DNA from: Novipirellula galeiformis
Lineage (GTDB): Bacteria > Planctomycetota > Planctomycetia > Pirellulales > Pirellulaceae
Assembly: GCF_007860095.1 (NCBI RefSeq)
Contig: NZ_SJPT01000003.1
Span: forward strand, 517,764-581,763
Length of the DNA stretch: 64,000 nucleotides
Reading direction: 5' to 3'
Positions within the stretch are counted from its first letter, which is position 1; each line of letters opens with the position of its first letter. Both the position numbers and the translations under genes were made by a program. Below the pieces are notes generated by a model. That model did no database searches, was not told where the DNA came from, and saw nothing but the letters and a program-made list of their open reading frames with translations. This document shows, piece by piece, positions 1 through 64,000 of the stretch.

Positions 1-174
1 TCATAACGGTCGTCGCGGATAGCTTGCCCGTTCGGAATCTTCGGAATTATCCGCAACGTCGACTCAACCCGGTTTCTTTTTCTGATTGTAGAAGTCGAGG
101 GCCAAGAGGGCGAATATAGATACTAGACCTTGCTGCATCTCCCCCCCGAGAAACGGAGTGTAACTTTGAGCCGT

Positions 175-237
175 ATGAAGGAGTCGCGAGCAGGTCGCCC
201 CGTCAGTTTGCCCCGCCGACGAAACGCCATGGATTGA
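175..237 (+). other. Short upstream ORF (20 codons) just before the giant gene
   Basis: An ATG at 175 opens a 20-codon frame that ends with TGA at 235-237, five bases before the ATG I take as the start of the giant gene (243). The peptide is strongly basic, with an Arg triplet near its end. A GGAG lies at 155-158, rather far (16 nt) from the ATG. LEPR-XLL-type proteins often carry a basic stretch before that motif, so this could be a leader peptide coupled to the giant gene, or the true N-terminus displaced by a frameshift. The rest of 1-242 shows no gene. I cannot show that this ORF is translated. Confidence 0.25.
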
Positions 238-242
238 AATCG

Positions 243-3200
243 ATGAGTCGCGAATTCGACTTTTACCCTCTCGAAGATCGCATCCTGCTTAGCGGCGACG
301 GCATGGATGGTCTCGATGGCTCGATGGACATTGATCTCGATCTCGAGGCGGCGTTATTGAGTCAGCTGGCCGAGGTCGATGGAGAAGCCGCTGGTGATGT
401 CGCGACGCCAACCGCACAGCCGCTGCCCACCGACCACGATGTGATCGACATTGCCACCGTCGATGTTGCCGAAGCCGAGGTTCTCGATCCCGCACTACCG
501 ATCGAAGTCGTCTTCGTCGATGCCGGTGTGGAAGATGCAGAGACGTTGATCGAGGGACTGCGGGCCGATGTGGACGGGCAAACCCAGTGGTTGATCGTGC
601 GTTTGCAGGCTGACCAAGATGGTATCCTGCAAATTACCGAGACGCTTCGCAATTTGACCAGCGTCGATGCGGTTCATTTGCTCAGCCACGGTGACGGCGA
701 GGGCATCCAGCTCGGCAATTCACGTTTGGATCTCGATGCGGCACCGAACTACGCGGGCGAGATCGCGTCGTGGGGCCATGCACTCGATAGCGATGCGGAC
801 TTGTTGATCTACGGTTGTGATCTGGCGTCGACCGAATCGGGTCGCGATCTGATCGACATCCTAGCGGTCGTCTGCGATTGTGACGTTGCGGCAAGCGATA
901 ATGCGACCGGCAATGCGGAACTCGGCGGTGATTGGATATTGGAGTATGCCGTTGGTGAAGTGAATACCGAGGTGGCGTTCGGCTTCGCCGCACAGGCGTC
1001 GTGGCAACATACGCTGGATATTTCATCGAACTTGGTCCTGCACCATCGATTCGACACTGATACCAGCGATAGCAGCGGAAACAATTACGATGGAACCCTG
1101 CAAAACGGGGCGGTGATCGACACCAACAGCGGTACCAACCAGATCGGCGATGGCAAGCTGAATCTGGATGGCAGCAACGACTACGTTGACTTCAGTCCGC
1201 ACGTGAGCAATCTACAGGGAATCACCACGGGAACGATTTCTGTCTGGGTTTATCACGACGTTAACAGTCGCGATGTCATTTTTGAGACGTCCGACAGTGG
1301 TGACGATGACTCCCGAGTTGCGATCTTTAGAGACTCCGATGGCTCCTTTGATTTTTACGTTCGCGAAGGTTCAACGACGCTGTTGGATGTCCACACCGCA
1401 GCCGGCGTGATTCCCCAGAACACTTGGACTCACGTCGCCGTGACGGTGGACGCCACTGGCAACAAATTGTACGTCAACGGCGTACAGCAATCGGTTACCT
1501 ACGCAACGGGTTCATCATCGACCAATCGTTTCTTTGATGATGTCGCAGATCTCGACTTTGGCAGCTGGGGCGTCGACAAGTACGGCGGCTCTAGTTTCAC
1601 ACGCTACTTCGATGGTTTTCTTGATGATGGGCGTGTTTATGATCGTGCCCTGAGCAGCACCGACATTTCAGAATTGTATGCCGCGACCGGTACAGGCACA
1701 TCCCTCGTCAGCTTCCAACAGGACGTGAATGGCTACACGGGCACGCAAGATACCGAGTTACGCCAGACGTCTCCGGGATCGAATTACGGTAGCTACACAA
1801 CGCTCCCCATCGACCTGCAAAACAGCGGTTCGAATACAGAATCGCAAGCGATGATTCGGTTTGACGATCTGTTTGGTACCGGTCCGGGCCAGATTCCGCT
1901 CAATGCTCAGATCGTTTCGGCTTCACTAACCGTCGAAGCGATAAGCGGATCATCGGGAACGATCAGCCTGTACCAAATGCTTGGCGACTGGAACGAATCC
2001 ACGGCCACATGGAGTTCGTACACCGATGGGCTGGATGCGGACGGCGTCGAGATGTCGTCGGTTGCCGACAGTCAGTTAACCAGCCCTTCGACTGGCTCGG
2101 TAACCTTTACGGGCCTCGAGTCCGCGGTACAGTCTTGGGCCAATGGCAATGCGAATTACGGTTGGGGCATCCTAACAAATTCGACCGACGGCTTTGATTT
2201 CTACTCCTCCGAAGGAACAACCAAACCCAAACTAAGCATCGAATACGTGATGCCGGGCTCGCAATTGTCGACTGCCCATGCACTTGTGGTCGATACGGCA
2301 AGCGACGTCTGGGATGGAGATACGACGTCGATCGATTCCTTGCTAGCCAACAAGGGTTCCGATGGAAAAATCTCGCTGCGAGAGGCGATCCTTGCTGCTA
2401 ACAGCACGCAAAACAATGGTGCAACCCCGGATCAAATCACCTTCGCCATCGACAGCGGTACCCAAACGATTCTTGTCGGTGCCGGTGGTCTTCCCATGAT
2501 TGTTGACGCCGTCAATATCGACGCGCGAACTCAACCCGGCTACACCTCGTCACCGCTGATTACGATTGACGGCAGCGGTGCAACCGGCTCCACAGGCGGA
2601 CTCGTGTTACGTACTAACGACAGCACGATCAGCGGCTTTGCCGTGATCAATTTCCCTGATGAAGGGATCGAGATCGATGGATCCACCGGCTACGGCGACA
2701 ACAACATCATCCAGTACAACTATGTTGGTTTAACGACGTCCGGGACCGCCGCAGGCAACGCCGACGACGGAATTTTGATTTCCGAAGATGCCGACGACAA
2801 TATCGTTCGTAACAACGTTGTCGGTTCCAATGGCAATGACGGTATCGTGATCCGCAATACCGACAGCGACAACAACTGGGTCTACGGCAATACGGTCGGT
2901 CTCGCTCCGAACGGAACGACGATTCGATCCAACGGTCGCTATGGTGTGTCCGTCTACGACGCGGGCACAGGCAATGTCATTGGTTCCAATGGCGACGCCA
3001 GCAACGATGCCGCCGAGCGCAACGTCATTTCGGGTAACACCAGCGACGGCATTTACTTGTACAACGCTGGCGGCACGGTAATTCGTGGGAACTACGTTGG
3101 TACCGATAGCGTTGGCACCGCGATCCGTGGCAATGCCGGTTACGGCATACTGATCAGCGACTCCTCGAGTGTCACAATCGATGCGAATGTGGTGTCAGGA

Positions 3201-6200
3201 AATTCGTTGGCGGGGATAAGTTTGTGGGAAACCGGCACCACCTTGGCCACCGTAACAAGCAACTACATCGGCACCAACGCGGCAGGAACGTCAGCGTTAG
3301 GCAATAGCAACGATGGTATCAAGATCGGCGGCGGAGCGAGTAACAACACGATCGGGGGTGACCGCACGCTCGGTTTAGGCAACGTGATCTCCGGTAACAG
3401 CGGGGCCACTTCGGATGGGATTGAACTCAGCGGTTCAGCCGGCAGCACGAACGATAACAAAATTTACGGCAACTACATCGGAACCGATGTAACGGGAACC
3501 GCGGCTATCGCCAACGGGCGACACGGCATTGTCGTTTATAGCGGAGCCCAGAACACTCTGATCGGTGGCACGGGCACCGGACAGGGCAACATTATTTCCG
3601 GCAATACGACTTATGGAATCATTGTCGATGGAAACAGCGGGACGACGACAACCGGTACCGTTATCGCTGCCAATTACATCGGATTAAATCTCGCGGGAAC
3701 GACCGCAATCGCCAATGGCGGCGGCATCGTCGTATTTGGTGGTGCTCGATCAACAACGATCGGCGGCACGACTGCCGCACATCGCAACCTCATTTCCGGT
3801 AACGACGGTCTTGGTATCAACATTACTGGCGCCACGACGGAAACGACCACGGTCGCAGGCAACTACATCGGCTTGGGCGCCGATGGGACAACCATTGTCG
3901 CAAACACAAGTCACGGCGTCTCGATCAACAGCGGGTCCGATAACAACACCATTGGTGGGATCACAGCCGCATCGCGCAACATCATCTCCGGAAACGATGG
4001 ATTCGGTATCTATCTCGGTAGCGGATCAAACAGCAATCAGATACTCAGTAATTACGTCGGCACGGACGCCGCGGGCGCAGTGGCCAAGGCGAACCTTGAC
4101 GGCATCTGGATCGAAGGCGCCAACAACACGATTGGCCAAACGGGTGCTGGCAACTTGATCTCCGGTAACGCCTATTATGGACTCACGCTTGACGGAGTAG
4201 GGGCAAACAACAACACAGTCCAAAACAATTACATCGGGACCAATGCAACCGGTACGGGCCCCGTCGCCAACGGTGCAGACGGCGTTTCTATTGTCAATGG
4301 CGCGCACGACAATTTGATCGGCGGAACACTTGCGACACAGCGGAATATCATCTCGGGCAACGCCGGTGACGGAATTCAGATCAGTGGGTTGACCTCGAAC
4401 GCAAACACGATTCAGGGAAACTACATCGGCACCGACGTCACCGGATCAGCTGATCTTGGAAATGCGGGCAATGGGATTTACGCGACAGGTGGCGACAATT
4501 TGGTGGTCGACGGCAACCTCGTTTCCGGGAACGGTGGTTACGGAATTTACTTAAGCAGCACGGGCGTGACCAACGCCACCGTGACCGGTAACACGATCGG
4601 TCTGAACGCAGCCGGAACAGCCAGCCTGCTGAACGGAAACCACGCGATCTACCTGAACTCCACGTCGAACGCGATGATTGGAGGCACGACGGTTGACGAG
4701 CGAAACGTAATCAATTCCGTGGGCGGATCGTACGGGATTTATGTGCTGGGAACCACAGATACGTCGATCATTGGAAACTATATCGGAACTGACGCGTTGG
4801 GGACGACGCGGTTGTCGGCGGGTAGCTTCGCGATCTATGTTTATAGTTCTGCGAACACCATCATCGGCGGGACGACCACGACCCACGCCAATGTGATCGG
4901 CGGCTACTCGGTCACTGGTGTCAATATCTACGGCGCGGCGAGTGCTGGGACCCAAATCCAGGGCAACTTCATTGGCACCGACGTCGGCGAAACGCTCGAT
5001 TTGACAAACGGACTCTACGGCGTTGTCTTGCAGGGTTCAGCGGCCGGGATCTTGATTGGCGGCAGCGGTACCACTTCAGGAAACGCGATCGCCAACAACA
5101 GCACCAACGGAATTCGTGTGTTGAGCTCCGCCGGGGCAGGCAACAGTTTCCTCCGCAACCGAATTTTTAATAACGGAGCGATTGGTATCGACCTGGATGG
5201 TGACGGTGTCACCAACAATGATGCGGATGACGTCGATGGAGGAGTCAACAACGGGCAAAACTTCCCAGTCATCACACAAGCAGTTCTTGACGGAACGAAC
5301 TTAACGATTAGCGGCACCATCGACACGGATGGTCCGCTGAATACGAAGTACCACATTGAGTTCTACGGCAACGCCTCGGGGACTCAAGATACGACTCACG
5401 GAGAGGGCCGTTACTACCTGGGCACAACCACCGTCACCGTGGACGGTAGTGGCGATGGCACGTTCAGCGAATTCCTGCTGACAGGTGTCGCACTCTCGGC
5501 TGGAGACTTTGTTACGGCAACTGCCACACGAATCGACGATGCTGGACAAGTCGGCCTCGATGATCAATTGGCCTATGGAGACACGTCGGAGTTCGGTGCG
5601 AATTTCGCGATCGCACCACTCAACAGCGATCCAGTCGTGACATTTGGCAGCGGAAACATCACCTACGCCGAAAACGCAGGTGCGGTTTTCATTGATGCAA
5701 CTGCAACCGTGACCGATGCTGATGGAACGGACTTTGACGGCGGTGTGCTTTCGATCAGCATTACGGCCAACGGTAGCGGTGATGATCGCATTCGCATCAA
5801 CAACGAAGGCATGGCAGCTGGACTCGTCGGCGTGACGACCGGTCCGAACCAGGTCTACTACGGTGGCGTGTTGATCGGAACATGGAGCGGAAGTGGTGCA
5901 CCGCTGGCGATTACTTTCAACGCTTCCGCCGACGCGACAGCCGTGCAAGCGGTCGTCCAGAACATCACGTTCGAGAACAACAGCGACGTTCCTTCGGGGT
6001 TAACGCGCACTGTTGAATTTCAGCTGACCGATGGCGATGGCGGATCCAGCACCGCCATCACCAAGGACATTGACGTCACCCCGGTCAACGATGCGCCGAC
6101 GTTTGGCAGCGATGGCGATGGCAGCACGACGGTCCCCATCCCCGGAAGCCTGTTCGATCTCGGATTCAACAGCGTCGTGCAAGCGGATGGCAAGATCGTG

Positions 6201-9200
6201 ATGGTCGGCGCAGCGTACTTTGCGGATAACGACATCACCGTGGTCCGCTTCAATGCCGATGGTACGCTCGATTTGACGTTCGGCGGAGGCGATGGGATTG
6301 CAACCCTCGACGCAGGCGGTGATGAGATTGGGGTGGACGTCGCGTTGCAGGCCGACGGAAGGATTGTGGTTGCGGGGACTCGAGACGGCGACTTGATCGT
6401 TGCTCGCTTTACTGCGACCGGCGTGCTCGACACGTCTTTCGATAGCGATGGCTACGCGATCACGGACGTCAGTGGAATCGACACGGCGTCGGGTATCGCC
6501 ATCCAAAGCGATGGAAAGATCGTGGTGCTGGGAAACAGCGATGCAGGCGGCAACAATTTTTCGGTCGTGCGTTACAACACCGATGGGTCGCTGGACACCA
6601 CCTTCAGCGGCGATGGCAAAGTCGAAATTGATTTCGGGGCTAGTTCGGACGATGTTGCCAATTCGATCCTGATTCAAAGTGACGGCAAGATCGTTGTGGC
6701 CGGCAAAAGCAACAACCAATTTGCGATTGCGCGTTTGACAAGCGGCGGCGTGCTGGACACCAGCTTTGATACCGACGGACTGGTGTCGACCGACTTTGGT
6801 GTGGGTGACGAGACCATTAGCGGATTGGCTCAACAATCCGATGGCAAGATCATCGCGGCGGGAACCGCAAACCTCGATTTCGCACTTGCACGCTACAACA
6901 CCGACGGATCGCTCGATAGCACGTTTGACGGTGATGGTCTGCAAACCTCGGACTTGGGTGCCACCGAACGAGCGTATAGCGTCGCGTACACCTCGACGGG
7001 AAAAATTGTGGTGTCGGGCGTGACCGACTTGATGGGCAGCAACGATGTGATGCTGCAGCGTTACAACGCCGACGGCAGCCTCGACACTAGCTTTAACACC
7101 GTGGGAACTGTCATCACGGTAACCAACACTACCAATGAGTACGCGTACAGCGTGCAAGTGTTCGCAAATGGATCGATCTCCGTTGCCGGCAACATGCAAA
7201 GCAACGGCTTCTTGCTGAACCAGTACAACGAGGACGGCAGCCTCGATACAAATTTTGCCCCCACCGCCAATTTAGTGGATGCGAATCCGACCTATGTCGA
7301 GGGTTCTGCTCCGATTGTGTTGGACGCAAGCGTCAGCGTGTTTGATCGTGAACTGAGTGCTCAAGATAATTTCACTGAATCCACGATTGCTCTTCTTCGC
7401 CGCGCGGGGGTCAACGGCGAAGATGTGTTTGGATTCAGCGATGGCAATGGGCTGAGCGTCTCTGCCGGATCGTTGTACAAAAACGGTCAAATTATCGCAA
7501 GTTTTTCCCTCACGACTCCAGGCTTGGTCGTCGTCACGTTTACCGATGCGAATGGTGAGACGCCCACCCAAACCGATGTCAACAATGTACTGCGACAATT
7601 GACGTACGCCAATAACAGCGACGCACCCCCGGCTTCGGTGGAATTGCTGTGGTATTTCTTGGATGGAAACACGGGGGAACAAGGCTTAGGCACAAGCCTA
7701 TTCATCACCAGTGTGACGACCGTCAACATCACTGCCACCAACGATGACCCGACAAACGCGGGCAGTTTGCCAAGCGACATCACGGTCACCGAGGACGTGT
7801 CGGGCAATGTCGATCTCTCCCAGATCAACCTGAGCGATGTCGACGAGGGCGGTGGCGATCTGACGGTGAAGTTAGCCACATCCACTGGCGGAAATTTGTC
7901 AGCGATTAGCGGTGGCGGAGTCACGATCGGTGGTAGCGGCACGGGCACATTGACGTTGACCGGAACGCTGGCCGATTTAAACACCTACCTCGATACCGCC
8001 AGCAACATTCAGTATCTGCACTCCACCCCCGATCAAGCCGGAGACGATGCCGACACGATCACGGTGTACGTCAATGACAACGGCAATACCGGCACCGGAG
8101 GTGGCAGCGACGTCAATCTCGGCAGTGTTAACGTCGACATCACCAACGTCAACGACGCTCCGGTCATCACCAGCGATGGCGGCGGCGACACCGCCAACGT
8201 CAATGTCAACGAGAATTCAACCGCGGTCACGACCGTCACCGCGAGCGATGTTGACTTGCCTTCGCAAACGCTGACGTTTTCGAAATCCGGCGGTGCCGAT
8301 GCGGCCTTGTTCACGATCGATGGGTCGACAGGCGCTCTGACGTTCATCAGTGCGCCCGACTATGAAAATCCAACTGACGTTGGAGGTGACAACACCTACG
8401 AGGTCATTATCCAAGTCACCGATGGCACGCTCACTGACACGCAAACGATCACCGTCACGGTAACCGATGTCGCCGATGGGATCCAGGTCACGCCGATCGA
8501 CGTCAGCCCGATCGGAGGCGAAACGCGTGTCAACACGACCACCGGCGACAACCAATCGATTAATGCCGGAGTCGCACAAGCGATCGCCACGGATGCCAAC
8601 GGCAACTACATCGTCGTCTGGTCCAGCAATGATCAAGACGGTGATCTGTATGGCACCTATGGCCAACGTTTTGACGCCGAGGGTCAAGCGTTGGGGGTCG
8701 AATTCCAAATCAACACCACGTCAACGGATCAACAATTCAGCCCTACCGTGGCGATGGACGCTGCGGGAAATTTTGTCGTCACTTGGATGAGCAATCTGCA
8801 AGACGGCGACGGCTATGGAGTCTATGCTCAACGCTACAATGCCGCAGGCGTAGCGCAAGGTGGCGAGTTTCTCGTCAACACCACCACATCGGCAAGCCAA
8901 ACTTCGCCTGCGATTGCCATGGCGGCCGACGGAAGTTTCGCCATTACATGGACCGACAGTGTCCACGACCCCGACGGCAGCATCGGCATCTATGCTCAGC
9001 GTTTTGATGCCAGCGGCGTGGCGGTCGGTGGTGAGTTCCGCGTCAACAGCTACACCACCGGTGTCCAGCAGATCACTTCCATTGCGATGGACGATGCCGG
9101 GAATTTCGTCATTGTGTGGGCGAGTAATGGACAAGACGGATCGAACTATGGCGTCTATGCCCAACGCTTTGATTCCGCCGGCGTCGCGCAAGACAGCGAG

Positions 9201-12200
9201 TTTCGTGTTAATACCACGACCACCGATGCTCAGCTTTATCACGATGTTTCCATGCTTTCGGATGGCCGATTCGTGGTCGCCTACCAAAGTCGCAGTGGCA
9301 GCGATTTCGAAGTCTACATCCAACGATATGCTGCCGATGGAACGCCCGTGGGTGGTGAAACACAGGTCAACACAGTCACCGTCAGCGGCGTTCAACCTAT
9401 CCCGTCAATCTCCGCCGACGACGCTGGCAACATTACCGTGGTGTGGAACAGCACCGCCGATGGGGATGGGACCGCGGTGATTGGCCAACGGATGGATTGG
9501 TCCGGCACGAAGCTAGGCGGCGAATTCATTGTCAACTCAACGAGCTCAGGCAACCAAACCTACCCCGAGGTCGTGGCTCAGCCCGGCGGTCGTTTTATTG
9601 TCGCTTGGGGCGGCAACGGTGACGGCGATGCCGATGGCGTGTTTATGCAGCGTTACGGGCTAACCACAACGGAAGCCGGGGGAACCGCAACCTTCGAAAT
9701 CGTGCTCGAATCTCAGCCCAGCGCTGACGTCACCATCCCAGTCATGGTCAGTGATGGTTCCGAAGGCAGCGTCTCGGTCGGATCGGTCACCTTCACCTCA
9801 CTCGATTGGAATATACCTCAAACGGTCACGGTGACGGGGTTACAAGACTATGTCAACGACGGCGATCAGTCGTACACGATCGTGCTGGGAACTGCGACCA
9901 GCAGCGATGCGAACTTCAATGGCCTGGATCCCGAAGATCTGGTCGTCCTCAATGCGGAAGTTCCCAATACGGCACCGACCAATACCGTTCCAGGCGACCA
10001 AACGACGGGCGAAGACACCCCGCTTGTCTTTTCCAGCGGCAACGCCAACGCAATCACGATCAGCGATGCGGATGCGGGCGGAAACGAACTCGAAGTCACG
10101 TTGACGGCAACCAACGGGACGATTTCACTTGCCACACTGAGCGGTTTGACGTTTTCCAACGGCGATGGAACCTCCGATGCAACCGCGACGTTTACGGGAA
10201 CGCTTTCAGCCATCAATGCCGCCTTGAATGGACTGTCATTCACCCCAACCGCCGACTTTAGCGGTGCGGCCACCCTCTCGATTGCGACGAACGATCAAGG
10301 CAACACCGGTACCGGTGGCGCACGGAGTGACACCGATGTGGTCAACATTTCGGTGACTGCGGTTAACGACAGTTCTCCGGTCATCACCAGCGATGGTGGT
10401 GGCGACACCGCTAACATCAATGTCGACGAGAATACGACCGCGGTCACCATTGTCACCGCGACCGATGCCGACTTGCCGTCGCAAACGTTGACCTACAGCA
10501 TCTTCGGCGGTGCCGACGCTGCGAAATTCAACATCAACAGCGCCGATGGTACGTTGATCTTTGTCGCCGCTCCCGACTTTGAATCGCCCGCGGACGTGGG
10601 CGGCGACAATGTTTACGACGTGATCGTGCGAGTCAGTGATGGCACGTTTACCGATGATCAAGCGATCGCGGTAACGGTTGTGGACGTCTCGAACGTATTG
10701 GTCGTTACCACTGCGACCGACAACAACGACAGCGGCATCCTGGTTGGCGCCAGCTATGACATTGAATGGCTGAACGCAAACAAGGGAACCGATGGCGAGA
10801 TCAGTCTTCGTGAAGCGATCATCGCGGCGAATAACACCGCCGGCATGGACACGGTCAGCTTCAATATCGCAGGTGCGGGGGTGCACACGATCGGGCTGTT
10901 GAGTGTGCTGCCGAGTATCACCGAGGCGATCACGATCGATGGATATACGCAATCGGGATCGAGCATCAACACAGCGACCAACGGCAGCAACGTGGTACTG
11001 CAAATCGAGCTCGACGGAACTAATACCGGGGCGGGAGCAAGCGGATTGAAGTTGGTGGCGGGTTCCGATGGCAGTACGATTCGCGGCTTGGCGATCAATC
11101 GTTTTAGCGGCAGCGGCGTCGAGATCAACAACAGCGACAACAACACCATCGTCGGTAACTTTCTCGGCACGAGCGTCGACGGAACGAGCGGCCAGAGCAA
11201 TGTCTATGGCGTCAACGTAACCAACGGCGCGAACAACAATACGATCGGTGGCTCGGCTGCGGGCGACCGCAATGTGATCTCCGGCAACACCACCGCTGGT
11301 GTGTTCATCAGCAGTTCGGACAACATCGTCGCGGGCAACGTGGTCGGTTTGAATGCAGCGGGCAATGCCGCGATCGCGAATACTCGCGGCGTTTATCTTC
11401 TGAATGCCGCCAATACCCTGATCGGCGGAACGACCGCCGGTGCGGGAAATGTGATCTCGGGCAACAGCATTGATGGGGTATTAGTCACCGGTGCGACGTC
11501 GGCTGGGACGCGGATCGAAGGCAACTATATCGGTACGAACGCCGCTGGCGACGCTGGAATTGCCAACTTGATCAAGGGCGTCGGGCTGACCACCAATGCT
11601 ACCGGAGTCACGGTCGGAGGCAGCGCCGCAGGTGCCGGCAACGTGATCTCGGGTAACTCGAACACGGGCGTTTACATCGCGAGCGGCGGCAATCTGGTCA
11701 CAGGCAACTTTGTTGGACTCAATGCGGCGGGCACCGCGGCGGTCGCCAACGGCACCGGCGTTTATATTTACCATGCGGCCAACAACACGATCGGCGGCAC
11801 GAGCGCGAGCGAACGCAATGTGATTTCGGGTAACACATCCAACGGCGTCTACATTAGCGGATCCGGATCGACGGGAAATATCGTCCAAGGCAACTACATC
11901 GGGACCAACGCAGCGGGCGATGCTGCGGTCGCAAACACGGCGACCGGCGTCAGCATCGCCGCCAGTGCAACCAACAATACAATTGGCGGTTCCGTTACTG
12001 GCACAGGCAACGTGATTTCTGGGAATTCGACTTATGGTGTGTACGTCAATGCATCCAATAACACCGTCGCCGGAAACACGATCGGTTTGAACGCCGCGGG
12101 CACTGCCGCGATCGCCAACAACTACGGCATTCATCTTCTGAACGCCGCCAACAACGTGATCGGCGGCACGACAACGGAAGCACGCAATGTGATCTCCGGA

Positions 12201-15200
12201 AACACAGTCGATGGAGTCTATGTCAGTGGCGCTACGTCGACGGGCAATTCGATCCAAGGCAATTTCATTGGTACCAACGCCGCAGGAACCTCTGCGATTA
12301 GCAACGGCCGCTTTGGCATCAGCCTGATCAACAACGCCTCAGCAAACACGATTGGGGGTGCAGTCAGTGGCGCTGGAAACGTGATCTCAGGCAACGTCAG
12401 TTCGGGCGTCTATGTAAGTGCATCCAACAACACGCTAGTCGGCAACACCGTCGGCTTGAATGCGACGGGAACCGCAGCGATCGCGAACTACTCGGGCATC
12501 CACATCAACAATGTCTCTGGCACGACGATCGGTGGCACGACGGCACTGGCCCGCAACGTGATCTCCGGCAACACCAGCGACGGTGTTTTCATCACTGGCG
12601 CCTCGGCGACCGGGAACCTCGTGCAAGGCAACTACATCGGAACAAACACCGCTGGCACGAGCGGCATTGCAAATATTAACGCAGGGATCAACATCCAGTC
12701 CAATGCGAGTGGCAACACGATCGGCGGTGCAGTGGCCGGTGCTGGCAACGTGATTTCTGGAAATCAGAGCATGGGGGTCTACGTTGCTGCGCCCAACAAT
12801 ACGCTGAGCGGAAATATCGTTGGACTTAATGCTGCTGGTGACGCGAAGGTTGCCAACGCCGGATTTGGAATTTATGTCACCAGTGCCGGTGTTGGCACGT
12901 CGATCGGCGGAACCACCTCGCTACAGCGCAATGTCGTCTCGGGTAACGGCGCGGACGGAATTGTCGTCGACGGCGGTGGATCAAGCTCCGCGATGAACGT
13001 CATGATCCAAGGCAATTACGTCGGCACCAATCTCGCGGGAACAGCGGGGCTGAGTAATTCGCGTCACGGCGTCTATTTCTATAACGCTGCAGCAACCAAC
13101 ACGCTGGGCGGTACCGTCAGCGGTGCTGGCAATGTGATCTCGGGCAATGCGAGCTACGGTGTGCTTGTCGAAGGTACAAGCAACCTCGTTGCCGGAAACA
13201 CCATCGGACTCGATGCCGCCGGAACCGCAGCGATCGCCAACAGCACAGGCGTCTACATCAACAATGTCGGCAGCACCACGATCGGCGGCACGACGGCACT
13301 GGCCCGCAACGTCATTTCCGGCAACACCAATGACGGTATTTATATCACTGGCGTCTCGGCGACCGGGAACCTGGTTCAAGGCAATTACATCGGCACTAAC
13401 GCAGCGGGAACCGCGGCGGTGGGTAACGGTAACGCGGGGATCAACATCACTTCCACCGCGGCTGGCAATACGATCGGCGGAACGGCCGCGGGTGCAGGTA
13501 ACCTGATCTCAGGGAACGCAAATTACGGCGTCTACACCGCTGCGAGTAACACGACGATTCAAGGGAATTTCATCGGCACCGATGCGTCTGGCACAGGTGC
13601 GATTGCCAACGGTGCTGACAATTCCGCGACAGGTGGTATTTACATCGCCGGTGGTTCGGGGAGCACGATCGGCGGAACGAGCACGTCAGCTCGCAATGTG
13701 ATCTCAGGCAATGGCGGTGCCGGAATTTGGATCAACGCAGGTGGCGACACCACGACGATCCAAGGCAATTACATCGGTGTGGATGTGACGGGTGACACCG
13801 CACTTGGAAATGGCCGCTGGGGCGTGGTGAACCAATCGGGCGACAATGTCCAAATCGGTGGTACCGCGGCGGGCGCCGGGAATGTGATCTCGGGAAGCAC
13901 CAATTCGTCCGGCGGCGTGTTCATCGGTCCGACCGCAGATGGAACCGTCATCGAAGGCAATCGCATCGGGATCGGTGCAACGACCACTTCCGCGCTCAGC
14001 TCCGTTCAAGTCGTAGGTATCTGGCTCGCAAGCGGCTCAACGAATACACGGATCGGCGGCACCACCGCCCCCGCCGGAAACATCATCGCTGGCAACGGTG
14101 TCTCCGGTGGCATCAAGGTCGTTGGAACTTCCACCGGCAATACGATCCAGCGGAACAGCATTTATGGCAACTTGGGAATCGGCATCGATCTGAACGACGA
14201 CGGCACGACGACCAATGATGGTGCGAAGACGGGCGGCGCGGCTAACTTGCTGATGGATTCTCCGGTGGTCGGCACCGCCAACCTTGTCAGCAACGATCTG
14301 TTGTTGGCTGGCTACGTCGGATCTGCCGCGAACCAGGCCACATTCGCCAACTCACGCGTTGAGTTTTTCATCAGCGATGAAAGTTCAGCTTACGGCAGCG
14401 GCCAGACGTTCCTGGGCTTCTTGACCACCGATGCCAGCGGCAACTTCAGTGGTACGCTAGACGTAACCGGCCTCGGGCTGACCCAGAGCTCCAGCATCAC
14501 GGCGACCGCCACCGATAGCTCCGGCAACACATCCGAGTTCGGGGTCAATTTCGCAGTCAACGTTGCTCCCACTGCGGTCACGGATAACCTCACAGCGGTC
14601 GAAGCGGGCGGCGTTGGCAACGCTACCGCAGGAACGGATCCAACCGGCAACGTACTCACCAACGACACCGATCCTGACTCCGGCGATAGCCAAACCGTCA
14701 TCGGAGTCGCAGCGGGAACCGTTGGCAGCGCATCGGGCAATGTGGGCAGCAATGTCACCGGATCGTTTGGCACGCTACAAATCGATTCCAACGGGGCGTA
14801 CGTCTACACGGTCGACAACAGCAACGCGGCCGTGCAAGCGTTGCGAAACAGTGGCGATACTCTGACGGACGTGTTCACGTACACGATGAATGACTCGGGT
14901 GGCATGGAAAGCACCACTCAAGTGACGATCACGATCGAGGGTGCCAATGACGCGCCCGAGGCGGCCGATCTCACCAAGACAATCAACGAAGATACTCCGT
15001 TGACGCTCGCAGCGGCGGATTTTGGCTTCACTGATGTCGACAGTAGCGACTCCATGATCGCCGTCCGCGTCGATGTGTTACCGGCGGCCGGAACACTCAA
15101 CTTAACCGGCAGCGGGCCAGTGACCGCCGGACAGGTCATCACGATCGCTGACATCAACGCCGGCAAGCTGATCTTCACACCGGCGGCCAACGACAACGGA

Positions 15201-18200
15201 GCGGGATACGCGTCGATTGCCTTTAGCGTGGCCGACGCGAGCAACACGTTTGACGGCAGCCCCAATACGATCACGATTGACGTGGCCGCGGTGAACGATG
15301 CGCCAGAGCTCGATAACTCCGAAACGTTCACACTGACCGGTATTACCGAAGACCAGACTAACAACTCGGGTGATACGGTCGCTTCGATCATTGCAAGTCT
15401 GTCGGGCAACCGGATCTCCGACGTCGACGCCAGCCCGAGCGAAGGGATTGCCATTCAATCGATCAGCGGTGGCAATGGAACTTGGCAATATTCGCTCGAT
15501 GGTTCAACTTGGACCGATGTCGGCACCGTCAACACGACCACGTCGCTACTGTTGCGATCCAGCGACTATTTGCGTTATGTCCCTGACGCGATGAACGCCG
15601 ATACATCATCGGTGTCGTTTGTTGCCTGGGATCAAACCACGGGAACCGAAGGCACCAAAGTCAGCACCGCAACCACCGGCGGAACCACCGCGTTCAGCGA
15701 CAATGTTGGGTTGGCGGAAGTGACGGTTACCGCCGTAAACGATGCACCAACGATCACCGATTCCGCAACCGTCACTCTATCGGGAACCAACGAGGACACT
15801 CCATCCACACCCACCAGCGTCGACTCGATCGTGTCGTCGGCGGGATGGGCTGACGTCGATACGGGCGCGGTCAAGGGGATCGCCGTCACCGGACTTACCG
15901 GAAACGGAACTTGGCAATATTCGACCGATGGTTCGAATTGGACGTCGTTTAGCGGGATTTCGGGTAGCACCGCATTACTGCTAAATGCGTCGACGCAAAT
16001 TCGTTACCAGCCCGATTCGCTGAACGGCGAAACGGCGACCTTCGACTTTGTTGCTTGGGATACCACCACGGGATCCGCTTCGTCGTTTGGTTCACCGTCG
16101 TACGCCGATCCAGACAGCGGAGGCGGCACGACGGCGTATTCGAGCGAAACCGCCACCGCTTCGATCGTGGTCACTGACGTCAACGATGCCGTGGTCGCGG
16201 TCGCTGATACCGACACCGCGACCGAAGCAGGCGGTGTGGCCAATGCAACGGCGGGTTCCAATCCGTCGGGCAACGTGCTGAGCAACGACATCGAATATGA
16301 CACCGGCGATACGCTCAATGTGACTGGCGTCGCGGCGGGCACGGTGGCTTCGGCCGCGGGCAATGTTGGCACCTCGGTGACGGGAACCTATGGCGACATC
16401 AGCATTGCCTCCAACGGTGCTTACACGTACACAGTCGACAATAACAATGCGATCGTCCAAGCATTGAGAACGTCCGGTCAAACGATCACTGACACCTTTA
16501 CTTACACGGTCCAGGATTCGGGTGGATCGTTTGCGTCGACTCAAATCGTGATCACGATCGAAGGACAAAATGATGCTCCGGTTGCAGTCACCGACAACGC
16601 GGTTGCCATCGAAGCGGGTGGTGACAATAACGCCAGTGCTGGAACGAACCCGACCGGCAATGTTCTGACCAACGATACCGATGTCGACTCGGGTGACACC
16701 AAAACCGTCACGGGCGTCGTGGTCGGTACCGCGGGATCGGCCAGCGGCAATGTGGCTTCGGCATTGGCAGGAAACTACGGTAGCATCACGATCAATGCCA
16801 ATGGCTCGTACATCTACAACGTCGACAACAACAACGCGGCGGTGCAGGCACTGCGAACTTCGTCCGACACACTGCAGGACGTGTTCACTTACACGATGCA
16901 GGACACGGACGGGTCGAGTTCGACCACGCAAGTCACCGTAACGATCCAGGGCCAGAATGATGATCCGGTTGCGGTCGATGACACTGCGGTCGCAGTGGAA
17001 GCAGGCGGCACAAGCAATGGGACCGCTGGCATAAATCCAAGCGGCAATGTGCTCGGCAATGATACCGACGTCGATTCGGGCGACACCAAGACCGTCGTCG
17101 GAGTTGCCGCAGGATCACAGAGCGTGGCATCCGGGTCGGTCGCGACCGGAGTTAACGGTTCGTACGGTTCAATTCAAATCGCAGGCGACGGCTCCTACAC
17201 CTACACGGTCGATAACAGCAATGCTGCGGTGCAAGCACTGCGAACATCGGGACAATCGCTGTCGGAAATCTTCACGTACACGATCCAGGACGCCAGCGGT
17301 GCGGACTCGACTGCGGAAATCACGGTCACGATCACCGGTGCCAATGATGCCCCCGATGCAGTGGCGAACGCCGCCACGGCAACCGAAGCCAGCGGGATCT
17401 TGAATAACATTTCGGGAACCAATCCGTCGGGCAACGTGCTCACCAATGACACCGACGTCGACGCGGGCGATACCAAGACGGTGACCGGCGTGGCAACCGG
17501 TGTGCAAGGATCAACCTCGGGCAACGTCGGCAGCACCGTAGTGGGAACCTACGGTTCGTTGGTGATTAATTCCAACGGAACCTACACCTACACACTCGAC
17601 AATGACAACGCTGCGGTCGAAGCACTTAACGACGGCGATTCGCTTTCGGAAACGTTTTCGTACACGATGCAGGACACCGCCGGGTTGGCGTCGACAACGC
17701 AGCTGGTGATCACGATCGATGGTCGCACGGATCAACCGGTCGCCGTGGCGGATATGGATACATCCGAAGAAGCGGGCGGTGTGGGTAATGCCACACCTGG
17801 TTCGAATCCATCGGGCAATGTGCTGGACAACGATGTCTCCGGCAACGGTAAAACGATCGTCGGCGTGGCAGCAGGCTCGACGGGATCAGCGAGCGGCAAC
17901 GTGGGCACCACGGTGACGGGGACTTACGGAACCGTGGTGATCAATTCGGACGGTACTTACACCTACACGCTGGACAATAGCAACCCAGCGGTCGAAGCGC
18001 TACTGAATTCGGGCGATCACGTTACCGATATTTTTACTTACACGATGGAGGACACGTTCTCGAACATGTCCTCGACCGAATTGACGATCACGGTTGATGG
18101 TCAGAATGATGCTCCTGAGTCAGTCAACGACACCTCGATCGCCGTCGAGTCGGGTGGTGTTGCCAACGGCACCGCGGGCAGCAGCGCCACTGGCAACGTG

Positions 18201-21200
18201 CTCAGCAACGACACCGACGTCGACTCGGGCGATACAAAATCGGTGATTGGGGTCCAGCTCGGCACTGTCGGATCCGCATCCGGATCCGTCGGTGCGTCGG
18301 TCACTGGCAACTACGGCCAAATTGTGATCAACAGCGATGGCAGCTACACCTACACGATCGATCAGAATAACGCGGCGGTCCAGGCTTTGCGGACCGCGAG
18401 CGACACGCTGCAAGAAATTTACACCTATACGATGCACGACACCGCAGGTTTGGAATCCACGGCGCAAGTCACCGTGACGATCCAAGGCGCCAACGATGCT
18501 CCCGTTGCAGTGGTGGATACGGCAATCGCGTATGAAGCGGGTGGTGCGGGCAATGGCTCGGCCGGCGCCGATCCGAGCGGTAACGTTCTAACGAACGATA
18601 CCGACGTCGACAGCGGCGATACCAAAACTGTAGTGGGCGTGGCTGCAGGAGTGCAAGGGTCCGCCTCGGGATCGGTCGGATCGACTGTCACCGGATCGTA
18701 TGGCTCAATCACCCTGAATTCGGACGGCAGCTACACGTACAACGTGGACAATGACAACGCTGCGGTCCAGAACCTGCGCACCAGTGGTGAAAGTCTGAAT
18801 GATGTTTTCACTTATACATTCGAAGATACCGATGGGCTGAGTTCGACGACTCAAATCACCGTCTCGGTTCGTGGTGCGAACGATAATCCCGACGTGGTTG
18901 CCGATACGGCGATCGCGGTCGAAGCGGGTGGTACCGCAAACGGCACCGCAGGAACGAATCCGACCGGCAATGTGCTCGCTAACGATAGCGATAACGATGC
19001 CGGAGACACGATCGTCGTCAGCGGTGTGACCGCAGGCACCGCCGGATCGGCGACCGGATCGGTCGGCTCGAGTGTGGCCGGTTTGTTCGGTTCGATCAAC
19101 ATCGCTTCGAACGGCAGCTACAGCTACACCGTCGATAACAGCAACCCCACGGTCCAAGACCTGCTCAACAGCGGCGACACGCTGACCGATGTTTTCACCT
19201 ATACGGTCGAGGATCTCTCCGGTGCGACGTCGACCACTCAGGTCACGATCACGATCCAAGGTGCCAATGACGCTCCGGTTGCGACCGTCGACAGCGCCCA
19301 TGCATACGAAGCGGGCGGCGTCGCCAATGGGACGGCCGGTACTGATCCTTCCGGTAACGTGCTGACGAACGATGACCAAGTCGACGCGGGCGACACATGG
19401 TCAATCACGGGGGCCGCTCAAGGAGTCGTGGGATCGACCAGCGGGTCGGTCGGTTCATCGATCACCGGGAACTTTGGCGCGATCACGATCAATTCGGACG
19501 GCAGCTACACCTACAACATCGATAACGATAACGCGACCGTTCAGGCGCTGCGAACCGTCAGTGATACGATCACCGATGTATTTTCGTACACGGTTTCGGA
19601 CGCAGCGGGTCTGAATTCAACCGCTCAAATCACGATTACGCTGCATGGAGCAAACGATGATCCCGTCGCCGTCGTTGACCCCCCTACCGCCGTTTCGGCG
19701 GGCGGCTACGCAGGCGGCACTGCGGGGACCGATCCGACCGGCAACGTCTTGACCAACGATACCGATGTCGACTCGGGCGATACCAAAACCGTCGACGGCG
19801 TGGCGGCTGGAGTGCAAGCGTCCGCGAGCGGCTCGGTCGGATCGGCTGTCGCGGGAAGCTATGGTTCGATTTCGATCGCTGCCAATGGCGCCTACACCTA
19901 CACGGTCGATAACAACAACGCGGCGGTTCAGGCACTGCGGACCAGCAGTGATACGCTGACCGACGTCTTCACCTACACGATGATCGACGCCAGCGGGGCT
20001 GCGTCGACGACACAGGTATCGGTCACGATTCAGGGGGCGAACGACGCACCGATCGGAGTCGATGATACCGCCACGGCGATCGAAGCAGGCGGTGTCGGGA
20101 ATGCCACCGCGGGAACCAATCCGACCGGCAACGTGCTGACCAATGACACCGATCTGGATTCGGGTGACACGAAGACGGTCAGCGGCGTCGCGGCCGGTTC
20201 ACAAGTCAGTGCATCGGGATCGGTGGCTACTGGAGTGTCGGGAACGTACGGCCAGATCACCATTAATTCCGACGGATCGTACAGCTACGTCGTCGACAAC
20301 AACAACGCAACCGTTCAGGCACTGCGAACCTCGGGCGACACGTTGACCGATGTGTTCACTTACACGATGGTGGACACCGCGGGACTCGACAGCACCGCTG
20401 AAATCACGGTCACGATCCAAGGCAGCAACGACAACCCAGTAGCGACCGCCGACACTCCGACCGCGGTCGAAGCAGGCGGAATGGCCAACGGCACCGCGGG
20501 CACCGATCCAACAGGCAATGTGCTCAGCAATGATACTGACGTGGACGCGGGAGACACAAAAAACGTGGCAGGTGTCGCTGCGGGCGTCCAAGCATCCGCG
20601 TCGGGCAGTGTCGGTTCGTCGGTGACTGGATCGTACGGATCAGTGACCATCAACTCGGACGGCTCGTACACCTACGTCGTCGACAATAGCAATTCCGCGG
20701 TACAAGCCTTGCGAACGGCCAGTGATACGCTGCAAGACGTTTTCACCTACACCGTGGTCGATGCCTCAGGCGCGGATGCAACCACGCAAGTCACGATCAC
20801 GATCCAAGGCCAAAACGACACGCCGACGGCCGTCGGCGATAACGCCATCGCGGTCGAAGCAGGTGGCACGACCAATGGTACCGCGGGTACAAATCCGACC
20901 GGCAATGTGTTAACGAACGACACCGATGTCGACTCGGTTGGCAATGGCGAAACGAAAACAGTCAGTGGCGTTGCCGCTGGAGTTACTGGATCCACATCGG
21001 GTTCCGTGGCCTCATCGGTTGCCGGTTCGTATGGTGCGATCACGATCAACTCCGACGGCTCGTACAGCTACGTCGTTGACAACAATAACGCGACCGTCCA
21101 AGCACTCCGCAACAGCGGTGACACGCTCGACGACGTGTTCACCTACACGATGACCGATACGGCCGGGGCGACCTCGACCACGCAGATCACTGTCACGATC

Positions 21201-24200
21201 CAAGGCCAGAACGACGCACCGACCGCCGTTGCGGACAATTCAATCGCGGTTGAATCGGGCGGACTCGCTAACGGCACTGCGGGTACCGATCCAACGGGCA
21301 ATGTTCTGACGAACGACCTCGATCCCGATTCTGCTGGCAACGGCGAGACGAAAACGGTCACAGGAGTCGCGGTCGGCGTTGTTGGGTCGGCATCGGGTTC
21401 CGTCGCTTCCTCGGTGACTGGTTCGTATGGTGCGATCACGATCAATTCGGATGGCTCGTACGCTTACGTGGTCGACAATTCGAATGTCGACGTGCAAGCC
21501 CTTCGTAACAGCGGTCAAACGCTTGACGATGTATTTACTTACACGATGACCGACGCGGACGGAGTTGCCTCAACAACCCAAGTCACGGTCACCATCCAAG
21601 GCCAAAACGACACGCCGACAGCCGTCGTTGATAACGCGGTTGCTGTCGAAGCGGGCGGCCCCGCCAATGGAACCGCGGGAACGAACCCTACCGGCAATGT
21701 TCTAACGAACGACACCGATGTCGACTCGGTGGGCAACGGCGAAACGAAATCGGTCAGTGGTGTTGCTGCTGGAGTCGCGGGATCCGCGTCGGGATCGGTT
21801 GCATCTTCGGTTGCCGGGTCTTATGGTGCGATCACGATCAATTCCGACGGCTCGTATTCCTACGTGGTCGACAATTCGAACGCAGACGTGCAAGCACTTC
21901 GCAATAGCGGCGACACGCTCGACGATGTCTTTACTTACACGATGACCGACGCAGCCGGGGCGACCTCGACCACGCAGATCACGGTCACGATCCAAGGCCA
22001 GAACGACGCACCGACCGCCGTCGCAGATAATCTGATCGCGGTTGAATCGGGCGGACTCGCTAACGGCACCGCTGGCACCAATCCAACCGGCAATGTTCTG
22101 ACCAACGATCTCGATCCCGATTCTGCTGGCAACGGCGAGACGAAAACGGTCACAGGAGTCGCGGTCGGCGTTGTTGGGTCGGCATCGGGTTCCGTCGCTT
22201 CCTCGGTGACTGGTTCGTATGGTGCGATCACGATCAATTCGGATGGTTCGTACGCTTACGTGGTCGACAATTCGAATGTCGACGTGCAAGCCCTTCGTAA
22301 CAGCGGTCAAACGCTTGACGATGTATTTACTTACACAATGACCGACGCGGACGGGGTTGCCTCGACCACGCAAGTCACGGTCACCATCCAAGGCCAGAAC
22401 GACACGCCGACAGCCGTCGTTGATAACGCGGTTGCCGTCGAAGCAGGCGGCACCGCCAATGGAACCGCGGGAACAAATCCGACCGGCAATGTGTTAACGA
22501 ACGACACTGATGTCGACTCGGTTGGCAACGGCGAAACAAAAACAGTCAGTGGCGTTGCTGCTGGGGTGACCGGATCCGCATCCGGTTCGGTCGCGTCTTC
22601 GGTTACGGGTTCTTATGGTGCGATCACGATCAATTCCGACGGATCGTACAGCTACGTCGTTGACAACAATAACGCGGACGTCCAGGCACTTCGCAATAGT
22701 GGCGATACGCTGGACGATGTGTTTACCTACACAATGACGGATACGGCCGGTGCGACCTCGACCACACAAATCACGGTAACGATTCAAGGCCAGAACGACG
22801 CACCGACGGCGGTGGTTGATAATGCGATCGCAGTCGAATCAGGCGGTTTGGCCAACAGCACGGCAGGTACAAATCCGACCGGCAATGTGCTCACGAACGA
22901 TAGCGATGTCGACTCGGTTGGCAATGGTGAAACGAAATCGGTCAGTGGCGTTGCAGCCGGGGTGACCGGTTCGGCATCCGGTTCGGTGGCATCTTCGGTT
23001 GCCGGTTCCTACGGTGCGATCACGATCAATGCCGACGGATCGTACATCTACGCCGTCGATAACAATAACGTCGACGTGCAAGCACTTCGCAACAGCGGCG
23101 ACACGCTCGACGACGTGTTTACCTATACGATGACGGATGCGGACGGAGCGACCTCCACCACACAAATCACCGTCACGATCCAAGGCCAAAACGACACACC
23201 AACCGCCGTGGTCGACAACGACATTGCAGTTGAAGCAGGCGGTTCGGCTAACGGAACCGCTGGTACAAATCCGACTGGCAACGTGCTAACGAACGACACT
23301 GATGTCGACTCGGTTGGCAATGGCGAAACGAAAGCAGTCAGTGGCGTTGCCGCTGGAGTCACGGGATCGGCGTCGGGATCGGTCGCATCGTCAGTTGCCG
23401 GTTCGTACGGTGCGATCACGATCAACAGTGATGGATCGTACAGCTACGTTGTTGACAACAATAACGCAGACGTCCAGGCACTTCGCAACAGCGGCGATAC
23501 ACTGGATGATGTCTTCACCTACACGATGACCGATACGGCCGGGACAACCTCGACCACACAGATCACGGTCACGATTCAAGGCCAGAACGACGCACCGACG
23601 GCGGTGGTTGATAATGCGATCGCAGTCGAATCAGGCGGTTTGGCCAACGGTGCGGCAGGTACAAATCCGACCGGTAATGTGTTAACGAACGACACCGATG
23701 TCGACTCCGTTGGCAATGGCGAAACGAAATCGGTCAGTGGCGTTGCCGCTGGAGTCACCGGTTCGGCATCCGGTTCGGTGGCGTCTTCGGTCGCTGGTTC
23801 CTACGGTGCGATCACGATCAATGCCGACGGGTCGTATTCCTACGCCGTCGACAATAACAACGTCGACGTGCAAGCACTTCGTGACAGCGGCGACACGCTC
23901 GACGACGTGTTTACCTATACGATGACGGATGCGGACGGAGCGACCTCCACCACACAAATCACGGTCACGATCCAAGGCCAAAACGACACCCCCACGGCCG
24001 TGGTCGATAATGCCATTGCAGTTGAAGCGGGCGGCACTGCCAACGGAACCGCTGGTACAAATCCGACTGGAAATGTTTTAACGAACGACACTGATGTCGA
24101 CTCCGTGGGCAACGGCGAAACCAAGACGGTCAGCGGTGTGGTTGCGGGAACGACCGCCAGTGCCACGGGTTCGGTCGGAGCAAATGTCTCAGGTTCTTAC

Positions 24201-25979
24201 GGCGCGATCACGATTAACTCCGACGGTTCGTACAGCTACGTCGTTGACAATAACAACGCGGCGGTGGAAGCATTGCGAACCGCATCGGACACGCTGACAG
24301 ACGTATTCACCTACACGATGGTCGATGCGTCGGGGGCCGAGTCCACGGAGCAAGTGACCATCACGATCCAGGGCCAAAACGACGCGCCGCATGACATGAC
24401 CGCGACGGGGATGACGATCGACGAAGGACTCGCCAACGGCCAGATCGTGGGCACCGTCTCGACCGACGACATCGACACCAGCGACACCACGTTGTATTCG
24501 TTGACCGATTCGGCAGGCGGCCGATTCAACATTGATGCGTCGGGCAACATCCTTGTGGCTGATTCGAGTCAACTCGATTACGAAGCCGCCACTCAGCACG
24601 ACATCACGGTGCGTGTGCAAGACGCTGCCGGGGCCACGTATGACGAAACGTTTACCGTCTATTTGAACGATGTCAACGAATTCAATGTTGCCGCGGCTAC
24701 CGACACCGATGGCAATCCAAATCAAGTCAATGAAAACGCAGCGTTTGGAACGACGGTCGGTATCACCGCATTGGCGGTCGACCCCGACGGCACCTCTAAT
24801 AGCGTGACCTACTCGTTGTCCGATGACGCGGGAGGACGATTCACGATCGATTCGGCCAGCGGAGTGGTGACCGTTTCAGGGTCCGTGGATTACGAGACTA
24901 ACACCAGTCATACGATTACGGTTCGAGCCGACTCGAGCGACGGTTCGTTCAGCTTTGCTAATTTCTCGATCGCAGTGATCGACGTCAACGAAGCTCCCGT
25001 GGCAACCGGCGACCACTACTCGATCAACGCCGGAGAAACGCTCTCGTTGGCGGCTCCGGGTGTGTTGATCAACGACAGTGATGTCGATGGCGACCCGCTG
25101 CAGTTGCAACTCGTCTCGGGACCTAGCCACGGAGTGCTCAGCATCTCGGCCAACGGAAGTCTGGTCTACACGCCCAGCGGTGCCTACTTTGGCAGCGATA
25201 CGTTTACCTACCTCGCCAGCGACGGCAGTTTGAATAGCGATGTCGTGACAGTCACGATCACCGTGATTGCTGGCGGCGGCGGAAGTGGAGGCTCCAGTGG
25301 AAGCGGCTCGGGCGATGGCGGCTCGGGCGATGGGGGCTCAGGCGATGGCGGCGGCGACACCAGCGGCGGAGGAGATACATCCGGTGGCAATTCCGGAGAC
25401 GGAGATAGCGGCGATGGTGGATCAAACACCACCGGCGGAGTCACCACGGTACCGACTTATGTAACCCCTCCTACACAAACGGACACGTCGGCGAACGAAA
25501 AAGAACACGCTCCACGGAGCACTTTTTCAGACTCGGATCGTAATTCGACAATTCAACTCGGAGACAGCGAACACGAAGAATCGCAAAACGGTTCGGAGCG
25601 TCACGGCTTTACGTGGGGCGGTTCCTCGAACATGCACTTAAAACGGGGCATCACCCAGATGTCTCATATGCTCGACGAGTTATTGATCGTCGATTTGGTT
25701 CAAGCGATTCAATGGACCGAATGGAACAATCAGAGCTCCGCCGCAGCGGAAGACTCGACCTATTTCGGAGCCGGCGAAATTGGCGGACTGGGCGTAGGTG
25801 CGGGGCTGGCGTCGGTCGGTTACGTGCTGTGGGCACTCCGAGGCGGCGTGTTGTTGACCACCATTTTCGGCAGCATGCCTGCGTGGCGAATGATCGATCC
25901 CACCGCCCTGTTAACCGCATACCGCGATGGAGATGGGATTCGTAAATCCAAAGCCGATGTGACAACGTTCTTGGATTAA
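243..25979 (+). CDS. Giant secreted multi-repeat surface protein (LEPR-XLL / DUF4347 / CSLREA / VCBS / cadherin)
   Basis: About 8,578 residues, acidic and rich in Gly, Ser, Thr, Asn and Asp; the only cysteines I noticed are in the DUF4347 domain. Order: LEPR-XLL-like motif (7-18, FYPLEDRILLSG), DUF4347 (about 86-243), LamG-like (264-483), DNRLRE-like (489-668), CSLREA plus beta-helix (680-1637), cadherin-like (1796-1952), seven delta-60 repeats (1975-2340), cadherin (2639-2745), seven propeller-like repeats (2760-3139), Calx-beta-like (3141-3240), cadherin (3378-3484), second CSLREA plus beta-helix (3483-4663), 22 VCBS units (4777-4905 and 5317-8050), two cadherins (8050-8257), an Ig/tandem-95-like domain, a Gly/Ser linker (8343-8400) and a hydrophobic segment near 8515-8549. 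TTG at 234 is in frame, but ATG 243 is preferred. No Shine-Dalgarno is visible. Probable role is adhesion or matrix formation at the cell surface; the ligand is unknown. Confidence is high for one intact gene, moderate for function. Confidence 0.93.
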   Translation: MSREFDFYPLEDRILLSGDGMDGLDGSMDIDLDLEAALLSQLAEVDGEAAGDVATPTAQPLPTDHDVIDIATVDVAEAEVLDPALPIEVVFVDAGVEDAETLIEGLRADVDGQTQWLIVRLQADQDGILQITETLRNLTSVDAVHLLSHGDGEGIQLGNSRLDLDAAPNYAGEIASWGHALDSDADLLIYGCDLASTESGRDLIDILAVVCDCDVAASDNATGNAELGGDWILEYAVGEVNTEVAFGFAAQASWQHTLDISSNLVLHHRFDTDTSDSSGNNYDGTLQNGAVIDTNSGTNQIGDGKLNLDGSNDYVDFSPHVSNLQGITTGTISVWVYHDVNSRDVIFETSDSGDDDSRVAIFRDSDGSFDFYVREGSTTLLDVHTAAGVIPQNTWTHVAVTVDATGNKLYVNGVQQSVTYATGSSSTNRFFDDVADLDFGSWGVDKYGGSSFTRYFDGFLDDGRVYDRALSSTDISELYAATGTGTSLVSFQQDVNGYTGTQDTELRQTSPGSNYGSYTTLPIDLQNSGSNTESQAMIRFDDLFGTGPGQIPLNAQIVSASLTVEAISGSSGTISLYQMLGDWNESTATWSSYTDGLDADGVEMSSVADSQLTSPSTGSVTFTGLESAVQSWANGNANYGWGILTNSTDGFDFYSSEGTTKPKLSIEYVMPGSQLSTAHALVVDTASDVWDGDTTSIDSLLANKGSDGKISLREAILAANSTQNNGATPDQITFAIDSGTQTILVGAGGLPMIVDAVNIDARTQPGYTSSPLITIDGSGATGSTGGLVLRTNDSTISGFAVINFPDEGIEIDGSTGYGDNNIIQYNYVGLTTSGTAAGNADDGILISEDADDNIVRNNVVGSNGNDGIVIRNTDSDNNWVYGNTVGLAPNGTTIRSNGRYGVSVYDAGTGNVIGSNGDASNDAAERNVISGNTSDGIYLYNAGGTVIRGNYVGTDSVGTAIRGNAGYGILISDSSSVTIDANVVSGNSLAGISLWETGTTLATVTSNYIGTNAAGTSALGNSNDGIKIGGGASNNTIGGDRTLGLGNVISGNSGATSDGIELSGSAGSTNDNKIYGNYIGTDVTGTAAIANGRHGIVVYSGAQNTLIGGTGTGQGNIISGNTTYGIIVDGNSGTTTTGTVIAANYIGLNLAGTTAIANGGGIVVFGGARSTTIGGTTAAHRNLISGNDGLGINITGATTETTTVAGNYIGLGADGTTIVANTSHGVSINSGSDNNTIGGITAASRNIISGNDGFGIYLGSGSNSNQILSNYVGTDAAGAVAKANLDGIWIEGANNTIGQTGAGNLISGNAYYGLTLDGVGANNNTVQNNYIGTNATGTGPVANGADGVSIVNGAHDNLIGGTLATQRNIISGNAGDGIQISGLTSNANTIQGNYIGTDVTGSADLGNAGNGIYATGGDNLVVDGNLVSGNGGYGIYLSSTGVTNATVTGNTIGLNAAGTASLLNGNHAIYLNSTSNAMIGGTTVDERNVINSVGGSYGIYVLGTTDTSIIGNYIGTDALGTTRLSAGSFAIYVYSSANTIIGGTTTTHANVIGGYSVTGVNIYGAASAGTQIQGNFIGTDVGETLDLTNGLYGVVLQGSAAGILIGGSGTTSGNAIANNSTNGIRVLSSAGAGNSFLRNRIFNNGAIGIDLDGDGVTNNDADDVDGGVNNGQNFPVITQAVLDGTNLTISGTIDTDGPLNTKYHIEFYGNASGTQDTTHGEGRYYLGTTTVTVDGSGDGTFSEFLLTGVALSAGDFVTATATRIDDAGQVGLDDQLAYGDTSEFGANFAIAPLNSDPVVTFGSGNITYAENAGAVFIDATATVTDADGTDFDGGVLSISITANGSGDDRIRINNEGMAAGLVGVTTGPNQVYYGGVLIGTWSGSGAPLAITFNASADATAVQAVVQNITFENNSDVPSGLTRTVEFQLTDGDGGSSTAITKDIDVTPVNDAPTFGSDGDGSTTVPIPGSLFDLGFNSVVQADGKIVMVGAAYFADNDITVVRFNADGTLDLTFGGGDGIATLDAGGDEIGVDVALQADGRIVVAGTRDGDLIVARFTATGVLDTSFDSDGYAITDVSGIDTASGIAIQSDGKIVVLGNSDAGGNNFSVVRYNTDGSLDTTFSGDGKVEIDFGASSDDVANSILIQSDGKIVVAGKSNNQFAIARLTSGGVLDTSFDTDGLVSTDFGVGDETISGLAQQSDGKIIAAGTANLDFALARYNTDGSLDSTFDGDGLQTSDLGATERAYSVAYTSTGKIVVSGVTDLMGSNDVMLQRYNADGSLDTSFNTVGTVITVTNTTNEYAYSVQVFANGSISVAGNMQSNGFLLNQYNEDGSLDTNFAPTANLVDANPTYVEGSAPIVLDASVSVFDRELSAQDNFTESTIALLRRAGVNGEDVFGFSDGNGLSVSAGSLYKNGQIIASFSLTTPGLVVVTFTDANGETPTQTDVNNVLRQLTYANNSDAPPASVELLWYFLDGNTGEQGLGTSLFITSVTTVNITATNDDPTNAGSLPSDITVTEDVSGNVDLSQINLSDVDEGGGDLTVKLATSTGGNLSAISGGGVTIGGSGTGTLTLTGTLADLNTYLDTASNIQYLHSTPDQAGDDADTITVYVNDNGNTGTGGGSDVNLGSVNVDITNVNDAPVITSDGGGDTANVNVNENSTAVTTVTASDVDLPSQTLTFSKSGGADAALFTIDGSTGALTFISAPDYENPTDVGGDNTYEVIIQVTDGTLTDTQTITVTVTDVADGIQVTPIDVSPIGGETRVNTTTGDNQSINAGVAQAIATDANGNYIVVWSSNDQDGDLYGTYGQRFDAEGQALGVEFQINTTSTDQQFSPTVAMDAAGNFVVTWMSNLQDGDGYGVYAQRYNAAGVAQGGEFLVNTTTSASQTSPAIAMAADGSFAITWTDSVHDPDGSIGIYAQRFDASGVAVGGEFRVNSYTTGVQQITSIAMDDAGNFVIVWASNGQDGSNYGVYAQRFDSAGVAQDSEFRVNTTTTDAQLYHDVSMLSDGRFVVAYQSRSGSDFEVYIQRYAADGTPVGGETQVNTVTVSGVQPIPSISADDAGNITVVWNSTADGDGTAVIGQRMDWSGTKLGGEFIVNSTSSGNQTYPEVVAQPGGRFIVAWGGNGDGDADGVFMQRYGLTTTEAGGTATFEIVLESQPSADVTIPVMVSDGSEGSVSVGSVTFTSLDWNIPQTVTVTGLQDYVNDGDQSYTIVLGTATSSDANFNGLDPEDLVVLNAEVPNTAPTNTVPGDQTTGEDTPLVFSSGNANAITISDADAGGNELEVTLTATNGTISLATLSGLTFSNGDGTSDATATFTGTLSAINAALNGLSFTPTADFSGAATLSIATNDQGNTGTGGARSDTDVVNISVTAVNDSSPVITSDGGGDTANINVDENTTAVTIVTATDADLPSQTLTYSIFGGADAAKFNINSADGTLIFVAAPDFESPADVGGDNVYDVIVRVSDGTFTDDQAIAVTVVDVSNVLVVTTATDNNDSGILVGASYDIEWLNANKGTDGEISLREAIIAANNTAGMDTVSFNIAGAGVHTIGLLSVLPSITEAITIDGYTQSGSSINTATNGSNVVLQIELDGTNTGAGASGLKLVAGSDGSTIRGLAINRFSGSGVEINNSDNNTIVGNFLGTSVDGTSGQSNVYGVNVTNGANNNTIGGSAAGDRNVISGNTTAGVFISSSDNIVAGNVVGLNAAGNAAIANTRGVYLLNAANTLIGGTTAGAGNVISGNSIDGVLVTGATSAGTRIEGNYIGTNAAGDAGIANLIKGVGLTTNATGVTVGGSAAGAGNVISGNSNTGVYIASGGNLVTGNFVGLNAAGTAAVANGTGVYIYHAANNTIGGTSASERNVISGNTSNGVYISGSGSTGNIVQGNYIGTNAAGDAAVANTATGVSIAASATNNTIGGSVTGTGNVISGNSTYGVYVNASNNTVAGNTIGLNAAGTAAIANNYGIHLLNAANNVIGGTTTEARNVISGNTVDGVYVSGATSTGNSIQGNFIGTNAAGTSAISNGRFGISLINNASANTIGGAVSGAGNVISGNVSSGVYVSASNNTLVGNTVGLNATGTAAIANYSGIHINNVSGTTIGGTTALARNVISGNTSDGVFITGASATGNLVQGNYIGTNTAGTSGIANINAGINIQSNASGNTIGGAVAGAGNVISGNQSMGVYVAAPNNTLSGNIVGLNAAGDAKVANAGFGIYVTSAGVGTSIGGTTSLQRNVVSGNGADGIVVDGGGSSSAMNVMIQGNYVGTNLAGTAGLSNSRHGVYFYNAAATNTLGGTVSGAGNVISGNASYGVLVEGTSNLVAGNTIGLDAAGTAAIANSTGVYINNVGSTTIGGTTALARNVISGNTNDGIYITGVSATGNLVQGNYIGTNAAGTAAVGNGNAGINITSTAAGNTIGGTAAGAGNLISGNANYGVYTAASNTTIQGNFIGTDASGTGAIANGADNSATGGIYIAGGSGSTIGGTSTSARNVISGNGGAGIWINAGGDTTTIQGNYIGVDVTGDTALGNGRWGVVNQSGDNVQIGGTAAGAGNVISGSTNSSGGVFIGPTADGTVIEGNRIGIGATTTSALSSVQVVGIWLASGSTNTRIGGTTAPAGNIIAGNGVSGGIKVVGTSTGNTIQRNSIYGNLGIGIDLNDDGTTTNDGAKTGGAANLLMDSPVVGTANLVSNDLLLAGYVGSAANQATFANSRVEFFISDESSAYGSGQTFLGFLTTDASGNFSGTLDVTGLGLTQSSSITATATDSSGNTSEFGVNFAVNVAPTAVTDNLTAVEAGGVGNATAGTDPTGNVLTNDTDPDSGDSQTVIGVAAGTVGSASGNVGSNVTGSFGTLQIDSNGAYVYTVDNSNAAVQALRNSGDTLTDVFTYTMNDSGGMESTTQVTITIEGANDAPEAADLTKTINEDTPLTLAAADFGFTDVDSSDSMIAVRVDVLPAAGTLNLTGSGPVTAGQVITIADINAGKLIFTPAANDNGAGYASIAFSVADASNTFDGSPNTITIDVAAVNDAPELDNSETFTLTGITEDQTNNSGDTVASIIASLSGNRISDVDASPSEGIAIQSISGGNGTWQYSLDGSTWTDVGTVNTTTSLLLRSSDYLRYVPDAMNADTSSVSFVAWDQTTGTEGTKVSTATTGGTTAFSDNVGLAEVTVTAVNDAPTITDSATVTLSGTNEDTPSTPTSVDSIVSSAGWADVDTGAVKGIAVTGLTGNGTWQYSTDGSNWTSFSGISGSTALLLNASTQIRYQPDSLNGETATFDFVAWDTTTGSASSFGSPSYADPDSGGGTTAYSSETATASIVVTDVNDAVVAVADTDTATEAGGVANATAGSNPSGNVLSNDIEYDTGDTLNVTGVAAGTVASAAGNVGTSVTGTYGDISIASNGAYTYTVDNNNAIVQALRTSGQTITDTFTYTVQDSGGSFASTQIVITIEGQNDAPVAVTDNAVAIEAGGDNNASAGTNPTGNVLTNDTDVDSGDTKTVTGVVVGTAGSASGNVASALAGNYGSITINANGSYIYNVDNNNAAVQALRTSSDTLQDVFTYTMQDTDGSSSTTQVTVTIQGQNDDPVAVDDTAVAVEAGGTSNGTAGINPSGNVLGNDTDVDSGDTKTVVGVAAGSQSVASGSVATGVNGSYGSIQIAGDGSYTYTVDNSNAAVQALRTSGQSLSEIFTYTIQDASGADSTAEITVTITGANDAPDAVANAATATEASGILNNISGTNPSGNVLTNDTDVDAGDTKTVTGVATGVQGSTSGNVGSTVVGTYGSLVINSNGTYTYTLDNDNAAVEALNDGDSLSETFSYTMQDTAGLASTTQLVITIDGRTDQPVAVADMDTSEEAGGVGNATPGSNPSGNVLDNDVSGNGKTIVGVAAGSTGSASGNVGTTVTGTYGTVVINSDGTYTYTLDNSNPAVEALLNSGDHVTDIFTYTMEDTFSNMSSTELTITVDGQNDAPESVNDTSIAVESGGVANGTAGSSATGNVLSNDTDVDSGDTKSVIGVQLGTVGSASGSVGASVTGNYGQIVINSDGSYTYTIDQNNAAVQALRTASDTLQEIYTYTMHDTAGLESTAQVTVTIQGANDAPVAVVDTAIAYEAGGAGNGSAGADPSGNVLTNDTDVDSGDTKTVVGVAAGVQGSASGSVGSTVTGSYGSITLNSDGSYTYNVDNDNAAVQNLRTSGESLNDVFTYTFEDTDGLSSTTQITVSVRGANDNPDVVADTAIAVEAGGTANGTAGTNPTGNVLANDSDNDAGDTIVVSGVTAGTAGSATGSVGSSVAGLFGSINIASNGSYSYTVDNSNPTVQDLLNSGDTLTDVFTYTVEDLSGATSTTQVTITIQGANDAPVATVDSAHAYEAGGVANGTAGTDPSGNVLTNDDQVDAGDTWSITGAAQGVVGSTSGSVGSSITGNFGAITINSDGSYTYNIDNDNATVQALRTVSDTITDVFSYTVSDAAGLNSTAQITITLHGANDDPVAVVDPPTAVSAGGYAGGTAGTDPTGNVLTNDTDVDSGDTKTVDGVAAGVQASASGSVGSAVAGSYGSISIAANGAYTYTVDNNNAAVQALRTSSDTLTDVFTYTMIDASGAASTTQVSVTIQGANDAPIGVDDTATAIEAGGVGNATAGTNPTGNVLTNDTDLDSGDTKTVSGVAAGSQVSASGSVATGVSGTYGQITINSDGSYSYVVDNNNATVQALRTSGDTLTDVFTYTMVDTAGLDSTAEITVTIQGSNDNPVATADTPTAVEAGGMANGTAGTDPTGNVLSNDTDVDAGDTKNVAGVAAGVQASASGSVGSSVTGSYGSVTINSDGSYTYVVDNSNSAVQALRTASDTLQDVFTYTVVDASGADATTQVTITIQGQNDTPTAVGDNAIAVEAGGTTNGTAGTNPTGNVLTNDTDVDSVGNGETKTVSGVAAGVTGSTSGSVASSVAGSYGAITINSDGSYSYVVDNNNATVQALRNSGDTLDDVFTYTMTDTAGATSTTQITVTIQGQNDAPTAVADNSIAVESGGLANGTAGTDPTGNVLTNDLDPDSAGNGETKTVTGVAVGVVGSASGSVASSVTGSYGAITINSDGSYAYVVDNSNVDVQALRNSGQTLDDVFTYTMTDADGVASTTQVTVTIQGQNDTPTAVVDNAVAVEAGGPANGTAGTNPTGNVLTNDTDVDSVGNGETKSVSGVAAGVAGSASGSVASSVAGSYGAITINSDGSYSYVVDNSNADVQALRNSGDTLDDVFTYTMTDAAGATSTTQITVTIQGQNDAPTAVADNLIAVESGGLANGTAGTNPTGNVLTNDLDPDSAGNGETKTVTGVAVGVVGSASGSVASSVTGSYGAITINSDGSYAYVVDNSNVDVQALRNSGQTLDDVFTYTMTDADGVASTTQVTVTIQGQNDTPTAVVDNAVAVEAGGTANGTAGTNPTGNVLTNDTDVDSVGNGETKTVSGVAAGVTGSASGSVASSVTGSYGAITINSDGSYSYVVDNNNADVQALRNSGDTLDDVFTYTMTDTAGATSTTQITVTIQGQNDAPTAVVDNAIAVESGGLANSTAGTNPTGNVLTNDSDVDSVGNGETKSVSGVAAGVTGSASGSVASSVAGSYGAITINADGSYIYAVDNNNVDVQALRNSGDTLDDVFTYTMTDADGATSTTQITVTIQGQNDTPTAVVDNDIAVEAGGSANGTAGTNPTGNVLTNDTDVDSVGNGETKAVSGVAAGVTGSASGSVASSVAGSYGAITINSDGSYSYVVDNNNADVQALRNSGDTLDDVFTYTMTDTAGTTSTTQITVTIQGQNDAPTAVVDNAIAVESGGLANGAAGTNPTGNVLTNDTDVDSVGNGETKSVSGVAAGVTGSASGSVASSVAGSYGAITINADGSYSYAVDNNNVDVQALRDSGDTLDDVFTYTMTDADGATSTTQITVTIQGQNDTPTAVVDNAIAVEAGGTANGTAGTNPTGNVLTNDTDVDSVGNGETKTVSGVVAGTTASATGSVGANVSGSYGAITINSDGSYSYVVDNNNAAVEALRTASDTLTDVFTYTMVDASGAESTEQVTITIQGQNDAPHDMTATGMTIDEGLANGQIVGTVSTDDIDTSDTTLYSLTDSAGGRFNIDASGNILVADSSQLDYEAATQHDITVRVQDAAGATYDETFTVYLNDVNEFNVAAATDTDGNPNQVNENAAFGTTVGITALAVDPDGTSNSVTYSLSDDAGGRFTIDSASGVVTVSGSVDYETNTSHTITVRADSSDGSFSFANFSIAVIDVNEAPVATGDHYSINAGETLSLAAPGVLINDSDVDGDPLQLQLVSGPSHGVLSISANGSLVYTPSGAYFGSDTFTYLASDGSLNSDVVTVTITVIAGGGGSGGSSGSGSGDGGSGDGGSGDGGGDTSGGGDTSGGNSGDGDSGDGGSNTTGGVTTVPTYVTPPTQTDTSANEKEHAPRSTFSDSDRNSTIQLGDSEHEESQNGSERHGFTWGGSSNMHLKRGITQMSHMLDELLIVDLVQAIQWTEWNNQSSAAAEDSTYFGAGEIGGLGVGAGLASVGYVLWALRGGVLLTTIFGSMPAWRMIDPTALLTAYRDGDGIRKSKADVTTFLD
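499..970 (+). other. DUF4347 domain with His-Cys dyad-like motifs
   Basis: Residues about 86-243 of the giant protein match the DUF4347 pattern: an opening beta strand (VVFVDAGVED), a His-Gly motif in HLLSHGDGEG (His149), a Cys motif in LLIYGCDLAS (Cys192), then a closing GGDW-LEY stretch. The His-Gly followed about 43 residues later by a Cys after a hydrophobic strand is the arrangement of clan CD cysteine peptidases (caspase, gingipain, CHAT, MARTX CPD). Catalysis is inference; what is visible is the conserved pair. The domain sits just after the export motif, where self-processing or cleavage of a partner would be plausible. Confidence 0.8.
2280..5280 (+). repeat. CSLREA module and first right-handed beta-helix array
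   Basis: Residues about 680-721 carry a CSLREA-type segment ending in ISLREAILAANS. It is followed by dozens of degenerate beta-helix coils in which phrases like NYIGTN, GTAAIANG, IGGT and NVISGN recur every 45 to 65 residues. The array closes with the usual capping stretch (FLRNRIFNNGAIGIDLDGDG). These folds often bind or cleave polysaccharide; I see no obvious catalytic cluster, so a structural or binding role is more likely. Confidence 0.8.
6165..7260 (+). repeat. Seven delta-60 repeats inside the giant protein
   Basis: Seven units of about 50 residues each contain a QSDGKIVVAG-type strand, then RYNTDGSLDTTF and a D-G-D turn. This is the signature of the delta-60 repeat family, first described in delta-proteobacteria and thought to form propeller-like folds. 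The last two units are more diverged (ANGSISVAG in the seventh). Seven is the typical blade number for a closed beta-propeller, so this block probably folds as one unit. Confidence 0.75.
8520..9660 (+). repeat. Seven propeller-like repeats (xQRFDAxG / GGEFxVN type)
   Basis: Seven successive units of about 54 residues each hold an AMDAAGNFVVTW-type strand, a YGVYAQRFD strand and a VGGEFRVNT strand. The seven Q-R-[FYM] positions are TYGQRFD, VYAQRYN, IYAQRFD, VYAQRFD, VYIQRYA, VIGQRMD and VFMQRYG. The layout predicts a seven-bladed propeller. It is distinct in sequence from the delta-60 block upstream. I do not know a family name for it. Confidence 0.6.
10691..14240 (+). repeat. Second CSLREA module and second beta-helix array
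   Basis: The CSLREA-type segment recurs (ISLREAIIAANN at about 10800-10840), followed by a longer and more regular beta-helix than the first. Coils repeat NVISGN, GNYIGTNAAG and TIGGT. At the DNA level some parts are close copies: the stretch around 12536-12660 recurs around 13286-13410, with the same words at a 750-base offset. The block ends with the same capping element as the first array, so the whole CSLREA/helix cassette was duplicated within the gene. Confidence 0.8.
14572..24392 (+). repeat. VCBS repeat array (22 units), last nine homogenised at 396 bp
   Basis: One VCBS unit (14572-14958) is followed by three unrelated cadherin-like or Ig-like segments (to about 16195), then 21 VCBS units in tandem. 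Each has an EAGG or ESGG start, the motif GNVLTNDTDVDSGD, a YGxITINSDGSYxYVVDN core, an ALRxSxDTLxDVFTYT strand and an NDAP end. Units of 387 bp give way at 20829 to nine units of exactly 396 bp (starts 20829, 21225, 21621, 22017, 22413, 22809, 23205, 23601, 23997) that carry a three-residue insertion reading DSVGNGETK or DSAGNGETK. Acidic D-x-D-x-G-D turns suggest calcium binding. Confidence 0.92.
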
Positions 25980-26395
25980 GTGAATTCGGAGCACACGGCT
26001 CCATTGATCTCAACGGCCTAAGAAACTCTGGGATCGGAATGGCACAACGGGCACGCGTCCTTGCTCAACGCGCGTAGGCTGGCGTCGAGGCGATTTGATT
26101 CCGAAACGTCAGCGAGAACAGAAGCAGCGAGATGGGTTGAACGACATCCGACAGTGGTATCCTAGAATGGCCTCATCGGCGTAACCGTCAATATCGATCA
26201 ACTCAACCCTACTTTTCTCACCGTCCAGGGCAATCGAACTGAATTAGCATTGGAACGTTTAGCTGTGATCAAGAATTGAGCGTATTCTCTGACCCAAACC
26301 GAGGCGATGGGCCCGTCGATTGTTAGACCGAACGACCAGGACTCGATCAAGCGTCTCCGTTTCACTTTGTCAATTTCAAACAGAAATCTACCGGC
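25980..26395. other. Spacer between the giant gene and the GGDEF gene
   Basis: No convincing gene in these 416 bases. A weak five-base-pair inverted repeat (GGAGC/GCTCC at about 25988-26002) follows the giant gene's stop and lacks a T-run, so any terminator is weak. Promoter elements for the downstream gene could not be assigned with confidence. Confidence 0.5.
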
Positions 26396-28873
26396 TTGTT
26401 ACGTGAGTTCATCGCATCGCTAAGACTTGCCTTTGCACTAGTGTGCGTCGGCGTTAGTCTGATCCTCGGCGGCCAATGGCTGGGTTTGATCCCAGACATG
26501 GATGCGATGGAGATGCGCACTCGGCAACGATACTGTGAAGCGATCGCAATCAATGCCTCCGCGCATGTCCGTCGCCAACAATGGGTGGACCTGACGACGA
26601 TTCTGAAGACGCAAGTCGAACGCAACGACGAAATTCTATCGATCGGACTGCGAAGCGATTTAGGGACCTTACGTCTGGATACCGGTCATCATCAAGAGAT
26701 GTGGTCCGATCTGACTCAACACGAGTCGGGTGAGGAAGCTCGTCTAGTCGAGGCCATCAGCGTGCCGATCACGCTGAATCGTCGTCCGTGGGGGAGCGTC
26801 GAATTTTGTTTCCGCAAACCCGCTTCCTCCGCCTGGGCTCCTTTTACTCGCCATGCCGTCTTTCGGCTGATTGGCTTCTTCGTGATTGCGGGGCTCGCCT
26901 CCTACACGTTGTTTGTCGCCAAGATCATGGGCGTGTTCCGCAAAACACAGGTGGTCCCCGATCGCGTTCGCCAAGCGCTCGACACACTCGCCGAAGGGCT
27001 ACTGGTTCTAGACGAACAGGGAAAGATTGTACTTGCCAACCGCGCCTTCACCGACACGATCGGCATCCCGCTTGAAGAGCTGGTGAAGAAGTCGGCGAGC
27101 GGGTTGTCATGGACGTTACCGCACAACCAAGAATTATCGCCTTCGGACGATGCGACCTACCCTTGGACCGCAGCGATTGCCAAAACGGAGCTTCAGTCCG
27201 AACGCATGCTTCACTACCGCTTGGCCGATGGACGCAACCGCATCTTCTCGGTCAATGCCGCACCGCTCGGGAGTGACGATCAACAGCGAGGGGCGTTGGC
27301 GACGTTCCGAGATGTGACTCACGTGGAAGAACATCGCGAAGAGTTGGAGAAGATGCTGGGCATGTTGCGTAGCAGCCGCGATGAAATTGAGCGTAAAAAC
27401 AGCGAACTTGAAATCCTGGCGACCCAGGACGCGTTGACAGGCTGTTTGAATCGCCGCGCATTTTTCGAGCGTTTTGATGCGTTTTGGCGAACCGCCCAAA
27501 CCAACAACACGCCGCTTTCATGCGTGATGATCGACAATGACCATTTCAAGAACGTCAACGATACTTACGGCCACCATATTGGTGACGAAGTGCTTCGCCG
27601 CGTTTCGCAGATCATTCGCGACATGCACCAAGACCACGGGTTGGTTTGTCGCTATGGTGGCGAAGAATTCTGTGTCGTCTTCCCCGACTTGACGCTCAAA
27701 CAAGCCCTCGATGAGGCCGAAAAGACTCGTGCTGCCATTGCGGCAATCCAGTTTGAAGAACCGGCCGAATTAAAGCTCACGGCAAGTCTCGGGGTTTCCG
27801 AATTGCGATTCAATCCTGCCGACCCTCAGGAATTGATCAATCAAGCTGATGCGTGTCTCTACGTTGCCAAACGCGAAGGCCGTAATCGGGTGATCGCTTA
27901 CAACGTCAACATGGCCGATCAAGCGGAGCAGGACCAAAACACCGTCGCCAAACCGCAACGTTTAGATATTTCTTATCAGGCGGTCACTGCTTTAATGTCC
28001 GCATTATCGTATCGGGATGCCAAAACGGCCGAGCACAGCCGTCGGGTTGCCGACTTGTGCTCTCGAGCCTCCGCGCAAATCCTCGACCCCGCACAAATCT
28101 ATGTGCTGGAGATTGCCGCATTACTCCATGACATCGGTAAAGTCGGCGTGCCCGACAATGTCTTGCTCAAACCTGGCATGTTGACCGAACAAGAGTGGGA
28201 GGTCATGAGACGTCATGATCGCATCGGCGTCGAGATTGTCTCCAGCACCTTCTCGTGTGATGAATTGACCTCCATTATCGCCGCCCACCAATGGATTCGC
28301 TTGGAAGGCCAACGCTCAGGATCGGTTCCGCCATTGAACGCCGACGAAAACGGGCAAGTCATGTGGTGCGCCAAAATGTTGACCATTGCCGATAGTTACG
28401 ACGCGATGATCTCGGACACCGTCTACCGACAAGGATGCTCGCATGATGACGCGATTGCGGAACTACGCCGTTGTGCGGGAACGCAATTTGACCCTGAACT
28501 TGTCGAGCACTTTACCAGAGCGATTGACGAGACTGCGTTGGCGGTAACCCTAGGCGCATTCGCTGTTGGCAAGCAAGCGGCAATCCAAATCGGCATCAAT
28601 GTGGAGCGTTTGGCCGAGGCGCTCACCCAAAAGGATCTGAAGGCGCTTCAAGAGCATGCCGCCCAACTCGCCGTCACTGCAAATCATTGCGGACTCGAGT
28701 CGGTTACCGCTGCGGCCAACCAAATTTGTGAGATCACTTATTCGGAGAACCTCCAATGGGCGATGCTGCTTCGCGACACGAACGAGCTGTTGGACACCGC
28801 ACGCTCGGCACAAGCCGACTTCCTTCGCGACGCACTGGAACTCGAAAACTCACTTAGCTTCGAGTCCTCTTAG
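26396..28873 (+). CDS. Membrane diguanylate cyclase with PAS, GGDEF and degenerate HD-GYP domains
   Basis: 825 residues from a TTG start; this is the only start before the first membrane segment, because an in-frame stop lies at 26324. Layout: TM1 (about 5-30), an extracytoplasmic sensor region (31-150), TM2 (152-180), PAS (195-310), a coiled linker (310-345), GGDEF (345-505), HD domain (525-720) and a helical Hpt-like tail (735-810). The cyclase motif is intact (GGEEF at 421-425, metal-site IDNDHFK). The inhibitory RxxD site is replaced by QDHG. The HD half keeps LLHDIGK (His578) and the later TIADSYDAM, but the HHE...GYP signature reads AHQ...GSVPP, so phosphodiesterase activity is doubtful. 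The tail resembles Hpt helices without the phospho-accepting His. It probably makes c-di-GMP in response to a periplasmic cue. It lies 416 bp downstream of the giant gene, same strand. Confidence 0.9.
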   Translation: MLREFIASLRLAFALVCVGVSLILGGQWLGLIPDMDAMEMRTRQRYCEAIAINASAHVRRQQWVDLTTILKTQVERNDEILSIGLRSDLGTLRLDTGHHQEMWSDLTQHESGEEARLVEAISVPITLNRRPWGSVEFCFRKPASSAWAPFTRHAVFRLIGFFVIAGLASYTLFVAKIMGVFRKTQVVPDRVRQALDTLAEGLLVLDEQGKIVLANRAFTDTIGIPLEELVKKSASGLSWTLPHNQELSPSDDATYPWTAAIAKTELQSERMLHYRLADGRNRIFSVNAAPLGSDDQQRGALATFRDVTHVEEHREELEKMLGMLRSSRDEIERKNSELEILATQDALTGCLNRRAFFERFDAFWRTAQTNNTPLSCVMIDNDHFKNVNDTYGHHIGDEVLRRVSQIIRDMHQDHGLVCRYGGEEFCVVFPDLTLKQALDEAEKTRAAIAAIQFEEPAELKLTASLGVSELRFNPADPQELINQADACLYVAKREGRNRVIAYNVNMADQAEQDQNTVAKPQRLDISYQAVTALMSALSYRDAKTAEHSRRVADLCSRASAQILDPAQIYVLEIAALLHDIGKVGVPDNVLLKPGMLTEQEWEVMRRHDRIGVEIVSSTFSCDELTSIIAAHQWIRLEGQRSGSVPPLNADENGQVMWCAKMLTIADSYDAMISDTVYRQGCSHDDAIAELRRCAGTQFDPELVEHFTRAIDETALAVTLGAFAVGKQAAIQIGINVERLAEALTQKDLKALQEHAAQLAVTANHCGLESVTAAANQICEITYSENLQWAMLLRDTNELLDTARSAQADFLRDALELENSLSFESS

Positions 28874-28899
28874 CCGAGTTGCCCCAAGCCATCGCGTCG

Positions 28900-28944
28900 C
28901 CTCGCGGCTTCGCATCGATGCGTTGCGGGGGACCACCCGCGAGG
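28900..28944. terminator. Candidate bidirectional hairpin between convergent genes
   Basis: CCTCGCGG (28900-28907) pairs with CCGCGAGG (28937-28944), and the loop holds a perfect 12-base palindrome (CGCATCGATGCG, 28911-28922). It lies in the 79-base gap between the stop of the GGDEF gene and the stop of ftsK. There is no T-run on either side, so intrinsic termination is unproven. Confidence 0.4.
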
Positions 28945-28952
28945 TGATCTGA

Positions 28953-31775
28953 CTAAGCGACGTCTTCCTCCTCGTACTCTTCGTATTCTTCTTCGCCGTC
29001 ATCGGTCTCTTCATACTCCGCAGTGGGATCGGCGGAGTCGTCGTCGTCGCCGTCCGGCTCAAGCCCCTGCATCTTTTGCCACGCTTCCATGGTCAGTAGC
29101 ACTTCGCGTGATTTCGAACCGTTGTAATCGCCCACAATTTTATCTTCGGCCATAAAATCAATCAGACGAGCGGCACGACCATAACCAATTCCTAAACAAC
29201 GCTGAAGTAACGACAACGAACCACGTCCTTCGCGAATCACCACTTCGATTGCACTTTCGTACAACTCATCACGTCCCTTGATGTCACCCACCTTCGAGGC
29301 ATCAGCTTCGCTACCATCCTCGACTTTCAGATTCATCAGTTCGCCGACAAAGTTCTGCTCGCCCAAGCTGCAATGGTCCACCACCGCGTCGATCTCGTCA
29401 TCCGACAAATACGTCCCCTGACCACGGATCAAGGTGCTCGTCCCAGGCCAAAGGAACAGCATGTCACCGTTGCCAAGCAATTTGTCGGCGCCGTTCTCAT
29501 CCAACACAACGCGGCTATCGGTTTTACTGGCCACTTGAAAACTCAACCGTGCAGGCAAGTTACTCTTGATCAAGCCGGTGATCACGTCCACGGTTGGTTT
29601 TTGAGTCGCCAGAATCAAGTGAATCCCTACCGCTCGGCTCTTTTGAGCCAAACGAATGATGTGCGTTTCGACATCCTTGCCAGCCGTCATCATCAAGTCC
29701 GCCATTTCGTCGGCAATGATGACAATGAACGGTAATTTATCGGGGACGCCGTCGGAATCTTCGTCCTCATCCAGATCCAGGCGGCGTAAAATCTCCTCGC
29801 GGCCCAGGTCATTGTAGCTATTGATGTGACGCACCCCTGCTTTGGCCAACAAGGAATAGCGTTCTTCCATCTTCTCAACCGCCCAAGCCAAAATGGCTTC
29901 AGCCTTTTTCATGTCTGTGATCACGGGATGCATCAAGTGCGGCAACCGACCATAGCCGCTCAATTCGACCATTTTAGGGTCGATCATCAACATCCGAACT
30001 TCGTCAGGACGACACATCATCAAGATCGAAACGATGATCGCGTTCAAACAAACACTCTTACCCGTACCGGTTCGCCCTGCGATCAACAGGTGAGGCATTT
30101 TCTCGAGCCCCACGACCATCGGGTTCCCCGATACGTCCTTGCCTAAGAACACCGGGATGTTCATTTTCGATCGGCTCATATCCGACTCTTCGATCACGTC
30201 GCGAAGACGAACGACTTGTCGATTCTCGTTTGGAACTTCGATGCCGACGGTATTCTTCCCCGGAATCGGCGCGACAATACGAACACTCGGAACACGCAGC
30301 GCGATCGCCAAGTCATCGGCGAGCCCCGTAATCTTGCTGAGCCGTAATCCCGCTTCGAGTTCGATCTCGTATTGTGCGATCACGGGGCCCGTTTCAATCT
30401 CGACCACGCGAATGTTAAAACCAAAGTCCTTGAACGTCTCTTCCAGGATCTGGGCTTTCCGACGCACCTCGACCAATTGCTCGTCGTAGCTCACGTCATC
30501 GCTTTGCTCAAGCAATTCGATATGCGGCAAGCGATAGTCCTCGGCACCGTACGGTGCCTTTTCTTGGACGTTATCGTACAGTTCCTGCTTCGCGTCGGCT
30601 TGCTGTTTTCGCTTGGGGACCTTGATTTTTGGATTCGAGAGGAGATGTTTTTCATCCTGTCGAAGATTCAGCGTCTCGTCATCCACCTCAAGATCACGGA
30701 GCAGCGGCTCGGCTTCAGGTTCTTCTTCGATGTCGTCTTCGATCACATCGCTGGCCGCATCGGTATCCCCAATCGGCTCGGCATTCGTGGGTGTGGGTTC
30801 CCCCACCGGTTCTTCGAGTGCACTTCCGCTCGCGCCTTCGGCGTCCGCAGCCACCACGGTCTCGTCGCCCGATTTTCGCTTCGGTCGCATGAATTTGATT
30901 TTCGGTTCACTTGACTTCCAACCGTCTGGATCGCTGGCATCGCCCTCATTCGAGGGCGACTCGGACGCGCCAGCCGTTCCCGCTTCATCGCCATCGATCT
31001 TGATCGGTTCCTCAAGGTCCGTAAACGCTTGGCGTCGGCGGCGGACCGTAATCGGCACCGCTTGCGCGGCACGCCGCATCCCGCTTCGCGACACCATTGC
31101 GCCGCCCGCCAACAAACGTTTCCCAGCGTAAAGCAAGGCGTAATCGGTCGTCAGCAACAAGCCGACCGCGATCACGGTGATCGTCAAAATCCACGCCCCA
31201 GCGGGGGCAAAATGCTCTAACAACCACGTCGATGTCATCGCACCGAGATAGCCTCCGTTTCCAACGACCGGCATTTGCTCGAATTGCATCGGCAATAGAC
31301 CGCCGGCGGTCGCAGTCCCAATCACCACGATCGTGCCGCCCAACGACCTGAGTACCGGAGCGTTAAGCCGACCACGGTAAAGCAGCGCCGTCGCAATCCC
31401 GCCTGCCGCCGCAACGACTAATCCCGCCGCCAATCCCAACGCGTCCAACAAGGCCGATGAGATCACCGCTCCCCAATAACCGCATGCATTGGTCACGGTC
31501 GGGTTGGTAGGATAGACCGAGTTGTTGGGAGTGTACAACGCGCTCAGAGGCCAAACCGGCATCTCGATCGGATCGGCCGGGCTCCGCGTGATAATCGAAA
31601 CGGTCGTGATCAAGGTCATCGCCACGAGAACGATTGCGATCACGTCACGAACTAAGTTCGCGTCGCGCTCTCCGAGTACACTTTCGTCAGGAGCAGCACT
31701 GGCCATAAAAACCAACAACAATGCAGCGGCCAACGCCTCATCAGCGACGGATAGTGAGAGCAGGCCAAACTGCAA
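28953..31775 (-). CDS. ftsK: DNA translocase FtsK/SpoIIIE
   Basis: 940 residues from a TTG; an ATG at residue 24 is an alternative. About four membrane segments lie in the first 250 residues, followed by a long acidic, low-complexity linker (250-400), the FtsK alpha domain (about 425-510), and the RecA-like motor with Walker A GRTGTGKS (near 567) and Walker B VIIADEMAD (near 681). A gamma winged-helix domain follows (about 845-905, GSLSLLQRCLGIGYGRAARLID), then a very acidic Glu/Tyr-rich tail. By family, a hexameric ATP-driven pump that moves the chromosome terminus through the division plane and recognises polar octamers through gamma. Divisome context is uncertain here, since many planctomycetes lack FtsZ. 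It diverges from the CorC-like gene across a 285-bp spacer. Confidence 0.95.
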   Translation of the reverse strand: MQFGLLSLSVADEALAAALLLVFMASAAPDESVLGERDANLVRDVIAIVLVAMTLITTVSIITRSPADPIEMPVWPLSALYTPNNSVYPTNPTVTNACGYWGAVISSALLDALGLAAGLVVAAAGGIATALLYRGRLNAPVLRSLGGTIVVIGTATAGGLLPMQFEQMPVVGNGGYLGAMTSTWLLEHFAPAGAWILTITVIAVGLLLTTDYALLYAGKRLLAGGAMVSRSGMRRAAQAVPITVRRRRQAFTDLEEPIKIDGDEAGTAGASESPSNEGDASDPDGWKSSEPKIKFMRPKRKSGDETVVAADAEGASGSALEEPVGEPTPTNAEPIGDTDAASDVIEDDIEEEPEAEPLLRDLEVDDETLNLRQDEKHLLSNPKIKVPKRKQQADAKQELYDNVQEKAPYGAEDYRLPHIELLEQSDDVSYDEQLVEVRRKAQILEETFKDFGFNIRVVEIETGPVIAQYEIELEAGLRLSKITGLADDLAIALRVPSVRIVAPIPGKNTVGIEVPNENRQVVRLRDVIEESDMSRSKMNIPVFLGKDVSGNPMVVGLEKMPHLLIAGRTGTGKSVCLNAIIVSILMMCRPDEVRMLMIDPKMVELSGYGRLPHLMHPVITDMKKAEAILAWAVEKMEERYSLLAKAGVRHINSYNDLGREEILRRLDLDEDEDSDGVPDKLPFIVIIADEMADLMMTAGKDVETHIIRLAQKSRAVGIHLILATQKPTVDVITGLIKSNLPARLSFQVASKTDSRVVLDENGADKLLGNGDMLFLWPGTSTLIRGQGTYLSDDEIDAVVDHCSLGEQNFVGELMNLKVEDGSEADASKVGDIKGRDELYESAIEVVIREGRGSLSLLQRCLGIGYGRAARLIDFMAEDKIVGDYNGSKSREVLLTMEAWQKMQGLEPDGDDDDSADPTAEYEETDDGEEEYEEYEEEDVA

Positions 31776-32060
31776 GGAAAGAAACCAAGCAAGACGTCAT
31801 CTCAGAATATCGACCGCCCCTACAACTGAACTTTCGTGAACAATGCAACAATTCCAAATAATCATGACAATCCGCAGGTGTCTTGAGTCAAACCGCCCTC
31901 CTGCAGCGGAAGCTACGCCGCGTTAAGTTAGGTGGGTTGGGTTTCACGCCGCGTTTATCGCCGAGGGAAGTGGAACGTTTCGGCTACAATCCAGATGGAA
32001 TGATGCGTCCTCAGGTCGATGACGCACTCACTCGATTGTCTTTAAATCTCGCGGGACGAC

Positions 32061-33371
32061 ATGACTGGAACACTGCTGTACCTTGGATTGGCCGTGCTGC
32101 TGATCCTCTTGAATGGATTCTTTGTCGCTGCTGAATTTGCTCTGGTTAAAGTCCGGATCTCGCGTATCGATCAACTCGCCCGCGATGGCAAGCCCTTCGC
32201 GGGCACCGCAAAATGGCTCGCCAAACGATTGGACAAATCGCTTTCCGCTTGCCAACTCGGTATCACGATGGCTTCGCTGGCATTGGGTTGGGTCGGGGAG
32301 CCGGCGTTCGCAGCACTGGTCGAACCGGTGCTAGGGTGGATCGGCGTGGTTGACGAGCGGGTGATTCACGTGATGGGGTTCGCCCTTGCGTTTTCCGCGA
32401 TCACTGGATTGCATTTGGTGGTTGGCGAACAGTTCCCCAAAATTTTTGCGATCCGTCGCCCTGAGCAGATGTTGCTGTGGTGTGCGCTGCCGTTGAAGCT
32501 TTTCTATGTGATTCTCTATCCATTTCTCATCGCGTTGAACGTCGTGACCTCGTTCCTGCTGCGATTGGTCGGCATCGCAGGAGCGGCCGATCACGATGGC
32601 GTGCGTACCGAAGAAGAGATCCGTGCGCTGCTGAGAGAGGCTCATGTGCATGGCAATCTGAGCCGCAGCGAACACGCGTTAATCAACAACGTGTTTGAGT
32701 TTGACGACATGATTGTGCGGCGTGTGATGTTGCCGCGTGGCGAAGTCATCTTCTTTGATATTCACGAACCAATTTCAAAACTTCGCGAGCTCGTTCGTCA
32801 AACGATGCATACGCGTTATCCCGTTTGCGATCGCTCACTCGACAATGTGATTGGCGTGGTTCACATCAAAGACCTGTTGATGATTCCGCCGGATGCGGAG
32901 GACATTGACTTACGTTCGATTGTGCGACCTCCGAAGAAGGTGCACGAGACGATGCCGATCAGCCGCGTGCTTCGGCACTTTCAAGCGACGCATCAATTGA
33001 TGGCGTTCGTGATCGACGAATACGGCACAATCACCGGAATGGTAACGCTCGAAAACGTGTTGGAAAAAATCGTCGGGGAAGTGGACGACGAGTTTGACAA
33101 CGCAGATCCCGATATTGTTCCCGCCGGGCCCGGTGAATTTATTATCAACGGATCCACCGGGATCGAAGAGGTACGACGCCGACTTTCGCTACCGCTAGAA
33201 GAGTCTCAGGAAGCTGACACGATCAGCGGATTGCTAATGGATGTCAAGCAAAAGATTCTAGTCCAAGGCGACAAGTTGCAAGTCGACGGGGCGATGGTGG
33301 AAGTGCTCGAGATGAAGCACGACAGCGCCACGAAACTCAAATTCACAATCGCCGCAGCCGATTCAAAATAA
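32061..33371 (+). CDS. CNNM/CorC (HlyC) family membrane protein with CBS pair
   Basis: 436 residues. The N-terminal DUF21/CNNM transmembrane domain (about 1-190) starts with a segment containing LLILLNGFFVAAEFALVKVR, the family hallmark. Two CBS domains follow (about 210-335; VIGVVHIKDLL and MAFVIDEYGTITGMVTLEN), then a CorC/HlyC C-terminal domain (about 350-432, GEFIINGSTGIEEVRRRL). Members act in Mg2+ or Co2+ efflux or membrane ion homeostasis, with the CBS pair sensing adenine nucleotides; the old name hemolysin is misleading. The next gene (SDR) converges on it across 87 bp. Nothing odd in the motifs. Confidence 0.93.
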   Translation: MTGTLLYLGLAVLLILLNGFFVAAEFALVKVRISRIDQLARDGKPFAGTAKWLAKRLDKSLSACQLGITMASLALGWVGEPAFAALVEPVLGWIGVVDERVIHVMGFALAFSAITGLHLVVGEQFPKIFAIRRPEQMLLWCALPLKLFYVILYPFLIALNVVTSFLLRLVGIAGAADHDGVRTEEEIRALLREAHVHGNLSRSEHALINNVFEFDDMIVRRVMLPRGEVIFFDIHEPISKLRELVRQTMHTRYPVCDRSLDNVIGVVHIKDLLMIPPDAEDIDLRSIVRPPKKVHETMPISRVLRHFQATHQLMAFVIDEYGTITGMVTLENVLEKIVGEVDDEFDNADPDIVPAGPGEFIINGSTGIEEVRRRLSLPLEESQEADTISGLLMDVKQKILVQGDKLQVDGAMVEVLEMKHDSATKLKFTIAAADSK

Positions 33372-33458
33372 TTCATCCCACGGCAATTGATTGTCTCGCC
33401 GCCAATCGCTCCGTCGTTCAAGAGAGATGGGGAGGGGAGCCCCAGGACGCGGGAACTT

Positions 33459-34262
33459 CTATCGCGCTAGGATCGCGTTCATCAATGGAGGCGAGATTCG
33501 GTCGGCATAAACCAACGCTTTCCCCGCCAGACTCAAGATCACCTCACTGCGTCGCGACTCGATCGCCGCAAACGCCGCGCTCGCCACCTTAGCGGGCGGC
33601 CAACTGCCAAGGCTGGGAGAAGACGCCGCCGCGTCGGAATCAATTAAGACATCAAAAAACTCGCTACGCGTCGTACTCGGACTGACCAAGGTGACTTGAA
33701 TCGCGTTGTGCTGAGACGATGGATCTTGTGCCGCTTCGCGCGCCAACTCGGCTCGCACTGCGTCGCTCAATCCATGCAGGGCAAACTTGCTCGCACAATA
33801 CTCGCTCTTGTCGGGCACCGCCCGGTGTCCTAACACGCTGCTGATATTGCAAATCACCGGCGCGCGTCCTCGGCGGAGCAGCGGGATCGCTTGCCGCATC
33901 AATTCCGCAGGGGCAAAGAAGTTAACCTCCATCACCCGCCGCAATCGTTCCTCATTGGCATCGGCGAATGGTCCGATCGCCCCGATACCGGCATTATTGA
34001 CAAGCAGATCCAAACGCCCCTGGTCCACTTGGGCTGCAACGGCCAATATTTCCGTGCGTGTGGCGGCCTCGGTAATGTCTCCAACGACCGGAATAAAACA
34101 TCCACTGGCGTCTCGCGATTGAAGTTCCACCAGCCGTTCGCGGCGACGCGCGACGCCAACCACCGTGGCCCCACGATCGACCAACATTTCACACAAACAG
34201 CGTCCGATGCCGCTACTAGCGCCCGTCACAACGGCAATGGAATTGGTGGGGGTCCAACGCAT
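33459..34262 (-). CDS. Short-chain dehydrogenase/reductase (SDR)
   Basis: 267 residues with a classical SDR pattern: a nucleotide-binding GASSGIG (14-20), NNAG (about 88-91), the catalytic Ser in ISSVLG and the YCASK motif (Tyr and Lys near 159-163). An ARRRERL stretch after the second beta strand suggests NADPH preference. The substrate cannot be named from sequence. It is the last gene of a minus-strand run uvrC, hflX, SDR, 142 bp behind hflX, so it may be co-transcribed with that gene or have its own promoter in the gap. Confidence 0.92.
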   Translation of the reverse strand: MRWTPTNSIAVVTGASSGIGRCLCEMLVDRGATVVGVARRRERLVELQSRDASGCFIPVVGDITEAATRTEILAVAAQVDQGRLDLLVNNAGIGAIGPFADANEERLRRVMEVNFFAPAELMRQAIPLLRRGRAPVICNISSVLGHRAVPDKSEYCASKFALHGLSDAVRAELAREAAQDPSSQHNAIQVTLVSPSTTRSEFFDVLIDSDAAASSPSLGSWPPAKVASAAFAAIESRRSEVILSLAGKALVYADRISPPLMNAILAR

Positions 34263-34404
34263 CGATCAACACGACTTTGGTTTGCGAAGAGGTTCGTTTA
34301 CAGCGTTGACTGCCCGGCGGAGAGCAGTCCAAAGGAAGGGGGTCAGCGGTGAAGCATCACTGGCAAGCGATCCTTCGGCACTTCGGCGAGCTTGGTTCCC
34401 CAAG

Positions 34405-35829
34405 CTAAGCCACTTCGGTAGACGAGTCAGAGATTGGAACGTTCGGCAACTCGAGCGAAACGTTCGACGATGACGGATCGCCATTGTCCTTGGCCACTTC
34501 GCCCAAGGCTGACTTTACCGGATCCCCGCTGGCTGCGGCGGCGCGTTGTTCATCCAAATCGCGGATGGCCACAGCGTCACGATGCACCGGGCCCATTGCT
34601 CCGGCAGGCATCCGCACGTGAATGGTAACCGTCTCTTCGCCATACTTTCGCGACAACACCTCGCCTTTGGCCGCTAGATAGGCGAGTAGTTTTCCATCAC
34701 TCGGCGACACATCCACTTCCAAATCATAAAACTCACGTCCCAACGCTTCTCCGACCGCTTCGATCAGCGGGACCAACCCGATGCCGTTTTTCGCACTGAC
34801 GGGAATCGCGTTTGGATAACGCTCTAACACTCGATTTAGCGCCGCGGCATTTGGAACGGCGTCAATTTTGTTTAACACCAAGAGGGTGTCTTTGGCTTCG
34901 ATTTCTAATTCTTCGAGCACATGATAGACCGCACTGATTTGCTCGAACACGGTCGGGCTGCTGGCATCGGCCACATGCAACAACAATTCGGCCTGACGCG
35001 TTTCTTCGAGCGTTGATTTAAAACTCGCCACCAACGAGTGAGGCAAGTCACGAATGAAACCGACCGTATCGCTCAATAGCACGGTCCCCCAACCTGGCAA
35101 TTGCCAACGTCGAGTCCGTGTATCGAGGGTGGCAAACAACTTGTCGGCCGCATGCACGTTGGCCTCCGTCAAGGCATTCATCAACGTGCTCTTGCCGGCA
35201 TTGGTATAACCGACTAGTGAGACCGTAGGGGCTTCTTTGCGAGCTTGCACTTGTTGCTCGCGGCGACGCTCCACCTTGGCCAGTTCTTCCTTCAAATCGT
35301 GTATGCGTTTCTGAGCCAAGCGGCGGTCAACTTCGAGTTGTTTCTCACCGGGGCCGCGCATGCCGACGCCCATTGCTTGACGCGAAAGGTGCGTCCACAT
35401 TCGCTTCAACCGCGGCAGCGAGTACTCCAACTGAGCCAACTCCACCGCCAAACGAGCTTCGTAGGTTCGGGCTCCCGCCGCAAAGATGTCGAGAATCAAT
35501 TCGGTGCGATCGATCACCTTCGCATCAATCGCTTTTTCAAGATTCCGAATCTGGCCGGGAGTCAGGTCGTTGTCAAAGATCACCACATCGGCCTCATGAC
35601 GCTCGACCATCAACCGCAATTCCTCGACTTTCCCCTTGCCAAAGAAGGTGCCGTGATTCGGTCGCGATAGACGTTGCATCAACTCGTCGACGACTTGAGT
35701 GCCAGCGGTCGTGGCCAATCCATACAGTTCCTCTAGCGGATCGGCCTCGACAGTGTGTTCGGGCAGGATCAGCCGGGCCAAGATGCTTCGCTCCGGCGAA
35801 TCATCGCGAAGTTGGTGTTGTTCTCGCAC
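34405..35829 (-). CDS. hflX: Ribosome-associated GTPase HflX
   Basis: 474 residues from a GTG start. The N-terminal HflX domain (about 20-190) contains GTFFGKGKVEEL and FDNDLTPGQIRNLE, then the RMWTHLSRQ and MGMRGPGE-type linker. The G domain has G1 GYTNAGKST (near 206), G3 DTVGFI and G4 NKID, with VSAKNG as G5. A C-terminal extension (about 385-474) is longer than in E. coli. Family role: binds the 50S subunit and splits stalled or hibernating ribosomes, often under stress. It lies between uvrC and an SDR gene on the same strand. Confidence 0.96.
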   Translation of the reverse strand: MREQHQLRDDSPERSILARLILPEHTVEADPLEELYGLATTAGTQVVDELMQRLSRPNHGTFFGKGKVEELRLMVERHEADVVIFDNDLTPGQIRNLEKAIDAKVIDRTELILDIFAAGARTYEARLAVELAQLEYSLPRLKRMWTHLSRQAMGVGMRGPGEKQLEVDRRLAQKRIHDLKEELAKVERRREQQVQARKEAPTVSLVGYTNAGKSTLMNALTEANVHAADKLFATLDTRTRRWQLPGWGTVLLSDTVGFIRDLPHSLVASFKSTLEETRQAELLLHVADASSPTVFEQISAVYHVLEELEIEAKDTLLVLNKIDAVPNAAALNRVLERYPNAIPVSAKNGIGLVPLIEAVGEALGREFYDLEVDVSPSDGKLLAYLAAKGEVLSRKYGEETVTIHVRMPAGAMGPVHRDAVAIRDLDEQRAAAASGDPVKSALGEVAKDNGDPSSSNVSLELPNVPISDSSTEVA

Positions 35830-36147
35830 GGTTTAAGGAGGTTCCTCCGTTATAGGATTAAATCTGAACGTCTATGTTATTGTAGACGAAATGAGTGCAT
35901 CTGTGCACAGCAGCTTGGCACGCCCCACCCTGCGTTGGCGGCAATAAAGGAGTTGCATTTGCTCCCAATTTCCGACCTCGCTGCAGCGTTTTGCGAAATT
36001 TCGTTTTTTTTCACGCCCATCCGCAGGGAGACAGACTGTGGGGAATAGGCCCAGGTTCGCCCTCATCGCGATAAAAAAGGGAGCACCGCGGGCTAACGTC
36101 TCTTGGCTGATAACGATTTTGTGACAACGCACTCAATCAACAATCGC
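35830..36147. other. uvrC-hflX spacer
   Basis: 318 bases with no gene. Apart from the GGAGG palindrome next to hflX it holds an AT-rich stretch (about 35990-36020) that could contain a promoter for hflX. It does not encode the helix-hairpin-helix domain missing from the uvrC product in any frame I read. Confidence 0.5.
35837..35848 (-). promoter_or_regulatory. Shine-Dalgarno in a small palindrome before hflX
   Basis: Read on the minus strand, GGAGGAACCTCC precedes the GTG start of hflX. The GGAGG (35848-35844) would be a strong ribosome binding site but lies 14 nt from the start and can pair with the adjacent CCTCC. The pairing could mask the site. This is one of few strong SD sequences in the window. 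Confidence 0.4.
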
Positions 36148-37560
36148 CTAGCGATCAAATGTCGACTTGCTGCGGAGGATGTGGTGATAATGCTGCGCAA
36201 AGCGGTGCGATTCGTCACGCACATACTGCAACAAACGGAGTGCAAAGGCACTCTTGCTTAACCGCAACGGTTCGGAATCCCCCGGCCGGAAAATCTCTTC
36301 ATCGCGTTTTGCCAACGAGATCACCGTGGGGGGCGTGATATCCTGATCGCGGAACGCCGCCATGGCTGCGTTGAGTTGCCCCTTTCCCCCATCGATCAAC
36401 AAAATGTCAGGAAACGATTCCCCCGAATCAGCAAGCTTACGAAAACGTCGCGACACGACTTCATAAATACTGCGAAAATCGTCGATGCCATCCACGTCTT
36501 GGATCCGAAATCGGCGATAGCCTGGTTTGAATGGCAAGCCGTCAATGAACTGAACCAGACTGGCGACGGTTTCGCCGCCCCCGAGATGAGCGATGTCGAC
36601 GCCTTCGATGATCCGTGGCGTTTTGGCTAAACCGAGCACCTTGCGAAGCCCGGTTAATCCCTTTTGCGGGTCAACAAAAAAGACTTCCGGTTGCACGTGG
36701 GTATCGAGTTCGCCGCGGTCCTCGAGTTTTTCGAGCATGCGAATTTCATCGCGCAGCACCGCGGCGCGTTCGAAGTCCATCGCCTTGCTGGCCGCCAACA
36801 TCTCCTCGTGCATCTCTTTGAGCAATCGTTTCTTTCCTCCCTCCATGAACGTTTGCAACCGGTTGATGTCGCGTCGATAGGCATCTTTGCCGATACGGAA
36901 ATTGCAGGGTGCGGTACATTGGTTGATGCTCGCCAACAAACAGGGACGAAACCACTTCCAGCGTTCATCGGACTCGCTGATATCGAGCGTGCAGGTCCGA
37001 AATTTAAAGATCCGCTGTAGCACTTGCACCGCCCCTCGCAACGCCCCCGCGCTGGGAAACGGTCCGTAAAGCTTAACGCCCTTTTCTTTGGGTTCGCGTG
37101 TCACCTCGACGCGAGGAAACTCGTCCCGCGTTGTGATCATCAGATACGGAAACGATTTATCGTCTTTGAGGTCCTTGTTGTGCTTGGGCTGGATATCTTT
37201 GACCAGCCGCGATTCCATCAACAGGGCGTCAACCTCACTTTCACACTCGACAAAATCGATATCTGCGATCTCGCCGATCCAGGGGGCGGTTCGCTGATCT
37301 TCGCTGGCCGCCTTTAGAAAGTAGCTTCCCGCTCGCGAACGTAAATTCTTGGCCTTGCCAACATAGATCACGCGAGCCGCATCGTCCTTCATCAGGTACA
37401 CCCCAGGCGACTGGGGAAACGTTTTGACCTTGGTCGCCGCATGGCTGAAACCGAGCGTCTTGGGGGGCTCGTCACCCGCGACATGGCTCGATTCCACCTC
37501 GCTCACTTGGCCAAGGTTTTCGTCGTTTTGCGAATCTTCGTTGGGGGGGACATCCGGCAT
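36148..37560 (-). CDS. uvrC: Excinuclease ABC subunit C, lacking the C-terminal HhH domain
   Basis: 470 residues from the ATG at 37560 (a TTG at 37578 adds six). After a 45-residue non-conserved lead comes the GIY-YIG nuclease (GVYLMKD, VIYVGKAKNLRSR), a Cys-containing region (CLLASINQCTAPC), the UVR motif that contacts UvrB (about 240-275, AMDFERAAVLRDEI) and the RNase H-like 5' nuclease (EGVDIAHLGGGETVAS, PDILLIDGGKGQL). The protein stops after RDESHRFAQHYHH, the point where full-length UvrC (about 600 residues) continues into tandem helix-hairpin-helix motifs. The TAG at 36148 is clean and no frameshifted remnant follows. It makes both incisions in nucleotide excision repair; loss of (HhH)2 may change how it grips DNA. 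Confidence 0.94.
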   Translation of the reverse strand: MPDVPPNEDSQNDENLGQVSEVESSHVAGDEPPKTLGFSHAATKVKTFPQSPGVYLMKDDAARVIYVGKAKNLRSRAGSYFLKAASEDQRTAPWIGEIADIDFVECESEVDALLMESRLVKDIQPKHNKDLKDDKSFPYLMITTRDEFPRVEVTREPKEKGVKLYGPFPSAGALRGAVQVLQRIFKFRTCTLDISESDERWKWFRPCLLASINQCTAPCNFRIGKDAYRRDINRLQTFMEGGKKRLLKEMHEEMLAASKAMDFERAAVLRDEIRMLEKLEDRGELDTHVQPEVFFVDPQKGLTGLRKVLGLAKTPRIIEGVDIAHLGGGETVASLVQFIDGLPFKPGYRRFRIQDVDGIDDFRSIYEVVSRRFRKLADSGESFPDILLIDGGKGQLNAAMAAFRDQDITPPTVISLAKRDEEIFRPGDSEPLRLSKSAFALRLLQYVRDESHRFAQHYHHILRSKSTFDR

Positions 37561-37578
37561 ACAGGAGCAATCCGTCAA

Positions 37579-38201
37579 TCACGTCATTAGGAAAAGAGGC
37601 GTTGACCACGTTACCCGCTTACACACGACAGCGATCCTTTTGGCGAATTCAGCAACGTTTTGCTGATGCGGGGTGGCGACGGCATTATTCTAGCCTGACA
37701 AGCCGATTTTGGCATTCCAGCCTCGGAATTACGGCGACGTAACCTCGGAATTACGGCGACGCGTTCGCTTTGACTCCAATCCGACGGTTTCCAACCTCAT
37801 TGAGAAATAGGCTCGCCGCGGGATCGGCCCTCTCCTCGGGTTTCGACCTGGTGACTAGACTCATCCCTGCCATGATGAGGTGCACGTTCCAGATTGCTTC
37901 GTTTCGAATTGCAACCGCGCGGGTTTGGCTTCGTTCGCCAAGCCTCGCACAAGATTGGCGGCGGTGACGTGCCCCACGCTGGACAATCACGCCCCCGAAT
38001 CGACGGCGGAGAGGGCGCCTCGCGCCAGGAATGGGCGTGAGAATGTGCTGGGGAGATGCGAGATCCGCGATGCCCGGCACCGGACACGTGTCGCCAATCG
38101 AGATTGGCGTTCGATCAGCCTTCATCGCCGCTGCAAAAATCATCCTATCCCCCTTCATCCCGCACTGGCATTTGCGCCGAGTGTAAACGAGCAATCAACG
38201 T
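37579..38201. other. Long spacer upstream of uvrC and the methyltransferase gene
   Basis: 623 bases between divergent genes, with no gene I can support. A 19-base word, CCTCGGAATTACGGCGACG, occurs twice with a 22-base period (37721-37739 and 37743-37761). The remainder (about 37780-38190) is G+C-rich and open on the minus strand, but the translation is Arg-rich and shows no domain. It looks like a dispersed spacer element rather than a gene. Confidence 0.5.
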
Positions 38202-38978
38202 ATGGAAAATTGGTACGACTACCCTCAATACTTCGACATGGTGTTTCGTGATGAAACCAAAGCCGAGGTCGAATTCTTTGAACAAGCATTTGAGAAATAC
38301 CGCAGCGATCAGGCGACAACCAAGTTGCTCGAACCGGGCTGCGGCAGTGGTCGATTGGTCGCGGCAATGGCCGCACGCGGCTACGAGTTGAGCGGACTCG
38401 ACCTCAGCCAACCGATGCTCGATTATCTTCGCAAACGGTTGTTGCGACGCAAGCTTGATGCCAAACTTGTGCTCGGTGACATGACAAAGATGGATTTCCC
38501 GGAGCGGTTTCATGCTGCGTTTTGCACCTTCAACACCTTCCGTCATTTGCTCAGTGAAGCGGAGGCAATATCGCACTTGAGATCAGTGGCCGCGCATCTG
38601 GAGCCCGGAGGCATTTACATCTTGGGCTTTCACTGTATTCCGATGGACGCCGATCCCGAAAGCACCGAACGTTGGGTCGCGACGCACGGCGGAACGAAAG
38701 TCCACGTCACCTTGAAGGTGATCGATTTTCAACGCCGCAAACGCCAAGAAACGCTGCGAGCAAGTATTAAAGCACAAACAAACGCCGGCAAAGTCCATCG
38801 CATCCGCAGCGAATTTCCGCTCCGTCTGTATACGATCGCGCAAGCCAAAAGTCTGTTTCGCAAGGTCGACGATGAGCTTGAATTAGTCGAGGCGTACGAC
38901 TTCGACTACGACATCGAGGCCCCGCGAACCATGGACGACGACTTGGTCGACGCCGTGTTTATCCTGCAGCGTCGTTAA
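38202..38978 (+). CDS. Class I SAM-dependent methyltransferase
   Basis: 258 residues. A Rossmann methyltransferase core is clear: motif I LLEPGCGSGRLV (near 43-54), motif II with the acidic ribose ligand in LSGLDLSQPML, the GDMTKMDF loop and the post-IV strand LEPGGIYILGFH. The N-terminal YDYPQYFDMVFRDET is typical of small-molecule methyltransferases near the DUF4942/Methyltransf_25 group. The acceptor is unknown. It stands alone between long spacers, divergent from uvrC. The ATG has no evident Shine-Dalgarno. Confidence 0.9.
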   Translation: MENWYDYPQYFDMVFRDETKAEVEFFEQAFEKYRSDQATTKLLEPGCGSGRLVAAMAARGYELSGLDLSQPMLDYLRKRLLRRKLDAKLVLGDMTKMDFPERFHAAFCTFNTFRHLLSEAEAISHLRSVAAHLEPGGIYILGFHCIPMDADPESTERWVATHGGTKVHVTLKVIDFQRRKRQETLRASIKAQTNAGKVHRIRSEFPLRLYTIAQAKSLFRKVDDELELVEAYDFDYDIEAPRTMDDDLVDAVFILQRR

Positions 38979-39691
38979 CGCAATCCCGGCCCACCGCAAT
39001 GCCGGACCACCGCTTCTCGCACCACCCCCCAAGGCCCCCGTCTGACTTGTTCAGCGCCGCGCGATGTGTCTCCGCCGGCTGACACCGTCATGGCAAGCTG
39101 ACGCCGATTCGCGGCAACGCGCGCTTCCGAACTCCACCATTCGCTGATAACGCGAGGATCCGACGGGTCATCTTGAGATCGGCCCAGGAATTGCATTCAT
39201 CGAAAGGGGATCGGTAGGTAGGGACGCCGCGACACTCCAACGCTACAGCGTGTCACAAACCCAACAGAGACGCTGCAATCGCGTTTGAGACCTCAAGCAG
39301 TGGGTGAGCCTGACAACGCCAAAGCGACCCACGCCCCGACTGCGAAATAGAAGTCGCAGTCGGTCTCAGCGTCGAAGCGGTGTGAAACGGTATGAAGCGG
39401 TGTGAAGCGGTGTGAAGTTGCGAAGCCAACATGCCGCTTGGTTCATCGCAAGCGTGCTAGCACAGCGAACCGCGAGTCATACCATCGTGTCCGCTGCGTG
39501 ATTCTTTGACACTCGCTGTGACATTTCAACGTACCCTCTATCGGTACGCTTGAGACAGCATGCGGGTCGGCTTGTTGGTTTAAACGAAAACACGCATTGT
39601 GAATATCCACGGTGCGTTCGCTCACGGCAACCTAGCTTGAAATGAAGGTTGTTTCCGCAAACACTTTTTAGCGAGGAAATTGGATTAAACG
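38979..39691. other. Long spacer with a decamer repeat
   Basis: 713 bases without a credible gene. At 39371-39417 the decamer TGTGAAGCGG (with variants TGTGAAACGG and TATGAAGCGG) is repeated about 4.7 times. The last 50 bases before 39692 are AT-rich and hold GAGGAAA (about 39673-39679), a fair ribosome binding site for the next gene. Confidence 0.55.
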
Positions 39692-40219
39692 ATGTGGACG
39701 CTTCTCTTGAGTGCCGCCTCTATATTTTTTCTGCGGCTCACGGATGTCTCGCTCGGAGCACTGCGTATCTCCATGCTGTTTCGCGGTCGCCGCACTTTGG
39801 CTGCCCTGTTCGGATTTGTCGAGGCTTTGATCTGGCTGGCCGCCGCGTCGTTGGTACTTGGCAAACTGGAGAGCCCGATCCAATACATTGCCTATGCCGC
39901 AGGCTTCGCCAGCGGAACCGTGTTGGGCAGCACCATCGAACGCTGGTTGGCGATCGGCAATACGCTGGTACGAGTTGTAACCCCCGCCACCGCACCGAGC
40001 GTCGGCAGCCGATTGAGAAGTGAGGGATATTACGTCACCACCGTCAATGCAGAGGGTCGAGATGGCGACGTCAGCGTCAGCCTCAGCGTGGTACCGCGGC
40101 GAATGGCTCGCAAATTACTTAAACAGATTCAGCAAATCAGTCCGGAGTCATTTATCACGTTTGAAGAGACCACCCCGATCCGTCTCGTCACCGCCTCGGC
40201 AGCGAGCGTCCGAAAATAG
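39692..40219 (+). CDS. UPF0316 / DUF2179-type membrane protein
   Basis: 175 residues. Three hydrophobic segments fill the first 95 residues: SIFFLRLTDVSLGALRISML, then ALFGFVEALIWLAAASLVL, then IQYIAYAAGFASGTVLGSTI. These match the UPF0316 (DUF5698) pattern, including R-I-x-M-L-F-R-G-R-R after the first segment and G-x-x-x-G-S-x-I-E in the third. The C-terminal soluble part (100-170, GYYVTTVNAEGRDGDVSVSL) fits a DUF2179 fold. Function of the family is unknown. A GAGGAAA lies about 12 nt before the ATG. Confidence 0.88.
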   Translation: MWTLLLSAASIFFLRLTDVSLGALRISMLFRGRRTLAALFGFVEALIWLAAASLVLGKLESPIQYIAYAAGFASGTVLGSTIERWLAIGNTLVRVVTPATAPSVGSRLRSEGYYVTTVNAEGRDGDVSVSLSVVPRRMARKLLKQIQQISPESFITFEETTPIRLVTASAASVRK

Positions 40220-41113
40220 AAACGTCGTTTCGGGTCGCCCGCCGCGCGTCACCGACAGCGGCGGCGATCTGCCCGCCTCTGGCGGAGATTAGCCAGCGAG
40301 ATCGTTTTTCAACATTGTTTTTTGCACACGGGCTGCACTGGTTTGCTGTCACACGATACCGCGACGCGCGCCATTGTGATTCATGCCACTCAACAAGCCC
40401 CGACTCAACAAGCCCCGACCGAGATCATCGCTCCACGGATTGCGGGTGGGCGGGGAGCACGGGACGGGATGCAAATGGACAATCTCGCTGGCGACAACGT
40501 CGCGAGGTGCAATGGGTTGCAATCAAACTCCGATCCAATGCGGAGGTTGATCCGACGTTCATCGAACGGGCCCAGTCGATGAATCAACCGGGCAATCAGC
40601 CCAAGGCCCGCATGCGCCCCGGACCTCGCATGCCACCCAGGCTGATCGCATTACCTAGATTGCGAATGTTGTTCAAACTGTGGCGTGCCCTTTTACCGCT
40701 GCCGGAAGTTTCTGCCAGAGCTCGAGAACATCAAAGTCCGCTCGCACTGCCGATTGTGCCATTATGCACACCGCTACCATCCACTGTCCCTACCCCTCGC
40801 CTGTCCCTACCCCTCGGACGTGGACACTGGTAACATGGCTGATGTCAGCCCCAACGACGCGACAGCATTTGCCCCGTCGTCGCAGTTTGGGATGCCGCGA
40901 AGTGCCTGGCAACCGTCCAGGGCATCGACCAACGCAGTGGGCCCAAGTATGGCAATTGCGTTTTCCGCAGGGAGTTGTCTCCTTGGCACTGCGATTGCTG
41001 CGTTGGGTTGTAGGGGCAACGACCGGCGTCGCTCAGGTCTTGACGGCTGCCGTCTTGGTGGCTGGCCAGGAAGGGTCATGCCCGGCTCACATCTAAACGA
41101 AGGAACCTTTACG
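40220..41113. other. Long spacer with two short perfect tandem duplications
   Basis: 894 bases before the dihydroorotate-dehydrogenase-like gene. The reading frame of that gene is open back to 40685, but the extra 143 residues are of mixed, non-conserved composition, so I treat them as spacer. Two perfect tandem duplications are present: 15 bases (ACTCAACAAGCCCCG) at 40388-40402 and 40403-40417, and 17 bases (CTGTCCCTACCCCTCG plus one) at 40784-40800 and 40801-40817, the last base differing. No RNA gene was seen. Confidence 0.5.
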
Positions 41114-42205
41114 ATGACTCTCGACTTAACCACCAACTACGGTGGCTTGCGACTCCGAACTCCGATCGTGGTGGGTGCTTGTCCGCTAACCGCCAACGAA
41201 CAAACTCGCATGGCCCTCGAGAACGCGGGTGCGGGCGCCGTTGTTTTGCCGTCACTGTTTGAGGAACACGTGGTTTCATGGAACCATCGACGCGGTCACA
41301 CTTCGCAATTGCAAGACCCGAGGGAGCTCGATCGCTTGCGTGAGAACACGCGTGATACGGTTTGCCCTGACGCGGAAACCTATCTTGCGATGGTGAATCG
41401 AGCGAGCATTCAGCTTTCGATACCTGTGATCGCTAGTTTGAATGGTGCAACCGACGGCGACTGGCTCGACTTTGCCGGTGAGCTTCAAGACGCGGGCGCC
41501 GCTGCGATCGAACTAAACATCCATCATTCTCCGGCACGCAATTATCAGGGGCCACGCGAACTGGAGGACAAGGTGGTCGATCTGGCCAAGTCGATTAACA
41601 ATTCGATAACGGTTCCCCTGTTTCTAAAGTTGAACCGCGAGTACACCAGCGTGTGTCACTTGGCGCGACGTCTACTCTCGGGCGCGCAAGGCTTGGTGTT
41701 GTACGGACGCGATCCCAACGTCGACATCACGCTCGACAATTGCCAAGTCAAAACCCATTGGGGACTCACTCAACCCGGATCGATTGGCCAGACCCTCGGT
41801 GCGTTGATGAGTGTTTACGGCTATTGCCCTGCGATGCCGTTGGCGGGCAGCGGTGGCATCGGCAGCCCCGAAGACTTCATCAAGGTCTTGTTGGCTGGAG
41901 CGGATGTCGGCATGGTGGTCTCGGCCGTCTACCGCGAAGGGCCCGATGTGATTCGCACCATGCTCGATGGACTGATGCAGTTCATGGAACAAAACCAACT
42001 GGGGTCGCTCAACGAAATCCAAGCCAAACGCCCGCTGGAATTCAGCAGCGAAGAGGAGCGGATGAACTGTATCCGACAATTCTCGACGCGTCCCGATTGG
42101 CTGGAGATCAATGCCGCTAATCGCAATATCCAAGGTGACCGCTGGGGGCACCCGCAGCGCTGCCAACCCCAGCTCGTCACAAGCCCGCCACCTCCAATGC
42201 ATTAA
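41114..42205 (+). CDS. Dihydroorotate dehydrogenase-like flavoprotein
   Basis: 363 residues from the ATG at 41114, preceded by GAAGGA at a good distance; homology begins at the third residue (LDLTTNYGGLRLRTPIVVGA). The TIM-barrel pattern of class 1 dihydroorotate dehydrogenases is visible: the N-terminal GL-L-TPIVV strand, ELNIHHSP, PLFLKLNRE, LVLYGRDPNVDI, and the FMN-phosphate loop LAGSGGIGSPEDFIKVLLAGAD. In true PyrD the active-site base lies in a N-x-SCPN-type motif; here that region reads NIHHSPARN. It therefore belongs to the DHOD-like group of unknown substrate often found in anaerobic-type metabolism, not necessarily pyrimidine synthesis. It stands alone. Confidence 0.85.
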   Translation: MTLDLTTNYGGLRLRTPIVVGACPLTANEQTRMALENAGAGAVVLPSLFEEHVVSWNHRRGHTSQLQDPRELDRLRENTRDTVCPDAETYLAMVNRASIQLSIPVIASLNGATDGDWLDFAGELQDAGAAAIELNIHHSPARNYQGPRELEDKVVDLAKSINNSITVPLFLKLNREYTSVCHLARRLLSGAQGLVLYGRDPNVDITLDNCQVKTHWGLTQPGSIGQTLGALMSVYGYCPAMPLAGSGGIGSPEDFIKVLLAGADVGMVVSAVYREGPDVIRTMLDGLMQFMEQNQLGSLNEIQAKRPLEFSSEEERMNCIRQFSTRPDWLEINAANRNIQGDRWGHPQRCQPQLVTSPPPPMH

Positions 42206-42817
42206 GAGCCCAAGCGTGCCAGGGGTTGATGCCGACGACCAGAAAACCAGAGCAACCCAACCTCAGCAGCCAATTCCAGGCACAATGCATGATTCCTGAG
42301 AAGGCTTTTGGTGGGTCGAGTGCATTGGGGGCATTGCTTGGGGGTTACCCCAGCGAATTCGAGCCAACCAAATTCCGGCCAACTCGACGCTCTCGATGTT
42401 GCCCGCGAACGTCCCACCTCAGCGCGAACACGTCTAGTTGAGGATTCACGTCGATTCGCCGGGGCCTGGCTCCGGAATCAACCAGTGCACCCTAAGCGAC
42501 ACGCGCCTGTGTGGCAGATCAACCTGTGTGGCAGATCAAAACGGGTGCCCCCGACAAATGGGAACCACAAACGGCAACCGACAAACGCCAACGTCGCGAC
42601 GGTTGCCGGGGCTACTTTTCACGAAGGAAAGATTCAGGGGAGGCAAGGAGAGGAGAGGCGGCCCGGGAAACTCGGTGGTCATTAAAGAGGAAGCGGGTCG
42701 AAGCTATGTGTGGCGTTGACCTAAATCAATATCGCCAGTGAGACCACTTCCCTAATGGTTAAGCTTTTATGTGGGCTCGCTGTGTTCGCGAAGTCGCCTC
42801 CAAGATAAGAACCGAAT
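42206..42817. other. Long spacer with a 17-base tandem duplication
   Basis: 612 bases without a supported gene. CCTGTGTGGCAGATCAA occurs as two perfect adjacent copies (42506-42522 and 42523-42539). Several open frames exist but have no recognisable domain and a composition unlike neighbouring genes. The last 100 bases are AT-richer and probably carry the cytochrome gene's promoter. Confidence 0.5.
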
Positions 42818-43672
42818 ATGAAATCAAGCTGGAGACTCTCTATCGGAATGGGTTGTGTCGCGCTGTGCGTTGTCACGCTCAACGCTTCGTTGAACGCCGA
42901 GGAAGGTGGTACCGTTTCTCACCAAGCGACCCAACAATCGACGCGGGTACTCCCGCCCGGAGAACTCGGACGGGTGATCGAACTGGGACGTCAAATCGTC
43001 GAGAACACGAAGGATCATCCGCTATCGAAACCGTATGTCGGAAACGCGTTGAATTGTACGTCGTGCCATCTCGATGCGGGCACTCATCCCAGCGCGGCAT
43101 CGTTTCTTGGGGTCGCGACAGCCTATCCGGCTTGGTCGCCGCGTGAAAAGCGTGTAATCACGCTGCAGGATCGTGCACTGAATTGCTTTATGCGCAGCCA
43201 AAACGGAACGCGACCGCCGGTGGGCAGCGAGGTTGCCATAGCGGTAACCGCCTACATTACTTGGTTGTCTACCGGACAACCGATCCAACCGAATCCCGAA
43301 AAACCACTCGGCCCCAATGCGGTCCCGCCGCTGAGTCCCAACAACACGAAGCCGAATGCCCAGCGGGGTGCGAACTTGTATGCCGAGCATTGTGCATCGT
43401 GTCACGGCGATGACGGTTTGGGCAACGCCGAAGGGCCTCCGGTATGGGGAGACCAATCTTATAACGATGGCGCGGGGCTGAGCCGGGTTCCAAAGTTGGC
43501 CGCGTGGCTGAAAGTGTCGATGCCGCTGGACGATCCTTTCCTATCCTCGGACGAAGCATTTGACATCGCCGCATTTATCAACAGTCACCCTCGACCCAAA
43601 TTCGACTTAGACCGTCATCTTCCCCACGCTGAAAAGCTGGGTGAGTACAACGGAAGGCGCAGTGATGAATGA
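42818..43672 (+). CDS. TsdA-like diheme cytochrome c
   Basis: 284 residues with a Sec signal peptide (about 1-27). Two heme c sites: CTSCH near residue 80 (in NALNCTSCHLDAG) and CASCH near 192 (in LYAEHCASCHGDDG). Conserved blocks follow thiosulfate dehydrogenase TsdA: ITLQDRALNCFMRSQNG between the hemes, whose Cys (near 122) fits the unusual axial Cys ligand of the first heme, then PPVWGDQSYNDGAG and DIAAFINSHPRP. TsdA enzymes join two thiosulfates to tetrathionate, or run the reverse reaction, in the periplasm. Direction and true substrate cannot be read here. No partner gene is adjacent. Confidence 0.85.
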   Translation: MKSSWRLSIGMGCVALCVVTLNASLNAEEGGTVSHQATQQSTRVLPPGELGRVIELGRQIVENTKDHPLSKPYVGNALNCTSCHLDAGTHPSAASFLGVATAYPAWSPREKRVITLQDRALNCFMRSQNGTRPPVGSEVAIAVTAYITWLSTGQPIQPNPEKPLGPNAVPPLSPNNTKPNAQRGANLYAEHCASCHGDDGLGNAEGPPVWGDQSYNDGAGLSRVPKLAAWLKVSMPLDDPFLSSDEAFDIAAFINSHPRPKFDLDRHLPHAEKLGEYNGRRSDE

Positions 43673-44443
43673 GTGTGATGAATGAGAATGGAACGGCCCC
43701 CAACGCAACCGTTCTCGCGGGGTGACCGAGAAGCCTTTCGCATTGGTTTAGCGAACCGCAGCCGTTCCAATGTTGGATCTTCACTCCGAAGACGAGATAT
43801 CCCAATCCCCTCAGTGGCTTGGATGCGGCCTTCGGCATTGCAATTCGCTTCGGCGCCCCTTGTGAAAAACGTACACAAAGACGGCCCCCGCGGCAGTCGC
43901 ACCGTTCAAGAAGAAATCGATGCATAGGAACAAACGGACGGGAATCAGCTATTGTCTCTGTTTCCTCTACGATCTCCTGTTCAATCCGACCGCCCCCCTC
44001 CACGAGCGTTGAGGGCCGAAAGCGGCGATGAGCATCGACACCGCGATGCCACTACCGAATCACCCACTGCGCTACAGTGAGCGTGATCTCGGGAACGCCT
44101 GCTGGAACCTCGGTTTTGTCCGTCGGTTGAGAAAGATCCGAGCACCCACCCTGCGGAGAAGGTGGATTTCACCGACGCATCCCAGCCGAGGTGCTTCGAG
44201 TCTCTCTGGACTGAAAATTCCCCGCTTTGCATGTCTCCCAAGGCGACGACCACTTCCTAGCTTGATTGATCGAGTAGACTGGACCTTCTCCGGCAGTGAT
44301 GCAACCCAACCGTCAGCCGAGTTAAGCTGAAAAACAGGCCCCCATTAGCCTCGCTGCCGCGCGCGACGTCCGTAGCGGCCGCGGGGCTCGAAGACGGCGT
44401 TGTCTCCTCCGTCATTCCCGCCATTCCAAACCTAGTTACTGAT
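43673..44443. other. Spacer holding one copy of a dispersed repeat
   Basis: 771 bases between the cytochrome gene and the PSCyt1 gene, with no supported gene. Just after the cytochrome stop the word GTGATGAATGA recurs. Repeat copy R1 occupies about 43772-44011. The remainder shows no feature I can name. Confidence 0.55.
43772..44011. repeat. Dispersed intergenic repeat, copy R1
   Basis: About 240 bases that align with 48458-48700. Shared words in the same order include ATCTTCACTC, CTTCGGCATTG, ATTCGCTTCGGC, CAGTCGCACC, GTTTCCTCT, CTCCTGTTCAATCCGAC and CGAGCGT. Read on the minus strand both copies give a similar peptide start (RIEQE-EETE), which would explain spurious small ORFs. Divergence between copies is roughly a quarter of positions by eye. 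Confidence 0.7.
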
Positions 44444-46636
44444 ATGCCCTACCCACTGAATCACTGGCTGGCGACTGTCGGATTCGGTTTAGCGTTCTGC
44501 ATCCTGGCCAGTGGTAATCGGCTGCGGGCCGAAGAAGTCGATTTTGTGCGGGACATTCGCCCGCTATTGGCACAGAAATGCTTTACCTGTCACGGGCCAG
44601 ACGAAGGGACTCGCGAGTCAGGATTGCGGCTCGACTTGGCTGATGGACTGTTTGGCGAACTTGAAAGTGGAGCTCAGGGGATCGTGCCCAGCGATCCGCA
44701 GCAAAGCGAGTTGTATCAACGACTGGTTGCCGACGAAGATCTGCGCATGCCGCCGCTTGATTCGGGGCAACGGCTAACGTCCGACCAGATAGGCTTGATC
44801 CGACGTTGGATTGAACAGGGAGCCAGCTACCGCAGCCACTGGTCATTCGAACCGCTCGATCCCACGCCGCCGGCGGAGGTTGAAGCGGAGGATTGGGTTG
44901 AGAATCAGGTTGATCGATTTGTGTTAGCGAAGCTGGCACGAGAGGGAATTGCGGTCTCGCCCGCAGCTCCGCCGCAGACGCTCGTCCGTCGTCTTTACTT
45001 TGATCTGATCGGCTTGCCCCCGACGGCAGAACAGGTCGACGCGTTTGTCGCGGACCGCGATCCCAACGCCTACGAGCAATGGGTCGATCGTTTGTTGGCT
45101 TCGCCCGCCTTCGGTGAACACTGGGCAAGACGCTGGCTGGACTTGGCGCGTTATGCCGACAGCGACGGAGATCTAGGAGACAAGTTGCGACCCAATGCCT
45201 TCGGCTATCGCGACTGGGTGATCCAGGCGATCAACGCCGACATGCCGTTTGACCAATTCACAATCGAACAAATCGCGGGCGACCTGCTGCCCCAGGCAAC
45301 CCTTGCTCAGAAGACGGCGACCGGCTTTCATCGCAACGGATTGAAGAACACCGAGGCGGGGTCGGATCAAGAACTCGATCGCGTGGTCCGTACCGTCGAT
45401 CGGATCAGTACCGTGGGATCCGTTTGGTTGGGATTAACGGTCGGCTGTGCCGAGTGTCATTCACACAAGTTTGATCCACTGAGTCACCGTCAATTTTTCC
45501 AAATGTATGCCTTCTTCGATAACGTGGAAGATGTCGATCTAAAGACCGGCCACGGCAAAGTCACGGTCGCCACCATCGCCGAAACCAAACAGCGGCGTGA
45601 GACCTTTGTTCATCTGCGAGGCGACTTTAGACAGCCTGGGGAAAAAGTGCGGCCCGCGGCGCCTGAGTTTTTGCATGCGTTCGAACCACGCTCCGGCAAA
45701 CCCGATCGGCTCGACTTCGCCTATTGGTTGGTCGATGGCGACAACCCGTTGACCGCACGCACGACGGTCAATCGCTATTGGATGCATCTGTTCGGCCGGG
45801 GATTGGTCGATACGGTGGATAATCTTGGCGTGTCAGGCGAGGCACCGACTCATCCACGCTTACTGGATTGGTTGGCCCAAGAGCTGATGCGGCAAGGTTG
45901 GAGCCGCAAACGTTTGATCAAACTGATCGTCATGTCGGCGACTTATCGGCAATCATCCCAGCCGCGGGCGGATTTGGTCGATCGCGATCCACAGAATCGG
46001 CTGCTGGCTCGACAGGCCCGCTTTCGCTTGGATGCCGAGGGGGTCCGCGACGTGGCACTCCGGACCAGCGGGCTGCTCGACCACCGGATCGGCGGTCCGA
46101 GTGTACGGCCTGCCCTGAGTGCCGATATCACCGCCTACAGCCGCAATCGGGATTGGGTGGTGAGCGAGGGAGGGGATCGCTATCGCCGCGGAATGTACAT
46201 TCTCTATCGACGGGCGACTCCCTATCCCATGCTGCAAATATTCGATGCGCCCGACACCACCGCGTCGTGCGCCCGCCGCGACCGTTCGAACTCGCCATTG
46301 CAAGCGCTGACGCTACTGAATGATCCTGTGTTCGTCGAGTGTGCTCAGCATGCGGCGTGTTATAGCGATTGGCAAACGGACGTCGATTGGATCCCGCAAG
46401 CGTTTCGCCGCTTCCTTTCGCGAGATCCCAGCGCGGCGGAACTGGCTCGGCTGCGAGTCTTCTATGATCACCAACGTCAAACGCTCGCCGAGTTTACCGA
46501 AGCACAAGTGCGCGCGTTGTGCGGTGAGTCGTTTGCGGTCGCATCCGCTGACCAACATGATTTAAGAGAACAAGCCGCTCGCTATCTGATCTACCGTTGC
46601 TTGTTGAATCTCGACGAAACCATCACGCGTGAATGA
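44444..46636 (+). CDS. PSCyt1 / DUF1549 / DUF1553 planctomycete cytochrome-like protein
   Basis: 730 residues with a signal peptide (about 1-29). The N-terminal PSCyt1 domain has a heme c motif CFTCH (46-50) in KCFTCHGPDEGTRESGLRLD. DUF1549 (about 155-360) contains VRRLYFDLIGLPPT, WARRWLDLARYADSDG and a second possible heme motif CAECH near 335 (CAECHSHKFDPLSH). DUF1553 (about 430-700) contains NPLTARTTVNRYWMHLFGRG and NSPLQALTLLNDP. Such proteins are massively expanded in planctomycetes and nearly always precede a DUF1501 gene, as here. The role is unproven; a periplasmic redox or polysaccharide-processing complex has been proposed. Confidence 0.93.
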   Translation: MPYPLNHWLATVGFGLAFCILASGNRLRAEEVDFVRDIRPLLAQKCFTCHGPDEGTRESGLRLDLADGLFGELESGAQGIVPSDPQQSELYQRLVADEDLRMPPLDSGQRLTSDQIGLIRRWIEQGASYRSHWSFEPLDPTPPAEVEAEDWVENQVDRFVLAKLAREGIAVSPAAPPQTLVRRLYFDLIGLPPTAEQVDAFVADRDPNAYEQWVDRLLASPAFGEHWARRWLDLARYADSDGDLGDKLRPNAFGYRDWVIQAINADMPFDQFTIEQIAGDLLPQATLAQKTATGFHRNGLKNTEAGSDQELDRVVRTVDRISTVGSVWLGLTVGCAECHSHKFDPLSHRQFFQMYAFFDNVEDVDLKTGHGKVTVATIAETKQRRETFVHLRGDFRQPGEKVRPAAPEFLHAFEPRSGKPDRLDFAYWLVDGDNPLTARTTVNRYWMHLFGRGLVDTVDNLGVSGEAPTHPRLLDWLAQELMRQGWSRKRLIKLIVMSATYRQSSQPRADLVDRDPQNRLLARQARFRLDAEGVRDVALRTSGLLDHRIGGPSVRPALSADITAYSRNRDWVVSEGGDRYRRGMYILYRRATPYPMLQIFDAPDTTASCARRDRSNSPLQALTLLNDPVFVECAQHAACYSDWQTDVDWIPQAFRRFLSRDPSAAELARLRVFYDHQRQTLAEFTEAQVRALCGESFAVASADQHDLREQAARYLIYRCLLNLDETITRE

Positions 46637-46648
46637 GGAACGAGAGCT

Positions 46649-48169
46649 TTGACATTTCATTCATCCTTGGCGCTCGAAGGCCGGCGAAGATTTTTGACCA
46701 ATGGCTTCAGCGGCGCCGCGGCAATCGCGTTGTCGCAATTGCTTCAGCTCGATGGTTTCACGCCCTCACGTGCGCAGGGCCAAGAGACACCGCCGGGCCC
46801 ATTCACTCCGACTTCTGCGTCGGCGATTGCCCCGCGAGCGAAACGCTGTATCTACATCTATCTCGAGGGCGGTCCGAGCCAGATGGATCTCTTTGATCCC
46901 AAGCCGCTACTGAATGATTTGGATGGACAACCCCCGCCACCTTCATTGGTCGAAAATATGCAGTTCGCGTTTCTACAGAAAGAGACGGCGCGGCTGATGG
47001 GCTCCCCACGCACGTTTCGCAAATACGGTGAGTGTGGGATGGATTTTTCCGATTTGCTGCCTCACCTTGCTACGTGCGCCGATGACATCACGCAGATCCG
47101 CTCGATGCAGTCGGATCAATTCAATCATTTGCCGGCCCAGTTGTTGTTCAATTGCGGTTCGTCGCTAGCGGGACGTCCTAGCGTCGGTTCCTGGTTGTCC
47201 TACGGTTTGGGAAGTGAGACGCAAGACTTGCCCGCCTATGTGTCGATGGTGACCACCGGTCGCGGCATTCCCGGTGGTTCGGCCAGTTGGTCAAGCGGCT
47301 TTTTGCCGTCGGTCTATTCGGGAGTGCTATTCGGCAATGACGGCCAAGTGGTGCTGAATCTTGACAATCCTTCTGGGGTCACGCCCGCCATACAGCGGGA
47401 CTCGATCGCCGCGATCAACGACCTCAATCGTTTGCGGCAACGTTCGTCTAGCTCGGATCTGGGAACTGACGCACGCGACGATAGTGAACTCGCCAGCCGC
47501 ATCAGTGCTTACGAGTTGGCGTTTCGAATGCAGTCGACGGCGCCCGAGCTAATCGATCTATCGCAAGAGACACAAGCGACGCTGGATGCCTACGGCATTG
47601 ATCGAAAAGAACCAGTGATCAAATCCAACCGCGGAGGCATTGGCAAATTCGGAACCTTTGCCCGCAACTGTCTCTTGGCGCGGCGGTTGGTCGAACGCGG
47701 GGTGCGGGTGGTCAACATCATCCACTCCTCGTGGGATCATCACAGTCGACTCGACCCAGAATTAACTCACAATGCGCTGATGGTCGATCAACCGATTGCC
47801 GCGCTGCTCAAAGACCTCAAAGCTCGCGGCTTATTGGAAGACACTCTAGTGGTCTGGGGGTCCGAGTTTGGACGCACCCCGTTGGGGGAAAACCGTAGCG
47901 GTTTCAAAAGCGTGACGGGCCGAGATCATCATCCCAATGCCTTCACGTTATGGTTGGCCGGGGGAGGCGTTAAAGGAGGCCAAGTCGTCGGTGCCTCGGA
48001 TGATATCGGTTGGAATGTGACCGAAACCCCGGTGCATGTACACGATCTGCACGCCACGTTGTTGTATCTATTCGGGATTGATCACACGCAGTTAACCTAC
48101 CGCTTTCAGGGGCGAGATTTCCGCTTGACCGACGTCCACGGCCGCATCGTCCACGAACTATTCGCATGA
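46649..48169 (+). CDS. DUF1501 family protein (alkaline-phosphatase-like fold), Tat-exported
   Basis: 506 residues. It starts at a TTG 12 bases after the PSCyt1 gene stop, with AGGAA (46636-46640) well placed, so the two are an operon. The N-terminus has a twin-arginine motif (RRRFLTNG) and a weakly hydrophobic stretch. DUF1501 landmarks: YLEGGPSQMDLFDPKP, NIIHSSWDHHSRLD, VVWGSEFGRTPLGE, GRDHHPNAFTLWLAGGGVKGG and the closing VHDLHATLLYLFGIDH. The fold belongs to the sulfatase/alkaline phosphatase group, with His/Asp residues that could bind metal. It works with its PSCyt1 partner by association; the reaction is unknown. Confidence 0.93.
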   Translation: MTFHSSLALEGRRRFLTNGFSGAAAIALSQLLQLDGFTPSRAQGQETPPGPFTPTSASAIAPRAKRCIYIYLEGGPSQMDLFDPKPLLNDLDGQPPPPSLVENMQFAFLQKETARLMGSPRTFRKYGECGMDFSDLLPHLATCADDITQIRSMQSDQFNHLPAQLLFNCGSSLAGRPSVGSWLSYGLGSETQDLPAYVSMVTTGRGIPGGSASWSSGFLPSVYSGVLFGNDGQVVLNLDNPSGVTPAIQRDSIAAINDLNRLRQRSSSSDLGTDARDDSELASRISAYELAFRMQSTAPELIDLSQETQATLDAYGIDRKEPVIKSNRGGIGKFGTFARNCLLARRLVERGVRVVNIIHSSWDHHSRLDPELTHNALMVDQPIAALLKDLKARGLLEDTLVVWGSEFGRTPLGENRSGFKSVTGRDHHPNAFTLWLAGGGVKGGQVVGASDDIGWNVTETPVHVHDLHATLLYLFGIDHTQLTYRFQGRDFRLTDVHGRIVHELFA

Positions 48170-48963
48170 ATAGGGATTGGAAACTTATCCGAAAGTCGTG
48201 TGCCGACGACACTAGCTGCTGAGATTGCATCCGAACTACCGAAAATTCCTTAACCGCTTAATCAGCCGAACGTCATGGACGTTTGAACGACGCACGGAAT
48301 CAAAATCACAGCCGGAGCGTTAACGAAGGTGGGAGCCAACCGTGATACAGTCACTCGCTGACGCCTGGGGTTATGGAAACACCCAATCTCGCTGCGGGAT
48401 TTCCCGAGGTTTTCGTATCGACGCAGCAAAGATTCCATGAGTCGTTGCAGTGTTCAATCTTCACTCAGAAGCCGGTTTGCACCGGCGTCCTGCCGTGGCT
48501 CAGGTGGGGTCTTCGGCATTGTCATTCGCTTCGGCCCTCCTTGAGAAAACCGTACTCAAATTCTGACCCCGGCGCAGTCGCACCCCGCAAGCAAAAATGA
48601 ATGAACAGGAGCAAACAGAGAGAACCGAGAGGAAGCGGCCAGTGCCTCCGTTTCCTCTGCGACCTCCTGTTCAATCCGACAGCGCGTCTCCGCGAGCGTG
48701 ATCGCGGAATCGGCAAAGCTAATTGCAAGTGGATGCAGGTCGGGAGTAAACGGCAGACACCGCATTGGGCGGCCCCCCCTCGGATATGCAAGTTGCCATG
48801 GATCGTTAGCGGGTAATCCTTTGTCACCTTATAAACAGGTTCCCATCATCAAATTTTCGGTGATCCAGCGACGGGGTGGGAGGTTGCTTTAGTCGCGTCG
48901 TGCAATGGGCTATGATAGGACTCCCTCTCCCCTTTGTCCTCTTGTTATCGAACAAGGTCCGTT
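48170..48963. other. Spacer with repeat copy R2
   Basis: 794 bases without a supported gene. At 48355-48375 lies one arm of the CTCGCTGACGC...GGGTTAT motif seen as a full inverted repeat at 57796-57841. Repeat copy R2 fills about 48458-48700. The bases just before 48964 include an AT-rich segment (about 48848-48862). Confidence 0.55.
48458..48700. repeat. Dispersed intergenic repeat, copy R2
   Basis: Second copy of the repeat at 43772-44011, same orientation, about 4.7 kb away, flanking the PSCyt1/DUF1501 operon on its other side. Common words occur in order from ATCTTCACTC to CGAGCGT. R2 carries small insertions relative to R1 near its middle. It encodes no protein that looks real. Confidence 0.7.
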
Positions 48964-50370
48964 ATGCGAACAAACATTGTGTCCGTCCTCGCTGTGTTGG
49001 CGACGGCCTTCATTGCCCAAGCTGATCCTGGTGCAGTCACGCCGACGACTGCCGAGGCTTGGACGTCCGTCTCCCCACGCGAGGAGATCCGACCGGAGTT
49101 TGCCTCCACCGACCAAGGGGGACGGAGCGGAAAGGGCGAACTGACGATCGCCGCCGATGATCGCAACGGTTTGATAGGGTACTGGGAAACAAAAATCAAA
49201 GTCCAAGGGGGCCAGCACTACCACTTTTCAGCTTGGCGTCAAACCGAAGGCATCGATGTGGTTCGTCGCAGTGGAGTCGCCAGTTTGACGTGGCTGAACA
49301 AAAACGGGGGCCGGGCGACACGAGACCAAGTCACGTTGGTTCCCTACCGCCCCGGTTTGAAACCGCGATCGGAACCAGAATATCCTGCCGAGGGTGAAAC
49401 GGTTGACGATTGGACCCTGCTTGCGGGGACCTACCGAGCGCCGTCCTCGGCAACCGAGGTGGTCATCGGGCTTCATTTTCGCTGGGGGCCCCCTCACTCT
49501 CGCATCGCTTGGAGCGACGTCCGATTCGAACCTGCCGCCGCAGCGGAGCCGAGAATCGTTCGCTTGGCGACCATACACTACTGCCCCGCAGATGGGACGA
49601 CCGCAAAAGAAAAGCGGGAGCAGTTTGAACCGCTGATTGCCGAAGCAGCCCAACAGAATGCGGATCTCGTTGTGTTGCCGGAAACGTTAACAGGCTATCA
49701 ATCGGGACGGACCTCTGCGGAGGTCGCTGAATCGATGCCGGGTCCGACCTCGGACTACTTTGCCGCACTGGCGAAGAAGTATGACCTTTACATCGCCGCA
49801 GGACTGCACGAGCGAGAGGGGCATTTGATCTACAACGTTGCGGTGTTGCTCGGCCCTGAAGGCGAGATGGTGGGCAAGTACCGCAAAGTTTCTTTGACGC
49901 GAAACGAAATTGGATCTGGGGTTATGCCCGGCGACGAGTATCCCGTCTTTGAAACCCGGTTTGGCAAAGTCGGCATGATGGTTTGTTACGACGGCTTCTT
50001 TCCCGAGGTGGCGCGTGAATTGAGCAATCGTGGCGCCGAGGTGATCGCCTGGCCGGTGTGGGGATGCAATCCATTACTGGGGGCCGCCCGCGCCTGTGAA
50101 AACCATACCTATGTGATCAGCAGCACGTACACCGACGTGGCGTCGAATTGGATGATTTCCGCGATCTACGGTCGCGATGGACAACCGCTCGCTCAAGCGA
50201 CCCAGTGGGGCAGCGTCGCGGTGGCCGAGGTCGATTTGAATCAACCTCTGTATTGGTCCAGCCTAGGTGATTTTAAAGCGGAGATTCCACGACATCGTCC
50301 CTGGCTGCCCCATGAGCGGGAGCAAGGAAAGCGAGCGGAAGCGGGGGAAAGCCAAACGGGGGCAGAATAA
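48964..50370 (+). CDS. Secreted carbon-nitrogen hydrolase (nitrilase superfamily)
   Basis: 468 residues from the ATG at 48964, chosen because a signal peptide follows directly ([19 protein letters not shown]). Residues about 20-190 look like a beta-sandwich, carbohydrate-binding-like domain ([23 protein letters not shown]). The CN-hydrolase domain (about 195-450) has the catalytic triad: Glu in VVLPETLTG (near 240), Lys in GKYRKVSL (near 308) and Cys in [11 protein letters not shown] (near 341). The family hydrolyses amides or nitriles; the substrate here is unknown, but export and the N-terminal domain suggest an extracellular amide. It converges on the M14 gene across 190 bases. Confidence 0.9.
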
Positions 50371-50560
50371 CGGCGGGTGATGGCAAGTTCGTCCATGCCC
50401 TCCCTGGCCCCGCACCGGTCGGCAACAGGGGCTGACTCACCAAGTTCCACGCCTCTCCCCCCATAAGGTCTTGCCGTCGTTGAGTTGTCCGCCCCCAGCT
50501 CGGTCGAGCCGCGGTGCGGGGCGGAACTGGGCGGGGCGGGTGCTGATGTTCACGAATCGA

Positions 50561-51781
50561 TTACTCGAAATAGGCGTCAAACACGTCACAGAGCTGACGT
50601 CCGTAAAGCATCCAGTGCTCCGCCGAAGGAGGCGATTGCAATCCTGCGATCCAGTTGGCGTTCAACTCATGGACCACCGCATCGATACCGAATCGTCGCA
50701 ACCATCCTTCACCGAGCGTCCCTGAATTTTGAAAATGAGGATCGGTGGCCCCTTCGCGGAACCATGTTTTTTCCCGCAACAAGTTTTCGAAGCGTTTCAT
50801 ACGCGCCAAATAGGCATCGAGTTGGGTGTCCACGGGTCGACTCAGGTGTAATTTACCGCTCTCATCATTGTGCATTTCCAATGCTAAATGGGGGCGGCGT
50901 CCTGCGTCGAGCATCGCTGTCAACCAAGCTTCCAAAGCCACATTCTCAGGGCATAGCTTGGGATCGGCTGGCGCATTCCAATCGCGATTCAAATCTTTGC
51001 CCAGCATGTTGAATCGAGTGCGTCCATTTGCAACGCCGTCTTTGTTCGCCATCGGCATCACATAGATGCAAAAGCGATTCAAGTACGAAACGTCTTTGTC
51101 ATCCGCCGTCGCCAACAAGTGACGAAGCATCCCTTCGAGCACCCAATTGCCCCCCGGTTCCCAGGGATGGGCTCTGGCACGCAGAAAGACTCGATAGGGG
51201 GCGTCTTCACGTCCCACTCGCACGATTTCCAAGGGACGGCCTTGGAGAGTGTGTCCGATTGGGGTGATTTCGACGAGCGGATGCTGGCGAATCTCGTCTA
51301 GAAATCGATCCAAATCGCTAATCCGATAGGGCGGCAGACGAGCGATCCACAAACTACCCGATGCGGGTATTTTGACCGTGAACTTGAGTTGCCCCGCGGC
51401 CCGAATGAACTCGGTTTGCTGGGCTTCCCAGCTCTTCCCATCGGGGCTTGTGAATGTGATCGTGGCATCCGAACCGGCGATCGCGGAGCGGCCATTCCAG
51501 ACGTTGGACAAATGATTGAGCACGATCGTCAGCTCGCTGTCGGGTTCCGCTTCCACGCGAAAATGCCAATGGCCGGCAGCTCGATTTGGCGAATCGCGTT
51601 CGTGGTCGTACAGCAAATCCACACGAACGGCCCCGTCGTCGAGAACTTCCCAGTCCAGCGGCGAAGCGTTCTCAAAACCGGTGTCAATAAAAACTAACTG
51701 CTCGGCAATGGAGGTTTTCCCCGCTGCCAGCAAGCTGATCAACCCCGCCAGCATCACCAGGTTGCCGTGTCGTAAAATCAT
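50561..51781 (-). CDS. Secreted M14 zinc carboxypeptidase
   Basis: 406 residues with a Sec signal peptide (about 1-26). Residues 30-150 form a beta-rich domain like that before M14 subfamily D (cytosolic carboxypeptidase-like) enzymes. The peptidase domain follows, with zinc ligands His and Glu in ARAHPWEPGGNW (near 204-207), His in LALEMHNDESG, the Arg-rich GKDLNRDWNAP motif and the catalytic Glu in AVVHELNANWI near the C-terminus. It removes C-terminal residues or trims a peptide-like substrate outside the cytoplasm. The gene is divergent from the oxidoreductase-SGNH fusion across 270 bases. Confidence 0.9.
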   Translation of the reverse strand: MILRHGNLVMLAGLISLLAAGKTSIAEQLVFIDTGFENASPLDWEVLDDGAVRVDLLYDHERDSPNRAAGHWHFRVEAEPDSELTIVLNHLSNVWNGRSAIAGSDATITFTSPDGKSWEAQQTEFIRAAGQLKFTVKIPASGSLWIARLPPYRISDLDRFLDEIRQHPLVEITPIGHTLQGRPLEIVRVGREDAPYRVFLRARAHPWEPGGNWVLEGMLRHLLATADDKDVSYLNRFCIYVMPMANKDGVANGRTRFNMLGKDLNRDWNAPADPKLCPENVALEAWLTAMLDAGRRPHLALEMHNDESGKLHLSRPVDTQLDAYLARMKRFENLLREKTWFREGATDPHFQNSGTLGEGWLRRFGIDAVVHELNANWIAGLQSPPSAEHWMLYGRQLCDVFDAYFE

Positions 51782-52051
51782 CGTGTTTCAATTAAATAGG
51801 GGCATCCAAAGTCGTCATTGCAAGCCGGACTAGTCTAGTCAGAATGTGTCCTATTGGTAGTGCCATCGCTCGCGGTGTTGCGATAGTTGCGATGCTAGGT
51901 TCGGGATTATTCGGCAAGCCAGTGTGTGCGCTGCTACGATCTCGAAACCGACGCAGCGAGTGTCGCCAGGCAATAAGCCACGTTCTGGCACAGTTCGCCA
52001 TGACTTGCCCCCCCGTCATTTTTTAAAATACTCCATTGAAAACGAGAACCA

Positions 52052-53701
52052 ATGAATCGCATTTGTCGCTCTGCTCGAAGCTACTGCCTTGTACTCGTTG
52101 GAATGTTGGCCGCTTCCACTTCCACCACATTCGCTGCTCCTACGCAACCGCTACGTGCGGGCATGATTGGCTGCGATACTTCACACGCAACGGCGTTCAC
52201 CCGCTTGCTCAATGCGTCTACGAATGACGTCGACCATCCGTGCGGCGGAGTGCAAGTCGTCGCTGCGCTACCTGAATCGAGCGACGACATTGCATCGAGT
52301 CGCGATCGGCTGGGGAAATTTACCGAAGAGCTTCGTTCGCTCGACGTCGAAATGGTCGACTCGATCGATCAATTGCTTGAGCGAGTCGATGTCGTGATGA
52401 TCCTCAGTGTCGATGGTCGCAAACATCTAGAACAAGCTCGCAAGGTGATTGAAGCTGGCAAGCCGGTGTACATCGACAAACCGATGGCGGCTTCCCTTTC
52501 CGATGCGGTGCAAATCTTTGAGCTGGCCAGCAAAAACAATGTGCCGATCTTCACTTGCTCTGGACTGCGTTACACGCCGGGTATCCGCGACGCGTCATCC
52601 AACGCTGAACTCGGGGGAGTCGTTGGCTGCGTTGCCTATAGCCCCTCGCCCTATGATGCCACTCATCCCGATCTGTTTTGGGATGGCATTCATGGCATCG
52701 AGTCGTTGTTTACCGTTATGGGACCTGGGTGCGAGCGGGTCGTCCGGACCCACACCGAAGACACCGACGTCGTGACTGGGGTTTGGCGAGATGGACGCGT
52801 GGGAACGTTTCGAGGTCTGCGAAGCGGCAAGCGTGATTTCGGAGCCTTGGTGTTCGGCGCGAAAGCGATCGAGCACTACGCTGGTTTCGGCGGATACCAA
52901 ACGCTGGTTGCTGAGATCGCTCAATTCTTCAAGACCGGCAAATCGCCCATTGCCGCCTCCGAGACACTCGAAATACTGGCGTTCATGGAAGCCGCCGAGC
53001 AAAGCAAGCTTAACAAAGGTGCTCCAGTTGCGGTCCAACCGCTGCTCGCGGCAGCCACGCTCAAGATGCCTTACGAGCGAGACGTTCGCAAATTTGAAGC
53101 TCAAGATCGCCAACATCCTGCCGAGAAAGGCCAAGTGTTGTTTGTCGGTTCCTCCAGTATTGTGTTGTGGGATCTCGAAAAATCCTTTGGCCACACCGGC
53201 GCGCTGAACCGAGGTTATGGCGGCTCCCAGTTCCCTCACCAATTCCTGCATTTTGATCGTGTCGTAAAGCCCTACACGCCGCGCACAATTGTGCTGTACT
53301 GTGGCGACAACGACATCAACTCGGGGCGAACCCCGCAACAAGTGTTCGAGGACTTCAAGACCTACGTTCAACGGGTGCACCGCGAGGTTTCCGCGACAAC
53401 TCGGATCGTGTACCTACCGATCAAGCCCAGTCGCAAGCGTTGGTCTCTTTGGGAAAAGATGGATACCGCCAACCAGTTGATCGCGGACTACGCAGAGACA
53501 GACGATTTGGTCACGTATGCCGATATCGTCACACCGATGCTGGCCGACAGCGCCCCAGGCGATCCACCTCCCGCCGACTTGTTTGCAGACGACGGGCTGC
53601 ATCTGTCCGCCAAAGGCTACGCAATTTGGACCAGCGTTGTGAATGAGTTGGTCGACATGAAACCGCGGCCCACTAGCCCAGAACACTCATTGGGCAACTG
53701 A
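52052..53701 (+). CDS. Exported fusion: Gfo/Idh/MocA oxidoreductase plus SGNH hydrolase
   Basis: 549 residues with an apparent signal peptide (about 1-29). Residues 33-345 are Gfo/Idh/MocA-like: the nucleotide-binding start reads GMIGCDTSHATAF, a planctomycete variant of GxGxxG, with YIDKPMAAS for the EKP motif. Residues 350-535 are an SGNH/GDSL hydrolase: block I FVGSSSIVLW (Ser near 367), block II NRGYGGSQ (Gly), block III GDNDIN (Asn near 419) and block V DDGLHLS (Asp/His near 513-516). All four SGNH blocks are intact. No stop or frameshift separates the halves. A likely reading is coupled oxidation or epimerisation and deacetylation of a sugar, but no substrate is known. Confidence 0.9.
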   Translation: MNRICRSARSYCLVLVGMLAASTSTTFAAPTQPLRAGMIGCDTSHATAFTRLLNASTNDVDHPCGGVQVVAALPESSDDIASSRDRLGKFTEELRSLDVEMVDSIDQLLERVDVVMILSVDGRKHLEQARKVIEAGKPVYIDKPMAASLSDAVQIFELASKNNVPIFTCSGLRYTPGIRDASSNAELGGVVGCVAYSPSPYDATHPDLFWDGIHGIESLFTVMGPGCERVVRTHTEDTDVVTGVWRDGRVGTFRGLRSGKRDFGALVFGAKAIEHYAGFGGYQTLVAEIAQFFKTGKSPIAASETLEILAFMEAAEQSKLNKGAPVAVQPLLAAATLKMPYERDVRKFEAQDRQHPAEKGQVLFVGSSSIVLWDLEKSFGHTGALNRGYGGSQFPHQFLHFDRVVKPYTPRTIVLYCGDNDINSGRTPQQVFEDFKTYVQRVHREVSATTRIVYLPIKPSRKRWSLWEKMDTANQLIADYAETDDLVTYADIVTPMLADSAPGDPPPADLFADDGLHLSAKGYAIWTSVVNELVDMKPRPTSPEHSLGN

Positions 53702-54098
53702 AATTGGTCGCACTAGGCTTGATGACAGCGGGTTGGGTGAGCGACGTTATCGATCGCGTGCGTTCCTAACCCACCGTGTCGTTTTTGACGTTGCGAGTTT
53801 TTCATACCCCGCAGCGTCAGCGAGGAAATGCCACTCTTGACTCGGTCTCTCGCTCACCCGGCGGGTTAGCGATTTATTGGAAAAACGGATGCTCCGGGTT
53901 AAACATGGCCGCGTCGAAGGTGGCAACTCAAAAACAAGCAACCTCTTGGGCTAACGCATTTTAAAAATGGGCGTGGGATGTAGGGGCCGGTTTCCACCGG
54001 CCGATCACAAGCGGGCCGGTGGAAACCGGCCTTACCACATCTCTAAACATGCACTCGATAACTTCCGACCACTTCCGCAGCACCGTCGGCTGGGGAAC
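53702..54098. other. Convergent spacer with palindromic elements
   Basis: 397 bases between two convergent genes, no supported gene. Besides the perfect inverted repeat at 53985-54031, the region 53730-53875 carries diverged REP-like words (GGGTGAGCGA, GCAGCGTCAGCGAGG, CGCTCACCCGGCGGGTTAGC) related to those at 57796-57841. Confidence 0.55.
53985..54031. repeat. Perfect 18-bp inverted repeat (REP-like, possible bidirectional terminator)
   Basis: GGCCGGTTTCCACCGGCC (53985-54002) and its exact reverse complement (54014-54031) are separated by 11 bases. Each arm is also nearly self-complementary at its ends. The stem is very stable in either transcript and lies between two convergent stops, though without a T-run. 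The preceding bases GTAGGG fit a mobile-type repeated palindrome. Confidence 0.75.
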
Positions 54099-55619
54099 CT
54101 ACGATCGTAACAAAGTGATCGCGCCACGTTCGTTATTCAGCGTTTGGTTGATCATGCCGCGGCGAATCGCGGCGAGCGGGTTTTTGTCGCCGGTTTGCAA
54201 GCACCCTCGCAATCGATCCCCCAACAAGGTCTGCGTGGCACCATCGATTCGCATACCTTGGTTGTAGGCTAACAACGTTTCCCCAGGCAATAACGAGAAC
54301 GAATTCAAAGTGGGACTCGCGGTAATGTGACTCCCCAACGGTTCGCTGCGGCCATCGACCAGAGGCCGGTAACCGTACCGGCTGCAGACCATCGCCATGA
54401 TATCGCCACAGGACGCGAAGCTTCCATCACCTGTTTCGGGATCGATCTGCATGTACAGCATCGACATCAATTGGTCACCGGCGTTGGTGTGCCATAGCGT
54501 GTCGTTGATCCGCTGAAGCATTTGAGCGGCCGAGTGACGGTAGTGGCTATGGGCTGTGATTGCGGTTCGCACGACCACCGTTTGCAGGGCTCCGCGAAGG
54601 GTGCTGTCCACCGACTCGGCCATGGCCATCATCAACGTTCCATCGGGAAGCACATCCCAGGTATGGAACCCGGTTGCCCACGATTGAGGCGATTCGATCA
54701 TGCCGTCGGCAAACCATCCGTCGGCAATGCGACTGCCGGCCGGTAGACTCAGGTGTTGCCATTCGCTGAGGTCGCGAATGGAGGAAGTGCTGGCAAGTTG
54801 TGGGCTCGAGGTGCGATCGCTCGCCGCGTGGGAAAGTTCGGCCGCCAAATGCGAGGCCGCCAAGCGTCCCAGCGCCGCTTCCGCTTTGCCAAACGCACGG
54901 ATGTCGTCACTAAAAAGCCAAAGCGTTCCAATCGGCACGCCATCGTGATTAATCGAAGCGCAAATGCCGCCCGTGAACGGCTCGGGACTGTTCCATGTAT
55001 CGATGTCGCCGGCCATGAAGTGGTCAGCGGTAACAACGCCTTGCACCATCGCTTCGAGATCACCACGGCTGCCGCGCAACTCACGCGGCGGGTCCTCTAA
55101 TCGGCTGGCCGGCAAGCCGAATACCGAACGAGCCTTCAACAATTGTGTGTCGTCATCCAACAGATACATCGCCGCCGCTCGACAATTCACCGCTTCACAA
55201 GCGTCGGCGAGGATCGTTTCGATTTTGTCGGCAAGTTTCGATTGCGACTCTGCACCGGGAACAATCGAGGCACGCGTGGCCAGCTCCATCTCTTGGCGAC
55301 GGAGCGATTCACGCGACCGATTGAGTTGCTCAGCCAACATCGCGGCCGATTCTGCTAACCGCATCGCGCTCGACTTGGTGACCGTCGGTGAGGCTTCGCT
55401 CGGGTCGGAAACCGCCATCGTGTTCACACTGGGCAATAGCTCGATCGAGCTGCCAACGCGTCGACGCGAATTGTCGAGCCGCCATCCGGTGGCATCGCCA
55501 AAGGCATGCCAGAAATGGGAGACCGCGTCGCCCGAGGGATCGAGATCAGGTGCCGCTTTCGAAGCAGGACCTTTGTGAATGCGCAAGTAGTTGGGAATCG
55601 TCTTAGTCACGCTGATCAA
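54099..55619 (-). CDS. GAF plus SpoIIE/PP2C-like protein lacking metal ligands
   Basis: 506 residues from a TTG (a GTG three codons later is equally possible). A coiled segment near 85-115 precedes a GAF domain (about 125-275, GGICASINHDGVPIGTLWLFS). The C-terminal half (about 300-500) follows the SpoIIE/PPM fold order. The Asp positions that bind Mn2+/Mg2+ are changed: the GGDxYD-type site reads TGFHTWD (near 320), GDVSGxG reads AESVDST (near 334) and YTDG reads YNQG (near 452). It is therefore probably a non-catalytic relative that senses or scaffolds, perhaps in a partner-switching (anti-sigma) pathway. No anti-sigma factor or STAS gene is adjacent. Confidence 0.82.
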   Translation of the reverse strand: MISVTKTIPNYLRIHKGPASKAAPDLDPSGDAVSHFWHAFGDATGWRLDNSRRRVGSSIELLPSVNTMAVSDPSEASPTVTKSSAMRLAESAAMLAEQLNRSRESLRRQEMELATRASIVPGAESQSKLADKIETILADACEAVNCRAAAMYLLDDDTQLLKARSVFGLPASRLEDPPRELRGSRGDLEAMVQGVVTADHFMAGDIDTWNSPEPFTGGICASINHDGVPIGTLWLFSDDIRAFGKAEAALGRLAASHLAAELSHAASDRTSSPQLASTSSIRDLSEWQHLSLPAGSRIADGWFADGMIESPQSWATGFHTWDVLPDGTLMMAMAESVDSTLRGALQTVVVRTAITAHSHYRHSAAQMLQRINDTLWHTNAGDQLMSMLYMQIDPETGDGSFASCGDIMAMVCSRYGYRPLVDGRSEPLGSHITASPTLNSFSLLPGETLLAYNQGMRIDGATQTLLGDRLRGCLQTGDKNPLAAIRRGMINQTLNNERGAITLLRS

Positions 55620-55935
55620 TGCTCTGGAGGGAATGGGATCGCTAAATAAACCGGTTGGCGATCCATGCCAGAGAGATGTTTATGCAGGGGGGGCGAGGCA
55701 ACGTTATCCATCGCTGCCACTAGAGAGAAGATCGGCAACGCCGCAGGCATTCGCTAAGCGGAATGATCGACAAGGATTGCGAAAATTACCAAGACGCCCG
55801 TACATCCTGGATCATGCGAAACATCCTCATCACCCGAGTAAGCGTCCCACGCGTTTGCGGCCGATGCATTTGCGGCCGATGGGCGGAGTGCCAGTGCGTT
55901 GTCGCGCTGAGAAGTCGAGTCCGAAGCGAAAACGA

Positions 55936-55975
55936 AAAAAGCCAAGGCAACAACAGGGTGTCACCTTGGCTTTTT
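55936..55975 (-). terminator. Intrinsic terminator after the DUF1559 gene
   Basis: AAAAAGCCAAGG (55936-55947) pairs perfectly with CCTTGGCTTTTT (55964-55975) around a 16-base loop. On the minus strand the stem ends in a T-run, about 70 bases past the DUF1559 stop. The plus strand also ends in T's, so it works in both directions in principle. This is the clearest terminator in the window. Confidence 0.85.
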
Positions 55976-56044
55976 AGATTAGATCGAAGTGCGGTTTAGC
56001 CCCGCCGCCAGAGAGACGAGCGTGTCTTAACCGTCACTCGTGTC

Positions 56045-57139
56045 TTAGTAGTCATCGTCGCTGAGCACGAATTCTTTCCAAGGCACGCTGCTGCTTTTGC
56101 CACGTGGGGTCAACAGTGCTTGGTAGACGCGGTAGTCGATGCTTGCCGTGATGAACCGAGTCCCACCGTCGGCCATCCCCGCGTTCACACCATCGGTGTG
56201 AGCCGAAGAGGGACGAGCAAGGTCAGCAGGAGCGGATGTCAATTCAAGGTTGTAAATATCGCCACTGTTTATTTTGTGCACAGGATCCACAGCACCCGGG
56301 GCACCCGCTGCGTTCCAGCCACTTCCAGGTGCGGTACCGTTGTTCGGGTCCTCGTAGTGCCAAACCATCCCTTGGTAGTAACGGGAGTTGGTTGGGTAAC
56401 CAATCTCAGTGCCGGACGTTGGAATCAGCGTTCCAGCGGTGGTGAAACCGGGTAGGTGCCAAGGCATGGCTTGGACGTTCTCGGAGAACAGCATCGTATT
56501 GCCTTGACCATCTTTGAAATCGTCCAATCGTACCGCAGGCCCCGTTGCAGTACCGTCGATATACTTCGCGTTGAAAGCGCCATTCGCCCTATCTTGGGAG
56601 GTGCTGAAACTGATTAAATCAGGGTCTGATGAGCTCGCTCCAGGCAAGACAGGCGTACCATTGTTGGAAACATAGCTGTTGCTGCCTAGACTCGACTCCG
56701 AGTTTGGATCGCTTGGGCATTGCATGATGGCAAGATTCGGAGCGGCTTTCTCGTTCCAATCGCCAGCGGCATTCAAAACGGGATAGCGGTCTTGGCTCCA
56801 TTGTTCGTAGGTCGGTTGGCCATCCAGAAACGGTAGAAGCGAAACGGCCCAAGTGCCGATTTTGCGATGTCCGTCAACGTTCGCGCCCGACTCAGACGAA
56901 GGATCGGGGCCGGTAACGAACGTACCGAAGTCGTTGATGTAGCCGGGCAATTCACCTTTGGCGTTTTCGAACTGGATCGCCGCGAGCGCCAAGTTCTTCA
57001 ATTGCGTACTGCACTGATTGCGACGCGCCGCCTCTCGTGCTGCGTTGACTGCGGGAAGTAACAATCCCATTAAAATTCCGATGATGGTGATGACCACCAA
57101 TAGCTCAACCAACGTAAATCCGATTCGTTGACGCTTCAT
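56045..57139 (-). CDS. DUF1559 protein with type IV prepilin leader
   Basis: 364 residues. The N-terminus is a classical type III (prepilin) signal: a short basic start (KRQRIG), then FTLVELLVVITIIGILMGLL with Glu at position 5 of the mature helix; cleavage would fall after the Gly. The soluble part holds DUF1559 marks: AAREAARRNQCSTQLKNLAL, NNGTPVLPG, a DGQGNTMLFSEN loop and, near the C-terminus, PSSAHTDGVNAGMADGG (the H-x-DG motif). These pseudopilin-like proteins number in dozens per planctomycete genome and are presumed surface or pilus-like components. The region after it contains a strong terminator. Confidence 0.95.
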   Translation of the reverse strand: MKRQRIGFTLVELLVVITIIGILMGLLLPAVNAAREAARRNQCSTQLKNLALAAIQFENAKGELPGYINDFGTFVTGPDPSSESGANVDGHRKIGTWAVSLLPFLDGQPTYEQWSQDRYPVLNAAGDWNEKAAPNLAIMQCPSDPNSESSLGSNSYVSNNGTPVLPGASSSDPDLISFSTSQDRANGAFNAKYIDGTATGPAVRLDDFKDGQGNTMLFSENVQAMPWHLPGFTTAGTLIPTSGTEIGYPTNSRYYQGMVWHYEDPNNGTAPGSGWNAAGAPGAVDPVHKINSGDIYNLELTSAPADLARPSSAHTDGVNAGMADGGTRFITASIDYRVYQALLTPRGKSSSVPWKEFVLSDDDY

Positions 57140-57958
57140 GTCGCGCTCCGTAAGACAAGACTGAGAGATAGGGGAGTATACGAACGAGGTTCGTGTGTGT
57201 GAGAGATTGGAAAGCCTTCACGCTCACGATTATCACCCGTTCACTGCCCAAGTGCAAACCCGTCTTGCGTCGCAAAGGCAATTATTTTCACCACTTACCG
57301 CTCATGACGCGGCTTAACGGCGCGATCGCGGTGGACGCAGCACCATCACGCAGTCACACAGAGCTACAGCCAACTACCCCGAAAAAGGCGTCGTCACGCT
57401 AGTTTTTCCGGCCCCTTGGATTACTTTAGGACGTTAGGGTCGTTTTCGCCTCCTTTGGTGAGCCAAAACACCGATCGGGGGATCCCCCTAAGCCTCGAAA
57501 CCATGCCGCTCGCGGCGCGACAGGATTAACGCGTCAAATATTGTTCGATTCTTGCTAGCGTGTACTGGCCACTTTGGCATTTGGCTAGCGATTTGTCGCC
57601 ATTGCCTGCGACGGATGCCGTGTGGTCATTGGGGGGGGGGGGCGGGGCGAGCCTCTCGCACGGCAGGCGCACGTCCAATCTCGTCTTCTTTGCCTCGATC
57701 GAGTGTTTTTCATCGTGGCAGGGCGCGAACCCAACCAACGCGAAATCGGATCACTCCACTCCCAAGCGTCAATTTCCCAGCAAATCCCCCCCACAGCGTC
57801 AGCGAAGGACCGAATCAAGATCCACTATCCCTCGCTGACGCGTCGGGTTATGAACCGTGTTGCAGAAAGAAATCAACTGCCCGATGAATGATCCGGGGCT
57901 CACGCCGCGTGCCTGACTACGGTTTCGCATTACTCCACTTCCACTACAGACCTGACCG
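57140..57958. other. Divergent spacer with G-run and REP-like inverted repeat
   Basis: 819 bases between divergent genes with no supported gene. An uninterrupted run of 12 G's (57631-57642), followed by C and GGGG, could form a quadruplex or vary in length by slippage. The inverted repeat 57796-57841 is annotated separately. Promoters for both flanking genes must lie here, but I cannot assign them. Confidence 0.5.
57796..57841. repeat. REP-like inverted repeat (GCGTCAGCGA ... TCGCTGACGC)
   Basis: Perfect 10-base arms at 57796-57805 and 57832-57841; pairing extends with one mismatch through GGA/TCC. The right arm continues into GTCGGGTTATG. Related half-sites occur at 48356-48371 and 53811-53826, so this is a family of spacer palindromes. 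Confidence 0.65.
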
Positions 57959-59170
57959 TTGATCTATCTGGACTTTAATCGCACGACGCCTCTCGCCCCT
58001 TCGGTGCTAGAAGCGATGCAGCCTTATTGGGCTACTCACTTCATGCTGCCAGGGCAAGAGCACACACACGCCCACGCGGTCGGTGAAGCACTCGAACAGG
58101 CCCGGGAATCGGTTGCGGGCATGGTCGGTTGCGATCCCTTTGAAATCGTTTTCACAGGGGGAGGCACCGAAGCGAACAACCTCGCGATCCGCGGCCAATT
58201 GTCCTCAGCCCACCCGCAACGGGTACAACCCGCTGGCAACGGCCATCCTGCTCTCTCCCGCCCCCCAAGGGCGAATTCGGCTGGCAACTCGACCGCAAAC
58301 GCGGCGGGGCATGTGCTGGTTAGCGAACTCGAGCACGACTCCGTCATCGGAGCCGCTTCGTCACTGCAAACGTCAGGAATCGAAATGGAGATGATTCCAT
58401 GCCAGCCCAACGGGATCATTGACCCCGCGACGGTCCAAGCGATACTCCGCCCGAACACCCGCTTGGTCTGCTTGCAATTGGCCAACCCTGTCCTGGGAAC
58501 ACTCCAGCGCGTGCGTGAAGTGGCCGACCTTTGTCACAACCGGGGGGTGTCCGTTCACTGCGATGCGACCCAAGCGTTTGGAAAGCTGCCGGTCGATGTT
58601 TCCCAGTTGCGCGCCGACACCGTTTCGATCAGCGGTCACAAGTTCTACGGCCCTAAGGGAAGCGGAGCGCTCTACGTTCGCCGTGGATTGCATCTCGCTC
58701 CGATTGGTTATGGCGAGCCTCGCGAAATGGGACTGCGACCAGGCGCCGAAAACATTCCCGCATGGATTGGATTGGGAGCCGCCGCCTACCTAGCAAGCCG
58801 CTGCGAAAGCGAGGTGGGGGACAATTATTCGGAGCTAAGCGATCGACTCATTAACGGACTACGATCCACCCTTAGTGAAGAGCCCATTTTACTCGCCCAA
58901 CACTCGCCGCGAATCGCCAATACGATGGCGATTGAAATGCCCTGCGATGCGGTGCGGATCCAAAAAGCGGCCCGCGAATTGGTCTTTGCGACAGCCCAGT
59001 CGTCCGCGCCTCCCGACGAGATGACGCGCTCATTGAAAGCGATCGGAAGGACCGAAACCCAAATTCGCCGCACCCTACGGATCTCCCTCGGATGGACCAC
59101 TTCGCGAGACCAAATTGACCTCGTTGTTAGCCGGATCGCTGAGGCTTGTGACAGCGTGCTGACGCGCTGA
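57959..59170 (+). CDS. Cysteine-desulfurase-like (class V aminotransferase) protein without catalytic Cys
   Basis: 403 residues from a TTG; this start gives the canonical opening of the family (IYLDFNRTTPLAPSV). PLP features are intact: FTGGGTEANNLAI, ELEHDSV, CDATQAFGKLPVDV and the Schiff-base Lys in SISGHKFYGPKGSGAL (near 228). The NNE(I/T)G motif reads NPVLG. The active-site loop that normally reads SGSAC-S followed by PSHVL reads FATAQSSAPPDEMTRSL; alignment on the following L-x-A-x-G places Ser348 where the persulfide Cys should be. An insertion of about 35 residues near 80-115 is Pro/Asn-rich. It may therefore be a PLP lyase or an inactive NifS paralogue. No isc/suf genes are nearby. 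Confidence 0.85.
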   Translation: MIYLDFNRTTPLAPSVLEAMQPYWATHFMLPGQEHTHAHAVGEALEQARESVAGMVGCDPFEIVFTGGGTEANNLAIRGQLSSAHPQRVQPAGNGHPALSRPPRANSAGNSTANAAGHVLVSELEHDSVIGAASSLQTSGIEMEMIPCQPNGIIDPATVQAILRPNTRLVCLQLANPVLGTLQRVREVADLCHNRGVSVHCDATQAFGKLPVDVSQLRADTVSISGHKFYGPKGSGALYVRRGLHLAPIGYGEPREMGLRPGAENIPAWIGLGAAAYLASRCESEVGDNYSELSDRLINGLRSTLSEEPILLAQHSPRIANTMAIEMPCDAVRIQKAARELVFATAQSSAPPDEMTRSLKAIGRTETQIRRTLRISLGWTTSRDQIDLVVSRIAEACDSVLTR

Positions 59171-60066
59171 AACAGACCACACTCCCCAGATGCTAGCATG
59201 CCAGTGGGCACAACGCACCACCCACGCCGGGGTCCTCGAGGTCGTGAATCGCTCGCCGGCGCCGCCTTTTCTCACGCCGCCTTTCGCAGCATCTCAAACG
59301 GAAAGATTGCTGGCCGATCGAGTCGCCCCTATCGCCCCCAGGATCACATCGGGCCGGATCACAGCCCAGCGGAAAACGGCAATTGGCGAGCCCGCAGCGC
59401 CCCCCTCTCTTGGAGCACCGCCTACTGACTGGCCTGGACCGGACACCCCTCTCCCAAGCCGCTTTCGTTGGGAAGCCGCAGCTAACGACCGCCCGCGATC
59501 CACGTGACTTAGCCCAAGAAGGCCCAGCCCGCCTACTCCTTCTGAATCCCGGTAACCCGCGGACGGCAAGCACCACGAGACTCACCTTTTGGCTCTTGAC
59601 CTAGGAGCCAGAGAGCCTAGGGATAGCCGACGCCGCCAACACCCCCTCTTCTGGCTAAACTTCCAACGACGCGGATTCTGATCCGCGACTCCCGCGTCGC
59701 GCAGCCCCCATCGATGGGAGTCCCTCTCCTTGGGAAAAAATGCTTACAATTCGACAAAAAACTTAATCCATCGGAAAACATCGCAAAAACCGTGAATAAA
59801 ACGTTCCCTCCTCGGCGAATCCGCCTTGCCTGCTTTAGTGGACACTTAGCGAATGCACTCAGGCGCCATGCCCACTTTTCGCGCACCCCGTCGCTGCCCC
59901 GGGTTTGGCAGCTGTGCACTCAAATTAGGCAGAGGGCTAGCAATGGGCCTAAGTTCTTTTGAAAGCATAGGTTCCGAAGCAGCGTTTGACTGGGTGTGAG
60001 GATAGCGGCACAACACCCACACGACGTGCCGACCACGGCACAGCCTAGGAAAGGAAGATCCTGACG
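59171..60066. other. Long spacer before the RHH gene
   Basis: 896 bases, no supported gene. Open frames on both strands in 59190-59960 are Arg/Pro-rich and show no domain. An A-rich stretch at about 59730-59790 stands out against G+C-rich surroundings and may hold the promoter of the next gene; I could not find a convincing -35/-10 pair. Confidence 0.5.
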
Positions 60067-60693
60067 ATGAGCCAAACCGACCCCAACGCCCAGCTTCGAT
60101 ATGCTAGCGATCCATCACCAGAACAGGCCGACGCCATTGCCCCCCGATTGGATATCGCTCCATTGAATGTCAACGTCCCTGAAGAACTCAAGGGCAAGGA
60201 AGTATTGCGTGTCGCCCAAGAGGCGTTCGCCAAGACCGGCAGCTGGGTAGTGTTCTACCGCGAGATGCTGGGCGTCGATGGGGTGGTTCGCAAGCTGTTC
60301 AGCGACGCGGATAGCATGCGTGAATTTGAGACCAGCGACGAGTTTGCTGAACTGCAAGAGATGGTGGCTGCGATGCGGAGCCAAGACCCCTCCAAAGGAG
60401 ACTCGGCAGAGCCTGAGCGTATGATCACCATTCGGCTGCCAATGAGCCTGCATGACTCGCTGAAGTTGGAGAGCAGCGAAATGAATTTGAGCATCAACAA
60501 GCTGTGCATCAGCAAGTTGCTTCAGCCGGTTGCGGGGCGATTCGTCCCGCTTCAACAAGGTCGCCGTCGCGGTCGCCGCCCCGGCCCCCAAGGCCCCCGC
60601 AAGCAGGTCGAAGCGGCGATCCAAGCCCAGGCCGATGCGGTTGCTTCCCAGCCCACGGCACCTATCCAACAAGGGAACAATCCCACTCACTAA
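60067..60693 (+). CDS. Ribbon-helix-helix protein with AT-hook-like basic tail
   Basis: 208 residues from an ATG with AGGAAAGGAAG 9-19 bases upstream, the best ribosome binding site in the window. Residues 18-100 form a domain I do not recognise (KEVLRVAQEAFAKTGSWVVF, FYREMLGVDGVVRKLF), possibly helical. Residues about 118-150 (RMITIRLPMSLHDSLKLESS, then EMNLSINKLCISKLL) match the HicB/Arc-like ribbon-helix-helix pattern. A basic tail follows (QGRRRGRRPGPQGPRK), AT-hook-like, then a Gln/Ala/Pro-rich end. It probably binds DNA as a dimer. No HicA-type toxin gene is adjacent, so it is likely a regulator or chromosome-binding protein rather than an antitoxin. Confidence 0.85.
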   Translation: MSQTDPNAQLRYASDPSPEQADAIAPRLDIAPLNVNVPEELKGKEVLRVAQEAFAKTGSWVVFYREMLGVDGVVRKLFSDADSMREFETSDEFAELQEMVAAMRSQDPSKGDSAEPERMITIRLPMSLHDSLKLESSEMNLSINKLCISKLLQPVAGRFVPLQQGRRRGRRPGPQGPRKQVEAAIQAQADAVASQPTAPIQQGNNPTH

Positions 60694-61298
60694 AGGCTAC
60701 CGCGAAGCCTCTGCGCTGGGCTGGAATTCTCGTGGGTGAAGCACCCCGCTGGGGTGTCGAGGATCGCAGGCTGGGTTACCCGCAGCCGGTAGGCCGTTCG
60801 ACTTGAGGGTGTAAAGTTTGAGCCTGCGGCGACGAGTTTTTAGCTTGCGGCAATGAGCACGGCGAAGGGCTCTTCGGACTCACCCCCTGGGCAAGGTCAG
60901 GGTCTGCAGCACGGAGGGGGATCGGAGCAAGGGTCCGCTTCGAATGAAGAAAATGCACCGGAGACGTGGGTGAATCGCGAGCGACCAAGGATGGTCGAGA
61001 CAAGGCTCGTTTTCGCGGAACCGCTGGCGTCGCAGGACGCCAAACCTGGGCTAAGACTTCCAATGTGGGGGGGCGTCCTGTAGGCAATGGCGTGTACAGA
61101 CGAATCCCATCGAGGGGTCTCGATTTTTTGAATCATGGGTCGGTCGCCAGAGAGTCGGGAGCGGCGAGTGCAAGCGACGCTGGGGTAAGAAACGCGACGT
61201 TCCCCAATGACCTTGGCTGGGCGATTTTCGATTTGCGGGTAAACTGCGGGGGTTGTTCATTTCTGATTTATATCCCCGTGCAGTGTGTTTCGAATTCC
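60694..61298. other. Spacer upstream of lysA
   Basis: 605 bases. The lysA frame stays open back to 60966, but the extra 111 residues have no similarity to LysA and are rich in Gly/Arg/Ser, so I treat them as untranslated. The words GCCTGCGGCGACGAG and GCTTGCGGCAATGAG near 60822-60856 form an imperfect direct repeat. I looked for lysine-riboswitch features and saw none that I could support. Confidence 0.5.
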
Positions 61299-62570
61299 AT
61301 GCTTACAGTGCCCCCTTTTGCTACCGCTCGCACTGAAATTGCGGGCCAGTCGATCGCCGAACTCGTGAAGTCCTTCGGGACCCCTTTATATGTCTACGAC
61401 ATTTCGGTCGTGGAACAGCGAATTTCTGATTTGGCCGCTTTTGATCGCATTCGCTACGCTCAGAAAGCGTGCGGCAATCTCGCGATTCTAGACCGAATGC
61501 GCCGCCAGGGTGTGGTCGTCGATGCGGTCAGTGCGGGGGAGATTCGCCGCGCCATCGCGGCGGGATTTTCCACCGATTCGAGCAAGCACGAGATCGTTTA
61601 TACCGCCGACATTTTTGATCGCGAAGCACTCGATTTAGTCGTTGAGCATTCATTGGACGTCAATTGCGGTTCCCCGGACATGATCAGCCAATTGGGGGAG
61701 CGACGTCCTGGGGCGGAGGTCACCCTTCGGATTAACCCCGGTTTCGGTCATGGGCACAGTCAAAAAACCAATACCGGGGGCGAGCAGAGCAAGCACGGGA
61801 TCTGGCACGAACAGATTGATGAATGTTTGCGTCGTGCGGATCAAGCGAGGATTACGATCACCGGCCTCCACATGCACATCGGTTCAGGAACCGACCTTGA
61901 GCATCTCAGCGAGGTGTGCGAAGCGATGGAGCGGACGGCGCTCTCGGTAGGGCGGACATTAAAGACGATCAGCGCAGGGGGCGGATTGCCGGTTCCCTAC
62001 AAGAGCGATGAGACGTATGTCGATTTGGACAAGTATTTCCAACTGTGGGATGCAACCCGAAATCGGCTCAGCGAAACGTTCGGGCATCGGCTGGAACTTG
62101 AAATCGAGCCAGGCCGTTATTTAAGTGCCGAGAGCGGATCGTTGATCGCGGAGGTTCGCAGCGTGAAAAAGGCGGGAGCGAATGTCTTTGTCTTGGTCGA
62201 TGCCGGATTCAACGATTTGGCTCGCCCGGTCATGTACGGCGCCTACCATCCGATTTCGGTCTGCGGCGCTCGAGGCGATGTTTCCACTCGAGAGCAATTG
62301 GACGTGATCATCGGCGGCCCACTCTGTGAATCGGGTGATATTTTTACGCAGCGTGAGGGAGGCTTTGTCGAAAGCCGCAAGTTGCCGATGCCGATGGTGG
62401 GCGACTATGTCGTCCTTGAGAACGCAGGGGCATACGGTTTTGTGATGGCGAGCAACTACAACAGCAAGACGCGCGCGGCGGAAGTGATGATTGAAAATGG
62501 CGAAGCGAAGCTGATTCGCCGTCGCGAAACCTTTGACGACCTGATTCGCGGCGAAGTGATTCCTGAGTAA
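61299..62570 (+). CDS. lysA: Diaminopimelate decarboxylase
   Basis: 423 residues from the ATG at 61299; homology begins at PPFATARTEIAGQSIAEL and the family core at TPLYVYDISVVEQRI. The PLP Lys lies in RYAQKACGN (near residue 52). Other marks are VDAVSAGEIRRAI, INPGFGHGHSQKTNTGG, SKHGIW, MHIGSGTD, SAGGGLPVPYK, LEIEPGRYLSAESG and the partner-subunit motif GPLCESGDIF. It decarboxylates meso-diaminopimelate to L-lysine, the last step of lysine synthesis. The following DapA-superfamily gene is 84 bases downstream on the same strand, suggesting co-transcription. Confidence 0.96.
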   Translation: MLTVPPFATARTEIAGQSIAELVKSFGTPLYVYDISVVEQRISDLAAFDRIRYAQKACGNLAILDRMRRQGVVVDAVSAGEIRRAIAAGFSTDSSKHEIVYTADIFDREALDLVVEHSLDVNCGSPDMISQLGERRPGAEVTLRINPGFGHGHSQKTNTGGEQSKHGIWHEQIDECLRRADQARITITGLHMHIGSGTDLEHLSEVCEAMERTALSVGRTLKTISAGGGLPVPYKSDETYVDLDKYFQLWDATRNRLSETFGHRLELEIEPGRYLSAESGSLIAEVRSVKKAGANVFVLVDAGFNDLARPVMYGAYHPISVCGARGDVSTREQLDVIIGGPLCESGDIFTQREGGFVESRKLPMPMVGDYVVLENAGAYGFVMASNYNSKTRAAEVMIENGEAKLIRRRETFDDLIRGEVIPE

Positions 62571-62654
62571 CCCTTTTCGATCGAACGTCCCGAGCCCCGT
62601 GCCCCCCCTGTGTCCCCCGTTAACTTCACGTCTCTCTAACTCCGGTTCACCATC

Positions 62655-63557
62655 ATGCAAACGGCTCCTTTCTCGCCAGCCCAGCTTCGTGAAAGTGTCA
62701 TCGCGGTTCCTCCGTTGGCACGCGACGACTCGTTGAAGATTGATCGTGCTGAAAACGCAAAATTGATCAAGCATCTTGAAGCGGGTGGGATTCGCTCGTT
62801 GTTGTATGGTGGCAACGCGGTCTTCTATCACGTCCGCTTAGCGGAATATGAATCGCTGCTGCAAATGCTGGCTGACGAGACGGCGGACGACACGGTGGTG
62901 GTCCCATCGCTGGGCCCCGCATACGGCTTTGCGATGGATCAAGTCGAGGTGCTCCGGCAATTTGATTTCCCAACCGCCATGCTGTTACCCGCTCGCGATA
63001 TCGTGGACCAAGCTGGGATCGCGTCTGCGGTGCGGCGGATCGCCGAATCTTACGGTAAACCGTTGGTGCTGTATTTAAAGTTCGATCGCTGGCTCGATGT
63101 GGATTTGATCCGCAAACTGGAGAGCGATGGCGTGATTTCTTGGGTCAAGTACGCGGTGGTCCGCCAGGACCCTGCGCAAGACGACTATCTAAACGAATTG
63201 TTGGACACTTTTCCTGCCGAGCGGATCATCAGCGGCATCGGTGAGCAACCGGCGATCGTGCATGTGCGAGATTTCGGCGTTGCGGGATTCACCAGCGGAT
63301 GCGTTTGCGTGGCCCCAGCAAAATCGATGGAGATGATGCGAGCGATTCAAAGCGGCGATTTTGAGACCGCGGAGTCCATTCGCAAGTGGTTTGAACCACT
63401 CGAGGATCTTCGCAACGAGATCAATCCGATCCGTGTTCTGCATCACGCGGTCACTGGTGCAGGCATATGCAACACCGGCCCACTACTGCCGATGCTAAGC
63501 GAGCTGAGCGCAGATCAGATCGCTAAAATCGCCCGCGTGGCAAAGCAGATGGTGTAG
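62655..63557 (+). CDS. DapA-superfamily (DHDPS/NAL) protein with altered active site
   Basis: 300 residues with the class I aldolase TIM-barrel of the dihydrodipicolinate synthase/N-acetylneuraminate lyase family. The Schiff-base Lys fits WVKYAVV (near 165) and a Tyr fits LVLYLKFDRW. The TTGE loop of true DapA, which holds two essential Thr, is replaced by YGGNAVFYHV, and the GIKEA context by VKYAV. It is therefore unlikely to make dihydrodipicolinate by the standard mechanism, despite lying directly behind lysA. More likely it handles another 2-oxo acid aldol, or serves a variant pathway. The end is at a clean TAG. Confidence 0.85.
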   Translation: MQTAPFSPAQLRESVIAVPPLARDDSLKIDRAENAKLIKHLEAGGIRSLLYGGNAVFYHVRLAEYESLLQMLADETADDTVVVPSLGPAYGFAMDQVEVLRQFDFPTAMLLPARDIVDQAGIASAVRRIAESYGKPLVLYLKFDRWLDVDLIRKLESDGVISWVKYAVVRQDPAQDDYLNELLDTFPAERIISGIGEQPAIVHVRDFGVAGFTSGCVCVAPAKSMEMMRAIQSGDFETAESIRKWFEPLEDLRNEINPIRVLHHAVTGAGICNTGPLLPMLSELSADQIAKIARVAKQMV

Positions 63558-63632
63558 CGGATAAGGCCGTTTTGACGACGCCGGCCAGCAGCACCGTTCA
63601 CAGCCCAATATCGCTAACGAATCGATCGCCAC

Positions 63633-64000
63633 TTACGCGATCACGATGAAGTTGATCCCTCGTACATGCACATCGCCGCTGTGAATCAGCGTGTCCACGG
63701 TATCGAGCCCGACGGTGTCCACTTCATTGGATGCCGCAATGTGAACTTGATACGCTCCAGTGTGCTCGAACGAATCAAATTTGAAATTTCCCGCACGATC
63801 GGTCACCGTCGTATCCACCACATCGCCGCCGGCGTTAAGCAACTCGACCGTGACCCCTTCGACGGGCACACATGGACGTAAATAGTCGAACGGATGGCTA
63901 CCGTATCGTGGCAAACCTTTGTCGCTTGAATTCGCCGTGGCTGGATTCGCGGCGGACGGATACACGGCGGACGGATACGTGGCCGGTGAATGAGACACGA
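63633..64000 (-). CDS. C-terminal part of a Cna-B/SdrD-like surface protein (leaves the window)
   Basis: About 122 residues are visible; the frame is still open at the window edge (a GTG at 63998 is only a possible start). The sequence PVEGVTVELLNAGGDVVDTT, then VTDRAGNFKFDSFEHTGAYQV, is a Cna-B/SdrD B-like or carboxypeptidase-regulatory-like beta-sandwich, ending in DVHVRGINFIVIA. The visible start repeats YPSA twice through a 15-base DNA repeat (about 63950-63985). Planctomycete surface proteins often end in such a domain. The true N-terminus, and any signal peptide, lie beyond 64000. Confidence 0.7.
   Translation of the reverse strand, partial: VSHSPATYPSAVYPSAANPATANSSDKGLPRYGSHPFDYLRPCVPVEGVTVELLNAGGDVVDTTVTDRAGNFKFDSFEHTGAYQVHIAASNEVDTVGLDTVDTLIHSGDVHVRGINFIVIA

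Follow-up and report, generated by a model that had tools for sequence, protein, structure and literature searches.

The window is a stretch of 64,000 nucleotides of the Novipirellula galeiformis genome, and it opens ~150 bp past the end of a giant gene. That gene (G2), a further giant upstream of it (G1) and the giant inside the window (G3) stand in tandem (Table 1). The first 260 residues of G3 agree to 81.5% with G2, and its last 260 agree to 92.2% with G2 and to 89.6% with G1. In the list of open reading frames G3 starts at a TTG codon (234-25979, 8581 aa); the frame from the ATG at 243 is intact, with its end as the sole stop. An earlier note on this DNA, made from the sequence alone, had described a repeat protein of about 8,580 residues with an N-terminal His-Cys domain and, 416 bp downstream on the same strand, a membrane sensor with GGDEF and degenerate HD-GYP domains. 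Both descriptions were borne out: the protein has 8,578 residues and a DUF4347 domain with His149 and Cys192, and the sensor has transmembrane segments and matches to PAS, GGDEF and HD_5. A block divergent from G1, here called the exporter block, encodes OEP, two HlyD proteins and a 747-aa M50 protease fused to HlyD. The genes 3' of the sensor (FtsK, CorC-like, short-chain dehydrogenase, HflX-like, UvrC-like and methyltransferase) look unrelated to the giant system. A gene 23 kb upstream of G1 (G000:C3:451293-452417) is transglutaminase-like by eye; PF06035 (LapG) had no match in this genome.

G3 is composed, in order, of a LEPR-8K leader, DUF4347, regions of beta-helix, DUF5122 propeller and cadherin, a long array of VCBS, Cadherin_4 and Big_9 repeats and a hydrophobic C-terminus. 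The NF012209 match to its leader is above the cut-off and places G3 among the LEPR-XLL giant proteins. The Pfam scan covered the giant, and the NCBIfam scan covered residues 1-319 and the second half. Two further Pfam matches, YfjS_YafY and PDZ_2, are weak and have no stretch of their own, and a simple pattern search found no RTX repeats. Cysteine occurs in G3 at positions 192, 211 and 213 only. The conserved C-terminal motif (CTERM) of G3 is moderately hydrophobic, with a KD value of 1.5; the family median is 1.68, and 25 of 42 members reach at least 1.6.

Table 1. Features of the giant locus. Positions are those of the window unless contig coordinates are given.
Feature	Position	Strand	Remarks
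G1 giant	G000:C3:475614-497567, upstream of window		7,317 aa; two DUF4347 domains
G2 giant	G000:C3:497962-517614, upstream of window		6,550 aa; start at C3:497962
G3 giant gene	243..25979	+	8,578 aa; last of three giants in tandem
LEPR-XLL (LEPR-8K) leader motif of G3	267..320	+	aa 9-26; NF012209 19.8 bits, cut-off 17
DUF4347 (PF14252) of G3, probable C80-like cysteine protease domain	507..1016	+	aa 89-258, E 2.3e-51
His149, candidate catalytic residue of G3	687..689	+	in HLLSHG; kept in 86/89 DUF4347 domains
Cys192, candidate catalytic residue of G3	816..818	+	in IYGCDLA; kept in 86/89 DUF4347 domains
VCBS / Cadherin_4 / Big_9 repeats of G3	14580..24270 (limits approximate)	+	22 NPTGNVL-like units
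CTERM, conserved hydrophobic C-terminal motif of G3, GYVLWALRGG...MPAWRMIDPTALL	25785..25925	+	= G000:C3:543548-543688; alignment A5
Membrane sensor gene	26396..28873	+	825 aa; TTG start; 416 bp past G3 stop
SENS_N: TM - periplasmic domain - TM	26420..26926	+	profile E 1.5e-54; alignment A4; hydrophobic segments
PAS domain of sensor	26963..27316	+	aa 190-307
GGDEF domain of sensor, GGEEF intact	27419..27889	+	E 7e-43; no RxxD inhibition site by eye
Degenerate HD-GYP domain of sensor (HD_5)	27992..28501	+	E 7.9e-16; HDIGK kept, HHE and GYP lost
C-terminal segment of sensor, HPt-like by eye	28541..28870	+	phmmer matches only in GGDEF+HD sensors

The match of G3 to PF14252 is full-length (profile positions 1-164). 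The His and the Cys were each kept in 86 of the 89 DUF4347 domains aligned, in the His-then-Cys order of the C80-like proteases, which we take to belong to clan CD. The exceptions are the first copies of tandem pairs in loci L020 and L036, which have neither residue, the domain of L086, which has no Cys, and that of L079, which has no His. In the first DUF4347 domain of G1, Ser replaces Cys; degenerate first copies elsewhere are those of L020 (Phe) and of L036 and L086 (Ser). Two more DUF4347 genes in the same genome (G000:C4:422032-422523 and C4:248192-248680) have no sensor or CTERM match nearby.

The top PDB match of DUF4347 was 9qpe_G, a weak match (E 0.008) with an alignment that spans both motifs; the matches after it look unrelated. 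PDB 9qpe is Tce1/PA0256, a DUF4347 protein from a study of the type VI secretion system (T6SS), an extract of which terms it a putative cysteine protease and aligns its His186 and Cys240 with the protease dyad of TcdB (PMC13323088). Peptidase_C80 was the commonest second Pfam family among DUF4347 members scanned singly (8/56; best E 0.0024, a weak match). Taken together, the conserved His and Cys, the Tce1 match and the Peptidase_C80 matches indicate that DUF4347 is probably a C80-like cysteine protease, and it is in this predicted form that the earlier note's protease-like domain fused to the giant is retained. The domain has in common with Peptidase C80, the clan CD autoprocessing domains and Tce1 (9QPE), as far as the extract describes the last, the His-then-Cys motif and weak sequence matches; it differs in its N-terminal position in giant repeat proteins, and its activity is a prediction. 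Assignment of DUF4347 to CHAT by profile comparison was set aside, as the hhalign result was not significant.

The surroundings of DUF4347 were compared in the best 80 of 376 DUF4347 places in named genomes, a choice by which the locus set leans to the query's close relatives. These best 80 of 376 span Planctomycetes, Gamma-, Alpha- and Deltaproteobacteria, Campylobacterota and Cyanobacteria and hold 84 plus-strand DUF4347 ORFs, 52 of which run off their locus. In 83/83 ORFs of this set DUF4347 begins no later than residue 388 of the open frame, and in 75 of the 83 a wide LEPR pattern precedes it (1% in shuffles); the core of this pattern ends in S-A or S-G in 65 of the 75 matches. The eight misses are five cyanobacterial ORFs (L042, L054, L056 and, twice, L077) and L021, L038 and L094, where a LEPR-like stretch is visible by eye. 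The cyanobacterial ORFs have no leader, no CTERM in the three that end within their locus and no matched exporter gene, which implies that DUF4347 serves outside the giant system too. The gene set described below gives DUF4347 a likely role, probably the processing of the giant itself. A strict LEPR pattern was rejected as a predictor of the M50 exporter (24 ORFs with M50 and 19 without it where the pattern was present, 7 and 6 where it was absent).

The exporter block combines a fusion of a PqqD-like domain, an M50 protease and HlyD with two HlyD adaptors and an outer-membrane channel (OEP). The M50 protein at the window's locus has the motifs HEAGH and NPLLRLDGY. In 31 of the 80 loci (best 80 of 376) the M50 fusion stands with both HlyD types; these loci come from Planctomycetes, Gamma- and Deltaproteobacteria and Campylobacterota. 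Matches to the OEP gene were confined to planctomycete loci (11). Among 56 DUF4347 ORFs whose locus extends 7 kb or more upstream, 25 have no M50 gene in it. The iterated exporter profiles cross-match through their common HlyD parts and so were left out of the exporter counts. The H, E and H of the M50 motif are kept in 36, 34 and 34 of 39 rows, some of which are adaptor ORFs. PF05402 matched the PqqD-like N-terminus of the fusion at E ≤ 0.1 in 11/23 members (best 5.7e-7), and the top three PDB matches of this N-terminus are PQQ-D proteins (E 0.0012-0.017); the window's own member gave no PqqD match as a single sequence. PqqD-like domains bind leader peptides in RiPP pathways, which suggests that the PqqD-like part may read the LEPR leader. 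M50 homologues are present in 59 of 60 genomes (the window's own and 59 relatives), so the M50 family is not giant-specific. The 11 top-scoring M50 places all lie near DUF4347, CTERM or sensor matches.

Some of these blocks also hold a gene for a SecA-like ATPase. In L027 and L031 it sits between the M50 fusion and the second adaptor (L027:6456-8525, L031:6798-8876), and with the L027 gene as query it was found in 22 loci, with the Walker motif in 21 of them. Of the 42 loci in which the M50 fusion and the second adaptor are both present, 19 have it; the other 23 show none in view, and none was found in the 132 kb around the window's locus. The genome itself has a canonical SecA and a short SecA, the latter on contig C5. 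In the relatives at least 32 of the 88 places with a short SecA are no more than 10 kb from an M50 gene, against 0.85 expected; this is a lower bound based on the 150 M50 places among the matches listed. Short SecA genes occur throughout the order and thus are not giant-specific. Their presence in exporter blocks and near M50 genes makes a SecA-like motor a plausible energy source for the exporter.

The N-terminus of the sensor (SENS_N) is common to giant-linked sensors with differing outputs. In the window's sensor the GG(D/E)EF motif of diguanylate cyclases is present as GGEEF; of the HD-GYP phosphodiesterase motifs, HD is kept and HHE and GYP are gone. By eye, the segment at 28541-28870 resembles an HPt domain that has lost its His; Pfam Hpt had no match there at E 0.1. 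Kinase-type sensors of the family have Pfam Hpt domains at their end (L025, L062), which, with the HPt-like segment, hints at common ancestry.

Sensor ORFs outside the window (n = 42) comprise 19 of the kinase type (one gene twice), 11 with GGDEF, 11 with GGDEF+HD and 1 that is cut off; L130 and L132, sorted as GGDEF, also match the window's HD domain, so that 9 and 13 are nearer the truth. GGEEF was found in 23/23 GGDEF-type sensors, the window's own included. Where more than 1 kb is visible downstream of a kinase-type sensor, 9 of 11 loci hold a response regulator with HD_5, GGDEF-EAL or GGDEF-HD_5. In L025 and L058 the c-di-GMP response regulator is located on the giant's far side, and the kinase-type loci L123 and L131 hold none. 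The GGDEF sensors and the c-di-GMP response regulators beside kinase sensors point to c-di-GMP as the common output, and a periplasmic domain common to enzymes and kinases fits outside-in signalling.

Linkage of giant and sensor was assessed across the 60 genomes. PF14252 was matched in 24 of them; the SENS_N profile (A4) gave 41 matches in 20 genomes, merged to 39 genes, and the CTERM profile (A5) 39 places in 18 genomes. Twenty-four of the 39 sensor genes, including the one in the window, lie 75-615 bp 3' of a CTERM on the same strand, where random placement predicts 0.009, and a chance neighbourhood was rejected on these numbers. The pairing that the earlier note saw at a single locus is thus conserved in relatives. 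The remaining 15 sensors have no CTERM directly upstream; of the 10 such genes fetched, 7 adjoin exporter genes and 3 (L130, L131, L134) have none nearby. The genomes with sensors and those with DUF4347 overlap (17/20; Fisher p 6e-7).

Among the best 80 of 376 loci, 24 DUF4347 ORFs end within the locus with a CTERM, and they are followed by a sensor in 16 cases, by another DUF4347 giant in 3 and by neither in 5 (L024, L026, L037, L051, L055). A sensor follows 0 of the 8 ORFs of this set that end in their locus without a CTERM; some of these are probably broken genes: L059, for instance, has its CTERM in a later ORF that is followed by a sensor. The giant/sensor pair recurs in Gamma- and Deltaproteobacteria. 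Across 30 pairs measured (one gene counted twice, as L117 and L118), the sensor's ATG overlaps the giant's stop by 4 bp in 9 (8 planctomycete, 1 Amphritea), and most other sensors start within some 60 bp of it; the window's own pair has a gap of 416 bp and no overlap.

In three loci (L119, L120, L125) a GGDEF sensor accompanies a CTERM protein whose open frame, 959-1,063 codons long, shows no match to DUF4347; the sensor is therefore not tied to the protease domain. A giant piece without DUF4347 in genome G016 (L116) was excluded from these cases, its gene order looking broken. Judged by gene order, the firmest partners of the sensor are CTERM and the exporter rather than the protease domain. 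For the CTERM proteins without DUF4347 (L119:10539-15379, L120:9741-14306, L125:7142-11684), adjoining exporter genes were unmatched.

We read the locus as one copy of a multi-phylum system that exports and monitors giant, adhesin-like surface proteins, and on sequence comparison we give this reading a probability of about 0.6. Clusters related to it are found in distant bacteria, which suggests a widespread and uncharacterised system by which giants are made and monitored. The LEPR-type leader and the hydrophobic CTERM would mark the cargo, and an envelope machine (two HlyD adaptors, the PqqD-like/M50/HlyD fusion, the planctomycete OEP and often the short SecA-like ATPase) would export or anchor it. 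DUF4347, a probable C80-like cysteine protease near the leader, would probably process the giant that carries it. The adjacent and often operon-coupled sensor would detect, in the periplasm, what state the exporter or the C-terminal anchor is in. It would set c-di-GMP by means of its own GGDEF domain; in other lineages a histidine kinase together with a c-di-GMP response regulator would do this. Sequence comparison shows the components, how they are conserved and how they are linked; cargo recognition, self-processing, the route and motor of export and the way the signal runs are inferred. More tentatively, the system may constitute an undescribed export pathway in which the PqqD-like domain on the fusion of intramembrane (M50) protease and HlyD reads the LEPR leader, a short SecA-like ATPase that could be encoded in the locus or elsewhere drives export, CTERM holds the giant, the giant's own C80-like domain cuts at or near the leader and a cognate periplasmic sensor reports occupancy of cargo or exporter as c-di-GMP. 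A search of openly licensed full-text literature, by title and start of abstract and with terms for parts other than SecA, returned no description of the gene set.

The LapA/LapD/LapG system of Pseudomonas comprises a giant repeat adhesin, a cysteine protease and a c-di-GMP protein with a periplasmic domain, and the present locus likewise combines a giant repeat protein, a cysteine-protease-like domain and a c-di-GMP protein with a periplasmic domain. The earlier note had proposed a Lap-like functional unit of this kind, in which signalling would run inside-out: c-di-GMP made or sensed by the downstream protein would control release of the giant through its built-in protease. The conserved pairing of giant and c-di-GMP protein, the fusion of the protease-like domain to the giant and the degenerate HD domain, which could act as a c-di-GMP receptor, are all in keeping with this proposal. 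Nevertheless, we consider it unlikely. LapG (PF06035) was matched in 0/60 genomes, the window's own included, by a profile that matched its positive control in Caulobacter, and LapG-based release of the giant is thus unsupported. The LapD periplasmic domain (PF16448) was matched in 0/20 genomes by a profile for which no control matched either; no PDB match to it was found, and the families listed for 20 sensor N-termini do not include it. Whereas LapD is a degenerate GGDEF-EAL receptor, the window's sensor has HD instead of EAL, and with its GGEEF intact it is not a receptor of the LapD type. The protease here is of another type and fused to the giant, and the sensor also stands beside CTERM proteins without DUF4347. 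Given no LapG match in the 60 genomes, an intact GGDEF motif and sister sensors of the histidine-kinase type, mostly with c-di-GMP response regulators nearby, the signal more likely runs outside-in, from the periplasm to c-di-GMP. What stands of the earlier proposal is the conserved unit of giant and c-di-GMP protein, with c-di-GMP enzymes as a common output; a Lap-type circuit as such is not supported and, judged by the features tested, this is no variant of Lap.

It is quite improbable that giant, exporter and sensor are co-regulated neighbours of an attachment locus that make no direct contact, with the sensor detecting an environmental cue and DUF4347 serving as a processing or cargo domain. 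Sensors commonly swap output domains, and single SENS_N members weakly match generic families (sCache_4, E 9.5e-5; CHASE8, E 0.095; 1 of 20 each), as this explanation would have it. However, SENS_N itself, beyond the output alone, is concentrated at CTERM and exporter loci, the stop of the giant and the start of the sensor overlap in several pairs, and the window's own genome has one sensor N-terminus match and three CTERM. A further alternative to an adhesin would be a contact weapon whose effector part is DUF4347, in the manner of Tce1, which the extract of its study presents as a T6SS-associated protein containing DUF4347 (PMC13323088). This is very hard to reconcile with the start of DUF4347 near the front of all 83 ORFs (best 80 of 376 loci) and with the Pfam matches of G3, which, DUF4347, YfjS_YafY and PDZ_2 apart, are of beta-helix, propeller, cadherin and Ig-type repeats.

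Export and monitoring of a giant surface protein is our preferred reading of the locus. How proteins of 5,000-9,000 residues are exported and controlled in bacteria, especially in planctomycetes, is to our knowledge a largely open question. The question becomes testable with a recurring gene set that is also present in isolates, Marinobacter and Gilvimarinus among them. The gene set names a candidate exporter, built on the M50/HlyD fusion and often including a SecA-like ATPase. It also suggests c-di-GMP as the means by which cells report the status of adhesin or exporter.

Several known systems resemble parts of this set. Like the array of G3, BapP of Pseudoalteromonas tunicata, a marine biofilm adhesin, has Big_9/cadherin-like repeats; in contrast, an extract of its description gives it a predicted Sec signal and ABC-type neighbours and describes no LEPR, DUF4347 or M50 exporter (PMC12153261). 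The OEP channel and HlyD adaptors recall type I secretion (T1SS) and tripartite efflux, with the difference that the PqqD-like/M50/HlyD fusion, often with the SecA-like ATPase, replaces the ABC, RND or MFS protein. Specifically, of the ABC, MFP and OMP genes that make up a T1SS block, MFP and OEP were found and ABC was missing; in this respect the block (OEP, two HlyD, M50/HlyD fusion) differs from the ABC-type T1SS of Lap. A search for an ABC-type T1SS exporter in the surroundings of the window's locus found an MlaE-type ABC protein 5 kb beyond the exporter block and an ABC ATPase with a BPD_transp_2 permease 9-12 kb beyond it, neither of which looks like a T1SS exporter. In accessory SecA export systems an extra SecA is encoded with large surface-protein cargo, and an extra short SecA-like ATPase is similarly found beside large surface proteins in the 19 of 42 related exporter loci. 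In contrast to those systems, the SecA-like protein here is joined to the M50/HlyD fusion, HlyD adaptors and OEP, and none is encoded beside the window's giants. Across the order, short SecA genes are often found near M50/HlyD genes, a hint of a broader SecA-like/M50 export unit.
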